From contig JAVKHP010000001.1 in assembly GCA_031459855.1 (NCBI GenBank), positions 1,765,906 through 1,829,905 of the forward strand: 64,000 bases of DNA. Direction: 5' to 3'. Below, piece by piece: positions 1-64,000 of the stretch (positions are counted from its first letter, which is position 1; the number at the start of each line of letters is the position of its first letter). This stretch comes from Armatimonadota bacterium (GTDB lineage Bacteria > Sysuimicrobiota > Sysuimicrobiia > Sysuimicrobiales > Humicultoraceae). A model generated the notes under the pieces. That model was not told the origin of the DNA. It made no database searches and was given only the letters and a program-made list of their open reading frames with translations. Position numbers and translations under genes: made by a program.

Positions 1-771
1 TGGATCGAGCTCGACGGCAGGCGGGTCGGCGCCAGCAGCCTGACGCTCGACGGCGTGCCGCCCGGCGTCTACGCGCTCAGGATCACGAAAACGGGCTTCC
101 GGCCCGTGATCCGGCGGATTCGCCTGGGTCCGGGAGAGCGCGTCGCCCTGCGCGTGGCCCTGGCGCCAGTGGCACCGCCACGACGCTCGCCGCCTGCGCC
201 GCAGTGGATCGTCCGGCTGCAGGACGCACAGCGACCGCGGAGCATCCCCACGCCCGCCGCGCGACCCGGCGCGGTGTACCTGGTGACGTTGCCCGCGCTG
301 GCAGGCGTCACGCAGTACAACCGGCTCGACCAGGTGGTGCTGGCCGGTGTCGTCTATCGGCGCGCCCTGGTCGAGTACCGCAACTGGTGGCAGGGACGCA
401 GCCGGCGCGATCGCGAGTGGCGGGTGGTCTACCGGCTGGGAGGCCGGTACGCGCGCTTCCGCGCGCGGGCGGGCCTGGAGGACGGCGCGCCCCCGGAGGT
501 CACCGCGTCGTTCGAGGTGCGGGGCGACGGGGTCACGCTGTTTGCGGGCGCACTCAAGCGCGCTGGCGACGCGCCCGACGTGATCGACGTCGACGTCGCT
601 GGCGTCGTCGAGCTGGAGCTGATCGCCAGGGCGACGGATCCGTTCTACACCCGGGGCGTGGGCGTCATCTGGGCCGATCCACACCTGGTGCCGGCACCCG
701 CTGGTGCCCCGACACCGTCCGCGCCGTCACCGGCAGCCGGCGACGGCCCCGCGCGCCAGGAGCGTCCCTGA
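1..771 (+). CDS. PEGA / NPCBM-like domain protein, 5' truncated by window edge
   Basis: The reading frame is open from base 1, so the start lies outside the window; 256 residues are visible. Residues 1-60 look like a PEGA repeat (LDGVPPGVYALRI, then a KTGFRPV strand), a beta-sandwich common in surface proteins. After a proline-rich linker, residues of about 100-225 resemble the NPCBM putative carbohydrate-binding module: a tyrosine/tryptophan-rich start, the signature GGRYARFRA, then FEVRGDGVTLF and a VDVAGVVELEL strand ending in WADPHL. The tail is Pro/Ala-rich. The domains suggest an envelope-associated or secreted glycan- or protein-binding protein. Catalytic domains, if any, would lie upstream. 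The fold assignment is by eye and fairly secure; the function is inference. Confidence 0.7.
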   Translation, partial: WIELDGRRVGASSLTLDGVPPGVYALRITKTGFRPVIRRIRLGPGERVALRVALAPVAPPRRSPPAPQWIVRLQDAQRPRSIPTPAARPGAVYLVTLPALAGVTQYNRLDQVVLAGVVYRRALVEYRNWWQGRSRRDREWRVVYRLGGRYARFRARAGLEDGAPPEVTASFEVRGDGVTLFAGALKRAGDAPDVIDVDVAGVVELELIARATDPFYTRGVGVIWADPHLVPAPAGAPTPSAPSPAAGDGPARQERP

Positions 772-961
772 GGTCGCAGCGGTGCGGGCGCCACCCCCCG
801 GCGCGCGCATCCCCGGGGTCCCGCCACCGGAGCGCGCGAGGGCCGTTCCACCGCCGTTGCGCGACGCGATCGGCCCGGCAGCCGCGCGGCCAACCGCGCG
901 GGGTTGAACCCGAGGCCGCGCCGCCTGCAGGCGGGGGAGGCAGGACGCCCGATCCCCGTCG

Positions 962-1309
962 CTACGTCGCGTACTTCTTCGCCCAGTCGCTGACCAGGGG
1001 GATCGTAAACGCTTTGCCCTGATACGCCTGCGCGGCGTAGTACACCGACAGGATCAGCCAGGCCAGCCACAGCACGGGGAACGTGAGCACGCCCATCAAG
1101 AACCCCAGGAACGGGATCCCGGAGAGGATCGTGGCGATGACCCAGAGGGCGAACCAGGCGATCCCCCAGAACAGAGCCGTCCAGCCGTGGTGGCGCATGA
1201 ACGGGTCCTTCTTGAGGTCGCTGACGACGATGACGAGGGCCACCAGCCAGATGGGGTAGGCGAGCGCGGCGAGCAGGCGGTTCGACTGGTCCGATGGCGA
1301 TGTGCTCAT
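962..1309 (-). CDS. small DUF4870/Tic20-like membrane protein
   Basis: The gene encodes 115 residues from an ATG at 1309 preceded by a strong AGGAGG. There are three hydrophobic segments, around residues 10-27, 42-62 and 68-92. The pattern of a charged N-terminus, a YPIWLVALV helix, a DPFMRHHGWTALFW loop and two further helices is typical of small DUF4870-like/Tic20-like membrane proteins, in which the loop histidines (RHHGW) are characteristic. The family has no established biochemical role. It is a monocistronic gene convergent with the PEGA/NPCBM gene. A longer in-frame extension up to 1657 exists, but it is low-complexity and lacks homology features, so the SD-led ATG was chosen. Confidence 0.75.
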   Translation of the reverse strand: MSTSPSDQSNRLLAALAYPIWLVALVIVVSDLKKDPFMRHHGWTALFWGIAWFALWVIATILSGIPFLGFLMGVLTFPVLWLAWLILSVYYAAQAYQGKAFTIPLVSDWAKKYAT

Positions 1310-1735
1310 GGACGCCTCCTGCAGGCGAAGTGCGCACGTGCCACGCGTGCACGCGCGCCCGGTGTGGTTCGCACCACCTGACGATGCGGCATCTCCTCGC
1401 GCAGGAACGTACGCGCGCGAGCACATGCGCCCAGCGTCTTTCGCACCGCGGCCCTGACTTCCTGCCGCCTCACGTCGCTCCAGACCGGGCGGTAGCGGTA
1501 TCCAGCTCGCCTGCACCGGCTGGTCCGACGTGCGCTCGTAGGGCGTGTTGAGCGGTACCTGTGGCGACGCCTGCAGAGACGTCCATATGACACGCCCCTG
1601 GACACGCTCGTGGAGACGCCGCTTGAGACGTCCACGCGCCTGCAATTCGAAAGACACGTCTGCCGTCGTGTGCCCGTCCGCTTGAGACGTCGACCGCCTA
1701 CCGATGCGCCTGTATGCGCCTATAATGAAAGCGCG
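1310..1735. other. 426-bp divergent intergenic region
   Basis: No gene is seen. The region separates the small membrane protein (-) from the PP-loop gene (+). It holds three copies of GAGACGTC at 1576-1583, 1625-1632 and 1684-1691 (spacings 49 and 59). The last two sit in a longer shared CTTGAGACGTC. It ends with a TATAAT box close to the downstream ATG. The repeats could be regulator sites or the remains of tandem duplication. Confidence 0.5.
1721..1726 (+). promoter_or_regulatory. -10 box, probably leaderless promoter of the PP-loop gene
   Basis: A perfect TATAAT lies nine bases before the ATG at 1736, and no Shine-Dalgarno sequence lies between. Transcription would start at or within a few bases of the start codon, giving a leaderless mRNA. 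No good -35 is seen at the usual spacing; a TTGAGA at 1682 is too far away. The same arrangement recurs at 13128 and 19931. Confidence 0.5.
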
Positions 1736-2713
1736 ATGGCCACCGCCTCGACCGTGCGCTCACCGCTCGCCGCCGGGCTGATCGACGAGATCCGCGCGGT
1801 GACCGGCGGCCGCCCCGTGGTCGTCGCGTTCAGCGGCGGGCTCGACTCGTCGACCGTGGCAGCGCTGGCGAAGGAGGCGCTGGGGGCGCCGTCGGTGCTG
1901 CTGGTCACGGTCAACATGGGCGCCTACAACTACCGCCGCGGCAACGAGATCGTCCTGGAGATGGCCGAGCAGCTGGGGCTGGCACAGCGCTGCCTGCTGG
2001 GCCAGCGGCTCCAGCACGTGGTGCAGCGCGCCGGCCCGGCGTGCAACCGCTGCACCCGGGAGATCAAGTTGGGGCTGGTGCGGGCTGCCGCCCGGGGGCG
2101 GCTGGTGCTGACGGGCTCCAACCGCAGCGACACCTGGGGGCAGCGCGGCCTGAAGGTGCACGACGGCTTCTACGCGCCCCTGCTGGACCTCGACAAGCCG
2201 CAGATCCGCGCGCTGGCCGCCGAGCTCGGCCTGCGGATCCCACGCATCGGTGAGGCGCCCGGCCGCGAGGGGTGCAAGCTGAAGCACCTGCTGAAGCCGC
2301 TGGTGAACCCCGACTACCACGGCCGCGCGGTGGCCGAGGCCAACGAGGTGTTGCTGCAGACCCTGGCGGCGGTCGGCTGGCCTGCCGAGCTGGCCAACGT
2401 GAAGATCATTGGGCCGCTGCGCCGGAACGTGGCCCTGGTGAACGTCCGGCCGACGCCGCCCGGCCCGGTGCGGGCGGCGGTGGAGGCCGCCCTGCGGGCG
2501 CTCCCGGTGCTGGACGAGGTGCGCGTCGTCGACGGGCCCCTGCGCCTGGTCGTGCGCGCCGGCCCCGCGCTCGCCGGTGACGCCCGGGGCCGCTACTGGG
2601 TCGAGCACGGCCGCCTGGCCCCGGAGTTCGCGCATCCCATCACGGTCGAGTGGCAGCCCGCAGCCGACGGGCGCCTGGCGACCTTCCACGTGCTGGACGC
2701 CACGCCCGCCTGA
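1736..2713 (+). CDS. PP-loop ATP-pyrophosphatase, LarE/QueC-like
   Basis: The gene encodes 325 residues. The PP-loop SGGLDSS is at residues 33-39 and a CNRC pair (C103, C106) follows at the place where LarE-type and tRNA-thiolation enzymes carry cysteines; a further Cys sits in GREGCKLKH (C180). These enzymes adenylate a substrate with ATP and often transfer sulfur. The C-terminal 120 residues (from about 200) are not the standard LarE tail and I do not recognise them. The start at 1736 is chosen because the N-terminus fits the family and a TATAAT is adjacent; an upstream in-frame start at 1610 gives a low-complexity extension. The superfamily call is firm; the substrate is unknown. Confidence 0.75.
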   Translation: MATASTVRSPLAAGLIDEIRAVTGGRPVVVAFSGGLDSSTVAALAKEALGAPSVLLVTVNMGAYNYRRGNEIVLEMAEQLGLAQRCLLGQRLQHVVQRAGPACNRCTREIKLGLVRAAARGRLVLTGSNRSDTWGQRGLKVHDGFYAPLLDLDKPQIRALAAELGLRIPRIGEAPGREGCKLKHLLKPLVNPDYHGRAVAEANEVLLQTLAAVGWPAELANVKIIGPLRRNVALVNVRPTPPGPVRAAVEAALRALPVLDEVRVVDGPLRLVVRAGPALAGDARGRYWVEHGRLAPEFAHPITVEWQPAADGRLATFHVLDATPA

Positions 2714-2848
2714 CGGTCTGCCGCGCTGCGCGGGGCGGCCTGCAGGACTGGCCGCGCGCGCGCCCGAACCAGCGTGACGATGAGCCGGGGCCCGAGCATG
2801 CCGTGGCCAGACGCGGTGCGGACCACCGCTCGAGGGGGCCACATCCGT

Positions 2849-4090
2849 ATGCTGACGGGCAGCGTGCTGCTGCTCGCGCTGGCCCTCGCCGTGGCCGGAC
2901 CGGCGGCCGCGACATCCGAGGCCACGCTGGAGTTCTGGACGATCGCGCTCCAGCCGTTCTTCACCGACTACGTCCGCGCGATGATCGCAGCCTACGAACG
3001 GGCCACCCCGGGCGTCCGCGTGCGCTGGGTCGACGTGCAGTTCCAGGCCATCGAGCAGAAGCTGCTCGCCGCCCTCGCCGGTGGCGTGCCCCCGGACGTG
3101 GTGAACCTCAACACCGAGATGACGGTCCGCCTGGCGCAGCGGGGCGCCCTGGTCGACATGGACGCGGCCACCCCACCCGAAGTCCGCGCGCGGTACTTCG
3201 AGGGGCTGTGGCGCTCGGCACGGCTGGATGGGCGCACCTACGGTGTGCCGTGGTACGTGGTGCCCAACGTCGTCGCCTACAACGCCGCCCTCTACCGCAG
3301 GGCGGGCCTGGACCCCCAGCGCCCGCCCGCGACCGAAGACGCCATGATCGCGCACGCCCGCCAGATCAAGGACCGCACCGGCATCTACGGGTTCATGCCC
3401 AACGTCGAGGGCGTGCGAATGCTGCACCGCTTCCAGGAAGCGGGGCTGCCGATCCTCAGCGCCGACGGGCGGCGCGCCGTGTTCAACTCCGCGGCCCACG
3501 TGGCCTACCTGGCGCGCTACGTGGCGTTGTTCCGGCAGGACTACTTCCCCGAAGACACGCTGCGCCGCGGGTACCTGGGCGCCACCGAACGCTACAGCGC
3601 CGGGCGGCTCGGGATGCTCATGACCGGCCCGCAGTTCCTGCTGCGGGTCAAGACCGACAACCCCGAGGTCTACGTCCAGACGCGCGTGGCGCCCTACCCG
3701 AAGGGCAAGGGGCAGACGCTGCACCTGGCGACGATGACGCTGGCGGTCCCCCGCGCCAGCCGGCACGTGCGCGCGGCGGTGGCGTTCGCGCTGTACGTGA
3801 CCAACGACGAGAACCAGCTGGCGTTCAGCCGACGGGTGGTGGTCTTCCCCTCGACGCGGCGCGCGGCGGCCGACCCCTTCTTCCGGCAGGGCGGCGCGGA
3901 CCCCGAAGCCGTGGCGCGTCGGGTCGCCGCCGCCGACCTGCCCCTGGCGCGCGACCTGAGCGTGGTCGTGCCGCACCAGGGCGACCTGTTCCGCATCTTC
4001 CGCGAGGCGATCGAGAGCGCGTTCTACGGCCGGCGCACGCCCCAGGCGGCCCTCGACTGGGCGGTGGCCGAGTGGAACGCGCGGCTGTGA
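2849..4090 (+). CDS. sugar ABC transporter substrate-binding protein
   Basis: The gene encodes about 413 residues with a clear signal peptide (hydrophobic core LLLALALAVAG, then an AAA-type cleavage site). The mature protein starts with LEFWTIALQPFF and continues with a YERATPGVRVRWVDV strand and GGVPPDVVNLN, typical of family-1 (MalE/UgpB-like) binding proteins. The ATG at 2849 has GAGGGGG ten bases upstream; an in-frame GTG at 2774 would place 25 residues ahead of the signal peptide and is less likely. It is the first gene of an importer unit with the two permeases at 4580 and 5502. No ATPase gene is present, so a shared MsmX/UgpC-type ATPase is probably used. The sugar is unknown. Confidence 0.88.
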   Translation: MLTGSVLLLALALAVAGPAAATSEATLEFWTIALQPFFTDYVRAMIAAYERATPGVRVRWVDVQFQAIEQKLLAALAGGVPPDVVNLNTEMTVRLAQRGALVDMDAATPPEVRARYFEGLWRSARLDGRTYGVPWYVVPNVVAYNAALYRRAGLDPQRPPATEDAMIAHARQIKDRTGIYGFMPNVEGVRMLHRFQEAGLPILSADGRRAVFNSAAHVAYLARYVALFRQDYFPEDTLRRGYLGATERYSAGRLGMLMTGPQFLLRVKTDNPEVYVQTRVAPYPKGKGQTLHLATMTLAVPRASRHVRAAVAFALYVTNDENQLAFSRRVVVFPSTRRAAADPFFRQGGADPEAVARRVAAADLPLARDLSVVVPHQGDLFRIFREAIESAFYGRRTPQAALDWAVAEWNARL

Positions 4091-4097
4091 GGCGGCC

Positions 4098-4583
4098 GTG
4101 ACCTCCTTCGGGCAGGTCCTGGGCATCTACCTCCTGCGGGCGCACCGCCAGCCACCCGATCCCGTGCCGCAGGCCAAGGCGCTGGTCGGGCACGGCCTCG
4201 AGGGCGACGTGCACGGCAAGGGGCGGCCCGACACGGCACGGCAGGTCCTGCTCGTCGACCGGAGCACGCTGGCCGCGCTGGACCTGCCGCCCGGGGGGCT
4301 GCGCGAGCAGCTCACCGTGGACCTGCCCGGGCTCGACCGCTTGCCGCCAGGCACACGGCTGCGGGTGGGCGAGGCCACCCTGGAGGTCACGATGCCCTGC
4401 GAGCCGTGCGAGGTGGTGGGTCGGTACCTGGGCGTCCCCGATCCGTATGCCTTGCGCGACGCCCTCCGCGGCCGGCGGGGAGTCCTGGCGCGGGTCGTGG
4501 CCACGACGGGCGAGGGGTGGATCCGCCTCGGGGATGCCATCGTCGTGGAGCCCCCGGCCGCTCCCGGCCCGGCGTTCCGGTGA
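4098..4583 (+). CDS. MOSC domain protein
   Basis: The gene encodes 161 residues, about the length of a stand-alone MOSC domain. The hallmark GHGLEGDVHGKG is followed by RQVLLVDRSTL and a PCEPCEVV segment whose cysteine matches the conserved MOSC position. MOSC proteins (YiiM, the C-terminus of the Moco sulfurase) handle molybdenum cofactor or activated sulfur. The GTG start at 4098 is seven bases after the binding-protein stop, and the stop overlaps the next gene by GTGA, so it is translated within the transporter operon. That position is odd, because nothing else nearby is a molybdoenzyme. Family certain, role unknown. Confidence 0.85.
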   Translation: MTSFGQVLGIYLLRAHRQPPDPVPQAKALVGHGLEGDVHGKGRPDTARQVLLVDRSTLAALDLPPGGLREQLTVDLPGLDRLPPGTRLRVGEATLEVTMPCEPCEVVGRYLGVPDPYALRDALRGRRGVLARVVATTGEGWIRLGDAIVVEPPAAPGPAFR

Positions 4584-5467
4584 CCGTCGCCGCGCGCCGC
4601 TGGCGCCGCGCCGCGACGGCCTACCTGTTCCTCGCGCCCGCGCTGGCGCTGCTGGGGCTGTTCACGTTCTACCCGGTGGCCGTCGGCACCCTGCTGGCGC
4701 TGTTCGACTACGACGCGATCTCGCCGCCGCGGTTCGTGGGGCTGGCGCACTTTCGCGCGCTCGTTGCCGACCGGTTCTTCTGGATCGCGCTGGGGAACTC
4801 GCTGAAGTACCTGCTGGTGGTGCCGGTGCTCCAGGCGCTGTCCATCGGGCTCGCGGTGGCGGTGAACGTGCCGCTACGGGGGATCGCCTGGCTGCGCGCG
4901 GCGTACTACCTGCCCGTGGTGACGTCGATGGTCGTGGCCGGGCTGCTGTGGCGGTGGCTGTACGAGCAGGACGGCCTCGTGAACTTCGTCCTGCTGCGTC
5001 TGGGCGTGCTGGCGCGGCCGGTGGCGTGGCTGGGCCACCCGGACCTGGCGCTGTTTGCCGTCATGTTCGTCACGCTGTGGAAGGGCCTGGGATACTACAT
5101 GGTGATCTACCTGGCGGGGCTGCAGGCGATCTCCCCGGAGTATGAGGAAGCCGCGACCGTGGACGGCGCCACGCGGTGGCAGGTCTTCCGATGGGTCACG
5201 CTGCCCCTGCTGCGGCCGTCGATCCTGCTGGCCTCGACCATCAGCGCCATTGCGGCGTTGAAGGTCTTTGAAGAGATCTACGTGATGACCGGCGGGGGGC
5301 CGATGTTCCGGACGTACACCATGTTCTACTACATGTTCGACAAGGGGTTCCAGCAGCTCGACCTGGGCTACGCCGCCGCCCTGGGCGTCGTGCTGGCGGC
5401 CGCCGTGCTCGTGTTCTCGGCGGTGACCTTCCGGCTGTTTCGGCACGGGGGGTGGACCTATTACTGA
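4580..5467 (+). CDS. sugar ABC transporter permease (MalF/UgpA type)
   Basis: The gene encodes 295 residues with six predicted membrane helices. The EAA loop that docks the ATPase is clear (EEAATVDGATRWQVFRWV). The C-terminal TGGGPMFRTYTMFYYMF segment is the usual signature before the last helix. The GTG at 4580 overlaps the MOSC stop by GTGA. It pairs with the permease at 5502 and the binding protein at 2849 as a CUT1-type importer. The long open frame upstream of 4580 is an antisense-like artefact of high GC. Confidence 0.9.
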   Translation: MTVAARRWRRAATAYLFLAPALALLGLFTFYPVAVGTLLALFDYDAISPPRFVGLAHFRALVADRFFWIALGNSLKYLLVVPVLQALSIGLAVAVNVPLRGIAWLRAAYYLPVVTSMVVAGLLWRWLYEQDGLVNFVLLRLGVLARPVAWLGHPDLALFAVMFVTLWKGLGYYMVIYLAGLQAISPEYEEAATVDGATRWQVFRWVTLPLLRPSILLASTISAIAALKVFEEIYVMTGGGPMFRTYTMFYYMFDKGFQQLDLGYAAALGVVLAAAVLVFSAVTFRLFRHGGWTYY

Positions 5468-5501
5468 CGCGCTGTCCCGCCGTGCCCGTCGCCCGCCCCC
5501 G

Positions 5502-6299
5502 GTGGTGCGCTACGCGGGGCTGGTGGCGCTCGCGGTCTTCACCACGTTCCCGCTGGTGTGGCTGGCGGCGGTGGCGCTGCGGGCCCGCGGCCCGGTCTTT
5601 GGGTTCCCGCCGGCGCTGTGGCCGTGGCCGCCGTCCCTGGTGCACGTCGCCACCGTCTGGCAGACGATGCCGCTGCCGCGGTTCTTCGCCAACACGCTGG
5701 TGCTGGTCGGGGCCGGGGTGGTCCTGCAGGTGACGCTGTGCGCCATGGCGGCCTACCCGCTGGCCCGCATGGAGTTCCCGGGGCGCCGCCTGATCACGGG
5801 GCTACTGCTGGCGACGCTGATGCTGCCCGGGCACATCGGCCTGATCGTCAACTTCGTGACGCTGCTGCGGCTGCGCCTGGTGGACACCTACGCGGGGGTG
5901 GTCCTGCCGGGCGCGGTGAGCGTCTTTGGCATCCTCCTGCTGCGCCAGGCGTTCCTGGCCGTGCCGGCGGACCTGGAAGACGCCGCGCGGCTGGATGGGG
6001 CCTCGGAGTGGACCATCTGGCGACGGGTCATGCTGCCCGTGGTGCGGCCGGCGCTGGCGACGCTCGCGCTGTTCGAGTTCGTCGCCCACTGGAACGCGTT
6101 CCTCTGGCCGCTGGTGGTGCTGAAGTCGCCCGAGAAGTACCCGCTGGCCGTGGGGCTGCTGTACCTGTCGGGGCTGTTCGCCCACAGCACGCGCGCGGTG
6201 GCCGCCGGCGCGGTGCTGATGACGCTGCCGGTGGTGGTGGTGTTCCTGTTCACGCAGCGGTACTTCGTGCGCGGGCTCCTGGTGGGAGCGCTGCGGTGA
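5502..6299 (+). CDS. sugar ABC transporter permease (MalG/UgpE type)
   Basis: The gene encodes 265 residues. The first helix (GLVALAVFTTFPLVWL) and the EAA loop (LEDAARLDGASEWTIWRR) identify the second inner-membrane subunit of a CUT1 importer. The C-terminal QRYFVRGLLVGALR is typical of MalG/UgpE proteins. The start is uncertain: GTG 5502 or the adjacent GTG at 5505, with a possible non-ATG start (CTG at 5472) that would restore a basic N-terminus. The gap to the upstream permease is 34 bases. The stop TGA overlaps a GTG that opens the mini-ORF at 6296. Confidence 0.9.
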   Translation: MVRYAGLVALAVFTTFPLVWLAAVALRARGPVFGFPPALWPWPPSLVHVATVWQTMPLPRFFANTLVLVGAGVVLQVTLCAMAAYPLARMEFPGRRLITGLLLATLMLPGHIGLIVNFVTLLRLRLVDTYAGVVLPGAVSVFGILLLRQAFLAVPADLEDAARLDGASEWTIWRRVMLPVVRPALATLALFEFVAHWNAFLWPLVVLKSPEKYPLAVGLLYLSGLFAHSTRAVAAGAVLMTLPVVVVFLFTQRYFVRGLLVGALR

Positions 6300-6364
6300 A
6301 CGGTCCGCGCGGCACGCTGGACCGCGGCCCTCGCCCCGGACGCCTGGCCGGCGGTGGCGCCTGA
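6296..6364 (+). other. coupling mini-ORF, 22 codons
   Basis: The GTG at 6296 overlaps the permease stop (GTGA) and the ORF ends at a TGA one base before the GTG at 6366. The bases around 6296 (GGAGCGCTGCGGTGAAC) resemble those before 6366 (GGTGGCGCCTGACGTGAAC), offset by 70 bp, consistent with an old tandem duplication of the junction. The peptide has no recognisable domain and may act only by passing ribosomes on. Confidence 0.4.
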
Positions 6365-6365
6365 C

Positions 6366-7874
6366 GTGAACCGCCTGCTCTTCGTGCCGCTCGACGACCG
6401 GCCCGCCACGCGCGAGGGCGTGCTGGACCTGCTGCCGCTGCTGGGCGTCCCGTGGGCCACGCCGCCGCGGGAGCTGCTGGGGCATCGCCGGCAGCCCGCC
6501 GACCTGGACGCGCTGTGGCGGTGGGTGGAGCGCGAGGCGGCCTCGGCCGATGCCCTGGTGGCGTCCGCTGAAGTGCTCCTGCACGGCGGGCTGGTGGCCT
6601 CGCGCCTGTCGGTCGACCCGCTGGAGGCCCTGTGGGCGCGGCTGGACCGCCTGGTGCGGCTGGCCGGACGGGTGCCGACCTATCTGAGCGCCGTCAACCC
6701 GCGCATTCCCGCCGGCGGCGCCGACGAAGAACCCGCGTACTGGGGGCCGCACGGCGACGCGCTGCGGCTGTACTCCAGCCGGCTGGACGCCGGGGAGCAG
6801 ACGGGCGACGACGCCAGGGTCCGCGAGGCGCTGCGCGCGCTGGAGACGGTGCCCGCGCCGGTGGTCGACGACCTGCTGCGCCGCCGTCGCCGCCAGCTGC
6901 TCCTCAACGTCGAGCTGATGCTGCTGGCCGCGCAGGGCACGCTGCGCGCGCTGCTCGTCGGCCAGGACGACGCGGAGCCCTACGGGCTCCCCCGCGCCGA
7001 CCTGGCGGTGCTGCGGCGCCTGCGGGCGCGCCTGGGCAGCCCGCGGGTGCACATCTCCGCGGGTGCCGACGAGCTCAACGCGCGGTTGCTGGCGCGGCTG
7101 GCCAACGACACGATCGGCCGCGGACCCCGGGTGGCCGTGCGCTACACCTACCCCGAAGCCCGGCGCAGCATCCCGCGCTACGAGCCCGCACCGCTGGAGG
7201 AGACGGTGATGGCGCACCTGGAGGCCGCCGGCTGCCCGGTGGCCGAGGACGGTGCCGAAGCGCTGCTGTGGGTGCACAACTTCGCCGGGGCGCAGCAGCG
7301 CGAGGCAGTCGACCAGCGCGGCGCGCCGCCGGCGCCGGTGCGGACCGTGGCCACCGCGCTGGCCGAGGCCAGCGGGCGGGGGCTCCTGTGCGGGTGTGCC
7401 GACGTGCGGTTCGCCAACGGTGCCGACGACGCGCTGGTCAACGCGTTGCTGGTGCGCGACGACTTCGCCGGCCTCGTCGGCTACGCAGGCTGGAACACCT
7501 GCAGCAACAGCCTGGGGACGGTGGTGGCCCAGCTCGTGCTCAGCTACCATGCCCGCGCGCGCCTGAGCCCCACCCGCTACCGTGAGCTCCGCCGGCGCTA
7601 CCTGCTCCGCCGCCTCCTGGACGACTGGGGCTACCAGGCCGTCGTGCGACCGTACCTGGCGCGTGAGGTGGTGCCGCACCTGGGCGCCGACGGCGGGCAC
7701 CTGGGGCCCGCCGTCGGCGCCGTGCGCGAGGCGGCGCTGCGCCGGTTCCAGGAGAAGGTGCTGCCGCCGGTCGAGCGCGTCTTCGGTGGCCCTGCGCTGC
7801 GCGGGCTCAGCTTCCCCTGGGACCGGTTGTTCGAGGTCCACGTCGAGCTGCCCGAGGAGCTGGCCGCGCTGTGA
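6366..7874 (+). CDS. DUF4127 family protein
   Basis: The gene encodes about 502 residues. The N-terminus RLLFVPLDDRPATREG is the DUF4127 signature (usually VPLDDRPVN). Other conserved points are a SAEVLLHGGLVASR segment and NPRIPAGGADEEPAYW. The family has no proven activity; its members are full-length soluble proteins of about 500 residues, as here. GTG 6366 puts the signature at residue 2, as in relatives; GTG 6354 is an alternative. The stop overlaps the next gene's GTG (GTGA). It lies between a sugar importer and a FAD oxidoreductase, suggesting a part in processing the imported compound, which is inference. Confidence 0.85.
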   Translation: MNRLLFVPLDDRPATREGVLDLLPLLGVPWATPPRELLGHRRQPADLDALWRWVEREAASADALVASAEVLLHGGLVASRLSVDPLEALWARLDRLVRLAGRVPTYLSAVNPRIPAGGADEEPAYWGPHGDALRLYSSRLDAGEQTGDDARVREALRALETVPAPVVDDLLRRRRRQLLLNVELMLLAAQGTLRALLVGQDDAEPYGLPRADLAVLRRLRARLGSPRVHISAGADELNARLLARLANDTIGRGPRVAVRYTYPEARRSIPRYEPAPLEETVMAHLEAAGCPVAEDGAEALLWVHNFAGAQQREAVDQRGAPPAPVRTVATALAEASGRGLLCGCADVRFANGADDALVNALLVRDDFAGLVGYAGWNTCSNSLGTVVAQLVLSYHARARLSPTRYRELRRRYLLRRLLDDWGYQAVVRPYLAREVVPHLGADGGHLGPAVGAVREAALRRFQEKVLPPVERVFGGPALRGLSFPWDRLFEVHVELPEELAAL

Positions 7875-9238
7875 GCGCTGATGCTGCCTACGACGTCGTG
7901 GTCATCGGCGGCGGTCCGGCCGGGACGGTGGCCAGCATCGCGGCCGCGCGCGCGGGCGTCCGGGTCGCCTGCGTCGAGCGGTATGGCTTCCTGGGCGGCA
8001 CGCTGACCGCTGCCATGGTGGCGCCCATGATGGGGTTCCACGCCGGCGGGCAGCAGGTGGTACGCGGCATTCCCCAGGAGATCGTGGACCGCCTGCAGGC
8101 CCTGGGCGCCTCGCCGGGCCACGTGCCCGACCCTATCGACTTCTGCGCGTCGATCACGCCCTTCGACTACGAGGGGCTCAAGCGGGTGCTGCTGGAGATG
8201 GCCGTGGACGCCGGCGTCGACCTGTGGCTGCACACCGTGTTCCTCGACGCCCGGGCCCGCGACGGCGTGGTCGAGCGCGTTCGCGTCTGGCAGAAGGACG
8301 GGACCAAGGACCTGCGCGCGTCGGTGTTCGTCGATGCCTCGGGCGACGGCGACCTCTCGGCGGCGGCCGGCGCGCCCTTCGAGGTCGGGCGGCCCGGCGA
8401 CGGACGCCCGCAGCCCATGACGCTGATGCTCCGCCTTGGCGGCGTGGACTGGGAGGCCGTAATGGACTACCTGACGGCGCACCCCGACGAGGTCCAGCAC
8501 GGCCAGGGGATCCACGAGCGCATCGACGTCGCGTGGCTGCGGCGCCTGCCGTCGCGGGGCTTTGCGGGCTTTGGCGGCCTGGTCCGTGCGGCGCGCGACC
8601 GGGGCGAGTGGACGATCCCGCGCGACCGCCTGCTGGTGTTCGAGGGCGTGCGGGCGGGCGAGGCCGTGGTGAACACCACGCGCGTGCTCGACCGACTGGG
8701 CGTGGTCGGCGCCGACCTGGCTCGGGCCGAGGTGGAGGGTCGCCGGCAGGCCTACGCGGTGGCCGACTTCCTCCGCCGGCATGTGCCCGGATTCGGCGAC
8801 GCCTACGTGCTCGAGACCCCCGCCCAGATCGGCGTGCGCGAGACGCGGCGGGTGCTGGGGGAGTACGTGCTGACTGCCGACGACGTCCTGGGAGCCCGCA
8901 AGTTCGACGATGCCATCGCGTGCGGCGCCTACCCCATCGACATCCACGATCCGGCATCCATGCGCCTGGTGGCCCGCCGCCTGCCCGAGGGCGAGTACTA
9001 CACGATCCCCTACCGGTGCCTGCTGCCGCGCGGCGGCGTGAACTGGCTCGTGGCCGGCCGGTGCATCTCGGCTACCCACGAGGCCGCGGCGGCGTTTCGG
9101 GTCTCGGCGATCGTCATGGCCATCGCGCAGGCGGCGGGCACTGCGGCGGCGCTGGCCGTCCGGCAGCGCGCCACGCCGCGGGAGGTCGACGCGCAGGCGC
9201 TGCGGGCGCAGCTGCGCGCCCAGGGCGCCGTCGTCTGA
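7871..9238 (+). CDS. FAD-dependent oxidoreductase (FAD_oxidored family)
   Basis: The gene encodes 455 residues. The dinucleotide-binding motif VVIGGGPAGTVASIAAARAG sits at residues 8-27, followed by the acidic strand end VERYGFLGGT. The middle has DASGDGDLSAAAGAPFE and the C-terminus NWLVAGRCISATHEAAAAFR, the second FAD-contacting block of the PF12831 family, which includes putative polyol/sugar-linked and thiazole-type oxidoreductases. No signal peptide is seen. It overlaps DUF4127 by GTGA. The substrate is unknown; context suggests oxidation of an imported carbohydrate-like compound. Confidence 0.85.
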   Translation: MSADAAYDVVVIGGGPAGTVASIAAARAGVRVACVERYGFLGGTLTAAMVAPMMGFHAGGQQVVRGIPQEIVDRLQALGASPGHVPDPIDFCASITPFDYEGLKRVLLEMAVDAGVDLWLHTVFLDARARDGVVERVRVWQKDGTKDLRASVFVDASGDGDLSAAAGAPFEVGRPGDGRPQPMTLMLRLGGVDWEAVMDYLTAHPDEVQHGQGIHERIDVAWLRRLPSRGFAGFGGLVRAARDRGEWTIPRDRLLVFEGVRAGEAVVNTTRVLDRLGVVGADLARAEVEGRRQAYAVADFLRRHVPGFGDAYVLETPAQIGVRETRRVLGEYVLTADDVLGARKFDDAIACGAYPIDIHDPASMRLVARRLPEGEYYTIPYRCLLPRGGVNWLVAGRCISATHEAAAAFRVSAIVMAIAQAAGTAAALAVRQRATPREVDAQALRAQLRAQGAVV

Positions 9239-9264
9239 GGCGGTCGCGAGAGGCAGAGAGGGGC

Positions 9265-9951
9265 ATGTACGAGGGCGCCGCCGCATCGATCCCTGACCGC
9301 CGCGGGCTGCTGATCGTGAGCCTGCCCCGCAACGACCTGGCCCTGGCCCGGGCCGCGGTCACCGCCGGCGCCGACCTCCTCAAGGTGCACGTCAACGTCG
9401 ACCACCGCGCCGCGCGCGTGCGCTTTGGCTCGCTGGACGACGAGTGGCCGCGCCTGGAGACGATCCTGGGGCTGGGCGTGCCCACGGGCCTCGTGCCCGG
9501 TGAGGAGCAGATGGTGACGCGCGAGGAGGTGCCGCGGTTGCGCCGGTTCGCGTTCCTCGACGCCTACATCACGCGGTTGCCGCTGTTCCTCTACGAGGTG
9601 GGCGTGCCGGTGGTGCCCGCCGTGCCCCACGACTACCCCGTGGCGGCCTACGGGGCGATCGCCGCGCTGCCGGGGGAGTGGCTGGAGGCCGCGCTCGTGC
9701 CGCCGGACGGCTACGGCGCCGAGCCCGTGGCCGACGACCTGGTGGCGCTGGCGCGGCTCGGGCAGGCGACGGGCCGTCGGCTCATCGTGCCCAGCCAGCG
9801 CCGGATGCGCCCCGAGGACCTGCCGCGCTACTTCGCCGTTCCGCACGTGTGGGCGGTGATGATCGGCGCGGTGGTGACGGGACGGACGCCCCGCGCGCTG
9901 GGGCAGGCCACCGAGGCCTTCCGGCGCGGGTTGGACGCGCTGTTCCGGTGA
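9265..9951 (+). CDS. conserved hypothetical protein, TIM-barrel-like
   Basis: The gene encodes 228 residues from an ATG at 9265 with GAGAGGGG just upstream. No family is recognised with certainty. The pattern looks like a (beta/alpha)8 barrel: a strand GLLIVSLPR, a helix ALARAAVTAGADLLKVHVN, a strand VPTGLVPGEEQ, a strand FLDAYITRLPLFL and a late strand ADDLVALARLGQATGRRLIV. The phrase AGADLLKVH is like that of phosphate-sugar barrels such as ThiE, TrpC or KdgA. It follows the FAD oxidoreductase by 26 bases and its stop overlaps the GTG of a mini-ORF. It may be a lyase or epimerase in the same pathway; this is a guess. Confidence 0.6.
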   Translation: MYEGAAASIPDRRGLLIVSLPRNDLALARAAVTAGADLLKVHVNVDHRAARVRFGSLDDEWPRLETILGLGVPTGLVPGEEQMVTREEVPRLRRFAFLDAYITRLPLFLYEVGVPVVPAVPHDYPVAAYGAIAALPGEWLEAALVPPDGYGAEPVADDLVALARLGQATGRRLIVPSQRRMRPEDLPRYFAVPHVWAVMIGAVVTGRTPRALGQATEAFRRGLDALFR

Positions 9952-10073
9952 CCGCCCTGGCCTGCTGGCAGGAGGCGGACGACATGCCCGTGACGTGGTC
10001 CGACGACGACATGAGGGGCTGCGGAAGGACTGCCCGCACGGCGTGCTGGCGCGACGCGCCCGGAGGCGCGTGA
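9948..10073 (+). other. coupling mini-ORF, 41 codons
   Basis: It starts at a GTG overlapping the stop of the TIM-barrel-like gene (GTGA) and ends at a TGA overlapping the GTG at 10070. The end reads DAPGGA, matching the end of the next mini-ORF (HAPGGA). It is the first link in a two-step chain leading to the MFS gene. No domain is seen. Confidence 0.4.
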
Positions 10074-10144
10074 CGGTGCCGAAGCCACGGCCTCGTGCTG
10101 ACGCCGGCCACCGTGCAGGGTGCCACGCCCCCGGAGGCGCATGA
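10070..10144 (+). other. coupling mini-ORF, 24 codons, duplicated start of the MFS gene
   Basis: The sequence GGAGGCGCGTGACGGTGCCG at 10062 recurs as GGAGGCGCATGACGGTGCCG at 10133, 19 of 20 identical and 71 bp apart. The first copy supplies this GTG with its own GGAGG; the second supplies the MFS start. The mini-ORF stop overlaps the MFS ATG (ATGA). It begins VTVP, like the MFS protein (MTVP). Confidence 0.45.
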
Positions 10145-11334
10145 CGGTGCCGGACGATCGCAACCTGCGCTGGCTGTTTGCGGCGCTCTTCCTGTGGACG
10201 TTTGGGCTGGGCCTGTACGAGCAGCTGGTGCCCATCTTCGCGCGCCAGCTCGGGGCCTCGCCGGTGCAGCTCGGCACGCTGTTCAACCTGCGCTACCTGG
10301 GGTTGGCCGCGGGCTACCTGCTCGGCATCGTCGTCGCCGACCGCTGGCGCCGCCGGACCGTCATCGTCGCCTCGTGGGTGGCGGCCACGCCGGTGCCGCT
10401 GCTGCTGGCCGCCGCGCCCACCCACCTGTGGCTGCTGCCGGGCCTGCTGCTGTACGAGGTCACCTTCTTCGGGTTGCCCGCGGTGCACGCGTTCGTCGCC
10501 GAGCGCGTCGCGCCCGACCGCCTGGCGTCCACCTTCGCTGCCATGGGCGTGGTGACGTCGACCGCCTTCCTGGTGGCGCCGACCCTGGGCGGCGTCGTCG
10601 CCGACCGCTGGGGGATTCGCGCGACCCTGCTGCTGGCCGCGGCCTGCTACCTGCTCTCGACCGCGATGGTGCTGCAGGTGCGCGGGGCGCCGCCGGCTCC
10701 GCGTGCGGCGCACGCCGCGGTGCTGCTGACGTGGACGGCGCTGCGCCCGCTGCTGCCCGTGCTCCTGCTGGTCGCGGGACCCGCGGTCGCGGTGCTGGCA
10801 GCAGCGCCGTTCCTCACGCCGTTCCTGCGCGAGGTCCGGGGGCTCTCGCTGTCGGAGATCGGGTTCCTGGGCTCGATGACCGCGGTCGGCGGGGTGGGGC
10901 TCACCGCGATCGGTGGCCGGTTGGGCGACCGGGTGGGTATCGTCCCGGCCCTGGTCGGTGCGCTGCTGGTTTACGCGCTGGGGATGGCCCTGCACGTCTA
11001 CGGCCCGGCGGCGCTGCTGCCGGTAGCGTCGATCCTGCGGGCGCGGGCGCCCGCCGCCGCGCTGGGGCAGGCCCTGGTCGGGGCGCACGCGCCCGCGGAG
11101 GTGCTCGGCCGGGCGTTCGCCGTCTCGGGGATGCTGGCGGCCGGGCTTGCGGCGCTTGGCGTGGTGGTCGGCGGCTATGCCTACCGGGCCGACCCCGTGC
11201 TGCCCGTGGTGCTGGCAGCGGGGCTCGCGGTCGCGCTGGCCGGGGCCGTGCTGTGGGTGCGCCCCGTCCCCGCCGCGGCGGCAACCGCGCGCCGACAGGT
11301 GGCAGAGGCCGCACGCGACGCGCCGGCGCCGTGA
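10141..11334 (+). CDS. MFS transporter
   Basis: The gene encodes 397 residues with about 12 hydrophobic helices in two halves. The loop after helix 2 carries the MFS motif region (VADRWRRRTVIV), repeated in the second half (GGRLGDRVGIVPAL). The N-terminal segment FGLGLYEQLVPIFARQLGASPVQLGTLFNLR is typical of drug/sugar MFS proteins. The ATG at 10141 has GGAGG three bases upstream and overlaps a mini-ORF stop. Last gene of the + operon starting near 2849. The direction and substrate of transport cannot be told from sequence; export of a pathway product is possible. Confidence 0.85.
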   Translation: MTVPDDRNLRWLFAALFLWTFGLGLYEQLVPIFARQLGASPVQLGTLFNLRYLGLAAGYLLGIVVADRWRRRTVIVASWVAATPVPLLLAAAPTHLWLLPGLLLYEVTFFGLPAVHAFVAERVAPDRLASTFAAMGVVTSTAFLVAPTLGGVVADRWGIRATLLLAAACYLLSTAMVLQVRGAPPAPRAAHAAVLLTWTALRPLLPVLLLVAGPAVAVLAAAPFLTPFLREVRGLSLSEIGFLGSMTAVGGVGLTAIGGRLGDRVGIVPALVGALLVYALGMALHVYGPAALLPVASILRARAPAAALGQALVGAHAPAEVLGRAFAVSGMLAAGLAALGVVVGGYAYRADPVLPVVLAAGLAVALAGAVLWVRPVPAAAATARRQVAEAARDAPAP

Positions 11335-11460
11335 CGCGCGACGCGCGCATCACGGCGCGGGCTCGCGCACCCTGAGCGTCTCCTGCGGGCGGCGCGGAGG
11401 GTGTGGGCGGCGCAGCAGGCGGGCGGCGCTGGAGGGCGCGTGGGCGCGCGAGGGCGACAC

Positions 11461-12378
11461 TCAGGTGCGCGATGCGGTCGCAGCTGCGCCGGCTTGCTGC
11501 GGCGCCTGGCCGCGCGTGTTCACGAGCCAGACGCCCCCCAGCACCACCGCGCCCCCCAGCAGCGTGAGGCCCGAGGGGATCTCGCCGAGCCACACCCACG
11601 CCACGAGCACTGCCAGCGGTGCGATCAGGTACAGCGCGTTCCCGACGATGGCCGCCGGTGCCCGCGACAGGGCGTAGGTCCACGTGGCATAGCCGATCGC
11701 GGTGGGGAAGACGCCCAGGTAGACGGCGGCCAGGGTGGCGGTGCGCGGGGCCGTGCGTGTCGCGTCCACCAGGCCGCCGGCGGCCAGCAGCATGAGGAGC
11801 GTGCCGGCCCAGATGCAGTAGGCGTTCAGCGCGGTCGCCGCGTACCGCCGCAGCAGCGGCTTCTGGCCCACGAAGTACGCCGAGGTGGCCACGGCTGCCA
11901 GGACCACCCACAGCGCGTTGCGGTCGACCGCGAGGCTCCCGCTCTCGCTCCAGACGATCAACCCCACGCCGCCGAACGACAGCACGGTGCCCACCCATCC
12001 CCACGCGGTCAGCCGCTCGCGCAGGAACGCCACGGCGAAGAGCGCGATCCAGATCGACTCCGATGCGATGATGAGGCTGCCAGCGCCGGCCGTGACGGTG
12101 CGCAGACCAAAAGCCAGCGCCAGCGTGTAGGTCGTGATGCCCGTGGCGCCCAGGACGACGATCGCCGGGAGGTCGCGCCACGCCGGCGGGCGGAGCCCGG
12201 CGACGACCGCGTGCCCGGCCAGCAGCGTCGAGGCGATCAGGTACCGGAGGGCCGCCAGGTGCACCGGGTGGTAACCGTCCAGGCCGGCGCGGATCGCGGC
12301 GTAGGCCGATGACCAGGTGAGCAGGGTCGCTGCCACCGCCATGAGCGTGCGGCGGTCCAGGGGGAGCGTCCGCGGCAT
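11461..12378 (-). CDS. EamA/DMT family transporter
   Basis: The gene encodes 305 residues with ten predicted helices arranged as two EamA repeats. Signature segments are TWSSAYAAIRAGLDGYHP at the N-terminus, the end of repeat one (LRERLTAWGWVGTVLSFGGV), and the matching WLGEIPSGLTLLGGAVVLGGV near the C-terminus. DMT proteins usually export metabolites or amino acids. The ATG at 12378 overlaps by TGATG the stop of a six-codon mini-ORF that starts after the HAD gene. No SD is visible, so coupling to the upstream HAD gene is likely. Confidence 0.85.
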   Translation of the reverse strand: MPRTLPLDRRTLMAVAATLLTWSSAYAAIRAGLDGYHPVHLAALRYLIASTLLAGHAVVAGLRPPAWRDLPAIVVLGATGITTYTLALAFGLRTVTAGAGSLIIASESIWIALFAVAFLRERLTAWGWVGTVLSFGGVGLIVWSESGSLAVDRNALWVVLAAVATSAYFVGQKPLLRRYAATALNAYCIWAGTLLMLLAAGGLVDATRTAPRTATLAAVYLGVFPTAIGYATWTYALSRAPAAIVGNALYLIAPLAVLVAWVWLGEIPSGLTLLGGAVVLGGVWLVNTRGQAPQQAGAAATASRT

Positions 12379-12434
12379 CAGGGGACGGCGACGCTCATGA
12401 TCCGAGCCGGGATCAGGACAGCGCTGCAGGCCGC

Positions 12435-13121
12435 CTACGGCGGGGCGCCGGACGCGAGCGCGGCCACGACTGCGTCGAGGTCGGTGAGGTCCGGGAAGAG
12501 CAACGCCGCACCCGCCGCGCGCAGCGCCTCGAGCCCGTAGACGCCCGTGGCCACGCACAGGCAGGCCGCGCCGTTGGCCCGTGCGGCTGCCAGATCGTGT
12601 GGCGTGTCGCCGACCACGACGATCCGGTCGAACGGTGTGCGGTAGTGCGCCCGGGCACGGGCGATGCCAGCGGCGATGATGGCGGCGCGCTCGGGGGCGT
12701 CGTCGCCGAACCCACCCGTGGGGAAGTAGCGGTCCAGGTCGTGGACGGCCAGCTTGAGGCGGGCCCCGCGTTCCAGGTTGCCCGTGCCCAGCGCCAGGTA
12801 CATGTCGGCCCGCGCCGCCAGCGCCTCGAGCAGCGGTCGCACGCCAGGACAGACCTCGCCCGGCTGCTCGCGGACCGTCTGCGCCAGGTGGCGCAGGAAG
12901 CCTTCCCGCAGGGCGGTCAGCGCACCGTCGGCGGCGGGCAGGCCGTGGCTGCGCAGCACGTCGCGTATGATCAGGGCGTCGGTGCGGCCCGCGGTGTCCA
13001 GCGCGCGCAGGTCGGGGACGACGCCGAAGCCTTCCTGCAGGGCACGGGCGAAGGCCAGGCGCGCGGCCCCGCTGCGGCGGACGAGCGTGCCGTCGACGTC
13101 GAAGAGGAGCAGCGTCGGCAT
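12435..13121 (-). CDS. HAD-superfamily phosphatase, phosphoglycolate-phosphatase-like
   Basis: The gene encodes 228 residues. Motif I is LLFDVDGTLV (nucleophile D8, acid D10), the motif II threonine falls in LALGTGN, the motif III lysine in ERGARLKLA or nearby, and motif IV is VVVGDTPHDLAAARANGA. An alpha-helical cap of about 70 residues is inserted after motif I, as in Gph/PGMB-type enzymes. Cytoplasmic. A TAGAAT box lies six bases upstream of the ATG and overlaps the tusA-like stop codon, so it may have its own leaderless promoter as well as read-through from the sulfur operon. The substrate is not predictable. Confidence 0.88.
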   Translation of the reverse strand: MPTLLLFDVDGTLVRRSGAARLAFARALQEGFGVVPDLRALDTAGRTDALIIRDVLRSHGLPAADGALTALREGFLRHLAQTVREQPGEVCPGVRPLLEALAARADMYLALGTGNLERGARLKLAVHDLDRYFPTGGFGDDAPERAAIIAAGIARARAHYRTPFDRIVVVGDTPHDLAAARANGAACLCVATGVYGLEALRAAGAALLFPDLTDLDAVVAALASGAPP

Positions 13122-13127
13122 GGACTT

Positions 13128-13133
13128 ATTCTA
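13128..13133 (-). promoter_or_regulatory. -10 box of a probable leaderless promoter for the HAD gene
   Basis: On the minus strand the sequence reads TAGAAT, six bases, then ATG. There is no SD between the upstream stop and this ATG. A -10 hexamer so close to a start codon is the pattern of leaderless promoters. The last three bases of the upstream gene (TAG) form the start of the hexamer. Confidence 0.45.
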
Positions 13134-13361
13134 ACACCCGGCGCGCGTGATCCTGATCCGCCACGTCCCGCCGCCGACGTCGTCGATGGTGCAGCGGTAC
13201 CCCATCGTGGAGACGTACAAGGGGATGGACTCCAACGCGGGCGGATGATCGGTCAGCACCTCCAGCACCGCCGCCTCCTCCAGCGGCGTCTGGCGAAGGA
13301 CCTCCACGGTCTTCATCATGGGGTAGGGGCAGATCTCGCCCCGCACATCCAGTGTACGCAT
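13131..13361 (-). CDS. TusA/SirA-family sulfur carrier protein
   Basis: The gene encodes 76 residues, the usual TusA length. The N-terminal motif is DVRGEICPYPMMKTVEVL with the single active-site Cys in the CPxP block; the second half (VLTDHPPALESIPLY) fits the family's beta-alpha sandwich. TusA-like proteins carry sulfane sulfur as a persulfide between a donor such as rhodanese and acceptors. It lies downstream of rhodanese and YeeE/YedE genes, a set found in thiosulfate uptake and use. The ATG at 13361 follows AAAGGACGG. The frame stays open upstream to 13589, but that part is a 72-bp repeat array, so the short form is preferred. Confidence 0.9.
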   Translation of the reverse strand: MRTLDVRGEICPYPMMKTVEVLRQTPLEEAAVLEVLTDHPPALESIPLYVSTMGYRCTIDDVGGGTWRIRITRAGC

Positions 13362-13476
13362 GATCGTGCTACCGTCCTTTCCGTCGTGGCGTCCTGGGGC
13401 ATGGGGCAATGTTCCAGTACAACGCTGCGTTGGTGTGCCCCGCCGTGCGCTTTCGCTATGGCCTCCCGCAGGTGGA

Positions 13477-13587
13477 GCACGCCTCCGGTGTAGTCCTGTG
13501 CTAGCACGCGCCACCGGCCGCGCGCCCTGCGGCCTCCAGCGACCTGCCGCACGCCTCCAGTGCAGCCCCGTGCCAGCAAACGCCACC
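13477..13587 (-). repeat. 72-bp imperfect tandem repeat in the tusA-like leader
   Basis: The 39-base blocks at 13477-13515 and 13549-13587 are 32/39 identical and lie 72 bp apart; similarity extends into the spacer, and a weaker third copy begins near 13409. The period is 24 codons, so the minus-strand frame stays open and in phase with the tusA-like gene (repeating peptide pattern TGLHxRRA). It may be an array of duplicated junction sequence between the carrier gene and the tusA-like gene. Confidence 0.6.
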
Positions 13588-13598
13588 ATCTGTGTACG

Positions 13599-14858
13599 CT
13601 ACGCGATCCTGCGAATCACCGACACGCCCACCCGAGCCCCGAGCGCCAGCGCAGCGGCGAACACCCACCCGTTGAGGGCCAGCGAGGGAATCGCCGAGAA
13701 GAACGCGCCGATCGTGCACCCCATGGCCAGCGAGGCACCATACCCCATCAGCAGGCCACCGGCGAGGGCCTGCACGTAGCGCCGACGCTCGGCGGGCCGG
13801 CGGATCCGGAACTCGCCGGCCAGCAGCGCGCCCGCGAAGGCACCGGCGACCATGCCGACGTCGAGGGTCAACGCGTGGGAGATCCACGGGCCCCGCGTGC
13901 CGACCAGGGCGCACCCCGACAGCGTGCCGGCCCCCTGGAGCGGGCCCGGCCCCACGCCAGCGATCTCCAGCACCCCGATGGCCCAGCGGGAGAGTTCGCC
14001 GGTCACGCCCCACGGCATGTGCGCCAGGTAGAGCCACACGTTCAGCACGCCGAGCGCCACGCCCCCCGCCGTCGGCGACCATCCGCGCACCAGCACGGCC
14101 GCCAGCGCCACTGCCAGACGATCGAGGAGCCCCGCGCCCGATGGCGCGGCGAGGCTTGACCCCGCTGCGGGGCCCGGCGCCACAGGGGACGGTGCTGCCG
14201 GCAGCCCGGCGCGGGTCTCCCGCCACACCACCAGCACGTACGCCACCGCGAGCAGCGCGAACGTCACGGCGAGGCCACCCACGTACCCGCCTGCCGCCGG
14301 GAGCCACACCACCGGGCTGCGCGCAATGGACGCGCGCCACCAGAAGTTCCAGGTGTGGGCACCCGCCCCCAGCCCTGCCAGGATCCCCATCAGGGCCACC
14401 GCGGACGCCACATACCCTTCCCCGATGCGGTACAGCGAACCCGAGACGCACCCGCCGGCCAGCACCATGCCCACCCCGAACAGGATCCCCCCGAGCACCA
14501 GGTGGAGCCCGAGGGGAACCGCGTGCGCCTCCGGGGCCACCATCCCCAGCGTGGGATCCGGCACCATGCGCCACATGAGCAGGGCGAACCCCGCACTGGC
14601 CACGGCCAGCCCGGCCAGGATGCCCCGCATGATGCGACCAGACCCGAAGAGGAACAGGTCCCGAAAGGCGGAGGCGAAGCAGAACCTGCTGCGCTGCAAC
14701 ACGAACCCCAGGGCGACCCCAAACGCCCAAAAAACGCCCGTGCGGGGGTCGCCCGGCGCGGCATGCGCCCAGAGGACGCCCGCCACGAGCGTCGCCCCGA
14801 GCGCGGCGATCGCGCCAGCGGCGAGCGACACCACCGGAGGCTCGCGACGACCGTTCAC
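13599..14858 (-). CDS. YeeE/YedE-family thiosulfate/sulfur-compound transporter
   Basis: The gene encodes 419 residues with about ten helices in two related halves. The conserved cysteine blocks are present: RSRFCFASAFRDLF, LAGGCVSGSLYRIGEG and AMGCTIGAFFSAIPSL with the GW end. These cysteines line the pore in thiosulfate-importing YeeE. The GTG start at 14858 is preceded by AGGACGGTAG, which is also the last codons and stop of the rhodanese gene. The same 14 bases (AGGACGGTAGCACG) recur upstream of the tusA-like ATG. Role: import of thiosulfate or related sulfur for the adjacent rhodanese and carrier protein. Confidence 0.92.
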   Translation of the reverse strand: MNGRREPPVVSLAAGAIAALGATLVAGVLWAHAAPGDPRTGVFWAFGVALGFVLQRSRFCFASAFRDLFLFGSGRIMRGILAGLAVASAGFALLMWRMVPDPTLGMVAPEAHAVPLGLHLVLGGILFGVGMVLAGGCVSGSLYRIGEGYVASAVALMGILAGLGAGAHTWNFWWRASIARSPVVWLPAAGGYVGGLAVTFALLAVAYVLVVWRETRAGLPAAPSPVAPGPAAGSSLAAPSGAGLLDRLAVALAAVLVRGWSPTAGGVALGVLNVWLYLAHMPWGVTGELSRWAIGVLEIAGVGPGPLQGAGTLSGCALVGTRGPWISHALTLDVGMVAGAFAGALLAGEFRIRRPAERRRYVQALAGGLLMGYGASLAMGCTIGAFFSAIPSLALNGWVFAAALALGARVGVSVIRRIA

Positions 14859-14862
14859 CGTG

Positions 14863-15759
14863 CTACCGTCCTACCGGCGTGTCGGTGCGGTTGCCCCACT
14901 CCTCCCAGCTACCGTCGTAGTTGCGCACCTGGGGGTACCCCAGCAGGTACTTCAGCACGAACCACGTGTGCGCCGCGCGCACCCCCGTCTGGCAGTACAC
15001 GATCACCTCGCGGTCCCGCGGGAACCGCGGCCCGTAGATGGCGCGCAGGGCCTCCGGCGTCTTGAACGTGCCGTCGGGGTTGACGGCGGCCGTCCACTCG
15101 ATGTTCACGGCGCCCGGGACGTGACCGCCGCGGGCCGACCGCACGTCCAGGCCCGCGTACTCTCGCGGGCTGCGCGCGTCGCAGACGAGCCGGCTGCCCA
15201 GCCGGGCCAGCAGGTAGTCGGTCGTGGCGAGGATGTTCTCGTCCCGTGGGGGCGCGACGTACGTCGAGGGTGTCGGCGTGCTCCCGCCGGTGACCAGCGG
15301 CCGGCCCTCGGCGACCCAGCGCCGGCTGCCGCCGTCGAGGATCGCGACGCGCGGGTGGCGGTAGAGCTTGAAGATCCAGAACGCCCGCGCCGCGAACAGG
15401 CTGCTGGTGTCGTCGTAGAGGACCACGCTGTCCTCGTTCCGGATGCCCAGCCGCCGTGCCATGGCCTGGAACTGCTCGCGGGTGGGAGCCATGCCTTTGA
15501 CGGGATGCGTGGGATCCGTCAGGTCCGTCTGCCAGTGCACGTAGACGGCGCCCGCGATGTGCCCACGGGCGTAGACCCCGGGCGTACTGCTCACGTCGAT
15601 CAGGCGCACGGCCGGGTGCGTGAGGCGGGCGGCCACCCACGCGGCGTTTACCAGGGCCTGTGTGCGCCCCAGGCCGGCGGCGGGCTGGCCGGACACCGCA
15701 GGGGCCAGCGCGCCCACCACGACCGAGATGGTCACGAAGACCGGTACGATCGCGAGCAT
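14863..15759 (-). CDS. exported two-domain rhodanese (thiosulfate sulfurtransferase)
   Basis: The protein has about 298 residues from an ATG at 15759 that opens a signal-peptide-like stretch (LAIVPVFVTISVVVGALAPAVSG). Two rhodanese domains follow. The first (from about residue 45) has VRLIDVSSTPGVYARGHI but ends in YDDTSS without a catalytic Cys. The second has VCDARSPREYAG and the active loop CQTGVRA. It transfers sulfane sulfur from thiosulfate to an acceptor, probably outside the membrane, feeding the YeeE/YedE carrier encoded four bases downstream. Starts further upstream (15846, 15951) are possible but would bury the signal peptide. Confidence 0.88.
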   Translation of the reverse strand: MLAIVPVFVTISVVVGALAPAVSGQPAAGLGRTQALVNAAWVAARLTHPAVRLIDVSSTPGVYARGHIAGAVYVHWQTDLTDPTHPVKGMAPTREQFQAMARRLGIRNEDSVVLYDDTSSLFAARAFWIFKLYRHPRVAILDGGSRRWVAEGRPLVTGGSTPTPSTYVAPPRDENILATTDYLLARLGSRLVCDARSPREYAGLDVRSARGGHVPGAVNIEWTAAVNPDGTFKTPEALRAIYGPRFPRDREVIVYCQTGVRAAHTWFVLKYLLGYPQVRNYDGSWEEWGNRTDTPVGR

Positions 15760-16259
15760 CCTCTGCCACCACGTCGCGCACACCGTCGCACTTGCCCGGG
15801 CCGTTGAACCCGTCCTGGAGAGGGGGACCCAGAAGCCCCCACGCATCTTCCACGCTCTGCCTGCACGCTGCATCTGCCAGGTCACCTCCCTGGTGCCGAT
15901 TCCATTCAAGACGCGGCGCACGGCCGGCCCCTCGCCGGCCATACGCGTCAACGTCGTGTGACGGTTGTCGGGGGGAACGCGAAGGCTACCGCCTTCGCGA
16001 CGGACAGATGCACTCGCGCGGCCTGGCGGTCCCGCGCTCGCGGGTGCTGCGGGAACGGTTCGTCGAGGACCCCATCGTCGTCGGTCTCCGTGCTTACGCC
16101 ATTAGGTAGCACAGCTGCCAACGCGATACAACCCCCTGGCGGGCCGGGGCCAAGATGATTGACCTGTTGCCCGCCGCTTCACAAGATCGGGACACCACGG
16201 CGGGCCGGGGACGTATGCGCCTCAGGCGTGGGGCGATTCGGGCGGTGGGTTGTGCGGCG
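15760..16259. other. 500-bp intergenic region with a 9-bp hairpin
   Basis: No gene is supported. On the minus strand this is the upstream region of the sulfur operon and the downstream region of the ABC ATPase gene. The inverted repeat CGCGAAGGC / GCCTTCGCG (15978-15986 and 15991-15999, loop TACC) is perfect but has no T-tract, so it could be a weak terminator or an operator. No convincing promoter was found. Confidence 0.4.
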
Positions 16260-17033
16260 TTACGCGCTGAGGCCACCCAACGCTTCCCAGATCCGCCGCT
16301 CGAGGGCCGAGAACTCTGCGGCGAAACGCATCGCGGCGGTCCGCGGGCGGGGGAGGGTGACGTCAACGTGGGCCTTGATGCGCCCGGGCCGTGCCGTGAG
16401 GACCAGCACGCGATCCGCGAGGAAGACCGCCTCCTGGATATCGTGCGTCACCAGGACCACCGTCTTCCGCCGGTGCTCCCACAGGCGGTGCAGCTCCGTC
16501 TGCATCCGCGAGCGCGTTTGCGCGTCCAGCAGACCGAAGGGCTCGTCCAGCAGCAGGATCGATGGATCGGTGGCCAGCACGCGCGCCACCTCGACCATCT
16601 TCCTCATGCCCGCCGACAGCTCTTTGGGATAGGCCCGGGCGTAGGCACCCAGGCCGGTGAACTCCAGCAGCCCGTCGACGATCGCCTGGCGGGCCGCCGC
16701 CCCATCGTCCCGCGCCAGCAGGCCCAGCTCGAGGTTCTCGCGGACGGTCATCCACGGGAAGATCGCCTCCTCCTGGAAGACGTAGCCCCGTTCCGGGCCC
16801 GGTCCGGACACGGGACGGCCCTCGCAGAGGACGCGACCCTCGGTCGGCTGCAGGAGCCCGGCGATGATGCGCAGGAGCGTCGTCTTGCCGCACCCCACGG
16901 GGCCCACGACGGCCAGGAACTCGTGGTCGAAGACCTCCACGCTGACCCCCTCGAGGGCACGGGTCGGCACGCGGCCAGCGTAGGTATGGCCGATACCCGC
17001 GACCGCCAACCGTACCCTACGCGAGATGGGCAT
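16260..17033 (-). CDS. ABC transporter ATP-binding protein (NitT/TauT/SsuB type)
   Basis: The gene encodes 257 residues. Walker A is GPVGCGKTT (the usual Ser replaced by Val), the Q-loop is GYVFQEEAIFPWMTV, the signature is LSAGMRKMVEVAR (LSAGM rather than LSGGQ), Walker B is ILLLDEPFGLLDAQT and the H-loop VTHD. The order and the TARPGRI segment are typical of nitrate/sulfonate/taurine importers. Two permease genes lie upstream at 17078 and 17888. Codons 1-9 are duplicated 61 bp upstream, inside the end of the permease gene. No binding protein is encoded nearby. Confidence 0.9.
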   Translation of the reverse strand: MPISRRVRLAVAGIGHTYAGRVPTRALEGVSVEVFDHEFLAVVGPVGCGKTTLLRIIAGLLQPTEGRVLCEGRPVSGPGPERGYVFQEEAIFPWMTVRENLELGLLARDDGAAARQAIVDGLLEFTGLGAYARAYPKELSAGMRKMVEVARVLATDPSILLLDEPFGLLDAQTRSRMQTELHRLWEHRRKTVVLVTHDIQEAVFLADRVLVLTARPGRIKAHVDVTLPRPRTAAMRFAAEFSALERRIWEALGGLSA

Positions 17034-17099
17034 GGGCCACGGCGCCGCGGGCCGCCGCGTGGGCGACCAACCGTACCCTATGCGAGATGGGCATGGGCC
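17006..17099 (-). repeat. 33-bp direct repeat, 61 bp apart, at the permease-ATPase junction
   Basis: Copies at 17006-17038 and 17067-17099 are 32/33 identical. One copy holds the ATPase start codon and first codons; the other holds the permease stop codon. Before duplication the two genes would have overlapped by about 17 bases. Confidence 0.85.
17017..17094 (-). other. coupling mini-ORF, 25 codons, copy of the ATPase N-terminus
   Basis: The ATG at 17094 lies inside the permease gene and the ORF ends at a TAG inside the first codons of the ATPase gene. It begins MPISHRVRLV (ATPase: MPISRRVRLA) and ends AHAHLA, as does the permease. So it carries the start of one neighbour and the end of the other and overlaps both, keeping the ribosome path unbroken. 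Confidence 0.45.
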
Positions 17100-17884
17100 T
17101 CACGCCTCGCCATCCAGCCCGTCGCCCTGCCGTGGACGGCGAGCAAGAGGCGATCGCTGGCGAGCACCACGAGCCCGATGGCGACGATGCCGATGACGAT
17201 CGTCGACACGCGCGGGTATGTGGCCGCCAGCGTGAGGAGGTAGCCCAGGCTGGGGGAGTGGGGGTCGATCAGCTCGGCTACCACCATGGTGGTCCAGGCG
17301 AGGGCCACCCCGATGCGCACGCTGGAGAAGATCTCGGGCAACGCGCACGGCAAGACCACCCGACGCCACGTCATGGCTCGGGGGAGCCCCAGGACCGCGG
17401 CAGCCTCGAGGTAGACGCGCGGCACGCCGGAGGCGCCCTGGAGCACCCCCAGGGAGACGACGGCCCCAACGCCGGTGGTGATGAGGAGGATCCTGGCCAA
17501 CTCCCCAACTCCGAACCACAGCACGTACAGCGGCAGGAGGGCCAGCGCCGCTGCAAACCGCACCAACGTCACCCAGGGCAGCAGGAGGGCTCCCATCCGC
17601 GGCTCGGCCGCGGCCGCAAGCCCCACCACCAGCCCCACTGTGGTCCCCGCCAGCACGCCGGCCAGGACCCGGCCGCCGCTGACGAGGACCCCGCCCATAA
17701 GGGTCCCCGAGCGCAGCAGGAAGACCGTCTCGGTCGCCAGGGAGCCGTAGGTGGGTAGGAACTCCACGTTCTCGATGTAGTGCGCCCCCATCCAGACGCG
17801 CCGGGGCAGATAGGGGCTGCTGATCTGGGCCACCGCGCCGTAGAGCACCGCCAGGGTTGCGAAGGCTACCAGTGCGTGGCGCAC
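17078..17884 (-). CDS. ABC transporter permease (NitT/TauT type)
   Basis: The gene encodes 268 residues with about six helices. The cytoplasmic loop carries the docking pattern EAAAVLGLPRAMTWRRVVLP, equivalent to the EAA loop of SsuC/TauC. The gene is three bases after the partner permease at 17888 and starts with GTG. Its last codons (AHAHLA) lie in the 33-bp duplication shared with the ATPase start. It forms the membrane channel with the 17888 product. Confidence 0.87.
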   Translation of the reverse strand: MRHALVAFATLAVLYGAVAQISSPYLPRRVWMGAHYIENVEFLPTYGSLATETVFLLRSGTLMGGVLVSGGRVLAGVLAGTTVGLVVGLAAAAEPRMGALLLPWVTLVRFAAALALLPLYVLWFGVGELARILLITTGVGAVVSLGVLQGASGVPRVYLEAAAVLGLPRAMTWRRVVLPCALPEIFSSVRIGVALAWTTMVVAELIDPHSPSLGYLLTLAATYPRVSTIVIGIVAIGLVVLASDRLLLAVHGRATGWMARREAHAHLA

Positions 17885-17887
17885 ACG

Positions 17888-18841
17888 TCACCTCCGCGCC
17901 CAGCCGGTCAGCCTGGCCGCGACGGTCCTGCTTAGCGCGTCCATCGCGTACCCGGTCGCGGCCAGACCAACGATCCCTACCATGACCACGGCGGGGTCGG
18001 CACCGATCTCCAGGCGGGAGGACCACAGACCGCCTCCGACGATGAGGTGGCCGATGCCATCGTCAGCCATGAGCATCTCTGCGCCCACCGCCGTCATCCA
18101 CGCGAGCATGAGCGCGTAGCGAACTCCCGAGAGGAGCGAGGGGCCGAGGGCCGGGAGGAGCACCCGGCGCCACAACAACCTGCCGCGCACCCCCAACGCC
18201 CGCGCCGCCAGGATGTACACGGCAGGGAGGTCGCGGAGACCGTGGTAGGCAGCCACCACCAGCGTGACGCACGCGGCGTAGCCCACCGGCACCAGCAGGT
18301 GCGCCTCGCCGTGCCCCAGCCACAGCATCAGGTACGTCAACAGCGCTAAGGGTGGAATCGAGCGCAGCAGGCTGAATACCGGGTGAACATACGCATCGAC
18401 CACGCGGCTCCAGCCCATGGCGAGCCCTACCGCGATGCCCGCGGGCGCGCCGGCGGCCAGGCCGGTCAGGACGCGGGCCGTGGTGCGTGCCAGAGCGCCC
18501 TGCAGGGTGATCCGCCGTTGGATGAGGAAACCCAGGTGACCATCCCCGTGGGAATGCCCGCCTGGCGCTCCGGGGCCGACCGGCCCCGCAGACGCTTCCG
18601 GGCCAACCAGCCACACCAGCGTCCGCCCCAGTTGTGGTAGCGAGGGCAGGGCTTCCCGCCGGTGCACCGCCGCCAGCCCCTCGGGCATCCACGGCGCGTC
18701 GACCCAGCGCCCGGACTCCGCCAGCAAGCCGTAGGTCCCGACGGCGAACACGACCGAGAGGACGCCGAAGAGAAGGCGCTGTCGCGTGTCGTGATGGGTT
18801 CGGACAGCCTTCGTGAACGTCTCCCGACCAGGAGAGGACAT
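17888..18841 (-). CDS. ABC transporter permease (NitT/TauT type) with a His-rich segment
   Basis: The gene encodes 317 residues. Membrane helices start at about residue 22; the docking loop is ILAARALGVRGRLLWRRVLLP. Between the first helix and the core is an extra-membrane stretch of about 70 residues ending in GAPGGHSHGDGHLG (His96, His98, His102), unusual for this family and possibly metal-binding. First gene of the three-gene importer; a TAAACT box lies four bases upstream of the ATG. The nearness of a thiosulfate operon hints at sulfonate or sulfur-compound import, but a metal or other substrate is equally possible. Confidence 0.85.
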   Translation of the reverse strand: MSSPGRETFTKAVRTHHDTRQRLLFGVLSVVFAVGTYGLLAESGRWVDAPWMPEGLAAVHRREALPSLPQLGRTLVWLVGPEASAGPVGPGAPGGHSHGDGHLGFLIQRRITLQGALARTTARVLTGLAAGAPAGIAVGLAMGWSRVVDAYVHPVFSLLRSIPPLALLTYLMLWLGHGEAHLLVPVGYAACVTLVVAAYHGLRDLPAVYILAARALGVRGRLLWRRVLLPALGPSLLSGVRYALMLAWMTAVGAEMLMADDGIGHLIVGGGLWSSRLEIGADPAVVMVGIVGLAATGYAMDALSRTVAARLTGWARR

Positions 18842-18941
18842 GCACAGTTTAGCGCCGCATGCTACGGCGACGCTGCGTTCGTGGTGTTCGTACCCGCGAA
18901 ACCCTCATCCTGCTCAGCTGGGAAGATCACTGGGACAGGCC

Positions 18942-19016
18942 TGGAGCGGGCGACGGGATTCGAACCCGCGACCCTCGGCTTGGGAAGCCGATGCTCTACC
19001 GCTGAGCTACACCCGC
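18942..19016 (-). tRNA. tRNA-Gly (anticodon CCC), CCA encoded
   Basis: The minus strand folds into a complete cloverleaf: acceptor GCGGGTG/CGCCCGC, D-arm with AGCTCAGCGGTAGAGC, anticodon stem TCGGC/GCCGA around TTCCCAA, T-arm GCGGGTTCGAATCCCGT, discriminator T and an encoded CCA. The loop reads CCC at positions 34-36. It reads GGG codons. It is transcribed away from the adjacent ABC permease start. Confidence 0.97.
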
Positions 19017-19028
19017 CCGCTCGCCCGC

Positions 19029-19034
19029 ATTATA
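19029..19034 (-). promoter_or_regulatory. extended -10 promoter of tRNA-Gly
   Basis: The minus strand reads TGGTATAAT about 13 bases before the mature 5' end of the tRNA: a consensus TATAAT with the TGn extension. No good -35 is present at 17 bp, which an extended -10 can tolerate. Confidence 0.6.
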
Positions 19035-19115
19035 CCAGATTCGGCATGGCCCGGAGCGCCCCTTCCAGAGCGGTCTGCCCGGCGACCCCCGTCGCGCGCG
19101 TCCCGCGGTCACCGG

Positions 19116-19921
19116 TCACCCCCGGGCCCCCGTGGCGCCCGATGACGATATGACGACGGCGCCGGCGCGGGTGGCGGCCTCGACGGCGGATGGGTGGATC
19201 ACGAAGCCGAAGAGCACAGGCACCGGGGCGCCCGGCAACACCGGGGCGAGGGTCTGGACCTGCCTCCAGAACGCTTCCACGTCCCGGCCGTGGATGCGGC
19301 TCTTCACCTCGCCGACCACTACGATGCGTTCGCCGTCGCGCGTCCCTCGCCGTACAGGTCGACTTCGACCTCTTCACCGTCCACCGTGAGGAAGCGTCGC
19401 TCCAGGGCGCCCACGCGGATCCCGCAGTGTTTCTCGAGGTAGGCGGGAGCGACTTCGCGCGCGAGGTCCTCCAGGGTGAACCCGAGGGTCTCGGCAAGCG
19501 TGCCAAGCTGTCGGGCTGTCTCCCGCTGGGCCTCGGCGAGGCGGTGCATCTCCTCCACGAGTCGGGTAACCTGGCCCTCCGTGCGACGCTGCGCATCGGC
19601 CAGCTGTTCGAGGTGGGTCTCGGTGCGCTGCTGGGCGGCGGCCAGTTGCTCGAGGCGGGTCTCGGTACGCTGCTGGGCGGCGGCCAGCTGTTCGAGGCGG
19701 GTCTCGGTGCGCTGCTGGGCGGCGGCCAGCTGCTCGAGGCGGGTTTCGGTACGCTGCTGGGCGGCGGCCAGCTGCTCCACCCGCACCGCCAGCTGGCGCA
19801 CGATTTCCGGCAGCGAGAGCAGCTCGTCGGTCAGCAGCAGACGGCGCAGTTGGGCCCGCCACTCGGCGCGCTTCTCCAGCGCCCGCAGCAAACCCTCGAA
19901 GTCGCGGAGCGTAAAAGGCAT
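19116..19921 (-). pseudogene. coiled-coil PD-(D/E)XK nuclease-like (DUF3782-like) gene, frameshifted
   Basis: The first part (ATG 19921) encodes a helical start, five 14-residue coiled-coil repeats (residues 48-117, LEQLAAAQQRTETR) and the start of a nuclease-like core with GEEVEVDLYGEG. That frame stops at 19319. The next frame continues at once with VVGEVKSRIHGRDVEAFW and runs to 19116. Joining them gives the expected acid-E-x-K nuclease core, so one base is missing in the CGCGCG run near 19336-19342. This may be a true pseudogene, a sequencing error or, less likely, programmed frameshifting. Such proteins are common in archaea and thermophiles; their role is unknown. Confidence 0.7.
19571..19780 (-). 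repeat. five 42-bp tandem repeats encoding a coiled coil
   Basis: Each 42-bp unit encodes 14 residues of the form LEQLAAAQQRTETR. The central three units are nearly identical at the DNA level, so the array has expanded recently. It lies within the frameshifted nuclease-like gene. Confidence 0.85.
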
Positions 19922-19930
19922 CGTGACAGA

Positions 19931-19936
19931 ACTATA
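19931..19936 (-). promoter_or_regulatory. extended -10 box, probable leaderless promoter
   Basis: The minus strand reads TGGTATAGT, nine bases, then the ATG at 19921, with no SD. The layout matches the TATAAT at 1721. Confidence 0.45.
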
Positions 19937-19980
19937 CCACGGCGAGAGCGCTCGGTCCCAGCCGCGCGGACCCCGGACGG

Positions 19981-20550
19981 CTACTTGCGCTTCGCCCGCT
20001 CGACGTAGGCGCCGGCCTCCACGTCGACGCGGATCCACTCGCCGGCCGCGATGAAGGGCGGCACCTGGATGACGACGCCGTTCTCCAGCTTTGCCTCCTT
20101 CCAGACGTTCTCGGTGCCCACCCCATGGGCAGGCGGTGCGGTCTCGGCCACCCGCACCTCCACGATGTCCGGGAAGACGACGCCCACCGGTTGGTCCTCG
20201 TGGAACTCCACCGGGAGCACCATACCCTCGGTCAGGTACGCGGCCGGACGACCCAGGCGGGTGCGCTCGATCGCCACCTGGTCGTAGGTCTCGGTGTCCA
20301 TGAAGTGGCAGAGGACGTCGTCGGCGTAGAGGAACTGCATCGACCGCCGCTCCAGGGGCACGTCGGCAACCGGCTCGTCGGCGCGAAACCGCCACTCCCG
20401 GACCGCGCCGGTACGGACGTTGCGCAGCTTGGCGTGGGTCACACCGCCCATCTGGCCGCCGCCGGCGTGGAAGGTGGCGCTGAGCACTTTATAGAGCTCG
20501 CCCTCGAGCCGGATCGCCATGCCCGGCCGGAGCGCGGACGCGACGACCAT
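19981..20550 (-). CDS. efp: elongation factor P (EF-P) with a non-lysine tip
   Basis: The gene encodes 189 residues, the full EF-P length, with the KOW-like domain I, an S1-like domain (ETYDQVAIERTRLG, then YLTEGMVLPVEF) and domain III ending in GEWIRVDVEAGAYVERAKR, close to the EF-P signature. EF-P binds ribosomes stalled at polyproline. The loop that carries the modified Lys34 in E. coli reads HAGGGQMGG here: counting back from the conserved KLRN, the tip residue is Gln33. It is therefore neither the lysine nor the arginine type. GGGAG lies about 14 bases before the ATG. Confidence 0.93.
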   Translation of the reverse strand: MVVASALRPGMAIRLEGELYKVLSATFHAGGGQMGGVTHAKLRNVRTGAVREWRFRADEPVADVPLERRSMQFLYADDVLCHFMDTETYDQVAIERTRLGRPAAYLTEGMVLPVEFHEDQPVGVVFPDIVEVRVAETAPPAHGVGTENVWKEAKLENGVVIQVPPFIAAGEWIRVDVEAGAYVERAKRK

Positions 20551-20925
20551 CGCAGACAGCTCTCCCGCAGCCAGGAGGTGAGTCTACACCCGATATCAGT
20601 ATCAGTATAGGGGATCTACGGGCGACAAGGGTGGCATTGCCCGGTGTCGCGACTGTTCGGAGCGTTTCCCTGGGTCACCGGGCCGCTACCCACTTTCCTT
20701 GCCCGGGCCGCGCAGGCGCGCTGATGGGGGGCGTGCCTTCGCAGACGGTCACCGGTCGCGCGGGGTTCAGGGCGTGCCGTCCACGGGGCGCTGGGGGCCT
20801 GGGGGTACTCGCACACGTCACCGGTCGCGCCGCGCTCAGGTTCCTCCCGCAGGACAGCGGCAGGGCTCGTCCCAGACGCCAGACGCCGATCAGCTGTCGC
20901 GCTCGGGCAAGTCCTCGGGCGGCAC
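20551..20925. repeat. 375-bp intergenic region with ~70-bp degenerate repeats
   Basis: No gene is supported. GTCACCGGTCGCGC-type blocks at 20748-20771 and 20817-20840 are about 20/24 identical and 69 bp apart; a weaker copy lies near 20673. The sequence GGGGTACTC near 20801 repeats the end of the nucleoside hydrolase gene (GGGGTACTC at 20930, reverse strand). This suggests old tandem copies of that gene's end. A TATACT box on the minus strand near 20609 could serve efp. Confidence 0.45.
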
Positions 20926-21900
20926 TCAGGGGTACTCCCCAAGGGCGCCTAGCAGGAGGTCGAGAAACCGTGCCCGATCGAGCTGCACGCCTACCTGCGC
21001 GTTGGGCGGTTTACTGCGGCGCACGCCCTCATGGGCCTGGATCTGGTCGGGGGTACCGGTAACGTGACGGAAGTCGCACACGGTCATGCCGCGGGTCAGG
21101 GTCCCGTGGAGCTCGACGGCCACGTGCGCGGGGCGGAAGGTCACGACCGCCGGGTCGATCAGCCAGGCCACGGCACAGGGATCGTGCATGTACCCGCCCG
21201 GTCGGCCGAAGACCCGGCGCGCGGTGCCGACGTAGAAGTCGAGCAGGTCGGCGGCGACCCGGCCCAGGTGCGTGCCCAGTGCCCGCAGCCGGCGCACCTC
21301 GTCGTCGGTCATCAGGGCCTGGCGCGTGAGGTTCAAGCCGGCCATCCACAGGGGGATGCCGGACTCGAAGACCACGGCCGCCGCCTCGGGATCGGCGTAG
21401 ATGTTGTACTCCGCCGCGGGGGTGACGTTGCCGCCTTCGGTGGAGCCGCCCATCAGGCTGATCCCGGCCAGGCAGTCCTTCAGGTCGGGCGCCTCGCGCA
21501 GGGCCACGGCGACGTTGGTGAGCGGCCCGGTGGGCACGAGCCAGCAGCCGGGGTGGCGGCGGATCTCGTCAATGAGGAACGACACGCCGTGCCGCGGGTC
21601 AGGGCGCAGGCGCGGCGGCGGAAAGTCGTGGCCGTCCAGGCCGGACGGGCCGTGGATCTCGGGCCCGTGCAACGGCGGGTTCACCAGGGGCCGGGCCATG
21701 CCGGCGGCCACCGGGATGTCGGTCAGGCCGGCAGCCTCCAGGATCTTCAGCGTGTTCTCGGTGGTGCGCTCCAGCGGCGCGTTGCCGCAGACCGTGGTGA
21801 CGCCCACGACATGCAGCCGACGTGCCGCCAGCAGGATGGCGAAGGCGTCGTCGTGGCCGGTGTCGACGTCGAGGAAGACTGGAGGCGTATCGGCAGACAT
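20926..21900 (-). CDS. inosine-uridine-preferring nucleoside hydrolase family protein
   Basis: The gene encodes 324 residues. The N-terminal calcium-binding motif DVDTGHDDAFAILLA is intact, and the later ligand/active-site segments are present: TGPLTNVAVAL, MGGSTEGGNVTPAAEYNIY with the Asn pair, and MHDPCAVAWLIDP with the His-Asp. The enzyme hydrolyses the N-glycosidic bond of ribonucleosides. It is the last gene of the long minus-strand operon starting at 34947, after a mini-ORF. An exact SD (GGAGG) precedes the ATG. Confidence 0.93.
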   Translation of the reverse strand: MSADTPPVFLDVDTGHDDAFAILLAARRLHVVGVTTVCGNAPLERTTENTLKILEAAGLTDIPVAAGMARPLVNPPLHGPEIHGPSGLDGHDFPPPRLRPDPRHGVSFLIDEIRRHPGCWLVPTGPLTNVAVALREAPDLKDCLAGISLMGGSTEGGNVTPAAEYNIYADPEAAAVVFESGIPLWMAGLNLTRQALMTDDEVRRLRALGTHLGRVAADLLDFYVGTARRVFGRPGGYMHDPCAVAWLIDPAVVTFRPAHVAVELHGTLTRGMTVCDFRHVTGTPDQIQAHEGVRRSKPPNAQVGVQLDRARFLDLLLGALGEYP

Positions 21901-21912
21901 CGCTGTTCCTCC

Positions 21913-22044
21913 CTACGAGTACGCCCGACGGGCGCGCTCCGTCCCACGCGCCCCCGGTGCTGCGCCTGGCGTAGTTCGGCGTCTGACAGAGGCGGTCTCA
22001 GAACCAGGGAACATCACGTGGTCACGGCCCGTCAGCAGCGTCAC
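21913..22044 (-). other. coupling mini-ORF, 43 codons
   Basis: A GTG at 22044 overlaps the stop of the luciferase-like gene (GTGA). The ORF stays open for 43 codons and its TAG is fused to the SD of the nucleoside hydrolase (TAGGGAGG). It fits the coupling pattern seen elsewhere, although no duplicated sequence was noticed here. Confidence 0.3.
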
Positions 22045-23054
22045 ACCGGTCTTCCCTCGGCTTGCGTGGCCTCCCGCCCGTTGGGACGAAACACGGGCAG
22101 CACCTCGCGGCCCAGGAGTGCGATCTCTTCCATGATGAACGCGTGAGGGGTATGGGGCCCGTAGAGGCGAAAGATCAGGTGGTCGCACCCGAACCGTTCC
22201 ACGAAGAACCGAATGCCCTCGATAACATCATCAGGAGACCCCACGATGAATCGCTCTGTCCCGATCGCGTCGAGGTCACGCGCGCGGCTGGCGTCTACCA
22301 GCCCGTGGCGCCAGCTGCCGCCGTACTCGTCCCTATAGATGGGGAGCAAGTAGCGTTCGGCGGCCTCCAACGCCCGCGCCCTGGTCGGAGCGATGATGAG
22401 TTCGCGCGTGAGCACCCGGGGACGCGATGCCGGATCCACCCCTGCCTCTCTCAGATAGGTCTCGTACTGGGCGCGGCAGTCCAGCAACCGCCGGAGGTCG
22501 GCCACAGGGCCCGGGATCCAGGCGTCGGCGTAGCGGGCCGCCCGCCGCAGGTTCTCACGGCCCCACCCCCCAGCCCAGATCGGGAACGGCGCCCAGGGCT
22601 CGACGGCGATTGGGGCGATGTGGAAGTACTGGCCGTGAAACGGCGTCCCGTCGCGTGCCATGAGGTGGCGGATGGCCATGAGGGCCTCCTCGTAGCGTCG
22701 ACCCCGGTCGCGCGTCGGGACGCCGAACGCGGCGTACTCATCGTGGCGGTACCCCATGCCCACACCGAGGATCGCGCGTCCCTTGGACAGGATCTGCAGC
22801 ATGGCCGCTTCCTCGACCACGCGGAGGGGGTGGTAGAAGGGAAGGACGATGATGTTCGTGCCGAGCACGACGCGCTCGGTGCGGGCAGCAACGGCCGCAA
22901 GCATCAGGAGCGGGGACGGCCAGTAGTGGTCGTGCACGCCGTGGTGCTCCGACAGCCACACCGAGTCGAAGCCCATCTCTTCAGCGCGGACGACTTCGGC
23001 GAGCGCCTCAGCAGTGCGCGCTCCCCCCTCCGTGGGCTGGATGCCGAACTTCAA
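22041..23054 (-). CDS. LLM-class flavin/F420-dependent oxidoreductase
   Basis: The gene encodes about 337 residues. The luciferase-like TIM barrel is recognisable from LAEVVRAEEMGFDSVWLSEH, HPLRVVEEAAMLQILSKGR and LGVGMGYRHDEYAAFGV, and from FPIWAGGWGRENLRRAARYADAW near the middle. It probably oxidises an organic substrate with FMN or F420. The TTG at 23054 overlaps the upstream stop (TTGA) and has AGGAGG seven bases before it; the longer upstream frame is an artefact. Its place among isomerase-like genes suggests one step of a catabolic pathway. Confidence 0.88.
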   Translation of the reverse strand: MKFGIQPTEGGARTAEALAEVVRAEEMGFDSVWLSEHHGVHDHYWPSPLLMLAAVAARTERVVLGTNIIVLPFYHPLRVVEEAAMLQILSKGRAILGVGMGYRHDEYAAFGVPTRDRGRRYEEALMAIRHLMARDGTPFHGQYFHIAPIAVEPWAPFPIWAGGWGRENLRRAARYADAWIPGPVADLRRLLDCRAQYETYLREAGVDPASRPRVLTRELIIAPTRARALEAAERYLLPIYRDEYGGSWRHGLVDASRARDLDAIGTERFIVGSPDDVIEGIRFFVERFGCDHLIFRLYGPHTPHAFIMEEIALLGREVLPVFRPNGREATQAEGRPV

Positions 23055-23905
23055 CGCAACGCCTCCTGGACTCGCCGGAGCGTGGCCCGGACCCCAGCGA
23101 CCTTCGGCCGGACATGGGTTTCGATGGAGATTGCGCCCTCGTACCCGTCGTCGCGGAGCGCCCGTAGTTGCGCCGCCCAGTCGATGTCGCCGTCGACCGT
23201 CCACTCGACCGTATCAGGAGCCGCACGACGCGCATCCTTCACGTGGACGTGGGCGACGAGGCCGCGTACCGCGGCGTAGCCGTCCGGGTACGGTCGTTCG
23301 CCAGCCGCCAGGGCATTGCCGGGATCCCAGTTTACGCGCAGGGCCGGCGAGCCGATCTGACGCACCAGCGCAGCCGTCCGGGCTCCCGTGTCGGCCCAGC
23401 AGATGTGCTCGTTCTCGAGGGCCAGGACGATCCCCGCTCGCTGGGCGGTGCTGGCGGCTTCCGCCAGGACCTCGACGACCGTCTGCGGCATGAACGTGAC
23501 GCCCGGCGTCTTCACGATACCGAAGGTGACGACGACGCGGCAGCCGAGCTCCTGCGCGAACGCCAGGCTCTCTTCCAGCAGCCTGGTGCGATGGTCGGCA
23601 AGCAGCGCCTCTTGGCGGCGCTCACGTGCGGACTCCTCACGATCCTGCCAGCGCAGGACCTGAAAGCCCTCGGGCACGGGCGTGGGCAGGGGGATTTTGA
23701 ACAGGCCCGGCGAGATGGCCACGACCTCCACGCGAAAGCGCGCCAACAGCTGGGGGAGCCGTCGACGCCAGTAGGGGTCGAGCCTGGGCACCCGGCGCCC
23801 GCCGACGCCTCGAAGCTCGACGTGGCGCAGCCCCAACTCGGCGGCGAGCTCCAGTGCGGTCTCCAGGTCGTCGCTCAGTTCATCGGTGACGACTGCCAGC
23901 TTCAT
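23051..23905 (-). CDS. sugar phosphate isomerase/epimerase family protein
   Basis: The gene encodes 284 residues with the xylose-isomerase-like TIM barrel (AP2EC). Signature strands are LRHVELRGVGG, VVVTFGIVKTPG, IVLALENEHICWADTG, ALRVNWDPGNA and VAHVHVKDARR, which carry the metal ligands Glu, Asp and His. The ATG at 23905 overlaps the next upstream stop by ATGA. It is paired with a second member of the same family (23902-24783), as is common in inositol/keto-sugar pathways next to Gfo/Idh/MocA dehydrogenases. Confidence 0.88.
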   Translation of the reverse strand: MKLAVVTDELSDDLETALELAAELGLRHVELRGVGGRRVPRLDPYWRRRLPQLLARFRVEVVAISPGLFKIPLPTPVPEGFQVLRWQDREESARERRQEALLADHRTRLLEESLAFAQELGCRVVVTFGIVKTPGVTFMPQTVVEVLAEAASTAQRAGIVLALENEHICWADTGARTAALVRQIGSPALRVNWDPGNALAAGERPYPDGYAAVRGLVAHVHVKDARRAAPDTVEWTVDGDIDWAAQLRALRDDGYEGAISIETHVRPKVAGVRATLRRVQEALR

Positions 23906-24783
23906 GTGGCCAGCCACTGCCGCAGCCGCGCGGCCCCACGCGCCATGCCTTCCTCGGCGGGCGGCAGGTCCTCGGGGTGCCAGCGGCGTTCGTATTCGAG
24001 CGACAGCACCCCATCGTACCCTTGTTCACGCAGGGCGGACAGGATCTGGGGCCAGGGCACGATCCCCTCGCCCACGACTCGCGAGCGGACGATGCGCGCT
24101 TCGGCCTCCACGTGGCTCACGTCGCGGGCACTAAACGGCCGTGTGGGATCGGTGAAGACGAAGTCCTTCACGTGCACGTAGGCGATCAGTCCCGCCAACA
24201 CCCGTAGGGCTTCTTCCCAGGGCTCGGCACCGATGAACCCGAGATTCGGTTGATCGTAGAGGACGCGCACGTGGGGGTGATCCACGGCGCGCACCAGCGC
24301 CGCCGTCCGCGCAGCGGTATCGGCCATAGTGTTGAAGTGGTTCTCCACGCAGATGACCGCACCGACGCGCTGGGCGCGACTGCCCAGCTCCTGGAGCGCG
24401 TCGACGAGGCAGGCCCACTTTTCGTCCCACCGGTCGTCTCCGGGGAGGAAGCGACCAGCGTAGAGCCGTAGCCACCGGGCACCGAGGATCGGGGCGGCCT
24501 CCAGAGCCCGGCTGTACGCGTCGATGGCATCGCGGCGTCGTTGCGGGTCAAGATCGTTGAACGACGCCTCGTAGGGTGTCAGGGCGACGATGGGCACCCC
24601 GGCTCGCTCGGCATGGCGGCGTATGGTTTGCAGCGTGCTCACGTCCGTTGCGGGGTCGAGGCCACAGCGGTAGCCCTCCTGCCAGATGACCTCTGCTGCC
24701 TCCAACCCCAGACGCGCAAACAGCTCCAGCGCCTCGGGCACCGTGTGCTCGGGGGTTCCCATGGTGTGTCCGGCGATGATCAT
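23902..24783 (-). CDS. sugar phosphate isomerase/epimerase family protein
   Basis: The gene encodes 293 residues. The barrel pattern includes LGLEAAEVIWQEGYR, WLRLYAGRFLPG, GAVICVENHFNTMADT, HVRVLYDQPNLGF, IAYVHVKDFVF and GVLSLEYERR, with the acidic and histidine metal ligands of the AP2EC family. ATG 24783 overlaps the stop of the dehydrogenase gene by ATGA. It is divergent in sequence from its neighbour at 23051, so the two probably act on different intermediates. Confidence 0.88.
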   Translation of the reverse strand: MIIAGHTMGTPEHTVPEALELFARLGLEAAEVIWQEGYRCGLDPATDVSTLQTIRRHAERAGVPIVALTPYEASFNDLDPQRRRDAIDAYSRALEAAPILGARWLRLYAGRFLPGDDRWDEKWACLVDALQELGSRAQRVGAVICVENHFNTMADTAARTAALVRAVDHPHVRVLYDQPNLGFIGAEPWEEALRVLAGLIAYVHVKDFVFTDPTRPFSARDVSHVEAEARIVRSRVVGEGIVPWPQILSALREQGYDGVLSLEYERRWHPEDLPPAEEGMARGAARLRQWLAT

Positions 24784-25715
24784 GGCGCCAGGCCGGGCAA
24801 CCCCGCTGCCCGCAGGATGCGGTCGGTGAGGCGGTGGGTTTCGAAGGCGTCCCGCGCCGGCGTGCGCACAGTCCCACCGTGCCGGACGGCCGTCAGGAAC
24901 TCCTCGACCTCCTGGCGGAAACCCAGACGGTCGTGCACCGACGCCCATCCCATGGCCAGCGGTGTGAGGCTGGTGGTGTGCGTTTGACGCTGATCGAGGA
25001 CAGCAACCCACTCCGGCGCGTCGACGATCACACTCTTTCCGCGACCGTAGGTCTCCACGCGTTCCACCCACTGGCCGCAGGTGCGGTTGGCGATCAGAAC
25101 GCCCAGGGTACGCGCGAACCGAATCTGCGCCACGCACGACGTTTCGTAGTACGCGTCCTCGAACTGGCTGGCGGCCACCACCTTCACGGCCTCACCGCAG
25201 ATCCACCGCAGCAGATCGATCATGTGGATCGCGTTCTCCAGCGTCGCGCGATACTCTGTGCCCGGGCGGTTCTTCTCGGCGACCATCACGTCTGGCGGAT
25301 GGTCGGCCCACTCCCGGTGCAGCGCGTCGTACACCGGCGCGTAGCGTCGGTTGAAGCCCACCATGAGCAGGGCCCCCGAGGCCTCGGCGGTCTGAAGGAG
25401 AGCCTCCGCGTCGGCCAGGGTGGTCGCCATGGGCTTCTCCAGGAAGACCGGAATGCCGCGCCGCAGGAGCGCTGCCGCGATGGATGCGTGGGTGTCCTTG
25501 GGGGTGAGCACGAAGGCGCAGTCAGCGTCTACCTCGTCCAGCGTCTCGTACACTCGTGGGATGTTGTACTGCGCCGCGATGGCACGAGCCCGTTCGCCCG
25601 TCCGACTCATGACGCCAGCGATCGTGCACTCGCTGGCCAGGAGGATCGGCAAGTAGACCGACCGGGCAATCGTCCCGACGCCGATTACCGCCACACGGAG
25701 CGTGGGTTTCGTCAC
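24780..25715 (-). CDS. Gfo/Idh/MocA family oxidoreductase
   Basis: The gene encodes 311 residues. The Rossmann motif is VAVIGVGTIARSVYLPIL at residues 8-25. The family EKP motif is PVFLEKPMATTLADAEAL, followed by VGFNRRYAPVY and the C-terminal domain with ENAIHMIDLLRWICG. These enzymes are NAD(P)-dependent sugar or inositol dehydrogenases. The GTG at 25715 overlaps the ATPase stop by GTGA. With the two isomerase-like genes downstream it forms a typical carbohydrate-catabolic set. Confidence 0.9.
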   Translation of the reverse strand: MTKPTLRVAVIGVGTIARSVYLPILLASECTIAGVMSRTGERARAIAAQYNIPRVYETLDEVDADCAFVLTPKDTHASIAAALLRRGIPVFLEKPMATTLADAEALLQTAEASGALLMVGFNRRYAPVYDALHREWADHPPDVMVAEKNRPGTEYRATLENAIHMIDLLRWICGEAVKVVAASQFEDAYYETSCVAQIRFARTLGVLIANRTCGQWVERVETYGRGKSVIVDAPEWVAVLDQRQTHTTSLTPLAMGWASVHDRLGFRQEVEEFLTAVRHGGTVRTPARDAFETHRLTDRILRAAGLPGLAP

Positions 25716-26485
25716 GTATGGAGCACCCCAAACCTGTAGAAGATGTCGAGGATACGGGTCCGATAGGACAGGAACTCCGGCCCCGTCTGCACGTCGCCGG
25801 TACGGGGGCGCGGGAGCGCGATCGAGATGATGTCGGCGAGTTGCCCCGGCCGCGCGGTCATGACCGCCACCCGGTCGCTGAGGAGAATGGCCTCGGCGAT
25901 ATCGTGAGTGACGAACAGCACGGTGCTGCGCAGGTCCATCCACAACCGCTCCAGGTCTACCCGCATCTGCTCCCGGGTGAGCGCGTCGAGTGCCCCGAAG
26001 GGTTCGTCCATGAGCAGCAGCGGCGGGTTGTGGATGATGGCCCGCGCAATGGCCACGCGTTGCCGCATGCCTCCGGACAGCTCGAAGGGGTGCTTGGTCT
26101 CGAACCCCTGCAGCCCCATGCGGGCCAGCAGGGTCCGCGCCGCTCCCGTGTAGGCTTGGCGCGGCAGCCCTCGGAGTTCGATCTGCAGCAGGACGTTGTC
26201 CAGGACGTTGCGCCAGTCCAGCAGCAGGTGCTCCTGGAAGACGATCCCGATCTCGCGCACAGGCGCGCGCACCGGACGACCGTCGACGCGCACGTCCCCA
26301 CGGGTGGGCGTGACGAGGCCGGCGACCACCAGGAGCAGCGTGCTCTTGCCGCACCCCGATGGCCCGAGGATGGAGACGAACTCCCCCGGGTGCACCTGCA
26401 GGTCGACGCCCGCCAGTGCCGGGACCGGCCCGGAAGGCGACCGGTACGTGACGTCGAGGCCGCGCACCTCGACCGCGCACGCCAT
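25712..26485 (-). CDS. ABC transporter ATP-binding protein (NitT/TauT/SsuB type)
   Basis: The gene encodes 257 residues with canonical motifs: Walker A GPSGCGKST, Q-loop IGIVFQEHLLLDW, signature LSGGMRQRVAIARAI, Walker B LLLMDEPFGALD and H-loop VTHDIAEA. It is typical of nitrate/sulfonate/pyrimidine-precursor importers. The start ATG shares one base with the binding-protein stop (TGATG). Order in the operon is permease (27544), binding protein (26485), ATPase, so all three parts of one importer are present. Confidence 0.93.
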   Translation of the reverse strand: MACAVEVRGLDVTYRSPSGPVPALAGVDLQVHPGEFVSILGPSGCGKSTLLLVVAGLVTPTRGDVRVDGRPVRAPVREIGIVFQEHLLLDWRNVLDNVLLQIELRGLPRQAYTGAARTLLARMGLQGFETKHPFELSGGMRQRVAIARAIIHNPPLLLMDEPFGALDALTREQMRVDLERLWMDLRSTVLFVTHDIAEAILLSDRVAVMTARPGQLADIISIALPRPRTGDVQTGPEFLSYRTRILDIFYRFGVLHT

Positions 26486-27474
26486 CAGCGCGTCGGCAGG
26501 GAGTCGGGCAGGAAGCTCTGGTCGTAGTAGTGCTTGGGGCCGAAGCGGCCGGTGACGCCCATGTAGCGCGCCAGGAGCACCACGGTGTCGAGCCAGTCCT
26601 TGTCGGTGGCTTTCATGAGTTCGTTGGAGCTCTTGCTGAACAGGCTGCTGATGGCCACCGCCAGCTGGTCGCGGCCGATGGCCTCGTTCAACGCGGGGAT
26701 GTACTTCTTCTGCACGGCGATGGCGACGTCGGGGTTCCGCCGCGCCACGTCCCAGCTCCGCACCGTCGCCCGCAGGAACGCCCGCACCAGCGCCGGCTGG
26801 GAGGTCAGCGTCTCCTGGTGGGCGATGATGGACAGCCCGATGGTGGACACGCCGTAGTCGGCGAACCGGAGGACGACCACCGGCATGCCTCGCTGCTTCA
26901 ACGTCACGGCCTGGTCGTCGGCGCCGCCCAGGATGGCGTCGACCTGCTTGTTGAGCATGGCCGGGACTTTGGCCGCAGGATCCATGGCCACCAGCCGCAC
27001 CTTGCTCTCGTCGATGTTGTTGGCGCCCACCAGCGCGGGCCACAGCGCCGACAGCGCGTCGCCCGGCGTGACCCCTACGCGTTTGCCCTCCAAGTCCTTG
27101 GGGGTCCGAATGCCGGCATCGGCAGCGGCGATGATGGCGAACCCGTTCATCTGGTAGATGGGGGCGATGATCTTGACCGGTATGCCCTGCGCGATGCCGA
27201 TGATGGCGGTACCCGCGTCGGCGAACCCAAAGAGGTCGCTGCGGTTGCCCACCAGCCGCACCGTCGTGGCCGAGCCCGTGCCCTCGCCGATCCTGAGATC
27301 GATGCCGGCCTCACGGTAGAAGCCGCGATCCAATCCCAGGTAGAAGGGCGCGTGCAGCCCGACGGCCACGAAGTTCAGGCGAAACGACACCGGTGTGAGC
27401 GACTGCGGTGCCGAGCTTGAGGTCAGCCCCAGGACCAGCACCGCGACGAGGACGATACCGATGGCGTGGCGCAT
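26485..27474 (-). CDS. ABC transporter substrate-binding protein (SsuA/THI5-like)
   Basis: The gene encodes 329 residues. A signal peptide (IGIVLVAVLVLGLTSSSAP) leads into VSFRLNFVAVGLHAPFYLGL, the NMT1/THI5-like start, then GIDLRIGEGTGSATTVRLV. ATG 27474 has AGGAGGGG upstream. The protein binds a small ligand in the periplasm or at the cell surface and hands it to the 27544 permease. THI5-like relatives bind pyrimidines, sulfonates or nitrate. The nucleoside hydrolase later in the operon makes a nucleobase-related ligand conceivable, but this is not shown. Confidence 0.9.
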   Translation of the reverse strand: MRHAIGIVLVAVLVLGLTSSSAPQSLTPVSFRLNFVAVGLHAPFYLGLDRGFYREAGIDLRIGEGTGSATTVRLVGNRSDLFGFADAGTAIIGIAQGIPVKIIAPIYQMNGFAIIAAADAGIRTPKDLEGKRVGVTPGDALSALWPALVGANNIDESKVRLVAMDPAAKVPAMLNKQVDAILGGADDQAVTLKQRGMPVVVLRFADYGVSTIGLSIIAHQETLTSQPALVRAFLRATVRSWDVARRNPDVAIAVQKKYIPALNEAIGRDQLAVAISSLFSKSSNELMKATDKDWLDTVVLLARYMGVTGRFGPKHYYDQSFLPDSLPTR

Positions 27475-27543
27475 GCCTGTCCCCTCCTTGTCTGGTAGGT
27501 GTTCACGCCACTCCGGGGAGCGTCGCACCCCGATGTCCCCCTT

Positions 27544-28335
27544 TCACAGCGTGGAGCGCTCGACCTGCGCCAGTTCCCGACGGATCGACACATGCCAGGG
27601 AATGACGGCCCGTTCCACGCCCTCGACGAGCATGTACAAGACGATCCCGATCCCCGAGAGCAGCACCAGGATGGCAAACAGGAGCGGTGTGTTGAGGTCA
27701 CCGTTGGCGCGCAGCAGCATGTACCCCATCCCCTGGTCGGCGCCCACGAACTCCCCGACGATGGCGCCGACCGTAGCGAAGGCGATGGCGACTTTGAGAC
27801 CAGCGAAGATGTGCGGTAGCGCCGCCGGGAGCCGAATGCGCCAGAAGATACGCCATTCTGACCCGGTGATGGTGTGCGCCAGGTGCAGCAACAGGGGATT
27901 GACGGACTTGAACCCGGTGGTGCTGTCGATGACCAGCGGGAAGAAGGACAACAGGAACACGATGGCAACCTTCGGAACGAACCCGAACCCGAACCATACG
28001 ATGAACAGCGGCGCCAGCGCGATCTTGGGGATCAGCTGGAGGAGCACGATGAGCGGGTAGACTGTGCGCTCGAAGGGCTTCCAGTACGCGATCAGGAGCG
28101 CCAGGGGGATGCTGACGACGACCGTGAGGCCGAATCCGACGAGGATCTCCCGAAGCGTCACCCGGATGTGCGGGGTCAACGGACCCAGGGAGGCGATTAA
28201 CGTGCGCCAGACCACCCCCGGGGCCGGAAGGACGTAGTCGGGCAGCCGTCCCAGGGTGGCGATCACCCACCAGAGAGCGACCGCGAGGGTCAGCGTGATC
28301 GCGTAGCTCGCACCCCGGCGCAGGGGCTCGCTCAT
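27544..28335 (-). CDS. ABC transporter permease (NitT/TauT type)
   Basis: The gene encodes 263 residues and about six helices. The N-terminal WWVIATLGRLPDYVLPAPG block is characteristic of the SsuC/ThiX family, and the docking loop lies around TGSEWRIFWRIRLPAALPH. The ATG at 28335 overlaps the stop of the iclR gene by ATGA, so the regulator and importer are co-translated. Partner of the binding protein and ATPase encoded downstream. Confidence 0.92.
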   Translation of the reverse strand: MSEPLRRGASYAITLTLAVALWWVIATLGRLPDYVLPAPGVVWRTLIASLGPLTPHIRVTLREILVGFGLTVVVSIPLALLIAYWKPFERTVYPLIVLLQLIPKIALAPLFIVWFGFGFVPKVAIVFLLSFFPLVIDSTTGFKSVNPLLLHLAHTITGSEWRIFWRIRLPAALPHIFAGLKVAIAFATVGAIVGEFVGADQGMGYMLLRANGDLNTPLLFAILVLLSGIGIVLYMLVEGVERAVIPWHVSIRRELAQVERSTL

Positions 28336-29195
28336 GGTACCACCGTGAGGCGTGACGGCGCCGGGGCCTGCGTAGTCTGCGGGCGCTGGGGGGTGCAGCG
28401 AGCGGGCACCACCACGCCGGGGCCTGCACGGTGCCCCAAGGCCCGGGAGATCGCGAGGCTGGCCTCCAGCACCAGGGGAACGATGCGTCGCATGCGCGCA
28501 GTGGTCATCCGGTAGGCAGGCCCGGCGGCGCTGATGGAGGCGACGACCCGGCCTTCGTGGTCGAAGACGGGTGCCCCCACGCACCGCACCTCGGCGTCGT
28601 GCTCGGCGCGGTCGATGGCGTAGCCGCGCTGGCGGATGCGGCGCAACTCTGCCAGGAGCGCCTCGGGTGCGGTAATCGTCCGCGGCGTGTAGCGGCGCAA
28701 GCCGTACCGACCTATCAGCCAGCGCACCTCCGCCTCGGGGAGGAAGGCCAGGTACGCCTTGCCGACACCGGTGCAGTGGATCGGGCACCGACCGCCGATG
28801 CGCGATCCGACCTGGACGACCCGACGGGTCTCCACGCGATCCAGGTAGACCATCTCGCCTTCGCTGAGGACGCACAGGTGCGCGACCTCGCCGCACGCGT
28901 GCGCCAGATGCTCCAGGTGGGGGCGGGCGACGTCGCGGAGGCGCACCTGTGCGTGGAACATGGCCGCGAGCTCCACCAGCCGCGGCCCCAGCGTGTACTG
29001 GCCCCTGCCGTGGGCCAGGAGGAGTCCCTCAGCCGTCATGGTGCGCAGGAACGGAAACAGCGTGCCCTTCGGCATCGCAAGCGCGCGGCTGAGCGCGGCG
29101 ACGGACACGGGTTCCGCCTGGTCGCCCACGGCGTGCAGGATGCGCAGGGCCTTGGTCAGCGACTTGATGCTGCGGTTGTTATTGACAAACGCCAT
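28332..29195 (-). CDS. IclR-family transcriptional regulator
   Basis: The gene encodes 287 residues. The N-terminal winged helix (SIKSLTKALRILHAV, then SVAALSRALAMPKGTLFPFL) and the ligand domain (GRCPIHCTGVGKAYLAFLP, RQRGYAIDRAEHDAEVRCV, SISAAGPAYRMT) fit the IclR family. The last 35 residues are an extra Pro/Arg-rich tail. It probably controls the operon in which it sits, in response to a pathway intermediate. A strong hairpin lies between the upstream permease and this gene. No good SD is seen. Confidence 0.93.
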   Translation of the reverse strand: MAFVNNNRSIKSLTKALRILHAVGDQAEPVSVAALSRALAMPKGTLFPFLRTMTAEGLLLAHGRGQYTLGPRLVELAAMFHAQVRLRDVARPHLEHLAHACGEVAHLCVLSEGEMVYLDRVETRRVVQVGSRIGGRCPIHCTGVGKAYLAFLPEAEVRWLIGRYGLRRYTPRTITAPEALLAELRRIRQRGYAIDRAEHDAEVRCVGAPVFDHEGRVVASISAAGPAYRMTTARMRRIVPLVLEASLAISRALGHRAGPGVVVPARCTPQRPQTTQAPAPSRLTVVP

Positions 29196-29232
29196 TTGCT
29201 TTACCGCGTTGTTCGGCGTGCGCGCCCACCTT

Positions 29233-29255
29233 CCTGCCGGTACCGCACCGGCAGG
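29233..29255 (-). promoter_or_regulatory. 9-bp perfect hairpin before the iclR gene
   Basis: CCTGCCGGT / ACCGGCAGG with a five-base loop (29233-29241 and 29247-29255) lies between the permease stop and the iclR start. No T-tract follows, so it may be an mRNA-processing, attenuation or stability element that sets the level of regulator relative to the upstream importer. Confidence 0.45.
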
Positions 29256-29273
29256 CTGGGGGGCTCCGCATGG

Positions 29274-30233
29274 CTAGGCCCGCAGCCCTGTGGCGGTCAC
29301 GCCCTGCACGTAGTACCGCTGGAGGGCGAAGAACAGAGTCATCGGTACCCCGATGGCCATGGCGGTGGAGGCGAAGAGGCGGCCCCACGAGGTCGACTCC
29401 TGCATGACGAATCGTGAGATCTCCACCTGGACAACGGTGTGTGCCGCCGAATTGGCGGCCACCAGGGGCCAGAAGAACGCGTCCCACTGCATGATGAAGA
29501 GCATGAGGGCAGCGCTGATGAACGCAGGCGTCGACAGCGGCGCGACGACACGCCAGTAGATCGCCCACCAGGAGGCGCCGTCGATGCGGGCGGCGTCCAG
29601 CAAGTCGTTGGGGAACTCGGCGAAGAACTGGCGGAAGAGGAAGATGGAGAGCCCGTGGGGGATCGCCGGCACGATCAGCGCCAGGTACGAGTCCACCCAC
29701 CCGAGCTGGCGGATCACCATGTACAGCGGAATCACGATGGCCTCGAAGGGCATCATGAACGTCAACAGCACGACCACGAACAGCAGCGCCTTCCCGCGGA
29801 AGGCGAACTTGGCGAACCCGAAGCCGGCCAGCGAGTTCACCACTAGACCGGCGCCCACGGTGGTGAGGCTGATGAACAGGCTGTTGGCCAGCGCCCTGGG
29901 GAAGCGCGTGCGTGTCAGGACCTCGCCGAAATACTGCAGGGTCAGTTCCTGGGGAACGAACGTCCGCCAGCTGACCGGGCGAACGTGCTGGAAGACCACT
30001 TCTTGCGGGCGTACCGCCGACAGCAGCGCCCAGTAGAGGGGCGTAAGCATGACGAGGGCGATGAGGGTGAGGGCCGCGTAGAGGACAGCCCGGGACCAGC
30101 GCGGGCGGCGCCGGCGCGCAGCGACAACGGTCCGGGCGGTGGGCACCTGCGAGGCGAGCGCTGCGGCCGTGGCCATTCCACGCTGGCCGTTGCCGAGCGG
30201 GCGCCGGACCCCGGAGCGCGGCAGGGACCACAT
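29274..30233 (-). CDS. sugar ABC transporter permease (MalG/UgpE type)
   Basis: The gene encodes 319 residues, longer than usual because of a 45-residue basic N-terminal extension before the first helix; ATG at 30176 would shorten it. The docking loop is LLDAARIDGASWWAIYWR and the C-terminus QRYYVQGVTATGLRA, both typical. It forms a CUT1 importer with the 30243 permease and the 31212 binding protein. No dedicated ATPase of the CUT1 type is in the window. Confidence 0.9.
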   Translation of the reverse strand: MWSLPRSGVRRPLGNGQRGMATAAALASQVPTARTVVAARRRRPRWSRAVLYAALTLIALVMLTPLYWALLSAVRPQEVVFQHVRPVSWRTFVPQELTLQYFGEVLTRTRFPRALANSLFISLTTVGAGLVVNSLAGFGFAKFAFRGKALLFVVVLLTFMMPFEAIVIPLYMVIRQLGWVDSYLALIVPAIPHGLSIFLFRQFFAEFPNDLLDAARIDGASWWAIYWRVVAPLSTPAFISAALMLFIMQWDAFFWPLVAANSAAHTVVQVEISRFVMQESTSWGRLFASTAMAIGVPMTLFFALQRYYVQGVTATGLRA

Positions 30234-30242
30234 GTCCCGGCG

Positions 30243-31115
30243 CTAGTACTCGAACTCGGCCCGGAGCAGCCGGAGCTGCACGCCGGTGAGCACCAGGAGC
30301 GCCGCCACGATCAGCACCGCCAGGGCCGTCGCCCGCCCCCAGTCCAGGAAGACGAAGGCGACGCGGTACGCGTGGAACATGAGCAGCTCCGTCGAGCCGT
30401 GGGGGCCGCCGCCGGTCAGCAGGTAGACCGGGACGAACATCAGGATGTTGATGGCCAGGTCGGCCACCAGCACGAACGCCAGGACGCGGCGCAACAGGGG
30501 AAACGTCACGTCGCGAAACCGCCGCCACGGGGTCGCGCCATCGAGGCTGGCCGCCTCGAGCACGGTGGCGGGGATCTGCTGCAGCCCCGCCAGCAGGAAG
30601 ACCATCCAGTACCCCACGCCCTTCCACGTGGCCAGCACGATGATCGATGCCAGCGCCTGCCGCTCGCTGATGAGGAACGGCTGCGGGGGCAGGCCCAGGC
30701 GGACCAGGATGCCGTTGGCGAGCCCGAGCTGTGGGTTCAGCACCAGGTTCCAGATGATGGCCGTAATGGTCAACGAGACGGTCATCGGCAGGAAGTAGGC
30801 TGTGCGAAAGACCCCTATGGCGGGCACCTGGCGGTTGACCAGGAGGGCGAGGCCCAGGGCGAGGGCGATCTGCAGCGGGTTGATGAGCAGATTGAAGACG
30901 GCGGTCACGCGCGCTGCGTTCCACACCTGGGGATCGGAGAAGATGGCGAGGTAGTTTGCCAGCCCTGCGAACCGCTGCAAGCCGTCCAGGGTCTGCGTGT
31001 GCAGGCTCTGCCACAGCGCCAGGACCATGGGGTAGACCCGGAACACCAGCAGCCCGCCCACCGCCGGCCCGATGAAGAGGTAGGGCAGGAACGCCTCGCG
31101 CCGCCGCAGGCTCAC
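30243..31115 (-). CDS. sugar ABC transporter permease (MalF/UgpA type)
   Basis: The gene encodes 290 residues with six helices. The EAA loop is VLEAASLDGATPWRRFRDV and the late loop LLTGGGPHGSTELLMFHAY. GTG 31115 overlaps the stop of a mini-ORF (GTGA). The start region is duplicated 77 bp upstream, next to the binding-protein stop. Confidence 0.9.
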   Translation of the reverse strand: MSLRRREAFLPYLFIGPAVGGLLVFRVYPMVLALWQSLHTQTLDGLQRFAGLANYLAIFSDPQVWNAARVTAVFNLLINPLQIALALGLALLVNRQVPAIGVFRTAYFLPMTVSLTITAIIWNLVLNPQLGLANGILVRLGLPPQPFLISERQALASIIVLATWKGVGYWMVFLLAGLQQIPATVLEAASLDGATPWRRFRDVTFPLLRRVLAFVLVADLAINILMFVPVYLLTGGGPHGSTELLMFHAYRVAFVFLDWGRATALAVLIVAALLVLTGVQLRLLRAEFEY

Positions 31116-31222
31116 GATACGAAGGAGACAGCCATCACTGCCGGTCCTGCCCGGAGGCCGTCTTCCCCGGGGACGACATCGCCGCGGCTCACGATGCGGA
31201 GGAAACGGCCGTCACTGTCGGT
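31103..31222 (-). repeat. 77-bp tandem duplication with 26-codon mini-ORF at 31112-31192
   Basis: The blocks 31103-31145 and 31181-31222 are clearly homologous. Each carries a CAGTGA-like element and, about 20 bases later, ATCGTGAGCC. One block holds the permease start; the other holds the binding-protein stop. The GTG at 31192 opens a 26-codon ORF whose TGA overlaps the permease GTG. Confidence 0.75.
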
Positions 31223-32519
31223 ACTTGGCCAGCTCACGATCGATGCGCGCGGCCGCTGCGCGCAGTGTGCGCTGCACGTCCGCACCCAGCTGGATATCAC
31301 GGAGCGCCTGCTGGAGGATGTTCTCGTACTCCCGGAACCCCGGGGTGAGTGGCCGGGGCACGGCGGTATTGGCCAGCTCGTAGAGGACGATCCGCCACGG
31401 TGCCAGCGAGAACTCGCCGGCCTTCTGCCGGTACACCGACCGCCGGCACGGGGTGCGCCGGGTGAGGTCGAACAGCATGGCGTTCTCCTTGCTGCTCACG
31501 AACGCCTTGACGAAGGCGATCGTTTCCCGCCGCCGTTCGGTCCGCGGGTTGATGCCGATGTGCCACGATCCCGTAGGCGTCACGACCTTTCCGCCCTGGA
31601 AATAGGGGTGGGGGGCGACGCCCCAGCTGAGGTCCCTGTAAGCTTCCAGGAAGCGCAGGTTCCACAGCTCGCCTACAAGCATGGCCAGCTTGCCCGTACC
31701 GAAGAGCTCGGTGACCTGCGGGATCTCGAACAGCCCTTTCGGGCTCACCTGCCACTCGGTGAAGAGCCGCTGGTAGAAGGTCATGGCGTCGACGAACGCG
31801 GGTGTGTCGATGTAGCCAGAGGCGCGCAGCCCGTCGGGGCTGATTCCGGCCGCCCCCTTCGACTGCGCCAGCGGCAGGATCTGGTAGGGGCGGTCGGTCT
31901 GCTCCAGGACGAGGCCCCAGATACCCTCCGCGGGGCGCGCGATCTTGCGTGCGGCTTCGACCACCCGCTCCCACGTCCAGCGCTGCCGCACGTCAGCGGG
32001 CGGGAACGGTAGGCCGGCGCGCTGGAACAGCGTCTTGTTGTAGTACAGGAGTTGCGAACTGGTCACGACTGGGGCAGAGTACAGCTTCCGGTCGAACGTC
32101 CCCTGGTCGATGCATGCCTGCAGCCAGTCGCGCTTCTCGTCGGCCGTGAAGACGTCGTCCAGCGGCAGCAGGTGGCCGCGCACCGCGTACGACGCCGTCA
32201 TCGGCCCATCGACGGCGTAGACGTCGGGGGTACTCGTCCGCGCGCCCAGGCGGATATCCAGTGTTTCGAACAGCCGCCCGAAGGGGATGCGCTCCAGGTC
32301 GACCTCGACGCCGGCATCGGCCGCCGCCGCTTGCACCAAGGGCACGATGTGCGCTTCGGGCCAGCCGACCCAGATCATCTTCAGTGTAGGGCGGGCCTGG
32401 GGGAACGCTGGCGCGAGGCCCAGCACCAGGACGAGGAGCAGCACGGGAACCGCGGCCTTGCACACCACCGACCGGGGACGCACCGGTGCACCTCCCGTCG
32501 CCCGCGGCATCACGGGCAC
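31212..32519 (-). CDS. sugar ABC transporter substrate-binding protein
   Basis: The protein has about 435 residues. After a basic segment a signal core (VLLLVLVLGLAPAFP) precedes the mature protein, which has TPDVYAVDGPMTASYA, LYYNKTLFQRAGLP and WTWERVVEAARKIA, the usual marks of family-1 binding proteins. GTG 32519 has GGAAGG seven bases upstream; TTG 32534 and ATG 32510 are alternatives. It starts the CUT1 importer set and follows the penicillin acylase gene by about 20 bases. Confidence 0.88.
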   Translation of the reverse strand: MPVMPRATGGAPVRPRSVVCKAAVPVLLLVLVLGLAPAFPQARPTLKMIWVGWPEAHIVPLVQAAAADAGVEVDLERIPFGRLFETLDIRLGARTSTPDVYAVDGPMTASYAVRGHLLPLDDVFTADEKRDWLQACIDQGTFDRKLYSAPVVTSSQLLYYNKTLFQRAGLPFPPADVRQRWTWERVVEAARKIARPAEGIWGLVLEQTDRPYQILPLAQSKGAAGISPDGLRASGYIDTPAFVDAMTFYQRLFTEWQVSPKGLFEIPQVTELFGTGKLAMLVGELWNLRFLEAYRDLSWGVAPHPYFQGGKVVTPTGSWHIGINPRTERRRETIAFVKAFVSSKENAMLFDLTRRTPCRRSVYRQKAGEFSLAPWRIVLYELANTAVPRPLTPGFREYENILQQALRDIQLGADVQRTLRAAAARIDRELAKYRQ

Positions 32520-32541
32520 AGAGTCGCCTTCCAAGAAGACG

Positions 32542-34947
32542 TTATGGGCGGCCTGGCGGTAGCGTCAAGCGTTCCTCCTCGAGCAGCGCATCCTCAAGCA
32601 GCAGTGCGGCGACTGCGTCCTGCTCCGCCCGCGCCGGATCCAGCGGGATGACGTGGTACCGTCCCGCCAGCCACTCGGGCAGCTGGTCACCGTAGTGCGG
32701 GCTTCCGGGCTCGCCCGAGGCGCCCGCCGCGTCGACGGCCCACAGTACGGGAGGATCGGTGGCCAGGTCGGCGATCAGCCGGTAGTTGGCGCCCAGGCTG
32801 GCCAGGTAGTTGGGATCGTAGCCGGTGTTGCACACGGTCACGCCGCTGCCGTGGACAGGGAGGCCGCCGCGGTCGAGCAACGTCCCCAGGTCGCCCCGCC
32901 CGGACAACGCGTGGCGTAGCGGGATCGTGTGGATGCGGCCCCAGGTCCAGGTGTCCATGGCCGGGCCCAGCCGGGCCTCCAGGGCGTCCACCGCGCGCCG
33001 CAGCGCGTGCAGTGCGGCGGTGGCGCGGTCGCCGTCGGGGAACCAGCCCCAGGGATCGCCGGTCAGCAGGGCGAGCGCAAGGCCGGCGTTGGCGCTGGCC
33101 ATCAGGTCCACCAGGGGCGCCGGGAAGCGCGCGGCGGCGACGGCGCGGCACCACTCTGCGAAGAACACCTCGAAGATGGCGGCGCCGACGGCATCGGTCG
33201 TCATGCGGCGATCCCAGGCACGCAGCACTGCCGCCGCGCGACGCACACGGGCGTCGCCGCTGCCGTCCACCAGCGCCAGCAGCCCGGGGACGCCCTCGAC
33301 GGCCCGCAGCGACAGCACGTCGAGCTGCATGCGGGCGAAATCGTCGGCGCTGAAGCGCTCCTGCGCCTCGAGCAGCTGTCGGATGCGGCGGGCCCGGAGG
33401 CCGCTGCTCCAGGTCCCCGAGAGAGGGTAGGGGAAGTCGGGCGGCGCGTTGTGGTTGTTGGCAGTACGCACCCAGCCGGTGGGCGGGTCGACGACCGCGG
33501 GCAGCATGTCGAAGGGGATGAACGCCCGCCACTGGTGGGCGGGGTCCCATCCGGGCCGGTAGGCGCGGTCCCACTGCTCGCGGATCGGGATGCGGCCGGC
33601 GCACTGGTAGGCGATGTGGCCGTCGACGTCGGCCAGGACGAAGTTGAGCGTGGGAACGCTCCAGGTGCGCAGCGCGGCGCGGACGGCGGCCACGCTGTCT
33701 GCCCGGGCGATCTCCAGCAGGCAGGTCAGCTCGTCGCTGTCCTCGGCGCCCAGCCAGCGCAGGCTCACGGGACCGGTGTCGCGCAGCGGGCCGGGCAGCA
33801 GGTGGTCGACGATAGGGCCGTTGCGCGACGCGCGCACGACCAGGTCGACGGCCGGCGCGCCGCGGACGGCGATCTCCTCGCGGCGCTCGCGCGCCGGCTC
33901 CCATCGGCCGTCGTAGAGGAACGCGCCGGGGTGCGTGGGATCGGTGCGCTCGAGGTACAGGTCGCGCTGCGAGCAGAGGTTGTTGGTCACGCCCCACGCC
34001 ACGCGCGCGTTGCGGCCCATGAGCAGGGCCGGCGTGCCCACGTAGGCGATCCCGGCGGCGTTGAACGACCCGCCGCAGAGGTGCAGCTCGTACCAGCAGC
34101 TGGTGACCCCGAAGGCGATGTGGGGGTCGCTGGCCAGCAGCGGTCGGCCGGTCACGCTGCGGTGTCCGGCTACGGCCCAGTTGTTGCTGCCCGGTCCCTC
34201 GCCGGCGCCCCCGCTGGCGAGCGGCTCCACCGGCGTCGCCGCGGGCGCCACCGCCGCGACGATCGTCTCGTCGCCGGCTTCGGGCAGCAGGAACGCCTCG
34301 TAGAGCCCGGGGTCGCGCAGCACGCGCTTGGCCAGCTCGGGGATGGCGATCACGGGCAGCCGCCCGGTGAGGTACCAGCGCAACTCGGCCAGCACCGCCA
34401 GCGAGTCGTACGGTGTCCACGGGTCGGGCGCGTAGTCGAGCAGGGCGAACTCGATGGGCAGGCCCCCTGCGCGCACGCCGATGCAGGCGTTCACCCCGGC
34501 GGAGAACGCCTCGAGGGCCACCCGGGTGGTCGCCGGCAGGCGCTCGAGGTGGGCCTGCGCGATGTGGGGCAGGCCGACGGTGCGGGCCACGATGTCCAGC
34601 TCGAGGCCATCGGGACCCAGCACCTCCGCCAGCCGCCCCAGCGCGCGCCGGCGCAGGTAGTCCATCTGCCACAAGCGGTCCTGGGCCATGGCGAAGCCGA
34701 CGCCGAAGAACAGGGCGTCGTCACGTGCGGCCAGGACATGGGGGATGCCCCAGCGATCGCGCAGGATCCGGACCGGCCCCGGCGCGCCGACGCGGAACGT
34801 GCCGGTGGTTGGTGGCACGCGTGCGGCGACCTCCGCCTGCCACCAGGCGTCGAACGCCTGCCGCGTGAGTCCTTCGGCGGCGCAGACGGCCTCGATGGGG
34901 ACGCCGGCCCCCAGCTGGCGCAGCAGGTCAGTCGAAGATCGCACCAT
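32542..34947 (-). CDS. penicillin acylase family amidohydrolase (Ntn hydrolase)
   Basis: The gene encodes 801 residues, the length of a full alpha-linker-beta precursor. The autocatalytic site is GEGPGSNNWAV: the Ser becomes the N-terminal nucleophile of the beta chain. Other conserved points are RDRWGIPHVLA, the PHIAFGVTSCWYELHL block and the NNHNAPP region with catalytic Asn. There is no signal peptide; instead residues 1-45 form a helical segment (VCAAEGLTRQAFDAWW) seen in some cytoplasmic members. It hydrolyses amide bonds of acylated amines or N-acyl compounds. As first gene of the 14-kb operon it may release a substrate processed downstream. Confidence 0.92.
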   Translation of the reverse strand: MVRSSTDLLRQLGAGVPIEAVCAAEGLTRQAFDAWWQAEVAARVPPTTGTFRVGAPGPVRILRDRWGIPHVLAARDDALFFGVGFAMAQDRLWQMDYLRRRALGRLAEVLGPDGLELDIVARTVGLPHIAQAHLERLPATTRVALEAFSAGVNACIGVRAGGLPIEFALLDYAPDPWTPYDSLAVLAELRWYLTGRLPVIAIPELAKRVLRDPGLYEAFLLPEAGDETIVAAVAPAATPVEPLASGGAGEGPGSNNWAVAGHRSVTGRPLLASDPHIAFGVTSCWYELHLCGGSFNAAGIAYVGTPALLMGRNARVAWGVTNNLCSQRDLYLERTDPTHPGAFLYDGRWEPARERREEIAVRGAPAVDLVVRASRNGPIVDHLLPGPLRDTGPVSLRWLGAEDSDELTCLLEIARADSVAAVRAALRTWSVPTLNFVLADVDGHIAYQCAGRIPIREQWDRAYRPGWDPAHQWRAFIPFDMLPAVVDPPTGWVRTANNHNAPPDFPYPLSGTWSSGLRARRIRQLLEAQERFSADDFARMQLDVLSLRAVEGVPGLLALVDGSGDARVRRAAAVLRAWDRRMTTDAVGAAIFEVFFAEWCRAVAAARFPAPLVDLMASANAGLALALLTGDPWGWFPDGDRATAALHALRRAVDALEARLGPAMDTWTWGRIHTIPLRHALSGRGDLGTLLDRGGLPVHGSGVTVCNTGYDPNYLASLGANYRLIADLATDPPVLWAVDAAGASGEPGSPHYGDQLPEWLAGRYHVIPLDPARAEQDAVAALLLEDALLEEERLTLPPGRP

Positions 34948-35114
34948 AGGACGTGCATTCGTGGCGCTACGGGGGGAACTCCTGGCGGTGCCGATGCGCG
35001 CTCCGGCGCGTTCAGTGGGCGTGCGGCGTCCATGCGCACGGTTGTCGAAGGCGCGTCGCCTCGAACGCCCGGGAATCCGAGGCCCGGCGGAACGGGGACG
35101 CCGGGACGAACCGG

Positions 35115-36002
35115 CTAGCGCACGCCGTCGTCCGGGCGCGCGCTGGTGCGCGTCAACCGGGTCAGGCTCTCGCGCAGCGGCTGCCAGATGCCGTCGGGAT
35201 CCTCCAGGACGTCGCCGTGCGGACCTGCGGCGGGCGCGACGGGGATCTCTGCGGTGGTCAGGCCGGCCGTCTCGGCCGGTCCGCTGCGGTCTTCTTCTTC
35301 GCGGCTCGCGCGCACGACCTGGACGAACGCGCGGACGACGGCTGGGTCGAACTGCGTGCCGGCGCGTCGCTGCAGTTCGCCCACCGCCTCCTGGGGGCTG
35401 CGCGCGTACCGGTACGGCCGGTCTTCGATCATCGCCAGGTACGCGTCGACCACCGCCACGATGCGCGCGCCCAGGGGGATCTCCTCACCGCGCAACCCCC
35501 GCGGGTAGCCGCGGCCGTCCCACCGCTCGTGGTGGGCGCGCACGATCTCGGCGACGCCCGCCAGCCGGGGGATGACCGCGAGCAGCTGCGCGCCGGACAC
35601 CGGATGAGTGCGGATCGTCCGCCACTCCTCGGCCGTGGGCGGGCAGGGGCTGCGCAGGATCTCCTCGGGCACGCTGATCTGGCCGACGTCGTGGAGGATG
35701 GCGCCGTAGCGCACCACCTCGACCTGGTCTGGCGGCAAGCCCATCGCGCGCGCCACCTGTGCGGCCAGCTCGCCGCTGCGGCGCGCGTGCCCCGGACGGT
35801 ACTCGGTGCGGGCGTCGGCGGCGTCGGTCAGCGCCAGCAGCGCGCAGATGTACGCGCGCTCGAGTTCCTCCAGTCGGCCGGGCCGGTCGACCCGCCCGAG
35901 CGCGTCGACGCCCCCGACGCGGTCCGCGGCGCGGGGCATGGAGCCTCCGTCCCACCCCTCGGAGTGCTCCGTCGTGCTCGGCATCACGGCGTGCGGCGGC
36001 AT
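35115..36002 (-). CDS. HD-GYP domain protein
   Basis: The gene encodes 295 residues. The HD-GYP motifs are present: YGAILHDVGQISVPE (HD; the usual lysine after HDIG replaced by Gln), RTHPVSGAQLL, HHERWDGRGYPRGLRGEEIPLGARI and VVDAYLAM. HD-GYP enzymes degrade cyclic di-GMP or related dinucleotides. No receiver or membrane domain is attached. Two starts have SDs: ATG 36002 (AGGAGA) and ATG 35939 (GGAGG). It is divergent from the TPR-HTH gene. The Lys to Gln change may affect activity. Confidence 0.9.
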   Translation of the reverse strand: MPPHAVMPSTTEHSEGWDGGSMPRAADRVGGVDALGRVDRPGRLEELERAYICALLALTDAADARTEYRPGHARRSGELAAQVARAMGLPPDQVEVVRYGAILHDVGQISVPEEILRSPCPPTAEEWRTIRTHPVSGAQLLAVIPRLAGVAEIVRAHHERWDGRGYPRGLRGEEIPLGARIVAVVDAYLAMIEDRPYRYARSPQEAVGELQRRAGTQFDPAVVRAFVQVVRASREEEDRSGPAETAGLTTAEIPVAPAAGPHGDVLEDPDGIWQPLRESLTRLTRTSARPDDGVR

Positions 36003-36301
36003 CGCGTGTCTCCTGCGTCGTCGTCCCGCCCGCGCCTGCGGGGCGGGCGACGGATGAGACCGGCTGAGGGCTCCGGCACTGCTCGTCGTAGCCGGCTGCT
36101 CCGTCGCCCGCCGCTCGCAGCTCCCCTGCGTTGCGCGCGGTGCACCATCTGGGCCTGCACCCGGCAGCGGGCGTGGCGTCTAGGTCTAGCGACTCTGTTG
36201 TACGGGAACAACCCTCGCAGGACCAGGGCAATTTGCACCGTCGGGGCACGCAGCGCGCGCCGTCGCGCGCGGCGCACCAGGAAGGTGTGAGGAACCTCGC
36301 G
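36003..36301. other. divergent intergenic region (~300 bp)
   Basis: It lies between the HD-GYP gene (-) and the TPR-HTH gene (+), so it should contain both promoters. I see the SD of the HD-GYP gene at its left edge and a weak GTTG-N8-CAAC inverted repeat at 36197-36212. No consensus promoter is obvious. Confidence 0.35.
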
Positions 36302-38242
36302 GTGACTTTAGAGGAACTGCTCCGACAGGCGGAAAGCTACCGGCGGGCGGGAGGGGCCGGCCCGGCACAGGCACTGCTCGCGCGGGCGGCCGCCATGCTG
36401 GCACCCACGGCCCCGGCCCGGGCTGCCGCGTTCTTCGAGGACGCCGGGCGACTGGCCATGCACGCTGGCGCCCACCAGATCGCCGCAGAGAACTTCGGCC
36501 GGGCGCTGGAGATACTCACACAACAGATGGACCCGCCGCCGGCCCTGCGCGCCCGGCTGTACGCCCGCCTCGCCCGCGCGCACTATGCTGGCGGCACGTT
36601 GCGGCGGGCTGCGGCGGCGGCGGGCCGGGCGGTGCGGCTGGCCCGCGGCGTGGATGCGGCCGTGGCCGCCGACGCCTACCTGGTCCTCGGTGCGGTCCTG
36701 CGCATGCGCGGTCGCCCCCGCGAGGCGCTCCGGGCGTTCCACCGGGCCCGACGGCTGGCACTGCAGGCGCGTCGGCTGCGGCGCGCCGCCGAGGCGTTGC
36801 ACGGCGGCGGTCGGGCCCTGCTGGACCTGGGCGAGGTCTGGCGGGCAGAGGTCGCGCTCAACCGTGCTGAACGAGAATACCGGCGGCTGCGCGGCGCTCC
36901 GACGCCCGTCCGCGTGGACCTCGTGCGGCTACGCCTCGTGCGCGAGGATGTGACAGGCGGCCTGGACGCGGTACGCGCGCTGCTGGCAGACGTCAGCGCC
37001 CGTCTGGACGCAGCGACGCACGCATCGGCCCTGGCGCTGGCCGCAGAGTTCCAGAGCCGCGTCGACCCCGCAGGCGGCCTGGAGACCGCGGTGCTGGCGT
37101 TCGAGCTGGCCTGTACGCTGGGCCGGCCCCCGGTGCTCGCGGACGTGGTGCCCGTACTGCTCCGCCTGCGGCGCGCTACCCGTCAGCCGCTGGCGCCTCG
37201 CGAGCAGCAGGTGGCGCGGGCGTTGGCCGCTGAACTGGGCCTGGCGGTGGACGCGGAGCACGGCCGCGCGTGGCACGGCGTTGACGACGATCGGGCCGTC
37301 CCCGAGGCTGACCGGGCAGGCGTGGCACCGCCGCTTCCCGCGACGATGCGCGAGCGCCCTGCGCCCTGGACCGACGGCGGGATTCCGCCGCGTCGCCTGT
37401 CGCATCGTGCCGACCGCAGCGCGCCGGACCTGCCGACGCCGGCGCCCACGGGGCAGGAGATCCGTGCGCTGCGCATCGCGCTGGGGTGGACCCAGGAACA
37501 GCTCGCCGAACGGGCGGGCTTCGAGGTGACGACCGTCAAGCGGGCGGAGCGCAACGCCGGCGTGCCGGAACGCACGATGCGCGCGCTGGCCATGGCCATG
37601 GGCGTCGCGCCCGCATCGACGGGACAGACCGCTGCGCGCTACTGGCGCCACATGGGCCGGGCGTACGAGGCGATGGGCTCGCTCCAGGAGGCGCGCGCGG
37701 CGTTCGCACAGGCGGCGAAGCTGGCCGGGGCCAGCGGCGACCTGCTGGGCGAGGCCCAGGCCGAGGTCGCGCTGGCGCGGCTGGACCTGCGCGCCGGTGA
37801 GGTCGGAGGGGTGGTGGGGCGACTGGAGCGGTGCGGCCGGGTGTTCGCCAGTGCCGGTGACGTGGCCGCCTGCCGCCAGGTGGAACGGCTGATGGCGCAG
37901 GCGCACGTGGCCATGGGCGATGCGGCCGCCGCGGTCGAGCGCCTCGAGGCGTTGCTGGATATGCCGGGCACGCCCGTCGAGGACCGGCTGGAACTGCTGG
38001 AGGCGCTGGCAGTCGCATGCGAGGCCGCCGGCAACCCGGTCCGGGCGGACGCGATGCGTCGGGAAGCTGCGCGGCTGCGGGCGGCGGGTGCCGCGCAGGC
38101 GCCCGCGCGCGTGCGCCAGTACGCGGAAGAGGCGGTGCGCCTGCACCGCGCCGGCCGCGAGGCGGAGGCGGCGTACATGGCCGAGGTCGCGGCGCGCTGG
38201 GCGTCCATCACCCAGGCCCTCGCGCAGGTGGCGTCGGGCTAA
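36302..38242 (+). CDS. TPR-rich protein with an internal XRE-type helix-turn-helix
   Basis: The protein has about 646 residues. Residues 1-300 are Ala/Arg-rich helical hairpins resembling tetratricopeptide repeats. After a Pro-rich linker, residues of about 380-440 form a Cro/C1-type HTH (IRALRIALGWTQEQLAERAG, then VTTVKRAERN). A second block of TPR-like helices follows to the end. A central HTH between two TPR blocks is unusual; known TPR regulators have the HTH at the N-terminus. GTG 36302 has GAGG at a good distance; GTG 36287 is an alternative. It is probably a sensor-regulator, perhaps of the adjacent HD-GYP gene. Confidence 0.7.
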   Translation: MTLEELLRQAESYRRAGGAGPAQALLARAAAMLAPTAPARAAAFFEDAGRLAMHAGAHQIAAENFGRALEILTQQMDPPPALRARLYARLARAHYAGGTLRRAAAAAGRAVRLARGVDAAVAADAYLVLGAVLRMRGRPREALRAFHRARRLALQARRLRRAAEALHGGGRALLDLGEVWRAEVALNRAEREYRRLRGAPTPVRVDLVRLRLVREDVTGGLDAVRALLADVSARLDAATHASALALAAEFQSRVDPAGGLETAVLAFELACTLGRPPVLADVVPVLLRLRRATRQPLAPREQQVARALAAELGLAVDAEHGRAWHGVDDDRAVPEADRAGVAPPLPATMRERPAPWTDGGIPPRRLSHRADRSAPDLPTPAPTGQEIRALRIALGWTQEQLAERAGFEVTTVKRAERNAGVPERTMRALAMAMGVAPASTGQTAARYWRHMGRAYEAMGSLQEARAAFAQAAKLAGASGDLLGEAQAEVALARLDLRAGEVGGVVGRLERCGRVFASAGDVAACRQVERLMAQAHVAMGDAAAAVERLEALLDMPGTPVEDRLELLEALAVACEAAGNPVRADAMRREAARLRAAGAAQAPARVRQYAEEAVRLHRAGREAEAAYMAEVAARWASITQALAQVASG

Positions 38243-38335
38243 CCCCTGCCCTCGGCACTTACGACAACCGGACCGCCGCGGCATCGCCTCACGTCCGTGC
38301 AGTGGGTCCACTCCGCGCATTGGGTGGAGGCCCGG

Positions 38336-38435
38336 GCATCCTCATTCACGTCCATGCATCCTCATCCACGCCCGTACATCCTCATCCACGCCCACGCATC
38401 CTCATTCACACCGGCGCGTCCCCATCCACGCAGGT
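38336..38435. repeat. five 20-bp tandem repeats
   Basis: Five consecutive 20-base units follow the pattern GCATCCTCATYCACGYCCRT, at 38336, 38356, 38376, 38396 and 38416. They lie in the 486-bp gene-free stretch 38243-38728. Unit 5 is the most degenerate. There is no spacer between units and no cas gene nearby, so this is a minisatellite, not CRISPR. Confidence 0.85.
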
Positions 38436-38487
38436 GCGCCCTTCGATCGACGGCGCACGCGACGCCGGCGGCGACCCCGGACACGCA

Positions 38488-38529
38488 ACGCGCGGACGCG
38501 CGTCCCTCCGGGGGCGCGCGTCCGCGCGT
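38488..38529. terminator. 15-bp perfect hairpin
   Basis: Arms 38488-38502 and 38515-38529 (ACGCGCGGACGCGCG and its exact complement) flank a 12-base loop that can itself pair. No T-tract follows on either strand. It may end transcription from the TPR-HTH gene or shield the downstream operon; the terminator role is tentative. Confidence 0.4.
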
Positions 38530-38656
38530 CGGTGAGACAGTGCCGCCGGCGCCAAGACGCCCTACGTGATAGGCGTGGCGTCCCCGCATCGGTGGGACCA
38601 GTGCGCACCGCCGCGATCTGCGCAGAGGGGTGGCACGGCAGGTGGCGAGGCGTCGC

Positions 38657-38670
38657 GGTGTAATTACACC
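38657..38670. promoter_or_regulatory. 14-bp palindromic operator candidate
   Basis: GGTGTAATTACACC is a perfect palindrome in otherwise very GC-rich sequence, 58 bases before the SelA-like start. The size and AT-rich centre suit a dimeric GntR- or similar-type repressor. No matching regulator gene is adjacent. Confidence 0.5.
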
Positions 38671-38728
38671 TGCTGGCGGCCGGATCTGGCCGGAGTCCAC
38701 CGGATGCCGGGAGCACGGAGGTCACCGC

Positions 38729-39886
38729 ATGGACCGCGCGACCAGGGACGTGTACGGGACGCTGGGCGTACGCCGCGTGATCAACGCGTGCGGGAACATG
38801 ACGCTGCTGGGTGGCTCGCGCCTCTCGCCGCGGGTGCTGGCCGCAATGGCTGCGGCCAACGACGCGTTCGTGGACATGGCCGAGTTGCTCGCGCGCTCGG
38901 GCGAGGCCATCGCGGCGCAGCTGGGGGCCGAGGCCGCCGTCGTGACCTCGGGGTGCTTCGCCGGCCTGGTGCTGGGCGCGGCGGCCATCATGACGGGCGC
39001 GGATCCTGCACGCATCGCCCGGCTGCCCGCCACCGACGGCATGCGCGACGAGTTCCTGATCCAGGCCCCGACCCGCTACCACTACGACCGCGCGGTGACG
39101 GTGCCCGGCGGCCGGCTCGTGCCCGTCGGCGACGCAAACGGCACCACGGCCGCACAACTGGAGGCCGCCATCGGGCCACGTACCGCGGGCATCCTGTACC
39201 TGGCCAAGGCCGAGGGCACGTCGGGCGTGCTGCCGCTGGCCGACGTGGTGGCGATCGCGCGCCGCGCCGGGATCGCGGTGCTCGTCGACGCGGCGGCTGA
39301 GGTGTATCCGCTGGACAGGATGCGCTGGCTGGCCGGTGGCAGCGGCGCCGATCTGGTGTGCTTCGGAGCCAAGTACTTCGGTGCGGTGAACTCGGCGGGC
39401 GTGGTGTGCGGCACCCGCCAGGCGGTCGAGGCCGTGATCCAGAACAACTTCGTCGCCTACGAGAGCGCCGACACCCAGGCGCTTGGCCGCGGCTACAAGG
39501 TCGACCGCCACGAGGTGATCGCCACGGTGGTCGCGCTGGAGGAGTGGTTCGCGCTGGACCACGAGGCGCGCCTGGCCCAGCAGGAGCGGCGCCTGCGGGC
39601 GATCGCGGCGGCGCTGGAGGGCCTCGCTGGCGTGCGGGCCGAGCTCGTCTGGGAGCAGCCCTCGCCCTGGAAGCGCCTGGTCGTCCGCCTGGACGAGGCC
39701 CGGGTGGGGACGACGGCCGCGGCCGTGGAGGCCGCGCTGCGCGAGGGCGAGCCCAGCATTCGCGTGCGCGTCGAGGACCACGCCCTGGTGCTGGCGGCCC
39801 ACACGCTGGACGACGGCGACGTTGAGATCGTCGGCCGGCGCTTGCGCCAGGTGCTGGCCATGGGGGCAGGGGCCGCGGGCGCGTGA
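38729..39886 (+). CDS. SelA-like PLP-dependent enzyme
   Basis: The gene encodes 385 residues. The SelA/DgaE-like fold type I pattern is clear: VRRVINACGNMTLLGGSRLS near the N-terminus, AEAAVVTSGCFAGLVLGAAA, VLVDAAAEVYPLDRM (PLP Asp), and the lysine in VCFGAKYFGAVNSAGVVCG. SelA proper needs tRNA-Sec partners, none seen here, so a catabolic lyase such as D-glucosaminate-6-phosphate ammonia-lyase or a related enzyme is more likely. The ATG has GGAGG eight bases upstream. The stop overlaps a mini-ORF leading to the flavoenzyme gene. Confidence 0.85.
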   Translation: MDRATRDVYGTLGVRRVINACGNMTLLGGSRLSPRVLAAMAAANDAFVDMAELLARSGEAIAAQLGAEAAVVTSGCFAGLVLGAAAIMTGADPARIARLPATDGMRDEFLIQAPTRYHYDRAVTVPGGRLVPVGDANGTTAAQLEAAIGPRTAGILYLAKAEGTSGVLPLADVVAIARRAGIAVLVDAAAEVYPLDRMRWLAGGSGADLVCFGAKYFGAVNSAGVVCGTRQAVEAVIQNNFVAYESADTQALGRGYKVDRHEVIATVVALEEWFALDHEARLAQQERRLRAIAAALEGLAGVRAELVWEQPSPWKRLVVRLDEARVGTTAAAVEAALREGEPSIRVRVEDHALVLAAHTLDDGDVEIVGRRLRQVLAMGAGAAGA

Positions 39887-39954
39887 CCGGCGCGGCGGCG
39901 ATCGGCCTCGACGCCACAGAGCATCCCGCAGGATCGAGGGGCAGCGTGCGGTGA
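39883..39954 (+). other. coupling mini-ORF, 23 codons
   Basis: GTG 39883 overlaps the SelA-like stop (GTGA) and the ORF's TGA overlaps the next GTG at 39951 (GTGA). The two starts are 68 bp apart and both read GTGACC; the bases before them (GGGGCAGGGGCC and GGGGCAGCGTGC) are also alike. This is consistent with a tandem junction duplication. Confidence 0.4.
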
Positions 39955-41078
39955 CCTACGACGTGGTCGTCATCGGTGTGGGCGGGATGGGCAGCGCCGC
40001 CGTCTACCACCTGGCCCGCCGGGGGGCGCGGGTGCTGGGCCTCGAGCAGTTCGACATCCCCCACGACCGCGGTTCCTCCCACGGGGTCACCCGCATCATC
40101 CGCCTGGCCTACTTCGAGGATCCGGCCTACGTGCCGCTGCTGCGTCGCGCGTACGCCCTCTGGCACGAGCTGCAGCACCGGTACGGCGAGCCGCTGCTCT
40201 ACATCACCGGCGCGATCGACGCCGGGCTCCCCGGCAGCGTGACGGTCGAGGGGTCGCTGCGTTCGTGCGCCGTGCATCACCTGCCCCACGAGGTGCTGGA
40301 CGCCGCCACGCTCGGGCGGCGGTACCCCGGCTACCGGCTGGCGCCGGAGATGGTGGCGGTCTACCAGCCCGACGGCGGCTTCGTGCTGTCCGAGCGCGCG
40401 ATCGTGGCCCACGTGATGCTGGCGCAGGCGGCCGGCGCCGAGGTGCACGCCCGCGAGCGGGTGCTAAGCTGGGACCCCGACGGCGGTCAGGTCGTCGTGC
40501 GCACCGACCGCGCCGTCTACCGTGCCCGGCGGCTGGTCGTCACGGCGGGCCCGTGGGCTGGCCGCCTCGTTCCGCGGCTGGCCGCCCTGGCAGTGCCCGA
40601 GCGGCAGGTCCTGCTGTGGGCGCAGCCGCGCCGGCCCGAGCTCTTCCGGCTGGGCGCGTTCCCGGTCTTCAACCTCGAGGCGCCGGAGGGCCGTTTCTAC
40701 GGATTTCCGATCTTCGGCGTCCCGGGCGTCAAGATCGGCAAGTACCACCACCGGCACGAGCGGGTCGACCCGGATGCGGTCTCGCGCGAGGTCACCGCCG
40801 AGGACGAGGCGGTGGTGCGCGAGGGGCTACGCCGCTACTTCCCCGAGGCCGACGGCCCGACCATGGCGATGAAGACGTGTCTGTTCACCAACTCGCCCGA
40901 CGAGCACTTCATCGTCGACCGTCTGCCCGAGGCGCCGCAGGTGTGCGTCGCCGCGGGCTTCTCGGGGCACGGCTACAAGTTCTGCAGCGTGATGGGCGAG
41001 ATCCTGGCCGACCTCGCCCTGGACGGCGCCAGCGCGTTCGACCTGCGCCTGTTCCGCGCGACCCGATTCGAGGCCTGA
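39951..41078 (+). CDS. sarcosine oxidase / N-methyltryptophan oxidase-like flavoenzyme
   Basis: The gene encodes 375 residues. It has the dinucleotide motif VVVIGVGGMGSAAVYHLARR at residues 5-24, DRGSSHGVTRIIRLAY (a family signature) and MKTCLFTNSPDEHFIVDRLP, in which the Cys is the site of covalent FAD attachment in monomeric sarcosine oxidase. GFSGHGYKF near the C-terminus completes the family pattern. It oxidises N-methyl amino acids or similar secondary amines with oxygen. It is coupled to the SelA-like gene, so the two may act on the same amino compound. Confidence 0.92.
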   Translation: MTYDVVVIGVGGMGSAAVYHLARRGARVLGLEQFDIPHDRGSSHGVTRIIRLAYFEDPAYVPLLRRAYALWHELQHRYGEPLLYITGAIDAGLPGSVTVEGSLRSCAVHHLPHEVLDAATLGRRYPGYRLAPEMVAVYQPDGGFVLSERAIVAHVMLAQAAGAEVHARERVLSWDPDGGQVVVRTDRAVYRARRLVVTAGPWAGRLVPRLAALAVPERQVLLWAQPRRPELFRLGAFPVFNLEAPEGRFYGFPIFGVPGVKIGKYHHRHERVDPDAVSREVTAEDEAVVREGLRRYFPEADGPTMAMKTCLFTNSPDEHFIVDRLPEAPQVCVAAGFSGHGYKFCSVMGEILADLALDGASAFDLRLFRATRFEA

Positions 41079-41257
41079 GGGACGGAGTCCACGGCGTCCT
41101 CACACCTCCGCCGCAGGCCCGCCGACCGGCGTCCAGACGGAGCCTCCGCACCGACGCGCAGGAGCCCGCGCGGATCCGCTGCCGCAGATCCCCGGCCGGC
41201 TTGCAGGCGGAGCCGGCGGGGCGATCGAGGCCGCGGCTGTGCGGCCCGCCGCAGGGG
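41079..41257. repeat. ~70-bp degenerate repeats in a convergent intergenic region
   Basis: CCGCCGCAGG-like elements recur at about 41110, 41181 and 41248 with accompanying GGCGTCCAGACGGAGCC / GGCTTGCAGGCGGAGCC blocks. The last copy includes the stop region of the small minus-strand gene. The period (about 67-71 bp) is close to that of the junction duplications elsewhere. Confidence 0.5.
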
Positions 41258-41431
41258 TCAGCCGGCCACTTCCGCGAAGAAACGGTCAAGTGCCTTGGTG
41301 AGCGCCTTCAGATGCTTGGCGAGATCCTCGCTCGACGGGTACTTGGACAACGACTCCAGCTCCTTGGAGATGCGCGATACCTCGCGGCGCGCCTCGGCGG
41401 CCGCGTCGCGCACTTGCAGACGTACGGGCAT
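41258..41431 (-). CDS. small conserved-looking helical protein, 57 aa
   Basis: A short gene from an ATG at 41429-41431 with an excellent SD (GGAGGGACGGCC). The product is fully helical and charged, with amphipathic segments (ARREVSRISKELESL and LAKHLKALTKALDRFFAEV). No family is recognised. It lies between two + strand genes, convergent with the flavoenzyme gene and divergent from glpK. It could be a small regulator or dimerising protein; the function is unknown. Confidence 0.55.
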   Translation of the reverse strand: MPVRLQVRDAAAEARREVSRISKELESLSKYPSSEDLAKHLKALTKALDRFFAEVAG

Positions 41432-41530
41432 GGCCGTCCCTCCGCAGCACCAGTGGTCTCTGCCATCTTGATTGCCACAAGAGCGCGGCGGCCCGCAAGA
41501 GGGGTGCCGGCGCCGGGGAGGACATAGCGC

Positions 41531-43063
41531 ATGGCCAGCACGGATCGCGCCTACCTGGCGGCCATCGACCAGGGCACGACCGGGACACGCTGTATCCTGT
41601 TCGACCTCGCCGGTGCCGTCGTGGCGTCGTCCTACCGCGAGCACGACCAGCACTTCCCGCAGCCGGGCTGGGTGGAGCACGACCCGATGCAGATCTGGGA
41701 CCGTACCCAGACGGTCGTCGCCGAGGCGCTGGCCGCCGCGCCCCGCGGTCAGCTGCTCGCGGTGGGCATCACCAACCAGCGCGAGACCACCGTCGCCTGG
41801 GACGGAGACACCGGCCGGTCGCTGTACCACGCCATCGTCTGGCAGGACGTGCGCACTGAGCGCGACTGCCAGGCGCTCATCGAGGCGGGGTGGGAGGACG
41901 ACGTGCGGCGACGGACCGGCCTGCCCATCAGCACGTACTTCTCGGCCACGAAGATCCGCTGGCTGCTGGCGCACGTCCCGGAGGTACGGGCCGCGGCCGC
42001 GGTCGGACGCTTGCGCCTGGGCACGATGGACACCTGGCTCGTCTGGCACCTCACGGGCGGCACCGCAGGCGGCGCGCACGTGACCGACCCCACCAACGCG
42101 TCGCGCACGCTGCTGTGCAACCTGGACACGCTGGCCTGGGATCCCGTGCTGCTGGACCGGTTCGGCGTGCCGGCCGCGGCGCTGCCGGAGATCCGGCCCT
42201 CCGTGCCCGCCGTGCCCTACGGGTTCACCGCGCCCGACGGCCCGTTCCGCGCCCGGGTGCCGGTGTGCGGCATCCTGGGGGACCAGCAGGCCGCCCTGGT
42301 GGGGCAGGCGTGCGTCGCGCCGGGCGATGCCAAGAACACCTACGGCACCGGGTCGTTCCTGCTGCAGCACGTGGGTCCCCGTCCGGCCTGGAGCACCCAC
42401 GGGCTGCTGGGGACGGCGGCGTACGTGGCGGCGCGGGCTGGCGGCGAGCCGGTGCGCGCCTACGCCCTGGAAGGGTCGATCGCCGTGACCGGCGCGGCGG
42501 TGCAGTGGCTGCGCGACAACCTGGGGCTGATCGCCTCGGCGGCGGAGACCGAGGCGCTGGCGCGATCGGTGCCCGATACCGGCGGCGTCTACTTCGTGCC
42601 GGCGTTCTCCGGGCTGTTCGCACCCTACTGGGACATGCGCGCTCGCGGGGCGATCGTGGGCCTGACGCGGTACGTCACGAAGGCGCACCTGGTGCGTGCG
42701 ACGCTGGAGGCGATCTGCTTCCAGAGCCGTGAGGTGCTCGACGCCATGGTGGCCGACAGCGGGCAGCCGGTCACGGTGCTCAAGGTCGACGGGGGCGCGG
42801 CGGCCAACGACTTCCTCATGCAGCTGCAGGCCGACATCCTGGGCGTGCCGGTGGTGCGGCCGGCGGTGCGCGAGACCACGTCGCTGGGCGCCGCCTACGC
42901 CGCCGGGCTGGCCGTGGGGGCGTTGCCGTCGCTGGAGGCCCTGCGGCAGCTGTGGCGCGCCGACCGCACCTTCGAGCCCGCCTGGGACGCCGGCCGGCGC
43001 GAGGAGGCGCTGCGCGGCTGGCGGCGCGCGGTGGAGCGGGCCCGGGGCTGGCTGGAAGGCTGA
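41531..43063 (+). CDS. glpK: glycerol kinase
   Basis: The gene encodes 510 residues, the normal GlpK length. ATPase-fold motifs include AAIDQGTTGTRCILFD at the N-terminus, GITNQRETTVAWD, the glycerol-binding region with WQDVRTE, the second phosphate motif KNTYGTGSFLL and the adenosine motif LKVDGGAAANDFLMQLQAD. It phosphorylates glycerol to glycerol 3-phosphate. GGGGAGG lies upstream of the ATG. It is followed within six bases by a zincin-like gene. Confidence 0.95.
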   Translation: MASTDRAYLAAIDQGTTGTRCILFDLAGAVVASSYREHDQHFPQPGWVEHDPMQIWDRTQTVVAEALAAAPRGQLLAVGITNQRETTVAWDGDTGRSLYHAIVWQDVRTERDCQALIEAGWEDDVRRRTGLPISTYFSATKIRWLLAHVPEVRAAAAVGRLRLGTMDTWLVWHLTGGTAGGAHVTDPTNASRTLLCNLDTLAWDPVLLDRFGVPAAALPEIRPSVPAVPYGFTAPDGPFRARVPVCGILGDQQAALVGQACVAPGDAKNTYGTGSFLLQHVGPRPAWSTHGLLGTAAYVAARAGGEPVRAYALEGSIAVTGAAVQWLRDNLGLIASAAETEALARSVPDTGGVYFVPAFSGLFAPYWDMRARGAIVGLTRYVTKAHLVRATLEAICFQSREVLDAMVADSGQPVTVLKVDGGAAANDFLMQLQADILGVPVVRPAVRETTSLGAAYAAGLAVGALPSLEALRQLWRADRTFEPAWDAGRREEALRGWRRAVERARGWLEG

Positions 43064-43068
43064 ACGCC

Positions 43069-43446
43069 GTGGTGCGGCTGAGCCGCAAGCGGTTCGAGCA
43101 GCTGGTGGCCGAGGCGTTGCGCCAGATCCCGCCGGAGTTCCAGCGGGCGCTGGACAACGTCGCGGTCGTCGTCGAGGCCTGGCCCACGGCAGAGCAGCTC
43201 GCCGAGGTGGGCCTGGATCCTGATGAGCTGCTGTTCGGGCTCTACCAGGGCACACCGCTGCCCCAGCGCAGCCCCCTGGAGCCCTACCGCCTGCCCGACG
43301 TCATCACGATCTTCCAGGGCCCCCTGGAAGAAGCGTGCGCCACCGAGGACGAGATGCGCGAGGAGATCCGCAAGACCGTGGTGCACGAGCTGGCGCACTA
43401 CTTCGGCTTCGACGAGGAGCGGCTGGAGGAGCTGGGCCTCGGGTAA
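43069..43446 (+). CDS. zincin-like metallopeptidase family protein
   Basis: The gene encodes 125 residues, the size of the minimal zincin family PF06262. The zinc site is VVHELAHYFGFDEERLEEL, an HExxH followed by the conserved acidic stretch. LPDVITIFQGPLEEAC upstream is also characteristic. The peptidase activity of this family is not established. GTG 43069 is chosen because GGAAGG precedes it; the longer frame reading through the end of glpK is an artefact. Confidence 0.88.
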   Translation: MVRLSRKRFEQLVAEALRQIPPEFQRALDNVAVVVEAWPTAEQLAEVGLDPDELLFGLYQGTPLPQRSPLEPYRLPDVITIFQGPLEEACATEDEMREEIRKTVVHELAHYFGFDEERLEELGLG

Positions 43447-43577
43447 GGGCCACGGGCGGCCAGCCGACGGTCGCACGTTAGCGCATCCCCGGTTCCCGCA
43501 CGCGGCGCACGGGCACACGCAGCGCACGGGCAGGAGAGCGCCAGCGCTCACCGAACCCCTTGAGGGTGCCGGGGCCG

Positions 43578-44387
43578 ATGCACGCGTCGTCGTCCACCAC
43601 CCCCCTGCGCGCGCGGGTGCTCCGCAGCGGGAGCGCCGGCAACGCGGTGCTCGTGGAGACGGCGGGCGCCCGGGTGCTGATCGACGCGGGGCTGCCGGCC
43701 GACGCGCTGCTGCGCGCCCTGCGCGCCGCAGGCTCCACCCCGCTGGCGGCCATCCTGTTGACCCACGAGCACGACGACCACGCAAGGGGCGCGGTGGCCC
43801 TGGCGCGGGCTACGGGCGCGCCGATCTTCCTCACCGCGGCCACGCTACGCGCGTGCGGCGAGAGCCTGGCGGGGGTGCCCCACGAGGTGGTGGCGGTGGA
43901 GCGTCCGTTCGTCGTGGGCGGGGTCGAGGTCACGCCGTTTCCTGTCCCTCATGACGCCGCACAGCCCGTGGGGTTTGCGCTGACGCGCAACGGGACGCGC
44001 GTGGTCGTGGCCTGTGACCTCGGCGAGGTCACGTCCACGGTGCTCGACCACGCGCGGGGCGCCGACCTGCTGGTCATCGAGGCGAACTACGACGTCGGGC
44101 TGCTGGCGGTGTCACCGTACCCCTGGTTCCTCAAGAACCGCATCGCCGGGCCCCGCGGGCATCTCTCGAACGCGGCGGCGGCCAGGGCGGCCGTGGCCGC
44201 GGCCACGGGCCGGCCCCAGACCGTGCACCTGGTCCACCTGAGCGAGGTGAACAACCTGGCCCCGTTGGCCCGCGACCTTGTGCGCGCAGCGCTGGAGGCG
44301 GAAGGGCTGGCGGCGGTGCGCGTCGAGGCCGTCCGGCCTAACGCCGCCGGCCCATGGTGGCCGCCGGGCAGCACGCCCGCGGGATGA
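43578..44387 (+). CDS. MBL-fold metallo-hydrolase (YycJ/WalJ-like)
   Basis: The gene encodes 269 residues. Metal-binding motif LLTHEHDDHARG, an earlier VLIDAGLP strand and later VVVACDLGEV and LVIEANYDV segments match the YycJ/WalJ type, and RIAGPRGHLSNAAAARA supplies the last His ligand. Relatives include nuclease-like proteins connected with cell-wall signalling; the activity here is not certain. The stop overlaps the glycerate kinase start by ATGA. Confidence 0.9.
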   Translation: MHASSSTTPLRARVLRSGSAGNAVLVETAGARVLIDAGLPADALLRALRAAGSTPLAAILLTHEHDDHARGAVALARATGAPIFLTAATLRACGESLAGVPHEVVAVERPFVVGGVEVTPFPVPHDAAQPVGFALTRNGTRVVVACDLGEVTSTVLDHARGADLLVIEANYDVGLLAVSPYPWFLKNRIAGPRGHLSNAAAARAAVAAATGRPQTVHLVHLSEVNNLAPLARDLVRAALEAEGLAAVRVEAVRPNAAGPWWPPGSTPAG

Positions 44388-45748
44388 GGGTCGCGCCGGC
44401 GCTCTTCCACGGCGAGACGGTCACGCTGCGGCGCCACGCGGCGCAGATGCTGGAAGCGGCCGTGGCCGCCGCCGATCCTGCGGCGGCGGTGGCGCGCGTG
44501 CTCTGCCGCGAGGGCACCGTGCTGCGCGCCGGCGGCTGGACCTGCGACCTCCAGGCCGTGCGCCGCGTGGTCGTGGTGGGGGCGGGGAAGGGTGCCGTCC
44601 CCATGGCGCAGGCACTGGACGCGCTGGTGGGGCCGCAGCTGGCGGGCGGGCTCGTGGTGACGAAGTACGGGCACGGGGCGGCGTCGGGCCGCGTCGACGT
44701 GGTCGAGGCGGGGCACCCGCTGCCCGACGCCGCGGGCGAGCGCGCCGCGCGTCGCGTGCTGGCCATGGCGGAGGCTGCAGGCGCCGACGACCTGCTCGTC
44801 GTGGTGCTGTCCGGCGGCGGCTCGGCGCTGCTGCCGCTGCCGGCGCCCGGCGTGGCCCTGGAGGACAAGGTGGCCACCACCGATCTGTTGCTGCGCAGCG
44901 GGGCCACCATCACCGAGGTGAACACGGTGCGCAAGCACCTGTCGCGGATCAAGGGCGGGTGGCTGGCGCGCGCCGCCGCGCCCGCCCGGATCCTGACGCT
45001 GGTGCTCTCCGACGTCCTGGGGAACCCGCTCGATGCCATCGCATCGGGGCCGACGGTGCCCGACCCCACCACCTTCGCCGACGCGCTGGCGGTGGTCGAG
45101 CGCTACGGTCTGCGCGCCCGCCTGCCGGCCGCTGCCCGCGCGTACCTGGAGGCGGGAGCAGCCGGGGAGCGGCCCGAGACGCCCAAGCCCGACGACCCGG
45201 CCTTCGCGCGCGCCCACGCCACGGTGGTCGGCGACCTGCAGCTGGCGGTCGGTGCCGCGGCGGAACGGGCACGGTCGCTCGGCTACCGCGTGCGGACCTG
45301 CGGCACGGCGGTGCAGGGCGAGGCGCGCGCCGTGGGCGCCCGCTTTGGTGAGATGGTGCGCGACGTCCGCACGGCCGGCACGGCTGAGGCGGTCTGCCTC
45401 GTCATGGGCGGCGAGACCACCGTGACCGTGCGCGGCGGTGGCCGCGGCGGGCGCAACCAGGAGTTTGCGCTGGCGGCGGCGTGGCCCCTGGCGGGGGTGC
45501 CCGGGGTGCTGGTCGCCGCGTTCGGCACCGACGGGACCGACGGACCCACGGACGCGGCCGGCGCCGTGGCCGATGGCACGACGCTCGAGCGGGCACGCGC
45601 GCGGGGACTCGACCCCGCCCGGGCGCTGGCCGAGAACGACACGTACCCGTTCTTTGCGGCGCTGGGCGACCTGATCGTCACCGGGCCCACGCGGACCAAC
45701 GTGAACGACGTGTGGCTCGGGCTGGTCGCTCCGGAGACGGCCCCATGA
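44384..45748 (+). CDS. glycerate 2-kinase (MOFRL family)
   Basis: The gene encodes 454 residues. The N-terminal DUF4147 domain has VVVVGAGKGAVPMAQALD and VVLSGGGSALLPLP; the C-terminal MOFRL domain has GGETTVTVRGGGRGGRNQEF and FGTDGTDGPTDAAGAV. It phosphorylates D-glycerate to 2-phosphoglycerate. ATG 44384 overlaps the previous stop. With GlpK it provides entry of three-carbon compounds into lower glycolysis, next to a glycogen synthase gene. Confidence 0.93.
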   Translation: MRVAPALFHGETVTLRRHAAQMLEAAVAAADPAAAVARVLCREGTVLRAGGWTCDLQAVRRVVVVGAGKGAVPMAQALDALVGPQLAGGLVVTKYGHGAASGRVDVVEAGHPLPDAAGERAARRVLAMAEAAGADDLLVVVLSGGGSALLPLPAPGVALEDKVATTDLLLRSGATITEVNTVRKHLSRIKGGWLARAAAPARILTLVLSDVLGNPLDAIASGPTVPDPTTFADALAVVERYGLRARLPAAARAYLEAGAAGERPETPKPDDPAFARAHATVVGDLQLAVGAAAERARSLGYRVRTCGTAVQGEARAVGARFGEMVRDVRTAGTAEAVCLVMGGETTVTVRGGGRGGRNQEFALAAAWPLAGVPGVLVAAFGTDGTDGPTDAAGAVADGTTLERARARGLDPARALAENDTYPFFAALGDLIVTGPTRTNVNDVWLGLVAPETAP

Positions 45749-47211
45749 CTCCCGGGGGTGGCCCCATGGCCGTGCTGTTCTGCGTGGCCGAGGCTGTCCC
45801 GTTCGCCAAGGCCGGAGGACTGGCCGATGTCGCGGGCGCGCTGCCCGCGGCGCTGCGCCGCCTGGGACACGACGTGAGGGTGGTGCTCCCGTGCTACCGC
45901 GGCGTCCCCCGAGACGGCCTGACGGCGATCCGGACGGTGCACATCACGCTGGCCGGGCAGACGCTCGAGGTGACCCTCCTGGCGGGTCGGGGCAAGGACG
46001 ACGTGCCGTTCTTCTTCGTCGACGCGCCTGTGCTCTACGACCGGCCGGGCATCTACGGGGAAGAGGGCCGCGACTACCCCGACAACCTACTGCGCTTCGC
46101 GGTACTCTGTCGGGCGGCGCTCGCCATCGTCCGGGAGATCTGGAGGCCCGACCTCGTGCACTGCCACGACTGGCACACGGCGCTGCTGCCCGCCTACCTG
46201 CGCTGGGAAGGGCCCCGGCTGCCGACGCTGTTCACCGTCCACAACCTCGCGCACCAGGGGATCTTCCCCATCGGCGAGTTTCCCCTGACGGGCCTGCCGC
46301 CGGAGGCGTTCACACCCGACGGCGTGGAGTTCTTCGGCCAGGTGAACGTGGTGAAGGCGGGGCTGGTCTGGGCCGATCTGCTGAGCACGGTCAGCGAGAC
46401 CTACGCCCGCGAGATCCAGACGCCCGAGTACGGCATGGGTCTGGAGGGACTGCTGCGCGCCCGGCGCGCGGACCTGTTCGGCGTGCTCAACGGCGTGGAC
46501 TACACGCAGTGGGATCCCGCGACCGACCCCTACCTGGTGGCCCCCTACTCCGCCGACGACCTGTCGGGCAAAGCGCGCTGCAAGGCCGCCCTGCAGCGGG
46601 AGGTGGGGCTGGCTGATGCGCCGGAGGTGCCGCTGGCGGCGGTGATCGCCCGCCTGGTACCGCAAAAGGGGATCGACCTACTCCTCGACGCGCTGCCGGC
46701 CCTGGTGCGGGCGGGAATGCAGCTGGTGGTGCTCGGGACCGGCGACCCCGCGTTCGAGGAAGCGCTGCGTCGGGCCGAGCGCCGGTGGCCGGCGTCCGTG
46801 CGCGCGCGGATCGGCTTCGACGAGGGCCTGGCGCACCGCATCGAAGCCGGCGCCGACATCTTCCTGATGCCGTCGCGCTTCGAGCCCTCAGGGCTCAACC
46901 AGCTCTACAGCCTGCGCTACGGTACGGTGCCCGTCGTCCGCCGTACCGGCGGGCTCGCCGACAGCGTGGTGGACCTGACGCCGCAGACGCTGCAGGAAGG
47001 GCGCGCCACCGGGTTCGTGTTCGACGCCTACACGGTCGACGCGTTCCTGGCGGCGGTCGGCCGCGCTCTGGCCGCCTACCGCGATCCCGGCCTGTGGCGG
47101 TGGCTGCAGCAGACCGGGATGCGCCTGGATTTCTCGTGGGATCGGGCGGCGGAACGCTACGTCGCACTGTACGCCCTGACCCAGGAGCGGGCCGCAAGCC
47201 GCGTGGGGTAG
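45745..47211 (+). CDS. glgA: glycogen (starch) synthase, GT5
   Basis: The gene encodes 488 residues. The ADP-glucose-binding KAGGLADVAGALP is at residues 22-34 from ATG 45745. The middle has CHDWHTALLPAYL and FTVHNLAHQGIFP; the C-terminal half has RLVPQKGIDLLLDALP and EPSGLNQLYSLRYGTVPVVRRTGGL, with the catalytic acid. It extends alpha-1,4-glucan chains from a nucleotide-glucose donor. ATG 45745 overlaps the glycerate kinase stop; ATG 45766 with GGGGGTG upstream is an equally possible start. No branching enzyme or ADP-glucose synthase gene is in the window. Confidence 0.95.
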   Translation: MTPGGGPMAVLFCVAEAVPFAKAGGLADVAGALPAALRRLGHDVRVVLPCYRGVPRDGLTAIRTVHITLAGQTLEVTLLAGRGKDDVPFFFVDAPVLYDRPGIYGEEGRDYPDNLLRFAVLCRAALAIVREIWRPDLVHCHDWHTALLPAYLRWEGPRLPTLFTVHNLAHQGIFPIGEFPLTGLPPEAFTPDGVEFFGQVNVVKAGLVWADLLSTVSETYAREIQTPEYGMGLEGLLRARRADLFGVLNGVDYTQWDPATDPYLVAPYSADDLSGKARCKAALQREVGLADAPEVPLAAVIARLVPQKGIDLLLDALPALVRAGMQLVVLGTGDPAFEEALRRAERRWPASVRARIGFDEGLAHRIEAGADIFLMPSRFEPSGLNQLYSLRYGTVPVVRRTGGLADSVVDLTPQTLQEGRATGFVFDAYTVDAFLAAVGRALAAYRDPGLWRWLQQTGMRLDFSWDRAAERYVALYALTQERAASRVG

Positions 47212-47517
47212 CGGGTCCGGTGGGGGGCCAGCGAGGCGTCGCGTGCTGACCCTGGAGCTGCGGGGGTAGTGGCGTAGGGGATCCCCGGCGGCTGGCGAAC
47301 GAGAGCAGGGGTCGATGGGGTGCAGGCGTCTTCTCCGGTGTTCGAGCGGCGCGCAGGCCACGGCTGGCGCACCGCTGCGCGTGCTCCTCCGGGGCGTCGG
47401 CCCGCGTGCCACCTGCACCGCCGACATTGCTGCAGATGCCCTGCCGCTGCGCCTCGGTCCCCGTCCCGCGCTGGCTGACGGTGTCGGCGGAGGAACCGGG
47501 CGCGCGTAGGGACGAGC
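47212..47517. other. 306-bp intergenic region
   Basis: Between glgA and lutA. I see no gene, clear promoter, terminator or repeat in it beyond an SD-like GGGACGAGC before the lutA GTG. Confidence 0.4.
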
Positions 47518-48240
47518 GTGCGCACCGTCGCCCTCTTCGTCACCTGTCTCGTCGACCAGCTGTTCCCGCAGATCGGCGAGGCCGCAGTTTGCGTGCTGGA
47601 GCGCGCGGGCTGCGCCGTCAGGTTCCCGGCCGCCCAGACCTGCTGCGGGCAGGCCACGTTCAACGACGGCTTCTGGGACGACGCCCGGACGCTGGCCGCG
47701 CGTTTCCTCGACGTGTTCGCCGACGCGCCCGCGGTCGTAGCCCCCTCGGCGTCGTGCGCCGTGATGGTGCGCGAGTGGTACCCGCGGCTGTTCCGCGACG
47801 ACCCGACGCGGGCGGCGCGCGCAGCGGCCCTGGCCGGGCGCACCTACGAGTTGAGCGCGTTCCTGGTGCGCGTGCTGGAGCGCACTGACCTGGGAGCGCG
47901 CTTCGACGCCGCGGTCGCCTACCACCCTGCCTGCCACGGGCTGCGGGGGCTCGGGCTGCGTGAGGAGCCGCTGCGGCTGCTGCGGGCCGTCCGCGACCTG
48001 CGCCTGGTGGAGCTACCCCGGGCGGAGGAGTGCTGCGGGTTCGGCGGACTCTTTTCGGTGACGTTCGCGGCCGCCTCGGGCGCGATGCTGGCCAGCAAAC
48101 TCGATGCCCTCGAGGCCAGCGGCGCCGACGTCGTCACCGCTACCGACGCCTCGTGCCTGATGCACCTGGCGGGCGGGCTCGCGCGCCGCGGCAGCCGGGT
48201 GCGCGCGGTGCACCTGGCGGAGATCCTGGCGGCCACATGA
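47518..48240 (+). CDS. lutA: LutA-type lactate utilisation protein (CCG-domain)
   Basis: The gene encodes 240 residues. It has two cysteine-rich CCG domains: FPAAQTCCGQATFNDGFW and the AYHPACHGLRGLG / EECCGFGGLFSV pair, the heterodisulfide-reductase-like Fe-S ligands of LutA/LldE. With LutB and LutC it oxidises L-lactate to pyruvate at the membrane. The gene order lutA-lutB-lutC is the standard one. Its stop overlaps the ATG of a mini-ORF. Confidence 0.93.
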   Translation: MRTVALFVTCLVDQLFPQIGEAAVCVLERAGCAVRFPAAQTCCGQATFNDGFWDDARTLAARFLDVFADAPAVVAPSASCAVMVREWYPRLFRDDPTRAARAAALAGRTYELSAFLVRVLERTDLGARFDAAVAYHPACHGLRGLGLREEPLRLLRAVRDLRLVELPRAEECCGFGGLFSVTFAAASGAMLASKLDALEASGADVVTATDASCLMHLAGGLARRGSRVRAVHLAEILAAT

Positions 48241-48311
48241 GCGGCGCGGCAGCGGCAGCCCCGGGCGCCCCGAATCGCCGCAGGGGAGGGAGTGCACCGT
48301 GGAGGCCATGA
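48237..48311 (+). other. coupling mini-ORF, 24 codons, between lutA and lutB
   Basis: ATG 48237 overlaps the lutA stop (ATGA); the TGA of the mini-ORF overlaps the ATG at 48308 (ATGA), which is in frame with LutB. Both starts read ATGAGC, 71 bp apart, and both follow a GTGCACC...GGCC stretch. Confidence 0.45.
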
Positions 48312-49789
48312 GCCCCGTCCAGGCCACTGGTGGCGGCAGCCAGCCGGTGGCCGTCCCAGACGCCGGCGACCACGCCGTGCAGCCGCGCATCGACGTGCGC
48401 GGCAACCTAGCGCGCGCGCTGCGTGACCCCACGCTGCAAACCGCGCTCGGCCGGGCGCTGCCGGGGTTCCGGCGCATGCGGGCCGGCGCGGTGGCCGAGG
48501 TGCCCGAGTGGGAGTCGCTGCGCCAGCTCGCTGCCCAGATCAAGGACCACACCCTGGCCCACCTCGACCGCTACCTCGCGCAGCTGGAGGCTGCCGTCGC
48601 GACCGCGGGCGGCCAGGTGCACTGGGCGGACGATGCGGTCGAGGCGCGACGCGTCATCGTCGCCCTGGCGCGGGCACGCGGGGTGCAGCGCGTGGTGAAG
48701 AGCAAGTCCATGGTCACCGAGGAGATCGGCCTGAACGCCGCGCTGGAGGCCGCGGGCGTGCGGGTGGTCGAGACCGACCTGGGCGAGTACGTGCTGCAGC
48801 TCGCCGGCGAGGCCCCCAGCCACCTCATCGCCCCGATGCTGCACAAGCCCATCGAGGCTGTCAGCGAGCTGTTCGCCGCCAGGCTGGGCGCACCGCGCTC
48901 CACCCGGGCCGAGGAGCTGAACCGGGTGGCCCGCACGGCGCTGCGGGGCGAGTTCCTGGCCGCCCCGATGGGCATCACCGGCGTCAACTTCGCGGTGGCC
49001 GAGACCGGCACGCTCGTGCTGGTGGAGAACGAGGGCAACGCGCGCCTGGTCACCGCGTGCCCGCGCATCCACGTGGCGGTGATGGGCATCGAGAAGGTGC
49101 TGCCGCGCCTGGCCGATCTGGGAGTCTTCCTGCGGCTGCTGGCCCGCAGTGCCACCGGGCAGCGCGCCAGCGTCTACGTCTCGCTGCTGACCGGGCCGCG
49201 GCGGCCCGGCGAGACCGACGGCCCCGAGGAGCTGCACCTGGTGCTGGTGGACAACGGCCGCACGCGCCTGCTGGCCGATCCGGACCTGCGCGAGGCGCTG
49301 CGGTGCATTCGCTGCGGCGCCTGCCTCAACGTCTGCCCCATCTTCGAGCGCGCCGGCGGGCACGCCTACGGCTCGGTGTACGCCGGGCCGATCGGCGCCG
49401 TGCTCACGCCGGCCCTGTGGGGACTCGAACCCGCGCACGAGCTGCCCTTCGCCAGCACGCTGTGCGGCGCGTGCGGCGAGGTGTGTCCGGTGCGCATCGA
49501 CCTGCCCCGGCTGCTGCTGGAGCTGCGGGCCCGGGCGGTGCGTGCGGGCCTGGTCGACCGCACGGATCGCCTGGTGGCCCGTCTGTGGACGTCCGTTATG
49601 CGCAGCCCCACGCGCCTCCAGCTGGCCGGGTGGCTCGCGCGGGTGCTCCAGTGGCCGCTGGTACGCCACGGCCGCATCGACTGGCTCCCCCCGCCGCTGG
49701 CAGGGTGGACCGCGTACCGCAGCGCGCCGCCGCTGGCGGCGGTGCCGTTCCGGGCGCGCTGGCGGCTGCGGCGAGGATCCGGCGCGTGA
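48308..49789 (+). CDS. lutB: LutB-type iron-sulfur protein
   Basis: The gene encodes about 493 residues. The LUD domain runs from about residue 60 to 300 (KSKSMVTEEIGLNAALEAAG, GITGVNFAVAETGTLVLVEN). Two 4Fe-4S motifs follow: CIRCGACLNVCPIF and CGACGEVCPVRIDLP. It is the electron-carrying subunit of lactate oxidation. Two starts are possible: ATG 48308, coupled to the mini-ORF, and GTG 48299, with GGAGGG upstream; the first is preferred because of the ATGA overlap. The stop overlaps the next mini-ORF. Confidence 0.94.
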   Translation: MSPVQATGGGSQPVAVPDAGDHAVQPRIDVRGNLARALRDPTLQTALGRALPGFRRMRAGAVAEVPEWESLRQLAAQIKDHTLAHLDRYLAQLEAAVATAGGQVHWADDAVEARRVIVALARARGVQRVVKSKSMVTEEIGLNAALEAAGVRVVETDLGEYVLQLAGEAPSHLIAPMLHKPIEAVSELFAARLGAPRSTRAEELNRVARTALRGEFLAAPMGITGVNFAVAETGTLVLVENEGNARLVTACPRIHVAVMGIEKVLPRLADLGVFLRLLARSATGQRASVYVSLLTGPRRPGETDGPEELHLVLVDNGRTRLLADPDLREALRCIRCGACLNVCPIFERAGGHAYGSVYAGPIGAVLTPALWGLEPAHELPFASTLCGACGEVCPVRIDLPRLLLELRARAVRAGLVDRTDRLVARLWTSVMRSPTRLQLAGWLARVLQWPLVRHGRIDWLPPPLAGWTAYRSAPPLAAVPFRARWRLRRGSGA

Positions 49790-49887
49790 CCGGCGGGCGC
49801 ACGGCGTCTTTGGTGCCGGGGCGCGTGTGGCGTGCGGCCCTCACGGCGGGGTGCTGCCGGCACCACCGCGGAGGATCGCGCGCGTGA
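49786..49887 (+). other. coupling mini-ORF, 33 codons, between lutB and lutC
   Basis: GTG 49786 overlaps the lutB stop and the TGA overlaps the lutC GTG at 49884, both as GTGA. The sequence around the first (GCGAGGATCCGGCGCGTGA) is repeated before the second (GGAGGATCGCGCGCGTGA), 98 bp apart. The mini-ORF thus ends like LutB (GSRA against GSGA). Confidence 0.45.
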
Positions 49888-50642
49888 GCCGCGACGGCGT
49901 GCTGGGCCGCGTGCGGGCCGCGCTGGCGGCGGCGCGGGCGCAGGACACCGCGCGCGGCGCTGCTGCAGCGCCGATGGAGCTCCCGGCGCTTCCCGCTGCC
50001 CAGGCGCTGGCGGACCCGGTCGGCCTGTTCGTCGAGCGTGGCCGCGCCGTGGCCGCCACGGTGGAGGTCTGCGCGTCGGTGGATGACGCGGCAGCGCAGG
50101 CCGCGGCATGGCTCGCCGGCCGTGGAGCCCAGCGCCTCGCCGCCTGGGACGATCCAGAGATCTGGGCAGTGGTGGCCCAGCTGGCTGCCCGCGGTTTCGA
50201 GGTCGTCGCACCCGGCGCGCCGGTCGAGGTGGTGGCGCAGGCCGATGCCGGGCTCACCGGCGCGGCGTGGGGCATCGCCGAGAGCGCGTCGCTGGTGCTG
50301 CCCGCCGACCGGCGGCGCCCGCGGACATTCTCGCTGCTGCCGCCGCTGCACGTGGCGGTGCTGCGCGCCGACCGCATCGTGCCCGACCTGGCCGCGTGGT
50401 GTGCGCGGCTCGCTGCGGAAGAGCAGCTGGGTGGCGCTGGTCGTCCGGGTGCTGGCCCTCCGGATGCTGGTCCTCCGGGTGCCGGTGCCCTTTCGGGTGC
50501 TGCTGCAGGCGGGGGCGCGAAGCTGCCGTCGGCGCTGGCGCTCGTCACGGGCCCAAGCCGCAGCGCCGACATCGGGCTGGTGCCGGTGCAGGGTGCCCAC
50601 GGGCCGATGGAGGTCGCGGTGTTCGTGGTGCCGGGCCCGTGA
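49884..50642 (+). CDS. lutC: LutC-type LUD-domain protein
   Basis: The gene encodes 252 residues. The LUD fold is seen in the late strands: GAAWGIAESASLVLPAD, SLLPPLHVAVLRADRIVPDL and the end ALALVTGPSRSADIGLVPVQGAHGP, very close to LutC/YkgG. It completes the lactate oxidation complex. GTG 49884 has GGAGG nine bases upstream. Between the last two helices and strands is an extra Gly/Pro/Ala stretch made by 15-bp DNA repeats. Confidence 0.92.
   Translation: MSRDGVLGRVRAALAAARAQDTARGAAAAPMELPALPAAQALADPVGLFVERGRAVAATVEVCASVDDAAAQAAAWLAGRGAQRLAAWDDPEIWAVVAQLAARGFEVVAPGAPVEVVAQADAGLTGAAWGIAESASLVLPADRRRPRTFSLLPPLHVAVLRADRIVPDLAAWCARLAAEEQLGGAGRPGAGPPDAGPPGAGALSGAAAGGGAKLPSALALVTGPSRSADIGLVPVQGAHGPMEVAVFVVPGP
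50436..50480 (+). repeat. three 15-bp in-frame repeats in lutC
   Basis: Units at 50436, 50451 and 50466 follow GCTGGTCCTCCGGGT with two or three changes. They encode a short Gly-Ala-Gly-Pro-Pro run between helices of LutC that relatives lack. Confidence 0.75.
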
Positions 50643-50738
50643 GGCCATGGTGGGCACGACGATCGCACGGCACGATGCTTTCATCGTGGCAGGACGGCGG
50701 TGGGGATCCAAAAGGGCGACCCGAGGGAGGGAGGCCGC

Positions 50739-51131
50739 ATGCCGGTGGTGTTCGACACCAACGAGACGCTGGGGTACGCGCAGGCCGCCCGCGCGGGCAA
50801 CCTGCTGTTCGTCTCCGGCCAGGTAGCGCTGGACGAGCAGGGCAACCTGGTCGGCCGCGACGACATCTGGGCGCAGACGGGGCAGGTGTTCGCCAACCTC
50901 CGGCGCACGCTGGAGGCCGGAGGCTCCAGCCTGGACCAGGTGGTGAAGCTCACGGTCTTCGTTACGCGCCTGGAGTACCTCTCGATGGTCCGCGAGATCC
51001 GCAAGCGCGTCTTCGGGCCGCTGGGCTTCTACCCGGCCAGCACGGCGGTGGTGGTGAGAAGCCTGGCCCGGCCGGAGTGGCTGGTGGAGATCGAGGCAAT
51101 CGCGGCCGTCCGCGATGCCGGGGAAGGCTAG
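50739..51131 (+). CDS. Rid (YjgF/UK114) family protein lacking the catalytic Arg
   Basis: The gene encodes 130 residues, the usual Rid length, with NLLFVSGQVALDEQGNLVG, SSLDQVVKLTVFVTRLEY and a LVEIEAIAAV end. RidA deaminates enamine/imine intermediates using an arginine in a PAR motif. Here the same place reads FYPASTAVVV, so the Arg is Ser (residue 101). It belongs to a Rid subgroup without standard deaminase chemistry. The ATG has GGGAGGGAGG upstream. It follows lutC by about 96 bases. Confidence 0.88.
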   Translation: MPVVFDTNETLGYAQAARAGNLLFVSGQVALDEQGNLVGRDDIWAQTGQVFANLRRTLEAGGSSLDQVVKLTVFVTRLEYLSMVREIRKRVFGPLGFYPASTAVVVRSLARPEWLVEIEAIAAVRDAGEG

Positions 51132-51201
51132 CGGTCGCGGAACTTCGAGCCGAGAAAACCAGGCTGAGGCCCGAATGGCTTAGGGTGCCACATTGTTTGC
51201 A

Positions 51202-51230
51202 TTGATAACATACGTTAGCTGCGTTATCGT
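51202..51230 (+). promoter_or_regulatory. sigma-70-like promoter of the RHH/DUF5678 gene
   Basis: TTGATA (51202-51207), 17 bases, TATCGT (51225-51230), in an AT-rich island of otherwise GC-rich sequence, about 74 bases before the ATG at 51304. Spacing is ideal. Confidence 0.55.
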
Positions 51231-51303
51231 AGGAATCGTCGCGGGATGTCTGCGGGACAGTCACGCCGCTACCACGGCGGTGCGGCGGAAGAGGTGAGGG
51301 GCG

Positions 51304-51822
51304 ATGGCACGCGGCACGACGCTCTACCTGCGGGGACTCCCCGAGGTGCTGGTGCGGGAAGCGAAGGCCACGGCGGCGCGACGCGGGGTGACGCTGACGG
51401 CCCTGGTGGCCGAGGCGCTCCAGCAGGTGGTGGGCGTGACGGTCCCGCTACCCGGCCCGCGAAGGGCCGGCCGGGCGCGACCGCGGGCCACCGGGCGTCC
51501 CGGACCGACGCCCCGCAGTGCCGAGGTCAGGGAGGCCACGGCGGCCGGCACGGCGGCTACGGCGAGCGCGGCTCCCGACGCCGCAAAGCACCTGGCCGAG
51601 AGCATGCGCTGGTTCGAGGTGAACCGCGCGCGCCTGGTCCGGCGCTACCGCAACCAGTACGTGGCCATCGACCGCGGTCGGGTGATCGACCACGACCGTG
51701 ACTTCGACGCGCTGGCGCGCCGGGTGTTCGCGCGGCTGGGATCACGGCCGGTCTTCATGCCGAAGGTAACGGCCGAGGAGCGGGTAGTGTCCCTCCCTTC
51801 GCCCTGGCTGGTCCCAGGGTAG
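51304..51822 (+). CDS. RHH antitoxin-like protein with C-terminal DUF5678-like domain
   Basis: The gene encodes 172 residues. Residues 1-45 look like a ribbon-helix-helix unit (TLYLRGLPEVLVREAKATAA then a VTLTALVAEALQ helix). After a Pro/Ala-rich linker, residues of about 100-165 (MRWFEVNRARLVRRYRNQYV, AIDRGRVIDHDRDFDALARR, RPVFMPKVT) match the DUF5678 pattern, usually a stand-alone protein of about 70 residues beside a retropepsin-like gene. AGAGGTGAGGGG precedes the ATG. The protein may bind DNA and regulate itself and its partner, as antitoxins do; this is inference. Confidence 0.7.
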   Translation: MARGTTLYLRGLPEVLVREAKATAARRGVTLTALVAEALQQVVGVTVPLPGPRRAGRARPRATGRPGPTPRSAEVREATAAGTAATASAAPDAAKHLAESMRWFEVNRARLVRRYRNQYVAIDRGRVIDHDRDFDALARRVFARLGSRPVFMPKVTAEERVVSLPSPWLVPG

Positions 51823-51898
51823 CCGGTGCAGCGCCCTGGACGATGAACCGCCCGTCTGCGCCCTCGACGACCGCGCCCGGGCAGGTCCAGCCATAGCC

Positions 51899-52324
51899 GT
51901 GGTGGCGTCCTCCCGGCGATCCCGACGGCGCAGTCCCACGGTGCATGCCTTCCCCTACGATGCGCGACGCGACCCACCGGCCCCCGTGCTCCCGGTGCGC
52001 CTCGGACCGCCCCGCGCCGAGCCGGCGACCGCCGTGGCGGCGCTCGTGGACAGCGGCGCCGACGTCACCGTCCTCCCGGACGGCCTGCCCCAGGCGCTCC
52101 GCCTGCCTCAGGTGGGCGAGGTGACGGTACGTGGCGTGGCGGGGACGGCTCGTGTGCCGGTCTTCGCTGCGGAAGTGGAAGTGGCCGGTGGGCGACGGAT
52201 CGCTGAGGTGGTGGGAGTGGGCGGAGAGGTGCTCCTGGGGCGCGATCTGCTCAACCAGTGGGTCGTGACGCTCGACGGCCCCCGACGCTCGCTGCAGGTG
52301 GCGGTCGGGCTCGTGCGGGATTAG
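51899..52324 (+). CDS. retropepsin-like aspartic protease
   Basis: The gene encodes up to 141 residues, about the size of a one-domain clan AA protease. The active-site motif is ALVDSGADVTVLP, followed by a flap region (VTVRGVAGTARVPVF) and the second conserved block GGEVLLGRDLLNQWVVTLDG, typical of bacterial and archaeal retropepsin-like proteins that act as dimers. Start uncertain: GTG 51899 or GTG 51941 (HAFPYDARRDPPAPV), the latter closer to the usual N-terminus. It lies 76 bases after the DUF5678-like gene. The cellular target is unknown. Confidence 0.85.
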   Translation: MVASSRRSRRRSPTVHAFPYDARRDPPAPVLPVRLGPPRAEPATAVAALVDSGADVTVLPDGLPQALRLPQVGEVTVRGVAGTARVPVFAAEVEVAGGRRIAEVVGVGGEVLLGRDLLNQWVVTLDGPRRSLQVAVGLVRD

Positions 52325-52546
52325 GTCTGGGCTCGAGTGGCCCGGGCAGGTAAACCATATCCATCCGAAGCCCGCCCCCACGCACCACGTCGGTTGCCCC
52401 TTGATACGGCTCGATTCGCCCGCTAGCACGAGATCTTTTTCGGCGTATGAGGCACGATCGCGATTCACCCCGTCACGCCCGAGCGCTGGCCTGACCTGGA
52501 GCGGTTCTTCGGCCTCGGCGACGACTGACACCTCGGACGCGGTGGT

Positions 52547-53671
52547 CTACTCCCACCGGAACCGCGACCTCGCCAGGAGGAAGGCCGCCACACCCCACCC
52601 CGTCAGGTAGAGCAGCCCCGGAAGGTAGGGGCCGAGCGCGTCGCCGCGGGCGGCCACGCCGCGCATCGCCTCGACGAGCGGCGCAAGCGGCAGCGCGCTG
52701 ATGAGCGGCTGCACCGCCGCCGGCATGAACTCCCGCGGCCAGAAGACCCCCGCGAGGAACATCATGGGAAAGCCGAGCAGGCTGCCCAGCAGGTTGGCGG
52801 CTTCGGGCGTGCGCGAGACCGTGGAGACCGCAAGCCCCATTCCCACGAAGACCAGCGTTCCCCACACCGCCAGGCCCGCGAGCGCGAACAGGCTGCCGGC
52901 GATCACGACCCGGAAGAGCCCCACCGCCACCAGCGCGATCACCGCCAGCTGCACTAGGTTGGTGGCGGCGTAGCGGGCCACCAGGCCGCCGAGGAAGAGG
53001 CCAGGGTGCACCGGCGTCGCCAGCACCCGCTTGAGCACGAGACGCTGCCGGTACTCGGTCACCACCCAGCTCGTCCCCTGCAGGCCGGAATTCATGACGG
53101 TCATGGCGAGGATGCCCGGGAGAAGGAAGTCGATGAAGCGCATGCGCCGCGCGCCGGCCACCGGCGCGGTCTCCAGGCGCAGGATCGGCGCCGCCCCAAA
53201 AAGGCGCAGGTTGGCCTCGGCCACGAAGCGTTCCAGGATAAGGAGCGCCGTGCGCGCGTCCTGCAGGCGGGCCTGGTCGACGTAGACGCGGATGGTGCCG
53301 GTCCGGTGGGCCTGGGCGGGTGCCAGGGGCGAGGCCCTCGGGGAGGCCGTTGCCGACCCGGACGCCGCATCCGGCGGGACGATGACGAGGACTCGCCGCC
53401 CGCGCCGGAGCGCCTGGAGCGCCGAGGCCTCGTCGGGTTCGTCCACCACCCGCAGCACTGGCACCTCGGCCAGTCCCTGGCGCAGCCCCTCGGCCACAGG
53501 GCCCGGGCCGCGCACGAGGCCGACCGTGAACGTGACGCTCTCCCCGCGGCCGAACGCGACCCCGATGAGGCTCATTAACATGAGGGGAAACAGCAGCCCC
53601 CAGAAGACGCTGGTGCGGTCGCGGAAGTAGTGCTTGAAGAAGAAGAGGACGGTCAGGCCGAAGGCACGCAT
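52547..53671 (-). CDS. ABC-2 type exporter permease
   Basis: The gene encodes 374 residues. One N-terminal helix (KHYFRDRTSVFWGLLFPLML) is followed by an extracellular domain of about 150 residues, then five helices starting at FIDFLLPGILAMTVMNSGLQG, the ABC-2 signature region. PMMFLAGVFWPREFMPAAVQ is also typical. It works with the ATPase gene 10 bases upstream to export a drug, lipid or polysaccharide precursor; the substrate is unknown. Confidence 0.9.
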   Translation of the reverse strand: MRAFGLTVLFFFKHYFRDRTSVFWGLLFPLMLMSLIGVAFGRGESVTFTVGLVRGPGPVAEGLRQGLAEVPVLRVVDEPDEASALQALRRGRRVLVIVPPDAASGSATASPRASPLAPAQAHRTGTIRVYVDQARLQDARTALLILERFVAEANLRLFGAAPILRLETAPVAGARRMRFIDFLLPGILAMTVMNSGLQGTSWVVTEYRQRLVLKRVLATPVHPGLFLGGLVARYAATNLVQLAVIALVAVGLFRVVIAGSLFALAGLAVWGTLVFVGMGLAVSTVSRTPEAANLLGSLLGFPMMFLAGVFWPREFMPAAVQPLISALPLAPLVEAMRGVAARGDALGPYLPGLLYLTGWGVAAFLLARSRFRWE

Positions 53672-53681
53672 CGCTGTCCCC

Positions 53682-54608
53682 TCATTCGCGCAGGCTCCGG
53701 CCCGTCAGGTGCAGGAAGACGTCCTCCAGCGTGGCCTCCTCCACGCGCAGTTGGGTGAAACGCAGCGTCCCCGTGCGGAGGAGCGCCAGCACCGCCTGCA
53801 CGGTCTCGACGGGATCGGTGGTGGCCAGGCGCACCTCGCCGTCGGCGCGCTCCACCTGCCGCACGGCCGGGAGGGCGCCGAGCGCGGCCTCTTCGGTCGT
53901 CTCCTCGTCCGCGCCCGCCAGCGCCACCGTGGCCGCGGGCGCGTGCGCCCTGATGAGCGCCCGCGGCGTGTCCAGGGCGACGATGCGGCCGTGGTCCATG
54001 ATGGCCACGCGGTCGCACAGTCGCTGCGCCTCCTCCATGTAGTGCGTGGTGAGGATGACGGTGCGCCCCTCGCGGCGCAGGCCCTCGATGACGTCCCACA
54101 AAGTGCGGCGGGCCTGGGGGTCGAGGCCCGTGGTGGGCTCGTCCAGGAAGAGCACCGGCGGGTCGTGCACCAGCGCCACCGCGATGGCCAGCCGCTGGCG
54201 CTGGCCGCCGGAGAGCGTGCACACCCAGGCGCGGCGCTTCTCGGCCAGCTGCAGCCGCTCCAACAGCGGCTCGGGCGGGGCCGCGCGCCCGTGGAAGGCG
54301 GCGAAGAGGCGCAGCGTCTCCTCGACCGTCAGGCGGTCGAAGAAGCCCGCCTCCTGGAGTTGCACGCCGATCCGCGCCCGCACCCCGCGCGGATCGTGGC
54401 GCACGTCGACCCCGGCCACCAGGGCGCTGCCGCCGTCTGGGGCCCGGAGGCCCTCCAGCATCTCCAGGGTGGTGGTCTTGCCCGCACCGTTGGGGCCGAG
54501 GATGCCGAAGATCTCGCCGCGGCGCACGTCGAAGCTCACGCCGTCGACAGCGGTGAGCCTGCCGTAGCGCTTGCGCAGATCGCGGACCTGGACGATCAGG
54601 TCGGTCAT
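53682..54608 (-). CDS. ABC-2 exporter ATP-binding protein
   Basis: The gene encodes 308 residues. Motifs: Walker A GPNGAGKTTT, signature LSGGQRQRLAIAVALV, Walker B PVLFLDEPTTGLD, H-loop TTHYMEEA. The C-terminal 90 residues form the DrrA/CcmA-type extension (DEVR-like VRQVERADGEVRLATTD). It energises the permease encoded next. The ATG at 54608 has no clear SD; a TATCAT box is about 15 bases upstream. Confidence 0.93.
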   Translation of the reverse strand: MTDLIVQVRDLRKRYGRLTAVDGVSFDVRRGEIFGILGPNGAGKTTTLEMLEGLRAPDGGSALVAGVDVRHDPRGVRARIGVQLQEAGFFDRLTVEETLRLFAAFHGRAAPPEPLLERLQLAEKRRAWVCTLSGGQRQRLAIAVALVHDPPVLFLDEPTTGLDPQARRTLWDVIEGLRREGRTVILTTHYMEEAQRLCDRVAIMDHGRIVALDTPRALIRAHAPAATVALAGADEETTEEAALGALPAVRQVERADGEVRLATTDPVETVQAVLALLRTGTLRFTQLRVEEATLEDVFLHLTGRSLRE

Positions 54609-54692
54609 GGCACTGGGGTCATGATAGTGCCCGGGCAGCCTGCGTCAATGCGGCAGGCCACGCCGATCCCTTCCACACTGACCAACGCCATG

Positions 54693-54722
54693 TTGCCGGC
54701 AGGGTTTACTCCATAGTAGATT
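54693..54722 (+). promoter_or_regulatory. promoter of vapBC
   Basis: TTGCCG (54693-54698), 18 bases, TAGATT (54717-54722). The likely start site falls at the left arm of the palindrome at 54728. Confidence 0.4.
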
Positions 54723-54727
54723 AAGTG

Positions 54728-54746
54728 TGGTTCCGAATTGGAACCA
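54728..54746. promoter_or_regulatory. 19-bp palindrome, probable VapB operator
   Basis: TGGTTCC-GAATT-GGAACCA is a perfect inverted repeat with 7-bp arms, placed over the expected start site of the vapBC promoter. VapB-VapC complexes usually repress their own operon through such sites. Confidence 0.6.
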
Positions 54747-54813
54747 TAACATGCCTGATAGATCTTTCAGGAGCGCAACGGCGACGCGCGACAGGTAGAG
54801 AAGGGGACGAGTG

Positions 54814-55047
54814 ATGCCCAAGAGTCTGTCCATCAAGAACGTGCCAGATGAGATCGTGGCAAAGTTGCGCGCCCGCGCCCGCCGGTCTCATCGATCGCTT
54901 CAGGGCGAGCTGCTGGCGATCCTCGAGGAAGCTGTCCGACTCGAGCGCCTATCAGTCACGGAGTTGCGACGCCGCGTGGAGGCTCTCGGGTTGAGCGCGC
55001 CCGACGAATCCGCCCTGCTGGTGCGCGCCGATCGGGATGCTCATTGA
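54814..55047 (+). CDS. vapB: VapB/FitA-type ribbon-helix-helix antitoxin
   Basis: The gene encodes 77 residues. The N-terminal SLSIKNVPDEIVAKLRARAR and SLQGELLAILEEAV form a typical FitA/Phd-like RHH (strand, helix, helix), followed by a toxin-wrapping tail. ATG 54814 has AAGGGG upstream; GTG 54811 is possible. The stop overlaps the toxin TTG (TTGA). It neutralises the PIN toxin and represses the operon, probably through the palindrome at 54728. Confidence 0.9.
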   Translation: MPKSLSIKNVPDEIVAKLRARARRSHRSLQGELLAILEEAVRLERLSVTELRRRVEALGLSAPDESALLVRADRDAH

Positions 55048-55445
55048 AGCGTCCCCCGGCACTCGTCCTGGATACTTCCGCGTTGGCCGCGGTGGCGTTC
55101 GGAGAGCCGGCGGGTGGCCGACTAGCACTTCTTCTTGAGGGGGCACTGCTCCATGCGCCCACGCTGATGCCCTACGAGCTGGCCAGCGTGGCCTGGCGGA
55201 AAGCCGTCAGGAATCCCGCCGGTGCGGAGAGCATCCTGCGGGCACTCGATCTTGCGCTGAGTCTCGACGTGCACTGGGTCGAGATCAATCAGCGTGATGC
55301 AGTGCAGCTTGCTCTGGAGGAGGGCATTACCCCCTACGATGCTGCCTACCTCGTCACCGCCCTTGTCACGTCTGGCGCCCTTGTCACCCTTGACCAGCGG
55401 TTGACCACGGCTGCCAGAGCACGAGGCGTTCCCCTGTACCCCTGA
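55044..55445 (+). CDS. vapC: VapC-type PIN-domain ribonuclease toxin
   Basis: The gene encodes 133 residues. The acidic residues of the PIN active site are present: LVLDTSALAAV (first Asp), MPYELASVAW (Glu), ITPYDAAYLVTAL (Asp) and LVTLDQRLTTAAR (last Asp). The enzyme cuts RNA, often tRNA, when freed from VapB. The TTG start overlaps the antitoxin stop, enforcing coupled synthesis. Confidence 0.93.
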   Translation: MKRPPALVLDTSALAAVAFGEPAGGRLALLLEGALLHAPTLMPYELASVAWRKAVRNPAGAESILRALDLALSLDVHWVEINQRDAVQLALEEGITPYDAAYLVTALVTSGALVTLDQRLTTAARARGVPLYP

Positions 55446-55650
55446 ACCAAGCTGCCGAGGTTGCAGCTGGCGTTTGCTCAGTTCCGCGCGGTGGGCGGCT
55501 CCTCGGGAGGGGGCGGTCCCAGGCAGCGACCGTACAGCCCGGTCTGATCGCCCTGTGCGGAGCGTTCGCCTCGCACGCACATGCGACGCCGGCCCCGCAC
55601 GCCCCGCGGACGGATTCCCCAAGGGCTCGCCATACGCGGGCAGACGCTGG

Positions 55651-56700
55651 CTAGCGCCCGCCCGCCCGCGGGCCCTCGCGCAACCCCTCGGCCACGCCTT
55701 GGTAGTACGCCCGCCAGATCAGGTGGTTGTAGCACTCGCTGCACAGCGGCAGGAGCTGGTGCCGCTCGGCCCACGGCAGCACCGCCCGGACCACCCGCGC
55801 GCCGACGCCGGTCCGGTAGACCAGCCACTTGAGCGGCAGCAGCACGGGATGGATCTCGGCCAGCAGCGCCAGGCTGTGCGGGCGGCCGTGCTTGCGCCAG
55901 AGGTAGACGGCGTTGCGGCCGGCTTCGCGTTGCCGGCGCATCACGGCAGCCAGGTCGAGCACGTGGACGTGCCGCACGACCGCCGCGGGCTCGTAGACGA
56001 TGCGCACACCGGCGCGCTTCAGGCGGTAGGCGAGGTCCAGGTCCTCGAAGCCATACCCGCGGAACGTCTCGTCGAAGCCCCCGACCGCCGCGAACGCCTC
56101 CCGTGCCACCGAGAAGTTGCGCGCGGCGACGTGGGCGTACGAGAGGTCGTCGCGTCGGCGGGGTGCCAGGTCGGGGAGCAGGTAGTAGGCGCGCATGAAG
56201 GTGGACTGCAGCGTGGCAGGGTCCTGCACCGTCCGGCCCTGGACCGCCAGCAGCGCGCCGCCGCGGTAGTGCCGGAGGTGGGCGGCGACGAGCCCCGGCG
56301 CGAGGCGCAGGTCGGGATCGAGGAAGAGGAGGACGCGGCCCCGCGCCACGCGCGCGGCACGGTTCCGGGCGACGGCGAGGCCCTGGTTGCGTTGACGGAG
56401 GACGCGCACCGGGTGCGGGTGCGCCAGCCCGTCCAGCATCTCGGCCGTGCCGTCGGTGGAGCCGTCGTCCACCACCACGATCTCGAACGCGCCCTCCTGC
56501 GCGGCCAGATCGGCGAGCAACGCCGCCAGCTGGTCCCGACAGTTGTACGTCGAGACGACGATGCTCGCGTCGAGCTCCGCTGCAGGCGCGGGCGGGCCGG
56601 CTGCGCGCTCCGTGTAGGCGACCGCGCCGGGGTGCCCGGGCGTATCCGGGGCGCGAGCGCTCACGGCGGGTCGCCGGCGGTGCCCGGGTGTGACGCTCAC
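55651..56700 (-). CDS. family 2 glycosyltransferase
   Basis: The gene encodes up to 349 residues. GT2 motifs: ASIVVSTYNCRDQLAALLAD, IVVVDDGSTDGTAEML, RNQGLAVARNRAARVARG, LLFLDPDLRLAPG (the DxD-like metal site) and GFDETFRGYGFEDLDLAYRL with the catalytic acid. It transfers a sugar from a nucleotide donor, probably to a cell-surface glycan. The first 45 residues are low-complexity with a repeated TPGH unit and may come from junction duplication; a start further in is possible. GTG 56700 overlaps a mini-ORF stop. Confidence 0.9.
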   Translation of the reverse strand: MSVTPGHRRRPAVSARAPDTPGHPGAVAYTERAAGPPAPAAELDASIVVSTYNCRDQLAALLADLAAQEGAFEIVVVDDGSTDGTAEMLDGLAHPHPVRVLRQRNQGLAVARNRAARVARGRVLLFLDPDLRLAPGLVAAHLRHYRGGALLAVQGRTVQDPATLQSTFMRAYYLLPDLAPRRRDDLSYAHVAARNFSVAREAFAAVGGFDETFRGYGFEDLDLAYRLKRAGVRIVYEPAAVVRHVHVLDLAAVMRRQREAGRNAVYLWRKHGRPHSLALLAEIHPVLLPLKWLVYRTGVGARVVRAVLPWAERHQLLPLCSECYNHLIWRAYYQGVAEGLREGPRAGGR

Positions 56701-56771
56701 AGCGGGTACCTCGTCGTCGCGGGTGCGCGTCGTGATCGTGATCGCCGGTGCTGGTCGGGTGCGGCCCTCAT
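56697..56771 (-). other. coupling mini-ORF, 24 codons, between SDR and GT2 genes
   Basis: ATG 56771 overlaps the SDR stop (ATGA) and the TGA overlaps the GT2 GTG (GTGA), 71 bp apart. It begins MRAAPDQHRRS, reminiscent of the GT2 start (MSVTPGHRRRP), and ends RYPL, like the SDR end (RFSPPL). Confidence 0.45.
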
Positions 56772-57559
56772 AGCGGCGGGCTGAACCGACCGTCCACGGC
56801 GGTCCAGCCGCCGTCCACCAGCAGCAGCGACCCCGTGACGTAGCTGGCGGCGTCGGACGCCAGGAAGACGATGGGGCCGGCGATCTCGTCCGGGCTCGCC
56901 CAGCGGCCCAGTGCTGGCTTGGCCGCGTAGGCCCGGTACCACTCGGGGTGGGCCTTGATCGGCGCCGTGAGCGGGGTCTCGACCACGCCGGGTGCCACGG
57001 CGTTCACGCGCACGCCCTGCGGTCCCAGCTCGGCCGCCAGCGCCCGCACCAGCTGGAGCAGCCCGGCCTTCGTTGCCGCGTAGACCCCCTGGCCGGGTTC
57101 GACGACGAGCGCGCGGATCGACGACAGCACGATGATGCTGCCGCGGCCCCGCGGGGCCATCACCGCACCGGCTGCCCGCATCAGTCGGAAGTTGCCCTTC
57201 AGGTTGACCAGCACGACGCGGTCGAACTCCTCGTCGGTGTACCGCAGCAGCGGTTTCCGGACGTTGATGCCGGGCGTGACGACGGCGACGTCGAGCGCGC
57301 CCCAGCGCGCCACGACACGGTCGACCACGTCGGCAGCGCTCGCCGGATCGGTGACGTCGACGGGCTCGGCCTCGGCCTGCCCGCCGTCCTGCTGGATCGC
57401 CGCGGCCACGGCCCGGGCGCCGTCGAGGTTGAGGTCGGCGACGACGACCCGCGCGCCGTGGGCCGCCAGGGCCCGGGCGGCCGCCGCGCCGATGCCCGAG
57501 GCGCCGCCAGCGACCAGCGCCACCCGGTCGTCCAGCCGAAAGAGCCGTCGGTAGTCCAC
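56768..57559 (-). CDS. short-chain dehydrogenase/reductase (SDR)
   Basis: The gene encodes about 263 residues. The cofactor motif is VALVAGGASGIGAAAARALA and the acidic strand end VVVADLNLDGA suggests NAD. The catalytic set is IVLSSIRALV (Ser), VYAATKAGLLQLVRAL (YxxxK), and the C-terminal SYVTGSLLLVDGGW is typical. GTG 57559 is chosen since AGGAGG lies nine bases upstream; GTG 57568 would touch the SD. A copy of the 3' end of the M20 peptidase gene lies directly upstream, which suggests that SDR and M20 once formed one operon. Confidence 0.92.
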   Translation of the reverse strand: MDYRRLFRLDDRVALVAGGASGIGAAAARALAAHGARVVVADLNLDGARAVAAAIQQDGGQAEAEPVDVTDPASAADVVDRVVARWGALDVAVVTPGINVRKPLLRYTDEEFDRVVLVNLKGNFRLMRAAGAVMAPRGRGSIIVLSSIRALVVEPGQGVYAATKAGLLQLVRALAAELGPQGVRVNAVAPGVVETPLTAPIKAHPEWYRAYAAKPALGRWASPDEIAGPIVFLASDAASYVTGSLLLVDGGWTAVDGRFSPPL

Positions 57560-57590
57560 GAAGGTCACCCTCCTTTCCTCGCGCTCTCGC

Positions 57591-57677
57591 GTGGCGCCTA
57601 CGGCGCGTCCTCGTCGCCGGCGCCCAGATAGTACACGATCGTGGCCGCGTACAGGCGGGCCGCCGCCACCAGCTCGT
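57591..57677 (-). pseudogene. duplicate 3' end of the M20 peptidase gene (87-bp repeat, left copy)
   Basis: This stretch is 85/87 identical to 60434-60520, the true 3' end of the M20 gene, and includes the last 26 codons, the TAG stop (57598-57600) and eight bases beyond it. Here it has no upstream coding part. The two copies flank the nitric oxide reductase gene as direct repeats. The remaining gap to 57872 (about 195 bases) shows no gene. Confidence 0.85.
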
Positions 57678-57872
57678 ACTCTAGGCGAAGGCGGAGTTCA
57701 CGCGGCTGCGACGCGTGTCCCCGCGTACAGAGCGTCCGTGACTCCACACCGGGCCCAGACGATCCATTTGGCGAAGTAGCGGCTGGCTTGGAACCCGCTT
57801 ACCTGCGGGAGAGTGGCCGCCACTACCGAGACCACCGACTACACCGCGCGGCAATAGTGCAAGAGCAACGCC

Positions 57873-60086
57873 TCACATCCGGAGCGCCACGGCCCGGACG
57901 CCCGCGCGGGCGAGGACCTTAGGCACCGTTTCTACCGCCAACAGGGCAGCGCCCAAGATGATCAGAAGGTCCCCGGGGAGCCGAAGCTTGTTGAAGAACA
58001 ACACTTCGGGACGCTCGTAGAAGCTCAGGGCTCGAGCGGCAGCGTAGTCCGCTTGGACCGCCTCCCGCAGCTGCAGAACCCCGACAGGCGTCACGGCCAG
58101 GAACACCATGAGCGCAAGGCCGACATTCATAGCCCAGAACGCCGCCGCGAGTCGGTTCTCGCTCCAGCCCTCCGGGCGGGCATGCCGGAGAGCGTACAGG
58201 CTCAGCCCGACGGCCACGAACCCGAAGGCTCCTAGGAACGAGGCGTGACCGTGGGCCACGGTGAGGAAAGTGCCGTGCTGGTAGTAGTTCACCACCGGGA
58301 GGTTGATGAGCAGGCCAAGGATGCCCGACCCCACGAACTGCCACAGGGCGCTGGCGACGAAGAAGCGCAACGGCCAGCGCAAGGCCCCAGAGATCTCGGC
58401 GCCGCGGGCGAGGGCCCGTAGGGCCGTCCCCAGTAGCAGGAACAGGGGGATGACCTCCAGGGTGCTGAACACGCTGCCGATCCCCAGCCACAGCGGAGGT
58501 TCACCAACCCACCAGAAGTGGTGCCCGATGGCCAGGAACCCCGCCAGCAACACCAGAGCCCCTTCCAGGTACAAGGACTTGGTCACGTCCTCCCGGCTCA
58601 CCAGCCGGAGCCCCGCGAAGAACCACCCGAGCACGAGGATCTGGAAGAACGCGAAAATCCCCTCCACCCAGTGGTGGACCACCCACCACCGCCAGAAGTC
58701 GATGACCACCCAGTGGCTGGTGGGCCGGTACGCGAAGCTGGCGTAGAAGGCAGCCGTGATGCCAGCCCCGTTCCACACCAGCACCTGCAGCAGGGGGCGC
58801 CACGCGACGGCCGCGCCCCACAGGGCGGAGGCGAGGACCGCCACCCACAGGGTGAACCCCACAGCAATCCCAGCCCGCCACAGCCGCCCCATCTCCAGGT
58901 ACTCCGTGCCCTCGCTGCCCAGGAGCGGCGATCGGACCCACCCCTGAACGCTCGCGTACACGCCGAGGAGGGTCCCTGCCACGGACAGGAGGAGGACGAC
59001 CGCGGAGGCGTAGGCCACGGATCGGTGCCACGGCCGCTCCTGGCCGCCGAGGAGCAAGGCGACGTACAGGGCCGCGGACATCCACATCCCCACCACCCAC
59101 ACCACCGCCATGGCGGTGTGGGCCGAGCGCACGGCCTGGAAAGGCAGCACGGCCATGCGCTCCAGCCCCAAGCGGCGGAACAACCCGTAGAAGTCCTCCC
59201 GGGACGCGTACGCGTTGGCGAGGTAGCCGCCCGCCAGGGTCTGGAGGAGGAACACGAGGAAGCAGCCTCCCACGAGCAGCAGGGCAACCCGAGCCAAGAA
59301 GGCGGGCGGCCGGGCGGCGCGTTCCTCCAAGGGCGGCAGCGCGGGGATGGGCTCCAGACGCACCGCGCCGAAGACCACCACGACCAGCAGGGCCAGGACG
59401 AGAACCCACCCCACGGACCACGCGGTCCACAGCACCGTTCCCGGGGTCGGGACAAGGCCCAGCTCCGGCGTGGGCGGGAAGTTGTTGGTGTACGTCCCGT
59501 CGCCTCCGGGCCGGGGGGTCACGGACACCCAGGCGGCCCACGCCACGAAGGCCGCAAAAGGCCCGACCTCCTCCGTCCGCAGGGTGTTGGGGGCGATGCC
59601 GAGACGCCAGTCGCCGCCCACAAACCGGCTGCGGTACCGGCCCTCGATGAGCTGGTGGGCCTGGACCCAGGGAGCCGGGAGGACTGCGCGGTCTCCGTCC
59701 AGCCGGGCCTGTCCCAGGACCTCCCGGACCCGCAGCATCGCCCTCCGCCGCTCCTCGGCGGAAGCCCGGTGGGGAGGTTGGCCGAGCACGCGCTCCGCCA
59801 CCAAGTCGCGCAGCCAGGCCAGGTACTCCGCCCCGTAGTCGGGCCCGAAGTAGCTGCCGTTCCCGAACAGGGTACCGAACCCCATGAGGTTGCGGCGCTG
59901 GAAGACCTGTTGCCCGGCGCGCACGTCCGAAGTTGTGAACAGGACGGCCCCGTCCTCCCCCACGAAGGCTTCGGGGAGGGGCGGCAGGTGCCGGTAGGTC
60001 TGCGCCGCACCCCAGGCGAGGACCACGGCGCTCGCGACCACCACCGTCAGGAGCAGAGCGTTGGCCTGTCGCAGGCTCAAATACAC
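57873..60086 (-). CDS. quinol-type nitric oxide reductase (qNOR family)
   Basis: The gene encodes 737 residues. Residues 1-215 form the qNOR N-terminal helix and periplasmic domain ([21 protein letters not shown]), followed by about 12 helices of a NorB core. Probable metal ligands are His471/472 in VVHHWVEG, the GHH pair His522-523, and His613/615 in [10 protein letters not shown]. Glu475 is at the conserved catalytic-Glu place. Near His323 the quinol-site Glu seems replaced by Ala327. The enzyme reduces NO to N2O at the membrane. GTG start; no SD seen. It lies inside an 87-bp direct-repeat pair, suggesting insertion. Confidence 0.85.
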
Positions 60087-60433
60087 ACGGGGGAAGATTC
60101 AGCATCTGGAGACGGGAGCCCTGCTGTAGCGGCTGTTTGCGGGTCTACACGCGCAGGGGCGTGCTATAGGCCCTATAGGACGATGAAAGCTGCCATGGCC
60201 ACCCAGACTGCGGCGTTGGAAGGTCCCGCCCTTGCGGAAGTCCGTGAGGGCTTGGCCGCAGTGTCTTCTGTACCCAGGGTGGCCTTCACGATCTTGCTTC
60301 TCAGTGTCCGTGCGGGAAACCTCAAGCACAACGGGCGCAGGCGCGCCAGCCTGCGAAGCTCCGGCCGCTTGCCCTCGATGGTGAGCACCGGGAACGCGGC
60401 CGAACATGGCACTCCCGTGGCTGCGGTTCTCTC
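60087..60433. other. upstream region of the nitric oxide reductase gene (~350 bp)
   Basis: No confident gene. Both minus-strand frames through 60180-60420 are open for about 80 codons, one ending in a hydrophobic AAVWVAMAAFIVL, but no family is recognised. This may be a decayed gene brought in with the reductase. A palindrome lies at 60164. Confidence 0.35.
60164..60178. promoter_or_regulatory. 15-bp palindrome upstream of the nitric oxide reductase gene
   Basis: CTATAGG-C-CCTATAG is a perfect inverted repeat about 80 bases before the NOR start. It contains TATAGG on both strands and could be a -10 region overlapped by an operator for an NO-sensing regulator. Confidence 0.4.
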
Positions 60434-60520
60434 GTGGCGCCTACGGCGCGTCCTCCTCGCCGGCGCCCAGATAGTACACGATCGTGGCCGCGTACAGGCG
60501 GGCCGCTGCCACCAGCTCGT
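60434..60520 (-). repeat. 87-bp direct repeat, right copy (3' end of the M20 gene)
   Basis: It matches 57591-57677 at 85 of 87 positions in the same orientation; the period is 2843 bp. Similarity ends sharply on both sides. Confidence 0.9.
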
Positions 60521-61688
60521 CGATGGCCACGTACTCGTCGACCTGGTGGGGCAGCTCGCGCTTCCCCGGTCCGATGGTGACGATCGGGAGGCCGCCCCAC
60601 GCGTGCAGGAATGTGCCGTCGGTGGCGCCCGGCACACCGCCGTAGCGCGCGGGCCGACCCAGCGCCACTTCGCACGCCCGCGCTACCGCCTGCACGATCG
60701 GCGCGTCGGCGGGCGTTGCGATCCACGGGCGGTCCTCGACCAGCTCGAGGCGGATCGCCGCCCGCGGGTCGCCGGCGCGAGTGCCCTCGGCCAGCGCCTC
60801 CATGGCCGCCAGCACCGCCGCGTGGTCCTGCCCGGGCACGGTGCGTACGTCGACCGTGACCTGCGCCTCGCCCGCCATGACGTTGAACTGCGGCTCGCCG
60901 TGGACCGGGGCGCGCATCGTGGTGGGCGTCACGTGGGGCAGGCCCAGGAACGGATGGCTGCCCACGCGCGCCTGTTCCCGGTGCTCGAGCTCGCCCAGGC
61001 CCAGCACGAACTGCGCCGCCCACGGGATGGGGTTGGCGCCCGCGTAGGGCATGGCTCCGTGGGCCATCTTGCCGACGAACGTGGCCAGCACACGCATGGC
61101 GCCTTTCTGGTACAGGCAGAGCTCGTTCTCCTCGGGCTCGCACACCACCGCCGCGTCGAACCCCTGGCAGCCTCCGGCGCGCACGAACGCCTTCACGCCC
61201 AGCATCAGGCCTTCCTCGTCGGCGAGCGCTGCCAGCCGCACGCGTCCCGGCAGGTCGGGCACGGTGCGGCGGACAGCGTCGAGTGCCACGATCGCCGCCG
61301 CCAGCCCGCCCTTCATGTCGCACGCCCCGCGGCCCCAGATGCGCCCGTCGGCCACGACGGCGTCGAAGGGCGGGTAGGTCCAGGCGGCTGGGTCGCCCTC
61401 GGTCACCACGTCGGTGTGGCCTTCGAGGATCAGGCCGCGGCCGGGCCGGCCGGTCTCCCAGTCGGCGACCACGTTGGGACGGCCGGGGGCTGCCAGGGAG
61501 GTCGACACCATGAGGCCCCGCGCGCGGAGGTCCTCGGCGAGGTACGCCGCGACCGCGGCCTCCGTGCCGGCGGGGTCCCCCGGGCGGATCACGCTGGGGA
61601 TGCGCACGAGCGCGCACGTCAGCGCCACCACCTCGTCGGGATCCACGGCCGCGGCGGCGCGCGCCGCCAGCTCGCGCAGCGCGCTCAC
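60441..61688 (-). CDS. M20-family metallopeptidase (ArgE/DapE-like)
   Basis: The gene encodes 415 residues. Zinc-site motifs are LEGHTDVVTEGDPAAW, WGRGACDMKGGLAAAIVAL, DEEGLMLGVKAF and CEPEENELCLY; the dimerisation domain follows (KMAHGAMPYAGANPI), and the last ligand is in GATDGTFLHAWGGLPIVTIG. It hydrolyses amide bonds of N-acyl amino acids or small peptides, consistent with the dipeptide importer upstream. GTG 61688 overlaps the permease stop (GTGA). Its last 26 codons are duplicated at 57591. Confidence 0.93.
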   Translation of the reverse strand: MSALRELAARAAAAVDPDEVVALTCALVRIPSVIRPGDPAGTEAAVAAYLAEDLRARGLMVSTSLAAPGRPNVVADWETGRPGRGLILEGHTDVVTEGDPAAWTYPPFDAVVADGRIWGRGACDMKGGLAAAIVALDAVRRTVPDLPGRVRLAALADEEGLMLGVKAFVRAGGCQGFDAAVVCEPEENELCLYQKGAMRVLATFVGKMAHGAMPYAGANPIPWAAQFVLGLGELEHREQARVGSHPFLGLPHVTPTTMRAPVHGEPQFNVMAGEAQVTVDVRTVPGQDHAAVLAAMEALAEGTRAGDPRAAIRLELVEDRPWIATPADAPIVQAVARACEVALGRPARYGGVPGATDGTFLHAWGGLPIVTIGPGKRELPHQVDEYVAIDELVAAARLYAATIVYYLGAGEEDAP

Positions 61689-62572
61689 GGCCCGGCCCCG
61701 CCCCGCAGCCGGGGATCCAGCAGGTCGCGCAGGCCGTCGCCCAGCAGGTTGAAGCCCAGGACGGCTGCCGCGATGGTCACCCCGGGCCAGATCGCCATCC
61801 ACCACGCGATGAAGAGCACGTCGCGCGCCTCCTGCAGCATGCCGCCCCACGACGGGGTGGGCGGCTGCGTGCCCAGGCCCAGGTAGCTGAGCGACGCCTC
61901 GGCCAGCACCGCGCCCGAGAACGCCACCGTGCCCTGGATCAGCAGCGGCCCGGCGATGTTGGGCAGCACGTGGCGGGCGACGATGCGCCCCTCCGGCGCG
62001 CCAAGCGCGCGCGCTGCCAGCACGAACTCCTGGTGGCGGACGGCCAGCGTCTGCGCGCGGCTCAAACGCGCGAAGATCGGCACCAGCACGATCCCGATGG
62101 CGACCATCGCCTGCACGTGGCCCGGGCCCAGCGCCGCGATCATCATCACGGCCAGCAGCAGGGCCGGGAACGCCAGCAGCCCGTCCATGACGCGCATGAC
62201 CACGCTGTCGAGCGCTCCGCCGCGGAAGCCCGCCACGAGCCCCAGCGGTACGCCCGTCCCCGCGCCGATCAGCACCGCGGTGGCGCCCACGGCCATCGCC
62301 ACGCGGCCGCCGTGCAGCAGCCGGCTGGCGACGTCGCGGCCCAGGCGGTCGGTGCCCAGCAGGTGGCCGCCGCCAGGCGGTGCGAGCCGCCCCGCCGGAT
62401 CCACGGCCGTGGGATCGTAGGGCGCCAGCCAGGGCGCTCCCAGCGCCAGCACCACCAGCGTCGTCACCAGCGCCCCGCCGGCCACCAGCGGCGGGTTCAG
62501 CCGGCGCCGGCGCGGGGGCGCGGGCCGGCCGCGTGCGAGCGGAAGGCGGAGCGCGGACGGCGGCGTGGTCAT
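61685..62572 (-). CDS. peptide/nickel-type ABC permease (DppC)
   Basis: The gene encodes 295 residues. The N-terminal helix is followed by LLGTDRLGRDVASRLLHGGR, the DppC signature, and the docking loop EFVLAARALGAPEGRIVARH. A C-terminal GDGLRDLLDPRLRG is characteristic. It forms the importer channel with the DppB protein. ATG 62572 overlaps the stop of a mini-ORF (ATGA). Confidence 0.94.
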   Translation of the reverse strand: MTTPPSALRLPLARGRPAPPRRRRLNPPLVAGGALVTTLVVLALGAPWLAPYDPTAVDPAGRLAPPGGGHLLGTDRLGRDVASRLLHGGRVAMAVGATAVLIGAGTGVPLGLVAGFRGGALDSVVMRVMDGLLAFPALLLAVMMIAALGPGHVQAMVAIGIVLVPIFARLSRAQTLAVRHQEFVLAARALGAPEGRIVARHVLPNIAGPLLIQGTVAFSGAVLAEASLSYLGLGTQPPTPSWGGMLQEARDVLFIAWWMAIWPGVTIAAAVLGFNLLGDGLRDLLDPRLRGGAGP

Positions 62573-62640
62573 GCGTAGCTATTGGTGCAGGTGCTGGCAC
62601 CACGCACGAGCGGGCAGCGGGCGGACGGTCGCGTGGTCAC
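62569..62640 (-). other. coupling mini-ORF, 23 codons, copy of the DppC N-terminus
   Basis: GTG 62640 lies two bases after the DppB stop; the TGA overlaps the DppC ATG. It begins VTTRPSARCPLVRG, against MTTPPSALRLPLARG in DppC, so it is a diverged copy of the first 14 codons. GCGGACGG blocks at 62553 and 62621 mark a 68-bp duplication. Confidence 0.5.
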
Positions 62641-62642
62641 GC

Positions 62643-63584
62643 TCAGTCGTAGGTGATGCGCGGGTCGGCCGCCGCGTAGAGGAGGTCGACGGCCAGGTTG
62701 AGCAGCGTGAACATCGTGGCGATGGTGAGCACGGCGCCCTGCACGATCAGCAGGTCCCGCGCGTAGATGCCCTGCAGCAGCAGCCGGCCCAGGCCCGGCA
62801 GGCCGAAGACCTGTTCGATGACGATCGTGCCGCCCAGCAGGAAGCCCAGCTGCAGGCCCGCCACGGTGAGCACCGGGATCAGCGCGTTGCGCAGCACGTG
62901 CCGCCGGAGCACGGTGACCTCGCCCAGGCCCTTGCTGCGGGCGGTGCGCACGTAGTCGCGCCGCAGTTCGTCGAGCACCGCCGCCCGCACCAGGCGCGTG
63001 AGCGCCGCCGCGCGCTCCAGGCCCAGGGCCAGCGCCGGCAGCGCCAGGTGCCGCAGCCACTGCGCCGGATCGCGCGCCAGCGCCGCGTAGCCCTGCAGCG
63101 GGAAGACGGGCCACGCCGCGGCGAAGCCCAACAGCAGGAGGATCCCCAACCAGAACGTCGGGATCGCCAGCCCCACCTGCGACCCCGCCAGTGCCGCCAG
63201 GTCGAGCGCCGACCATGCGCGTCGGGCCGCCGCGATGCCCACCGGGAGCGCAACGCCCAGGGCCACGGCCATCGCCGCCATCGCGACCGACACCGTGACG
63301 GGCAGCCGCTGGGCGAGCAACCGTGTCACGGGCTCGCGGTACGCGACCGAGGTGCCCAGGTCGACGCGGGCCAGCCGGCCCAGCCACTCGACGTAGCGCA
63401 CCACCAGCGGCCGGTCGAGCCCCAGCTCGCGCCGCAGCCGACTGAGCTCGTCGGGGCGGGCATCGACGCCCAACATGATGGTGGCCACGTCGCCCGGGAC
63501 CACCTGGAGCGCCAGGAACGTGGCGGTGGCGACCACGAGGACCGTGGGCACCACCGCCAGCAGCCGCCGGAGGACGAACGGCAT
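62643..63584 (-). CDS. peptide/nickel-type ABC permease (DppB)
   Basis: The gene encodes 313 residues. The DppB start LRRLLAVVPTVLVVATATF, the extracytoplasmic loop LRRELGLDRPLVVRYVEWL, the docking loop DYVRTARSKGLGEVTVLRRH and the FGLPGLGRLLLQGIYARD segment are all typical. It is the partner of DppC and of the binding protein encoded upstream. A hairpin lies two bases before the ATG. Confidence 0.95.
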   Translation of the reverse strand: MPFVLRRLLAVVPTVLVVATATFLALQVVPGDVATIMLGVDARPDELSRLRRELGLDRPLVVRYVEWLGRLARVDLGTSVAYREPVTRLLAQRLPVTVSVAMAAMAVALGVALPVGIAAARRAWSALDLAALAGSQVGLAIPTFWLGILLLLGFAAAWPVFPLQGYAALARDPAQWLRHLALPALALGLERAAALTRLVRAAVLDELRRDYVRTARSKGLGEVTVLRRHVLRNALIPVLTVAGLQLGFLLGGTIVIEQVFGLPGLGRLLLQGIYARDLLIVQGAVLTIATMFTLLNLAVDLLYAAADPRITYD

Positions 63585-63585
63585 G

Positions 63586-63608
63586 GTCCCCGCGGGCTAC
63601 GCGGGGAC
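63586..63608 (-). promoter_or_regulatory. 9-bp hairpin covering the dppB-like ribosome-binding site
   Basis: GTCCCCGCG / CGCGGGGAC with a five-base loop (63586-63594 and 63600-63608). The GGGG before the ATG is inside the stem, so translation may depend on ribosomes arriving from the upstream gene. Confidence 0.45.
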
Positions 63609-63649
63609 GTGCACGGGCGCCGCGGGGGCGCGTCGGGCCGCCGGCTCCA

Positions 63650-64000
63650 TCACTTCGTCGTCTTCCGGAAGTCGAACGTGTCGATGGCGTAGAGCTGGCG
63701 GAAGTCGCGCACCGACCGCTGGGTGCCCATGTAGAGCACCGGCGTGCCCAACGGGATCAGCATCACGTCCTCGGTCATCTTCTTGAGCGCCTCGGCGTAG
63801 ATCCGCTTGCGGTGGTCGGGGTTGGTGGTCAGGCGGCCGGCGAGGATCAGGTCGGCCACGCGGGGGTTGTCGTAGCGCACGTAGTTGGGCGGTACCCTGC
63901 TGGGGTCGCCGAACCCCGCCAGCCGGCCGTCGGGGTCGAGCTTGCCCGTGTGGCCGATGATGGTCAGGTCGTACTCGCCGCCGGCGTAGATGCGCGACAG
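63650..64000 (-). CDS. peptide ABC transporter substrate-binding protein (SBP family 5), partial
   Basis: The frame is open to the window edge, so only the C-terminal 116 residues are seen. IYAGGEYDLTIIGHTG, RYDNPRVADLILAGRLTTN, and then the RKRIYAEALKKMTEDVMLIPLG block with the VLYMG strand, are the normal end of DppA/OppA-type binding proteins. It delivers peptides or other ligands to the DppBC channel. No ATPase genes for this system are in the window. Confidence 0.9.
   Translation of the reverse strand: MSRIYAGGEYDLTIIGHTGKLDPDGRLAGFGDPSRVPPNYVRYDNPRVADLILAGRLTTNPDHRKRIYAEALKKMTEDVMLIPLGTPVLYMGTQRSVRDFRQLYAIDTFDFRKTTK

Follow-up and report, generated by a model that had tools for sequence, protein, structure and literature searches.

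The noncoding DNA of this Armatimonadota genome (3.19 Mb, ~72% GC) is dotted with short units in which two copies of a local sequence flank an insert of spacer length. The window, a stretch of 64,000 nucleotides, is one part of that genome. These units are very probably scars left where CRISPR spacers were integrated off target (neo-CRISPR), across the whole chromosome; one class of units (class A) would have been written by the genome's own type I-E system and the other (class B) by a type I-G-like module. In 2018, Nivala, Shipman and Church (Nat Microbiol 3:310-318) reportedly described non-canonical spacer integration outside arrays that creates neo-CRISPR loci and duplicates local sequence of repeat length at the point of integration. 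By such a mechanism, a Cas1-Cas2-type integrase would join a fragment of ~33 nt (class A) or ~35-36 nt (class B) to a chromosomal site, with its joints to the two strands offset by 28 or 36 bp; filling of the gaps would then leave the site duplicated on either side of the fragment.

We trained a gene caller on Pfam-supported genes and ran it on the window and 40 further 20-kb stretches; 20 more stretches brought the sample to 1.26 Mb, or ~40% of the genome, a total that counts in small overlaps as well as the true CRISPR array (unit counts for density and mini-ORFs leave out both, and the search for insert sources leaves out the array). A scan that ignores gene calls and seeks two-copy repeats outside genes (the gene-free scan) found about 75-80 noncoding repeat-insert-repeat units in the 1.26 Mb, from which the whole genome is expected to hold roughly 150-190. 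Their periods fell into two peaks, with 25 units at 60-62 bp and 33 at 70-74 bp; 18 more lay at 67-69 and 75-79 bp, and the flanking ranges (40-57 and 80-99 bp) held about 0.2-0.6 units per period. Markov-simulated sequence yielded no units at a score of 17 or more. Repeats within genes, by contrast, had periods that were multiples of three in 97 of 100 cases.

Each peak corresponds to a fixed geometry: class A units have a 28-bp duplication around a 33-bp insert (period 61), and class B units a ~36-bp duplication around a 35-36-bp insert (period 70-74). In the averaged match profile, identity was 0.8-0.9 over ~28 positions in class A or ~36 in class B and fell abruptly to the ~0.30 background everywhere outside the copies, including the insert. 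Because this box of similarity covers only half of the period, a block must have been duplicated around an inserted fragment, as opposed to head to tail. A first-pass annotation of this DNA had interpreted the units in the window as tandem duplications of gene junctions that persist because ribosomes stay coupled through the mini-ORF between the copies. The excess of doubled junctions that this reading was built on is real (see below), but a tandem duplication is similar through its whole period, and here it stops after 28 bp of a 61-bp period or ~36 bp of a ~72-bp one. Together with the insert origins and orientations described below, this makes head-to-tail duplication highly improbable. For integration, the units at off-peak class B periods (67-69 and 75-79) require later indels.

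The units of the window, together with other doubled or enlarged junctions, are listed in window coordinates.

17006-17038: class A target-site copy 1, of which ~28 bp is the true duplicate; spans the start of the downstream gene (genes on the minus strand); 97% identical to 17067-17099
17039-17066: class A insert, 33-34 nt when bases shared with the copies are included; matches a coding stretch at C1:574372-574399 (L051:14372-14399)
17067-17099: class A target-site copy 2; spans the stop of the upstream gene
10048-10083: class B target-site copy 1, ~36 bp, with a GTGA (start/stop overlap) inside it
10084-10118: 35-nt class B insert, copied from coding sequence at C1:821537-821573 (L101)
10119-10154: class B target-site copy 2; includes the start of an MFS gene (10141)
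31109-31148: class B-like target-site copy 1, period 77
31149-31185: insert of the class B-like unit, 37 nt
31186-31225: class B-like target-site copy 2, with the stop of the upstream gene
56671-56705: class B target-site copy 1, period 71
56706-56741: insert of the class B unit, 36 nt
56742-56776: class B target-site copy 2
62545-62574: probable class B target-site copy 1, period 68
62575-62612: insert of the probable class B unit
62613-62642: probable class B target-site copy 2
13477-13587: class B unit absent from the first-pass annotation, in a wide spacer; copies 13477-13515 and 13549-13587, period 72
20748-20840: possible further class B unit, period 69
1344-1447: possible further class B unit, period 72, 78%
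6300-6365, plus strand: junction insertion of ~66-70 bp relative to relatives in which the genes overlap; self-similarity too decayed to class
49750-49900, plus strand: junction doubling of neither class, period 98, nominal only
39863-39970, plus strand: junction doubling, period about 68, nominal only (p=0.02)

We compared the block around the upstream stop with the block around the downstream start at 165 co-directional junctions with gaps of 40-160 bp, using blocks swapped between different junctions as the control. Scores of at least 11 were reached by 7.3% of junctions versus 1.3% of swapped pairs, and scores of at least 14 by 4.2% versus none, so the self-similarity of the gaps does exceed chance. 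The doubling is genuine and limited to about 6-7% of co-directional junctions with such gaps. Of the nine doubled junctions originally proposed, those at 17094 (period 61, 97% identity), 31192 and 56771 are clear, with 0 of 470 swaps as good in each case, as is 10070 in the gene-free scan (copies 10048-10081 and 10119-10152, period 71), and 62640 is probable (weaker, with a score of 15 in the gene-free scan). The others did not hold up as well: 49786 and 39883 were only nominal in the swapped-pair test (p=0.013 for the former), and the similarity at 6296, 9948 and 48237 was not above chance in the same comparison. The 6296 junction nevertheless carries ~70 bp more than it does in relatives, in three of which (G006, G002 and G008) the genes at 6299/6366 overlap as GTGA.

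For at least 4 of the ~80 inserts, a match of essentially full length exists elsewhere in this genome; for about 76 no source was found. The insert at 17039-17066 is 100% identical to its source over 28 nt, with the match extending to 34 nt, and that at 10084-10118 is 94% identical over 36 nt; L044:5061-5094 matches another locus at 97%, and L040:19757-19798 does so over 35 nt, also at 97%. The first three of these sources lie inside called genes, and the sequence matches suggest that the cell's own genes supplied at least part of the inserts. The same local search that gave 3 inserts a whole-length source gave one to 0 of 503 flanking 36-mers. A self match between L053 and L101 was discarded because it came from overlapping stretches. 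Two weaker class A sources (87-91%) showed no clear PAM, and 16 recent inserts had no match among phage records.

At the four sources, the only ones available for reading a PAM, with boundaries placed by hand and point changes allowed, the trinucleotide at the PAM position was AAG in one class A case and AGG in the other, and TTC in both class B cases; the AAG flanks the source of 17039-17066 on the minus strand, and a TTC flanks that of 10084-10118. With the duplication set at 36, the two class B inserts with sources are 35 and 36 nt long. Inserts copied from distant loci contradict a tandem origin. They would be accounted for, along with the duplicated target on either side, if staggered breaks with long overhangs had been filled and captured genomic fragments end-joined, but such filler-DNA repair predicts variable lengths, whereas the units follow two fixed rulers (28+33 and 36+35/36) and their sources carry the boundary PAMs of two CRISPR subtypes; we therefore regard it as very improbable. 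The possibility that the units are remnants of decayed ordinary arrays is weaker still, close to negligible: although their unit length equals that of arrays, the 'repeat' differs from unit to unit and is the local gene-end sequence, and each site holds two diverged copies where an array has several identical repeats and a leader. No repeat shared among many units was seen. We also considered 9951-10141 as a relic of the deletion of an intervening gene (~1 kb in relatives); the doubled block and sourced insert fit integration better.

The genome carries a type I-E locus (cas3, cas8e, cas7e, cas6e, cas2e and cas1) with an array of 50 repeats, each 29 nt, and a unit of 61-62. Type I-E adaptation uses an AAG PAM and a 33-bp protospacer, with a G joining the repeat (PMC10011333). 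Class A target sites matched the I-E repeat at 14.95 of 28 positions, compared with 13.24 in controls (sd 1.31, n=20), and class B sites did so at 12.94, which is not above controls; de novo searching gave no significant motif in the target sites of either class. Because class A shares its 61-bp geometry with the array, has an I-E-type PAM at its two best sources and lies in repeat-like targets, its author would be the genome's own I-E adaptation module.

For class B, counterparts occur in relatives of the same order: in G036 an I-G Cas4-Cas1 fusion and Cas2g, and in G038 an I-G Cas4-Cas1 fusion, adjoin arrays with 36-nt repeats and a unit of 71-73. The ~36-bp duplication, the 35-36-nt insert, the TTC at both known sources and the array geometry of these relatives point to an I-G-like module that would once have been present and has since been lost or reduced. 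Matching adaptation genes are at hand for class A; for class B we found none in this genome (no cas4, no PF09827 cas2 and no I-G adaptation module), nor any I-G-like repeat pattern, and class B target sites bear no resemblance to the I-G repeats of relatives.

The genome does hold a second cas1 (L099:14900-16477), which retains the presumed catalytic residues E174/H257/D269, has a zinc-finger and a C-terminal tail, and adjoins a DNA methyltransferase gene. It stands alone, with no array nearby. As the sole other cas1 of the genome, with no cas2 or cas4 partner found, it might be a dispersed integrase that wrote the class B units. We consider this unlikely: 12 loci of other genomes with this Cas1 (170 kb) contained no units of period 70-74, where about 4-5 were expected from the rate in the present genome, and the protein is without the Cas4 domain that chooses the TTC-type PAM in known I-G systems (PMC10274657). 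The preferred reading of class B is that a now-lost I-G-like module left these traces; authorship by the stand-alone Cas1 is less likely. Separately, a bin labelled Armatimonadota contains a fragment of a Cas1 that shares 72% identity with the stand-alone protein.

The units were not seen in any other genome that we sampled. Relatives (G006, G004, G002/8/10, G011 and G018) had none in either peak in 1.29 Mb, a sample that contained less noncoding DNA (111 kb versus 167 kb here), and none were present in ~450 kb from Thermus pTT27 (4 stretches), a Deinococcus megaplasmid (2 stretches) and E. coli K-12 (3 stretches) after removal of true arrays, all of these replicons being CRISPR-bearing. Because G011 and G018 bear Cas1 and they and the CRISPR-bearing replicons lack units, something particular to this genome must be required.

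Compared with known systems, the units most resemble neo-CRISPR loci, in which Cas1-Cas2 likewise places a spacer-sized fragment outside an array with local duplication of repeat length; they differ in that dozens occur in one natural chromosome, where most lie between genes, some are old, and two geometries, each specific to a subtype, are represented. Casposons and Cas1-solo proteins also provide examples of a Cas1-family integrase at work outside CRISPR arrays. Casposon insertion, however, duplicates about 14-15 bp of target and its cargo is a transposon, whereas here 28-36 bp are duplicated and a genomic fragment of 33-36 bp is inserted. Class A units share with type I-E adaptation, as modeled in E. 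coli, a 28/29-nt repeat and 32/33-nt spacer, a unit of 61, and an AAG PAM with a G entering the insert, but their target is the chromosome at large as opposed to the leader end of an array, with one unit per site. Class B units share with type I-G adaptation by the Cas4-Cas1 fusion (the arrays of G036 and G038, and Methanosarcina barkeri, whose Cas4/1 cuts at GAA, the complement of TTC; PMC10274657) a ~36-nt duplication, a 35-37-nt insert and a TTC/GAA PAM, but they are dispersed single units in a genome in which no I-G adaptation genes were found. Non-canonical integration has been described as an outcome of Cas1-Cas2 overexpression (PMC11788318), and integration outside arrays is also cited elsewhere (PMC9456107, PMC11687729); in the open-access literature we found no natural genome with many dispersed units.

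Off-target CRISPR writing is known mainly from laboratory overexpression and regarded as a rare side reaction, and what is new here is most likely its presence in a natural chromosome. If this is correct, CRISPR adaptation can be a real source of intergenic DNA, new short ORFs and altered operon spacing, and the units document in vivo which target sites and PAMs two subtypes choose and offer a means of detecting adaptation systems that a lineage has lost; the detection rule (a half-period box of similarity, a fixed ruler and a PAM at the source) can be applied to any genome. A bolder proposal, possible but in our view doubtful, is that CRISPR adaptation acts here as a chronic chromosome-wide mutator, with two integrases (one perhaps the stand-alone Cas1, freed from any array) writing self-derived 33-36-nt fragments between genes, reshaping operon junctions and leaving a dated record of a lost immune system.

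The integration model also speaks to the mini-ORFs, which are present between the copies as the first-pass annotation described. Most surviving scars lie between genes. When a 28-36-bp target at an operon junction is duplicated, each copy would hold a stop and a start. The upstream gene would still end at the first stop and the downstream gene would begin at the second start; reading from the first start through to the second stop would give a mini-ORF whose initial residues echo the downstream protein and whose final residues echo the upstream one. Because stop and start are copied together, both genes stay intact and the mini-ORF arises mechanically, as a consequence of the doubled junction sequence.

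The idea that units survive through ribosome coupling fared less well. A coupling leader ORF would be confined to co-directional spacers and to one frame class. Instead, units occurred at 0.40 per kb of co-directional spacer, 0.33 per kb of divergent spacer and 0.76 per kb of convergent spacer, and their presence in the latter two indicates that coupling is not what retains them. Nor did the proposed rule that distances between copies are 2 modulo 3 survive: 17094 (61) and 6296 (which measures 70) are both class 1, as is the class A period of 61 genome-wide, and class B periods of 70-74 split evenly, 12:11:10 over classes 0:1:2 (score of at least 14).

A slight preference of frame was nonetheless apparent. 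Among the 21 co-directional units that reach the upstream stop, 8 had a mini-ORF bridging to the downstream start, compared with 2 and 2 when the insert was shifted by +1 or +2. The units are few, and the contrast is inflated by the absorption of in-frame cases, through annotation, into longer downstream genes. The preference may hint, weakly, that surviving units were filtered to keep ribosomes coupled. A longer downstream gene of this kind occurs in the relative G004, where a 67-bp insertion at the 53671 junction produces it.

At the counterpart of the window's 6299 junction, the related genome G003 carries an independent 29-bp insertion (stretch L070, near 3953-3982), which creates a bridging ORF of 10 codons between the flanking genes. 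This insertion resembles the product of a short tandem duplication in which the GTGA/ATGA overlap was copied, and it fits neither of the CRISPR geometries, class A or class B. Another relative, G004, has a 67-bp insertion at the counterpart of the 53671 junction (L080:1226-1307), which lengthens the downstream gene in frame, giving it a GTG start that overlaps the upstream stop. In the window itself, the N terminus of a LUD-domain protein (48299-48400) is ~25 residues longer than in relatives, and the extra residues are perhaps a further in-frame insertion.

At window 9951-10141 the source genome has lost a ~1-kb gene that is present in relatives, and a class B unit (target copies flanking a short insert) now occupies the site. 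In the long arrays at L059:9459-9705 and L039:399-569, which have a period of 73 bp, the repetition includes the interval too; these are true tandem repeats, and they perhaps arose when the two copies of a class B unit underwent unequal crossing-over. Two ordinary tandem repeats lie within the window:

38330-38431, tandem repeat, 20/40 bp
19597-19777, tandem repeat, 42 bp

In the type I-E array (50 repeats; L100:9361-12430, equivalent to G000:C1:2884361-2887430), only 28 of 48 spacers have G as the base that follows the 28-nt repeat core, which looks as though many of them had been acquired without the canonical PAM. A stand-alone cas1 on the minus strand (L099:14900-16477, equivalent to G000:C1:1959900-1961477), at a locus with neither an array nor cas2, adjoins a DNA methyltransferase gene and encodes a protein of 525-592 amino acids with a CxxC zinc finger and an HTH-like tail. 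Relatives of this Cas1, at 38-72% identity, occur in bins labelled Acidobacteria, Chloroflexi and Eremiobacterota, among others.

Follow-up and report, generated by a model that had tools for sequence, protein, structure and literature searches.

How did a gene for a quinol-dependent nitric oxide reductase (qNOR) come to stand between an M20 peptidase gene and an SDR gene, with a copy of the peptidase gene's end on either side of it? In the window, the stretch of 64,000 nucleotides that was analysed, the three genes follow one another on the minus strand: the M20 peptidase (ArgE/DapE-like, 415 aa; 61688-60441), qNOR (737 aa; 60086-57873) and an SDR family oxidoreductase (57568-56768). Through the 2,750-bp segment between the repeats (57678-60427) the operon gains a qNOR gene of matching orientation, and since M20 and SDR both stay whole, the latter with its ribosome-binding site kept, this was probably harmless. 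An Rfam search of the segment gave no match, and neither FNR-type sites nor sigma-70 promoters stood out above chance. Elsewhere in the window we noted a PIN-domain protein, probably a VapC-type toxin (Pfam PF01850; 55044-55445), a small bacterial retropepsin-like aspartyl protease (Pfam RVP, E 5e-6; 51899-52324) adjoining a protein with a DUF5678 match, a 42-bp unit repeated five times in tandem (14 codons if coding; 19535-19786), of which successive copies are 80-89% alike and the first 61%, and a tandem repeat of a 20-bp unit (ATCCTCATCCACGCCC-like; 38330-38442).

The initial annotation had reported direct repeats at 57591-57677 and 60434-60520 that are identical at 85 of 87 positions. This is borne out, and the repeat extends further: 57585-57677 and 60428-60520 align ungapped over 93 nt with three mismatches (90/93), including an exact run of 50 nt. 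It comprises approximately the last 26 codons and the stop of M20 (80 nt), as annotated, but also 13 nt of intergenic DNA downstream of the gene. The genome (3.19 Mb in 4 contigs) holds only these two copies, and the third match is 28 nt at 89%. We sampled 444 kb of the same genome (the window and 19 stretches of 20 kb, about 14%), and the pair was the sole spaced, non-tandem direct repeat of at least 35 nt and at least 88% identity; given this and the exact run of 50 nt, the repeat is not due to chance. It is the right copy that forms the genuine 3' end of M20. The left copy, which lies outside any intact gene, sits just before SDR at the old peptidase end, as had been proposed, but it also runs directly on into the native M20-SDR intergenic sequence and the SDR ribosome-binding site. 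Because it keeps this native SDR-side sequence, the copies are what is left of a single former M20-SDR junction, split into two halves that both carry the 93 bp.

The two copies are 97% identical to each other, as against about 72-87% to the M20 ends of relatives and 35/45 to that of the HR32 genome (G033), which belongs to another family (f4) than the genome studied here (f1). The repeat is therefore native DNA, which the donor did not bring along. In the alignment with relatives, of the three differences between the copies a synonymous one seems to have arisen in the right copy and another, changing E to D, in the left copy, within a stretch that is no longer translated as M20; such a pattern would be expected after a duplication, a weak argument on so few sites. 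We also considered an assembly artefact or chimera at the repeat, since the assembly consists of 4 contigs. The three differences between the copies speak against this, as do flanks that make biological sense (M20 body on one side, SDR on the other), the codon composition of qNOR, which is that of the phylum, and the position of the locus inside a 3.15-Mb contig, and we regard an artefact as very improbable.

An uninterrupted M20-SDR operon, which the initial annotation had postulated as the ancestral state, finds support in relatives. In five genomes (G006, G027, G030, G024 and HR32), from two families of the taxonomic order to which the studied genome belongs, little separates M20 from SDR beyond a short gap, and the inserted segment is missing; all five are from other genera, and the comparison is made at about 70-77% DNA identity. 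HR32 has this uninterrupted junction while carrying qNOR elsewhere. The empty sites in five relatives, together with the phylogenetic discordance of qNOR described below, support an insertion into a formerly uninterrupted M20-SDR operon.

The qNOR itself looks intact, with a fused N-terminal cytochrome-c-like domain (Pfam PF22085, NorB_cytochrome_c-like) and the heme-copper domain (COX1, PF00115). Its closest solved structure is Geobacillus qNOR (3AYF, E 1e-112), with which the catalytic HHWVEG and IGHH motifs align, conserved His and Glu included. Close homologues were found in only three other genomes of the set, all from f4, namely G021, HR32 (on contig BEII01000250) and, broken in frame, G013, while three further genomes have only distant ones (34-36%); ten other genomes of family f1 lack the gene. 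In G013 (L039 7651-9804), qNOR is split into several frames, so that the gene seems to be decaying in f4 too, unless this is a sequencing error. Between the studied genome and HR32, amino acid identity is 89.5% for qNOR as against 67.9% for M20, 70.0% for SDR and 83.6% for the rpoB region, and rpoB is 90.0% identical to that of G006 from the same family. The two qNOR genes differ at 51 first, 19 second and 178 third codon positions of 493, a pattern indicative of purifying selection, and the 36% difference at third positions means that HR32 is not the direct donor. Composition also sets the gene apart: GC by codon position is 71/48/90, like that of HR32 qNOR (70/47/89) and unlike that of the neighbour genes (79/52/93). 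Plasmid-borne qNOR are less than 60% identical. These comparisons show horizontal acquisition of the 2.75-kb insert from a Sysuimicrobiota relative of another family, in a phylum to which the window is assigned by its kinship with HR32 and whose norB and denitrification genes are reported to be mostly horizontally acquired (PMC11604079).

The same figures bear on vertical inheritance, by which qNOR would be ancestral at this site and missing from relatives because of deletions across the repeats. A clean empty site is indeed what recombination between direct repeats would produce, and qNOR is being lost in f4, where it is broken in G013 and reduced to a stump in G024. However, independent loss would be required in all other M20-SDR relatives across families, the copies of the repeat are only 3% diverged as against about 30% for M20 genes between the families, and the likeness of qNOR across families is far above that of M20, SDR or rpoB. 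This discordance in identity effectively refutes vertical inheritance, which we find hardly credible.

What surrounds qNOR in the insert gives information on the nature of the incoming DNA. Behind the gene lies a 70-bp stump (57759-57828, minus strand) left over from the 5' end of a gene for a ClC chloride channel. Its place and strand agree with those of the ClC gene that follows qNOR in G021, the assignment to ClC coming from reading the gene sequence rather than from a family search. The stump reads ATLPQVSGFQASRYFAKWIV where G021 has APLPQVSGFEATRYLAKWIV, with 16 of 20 residues identical, and its DNA scores 72, whereas control windows reach no more than 38 and 500 shuffles no more than 36. 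No intact ClC gene of the G021 type is present in the studied genome, and within the phylum close ClC genes were found only in G021 and G024. In G024 (L073, G024:C19), a 28-residue stump of the qNOR 3' end precedes a frameshifted ClC gene, and the HR32 qNOR contig carries, farther downstream, the same DinB-like gene that comes after ClC in G021. On the basis of these three arrangements, qNOR-ClC is a gene order of the donor family f4.

In G021 a divergent CopD/TusA gene faces qNOR, and the other side of the insert may hold a stump of it (60183-60310, plus strand). The match is weak and only suggestive: when the 340 bp preceding the qNOR gene are compared in translation, the score is 47, between the 95% and 99% points of shuffles (44 and 50), while the distance to the qNOR start agrees (145 versus 138 bp). 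Since a ClC stump stands beside qNOR in the G021 order in a genome without ClC of its own, the insert has the look of a chromosomal fragment rather than of a bounded element. From ClC to the next shared sequence there are about 4.7 kb in G021 and about 0.4 kb in G024. HR32 contig 250 (L043 / L031) has alcohol dehydrogenase-like and CBS-domain-like genes at the place of G021's ClC, before the DinB-like gene, and in this respect the nor locus looks like a place of gene exchange.

The outermost parts of the insert are less easily placed. The left edge (57678-57758, about 81 bp) and the right edge (approximately 60311-60427 and, in a weaker sense, 60126-60310; 100-300 bp) match nothing searched: chance-level matches only were obtained for both edges within the genome itself and for the left edge in 43 genomes of the phylum, and neither the insert nor its edges matched phage or plasmid DNA. 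The repeats, only 3% apart, suggest a young event, in which case DNA copied straight from a G021-like locus should be alignable as far as both ends of the insert; that it is not counts against the explanation favoured below. Either the donor locus was different, or the cassette decayed elsewhere in the lineage before moving, or filler DNA was added.

These unmatched edges are the reason why stepwise and circle routes, two options that the initial annotation had offered, keep a minor share of the probability. In such a history the M20 end would first have been duplicated in tandem, or a circular or linear molecule carrying the native M20 end and qNOR would have crossed over within the 93-bp segment. 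The final structure would be identical, integration of a circle by a single crossover usually duplicates the homologous segment (PMC3240628), and the edges suggest an earlier history elsewhere. Both options are thus compatible with the locus, but a circle needs native M20 DNA: the M20 end of the donor family differs by about 22%, so that the circle would have to stem from the recipient's own species. Moreover, neither a tandem intermediate nor a further copy is present in the genome. Overall, we consider these routes unlikely.

Could a mobile element have done this instead? The absence of an integrase or transposase from the insert, as first noted, is confirmed by Pfam for the open reading frames tested, and no inverted repeat joins the ends of the insert among the 25 longest listed; both results rule against insertion of a transposon or IS. 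Alternatively, a recombinase acting in trans could have inserted a cargo unit site-specifically at the gene 3' end, with the repeats as attL and attR. The repeat does include the terminal part of a gene together with its stop and makes the gene whole again, much like an attachment site, and a small inverted repeat surrounds the stop (GCGCCGTAGGCGC). A repeat formed by a 3' gene end and its stop is shared with integrative elements that insert at such ends; unlike them, the locus has no integrase, element genes or recurring site. The three tyrosine recombinase genes of the genome are all more than 900 kb away, M20 gene ends are poorly conserved, no other sequence of the phylum set makes use of the site, and a truncated neighbour from the donor locus stands at one end of the insert. 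Integration at a gene 3' end, another of the original suggestions, is hence left without support, and we judge the attachment-site explanation improbable.

The explanation that we think probable is that a fragment of the f4 nor locus was placed into the M20-SDR junction by illegitimate recombination, with 93 bp of the target duplicated around it. The initial annotation had set a target duplication aside because 87 bp is too long for known transposases; that objection was made on transposase grounds only, and transposase-free long target duplications have been described as a class in bacteria (PMC1643837 and PMC3031569). The best reading is a one-off illegitimate insertion via end-joining at a staggered break or via template switching, and we infer that the duplication was produced as the fragment went in. 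In the likeliest chemistry, a break would open with single-stranded ends staggered by about 93 nt, and the ends would be filled in and joined, as we infer for this step, to an incoming linear fragment by Ku and LigD. Alternatively, a repair fork could copy the fragment and return 93 bp upstream, with an identical scar as the result. A gene for Ku is present next to one for a LigD that has the polymerase, phosphoesterase and ligase domains, and the genome also encodes ComEC; these genes show that the machinery exists, not that it acted. A stagger of 93 nt is long for bacterial end-joining, which counts against that variant, and in the literature we found no direct precedent in bacteria for this exact chemistry.

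We conclude that this is a real, fairly recent and well-resolved horizontal insertion with a 93-bp duplication of native target, and that it is a fresh example of a described, little-understood class rather than a new mobile element. It provides a clear example of a rare but described route into genomes that is taken by plain DNA fragments and not by mobile elements. The family of the donor, its gene order, the empty site and the target duplication are all visible at one locus, making it a well-preserved case of integrase-free gene gain, and it offers a single-gene view of the arrival of norB in a phylum with mostly horizontally acquired denitrification genes (PMC11604079). A tentative generalisation, which we put forward as a possibility, is that bacteria with Ku and LigD take up plain chromosomal fragments at staggered breaks, the filled-in stagger giving target duplications of tens to a hundred bases. 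If true, this would be a way of gaining genes without an integrase, and its duplication scars would allow such gains to be counted. The scar type suggests such counts across genomes, asking whether end-joining bacteria gain genes by insertions of this kind.

Several known systems resemble the locus in part. In homology-facilitated illegitimate recombination (PMC3240628), linear foreign DNA is likewise integrated without a mobile element, but usually with deletion of target and homology at one end, whereas here the target is duplicated and no homology was seen. The deletion-coupled insertions of Haloquadratum (PMC3119063) also place foreign DNA without a recombinase or targeting; the target is deleted there and duplicated here. 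In mouse and human cells, fill-in at staggered ends followed by end-joining yields small tandem duplications (PMC8355091), in which, as in our proposal, the duplication equals the stagger between two nicks, although other enzymes act and no DNA is inserted. The closest counterpart comes from H. pylori, where insertions with long target duplication were reported (Nobusato et al. 2000, as related by PMC1643837, PMC3031569, PMC4978471 and PMC2869330). As in those accounts, a block is present in one genome and the site empty in another, the flanking repeat is long and target-derived, and there is no transposase; the locus studied here combines an uninterrupted target in relatives, a flanking repeat derived from the target and an insert in which no transposase, integrase or IS was found. 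The H. pylori cargo, according to PMC1643837, PMC3031569 and PMC4978471, consists mostly of restriction-modification genes, a common association and not a definition, whereas the cargo here is qNOR. In addition, and in contrast to the H. pylori cases as these papers relate them, the host has Ku and LigD, and both the donor family and its gene order can be named.
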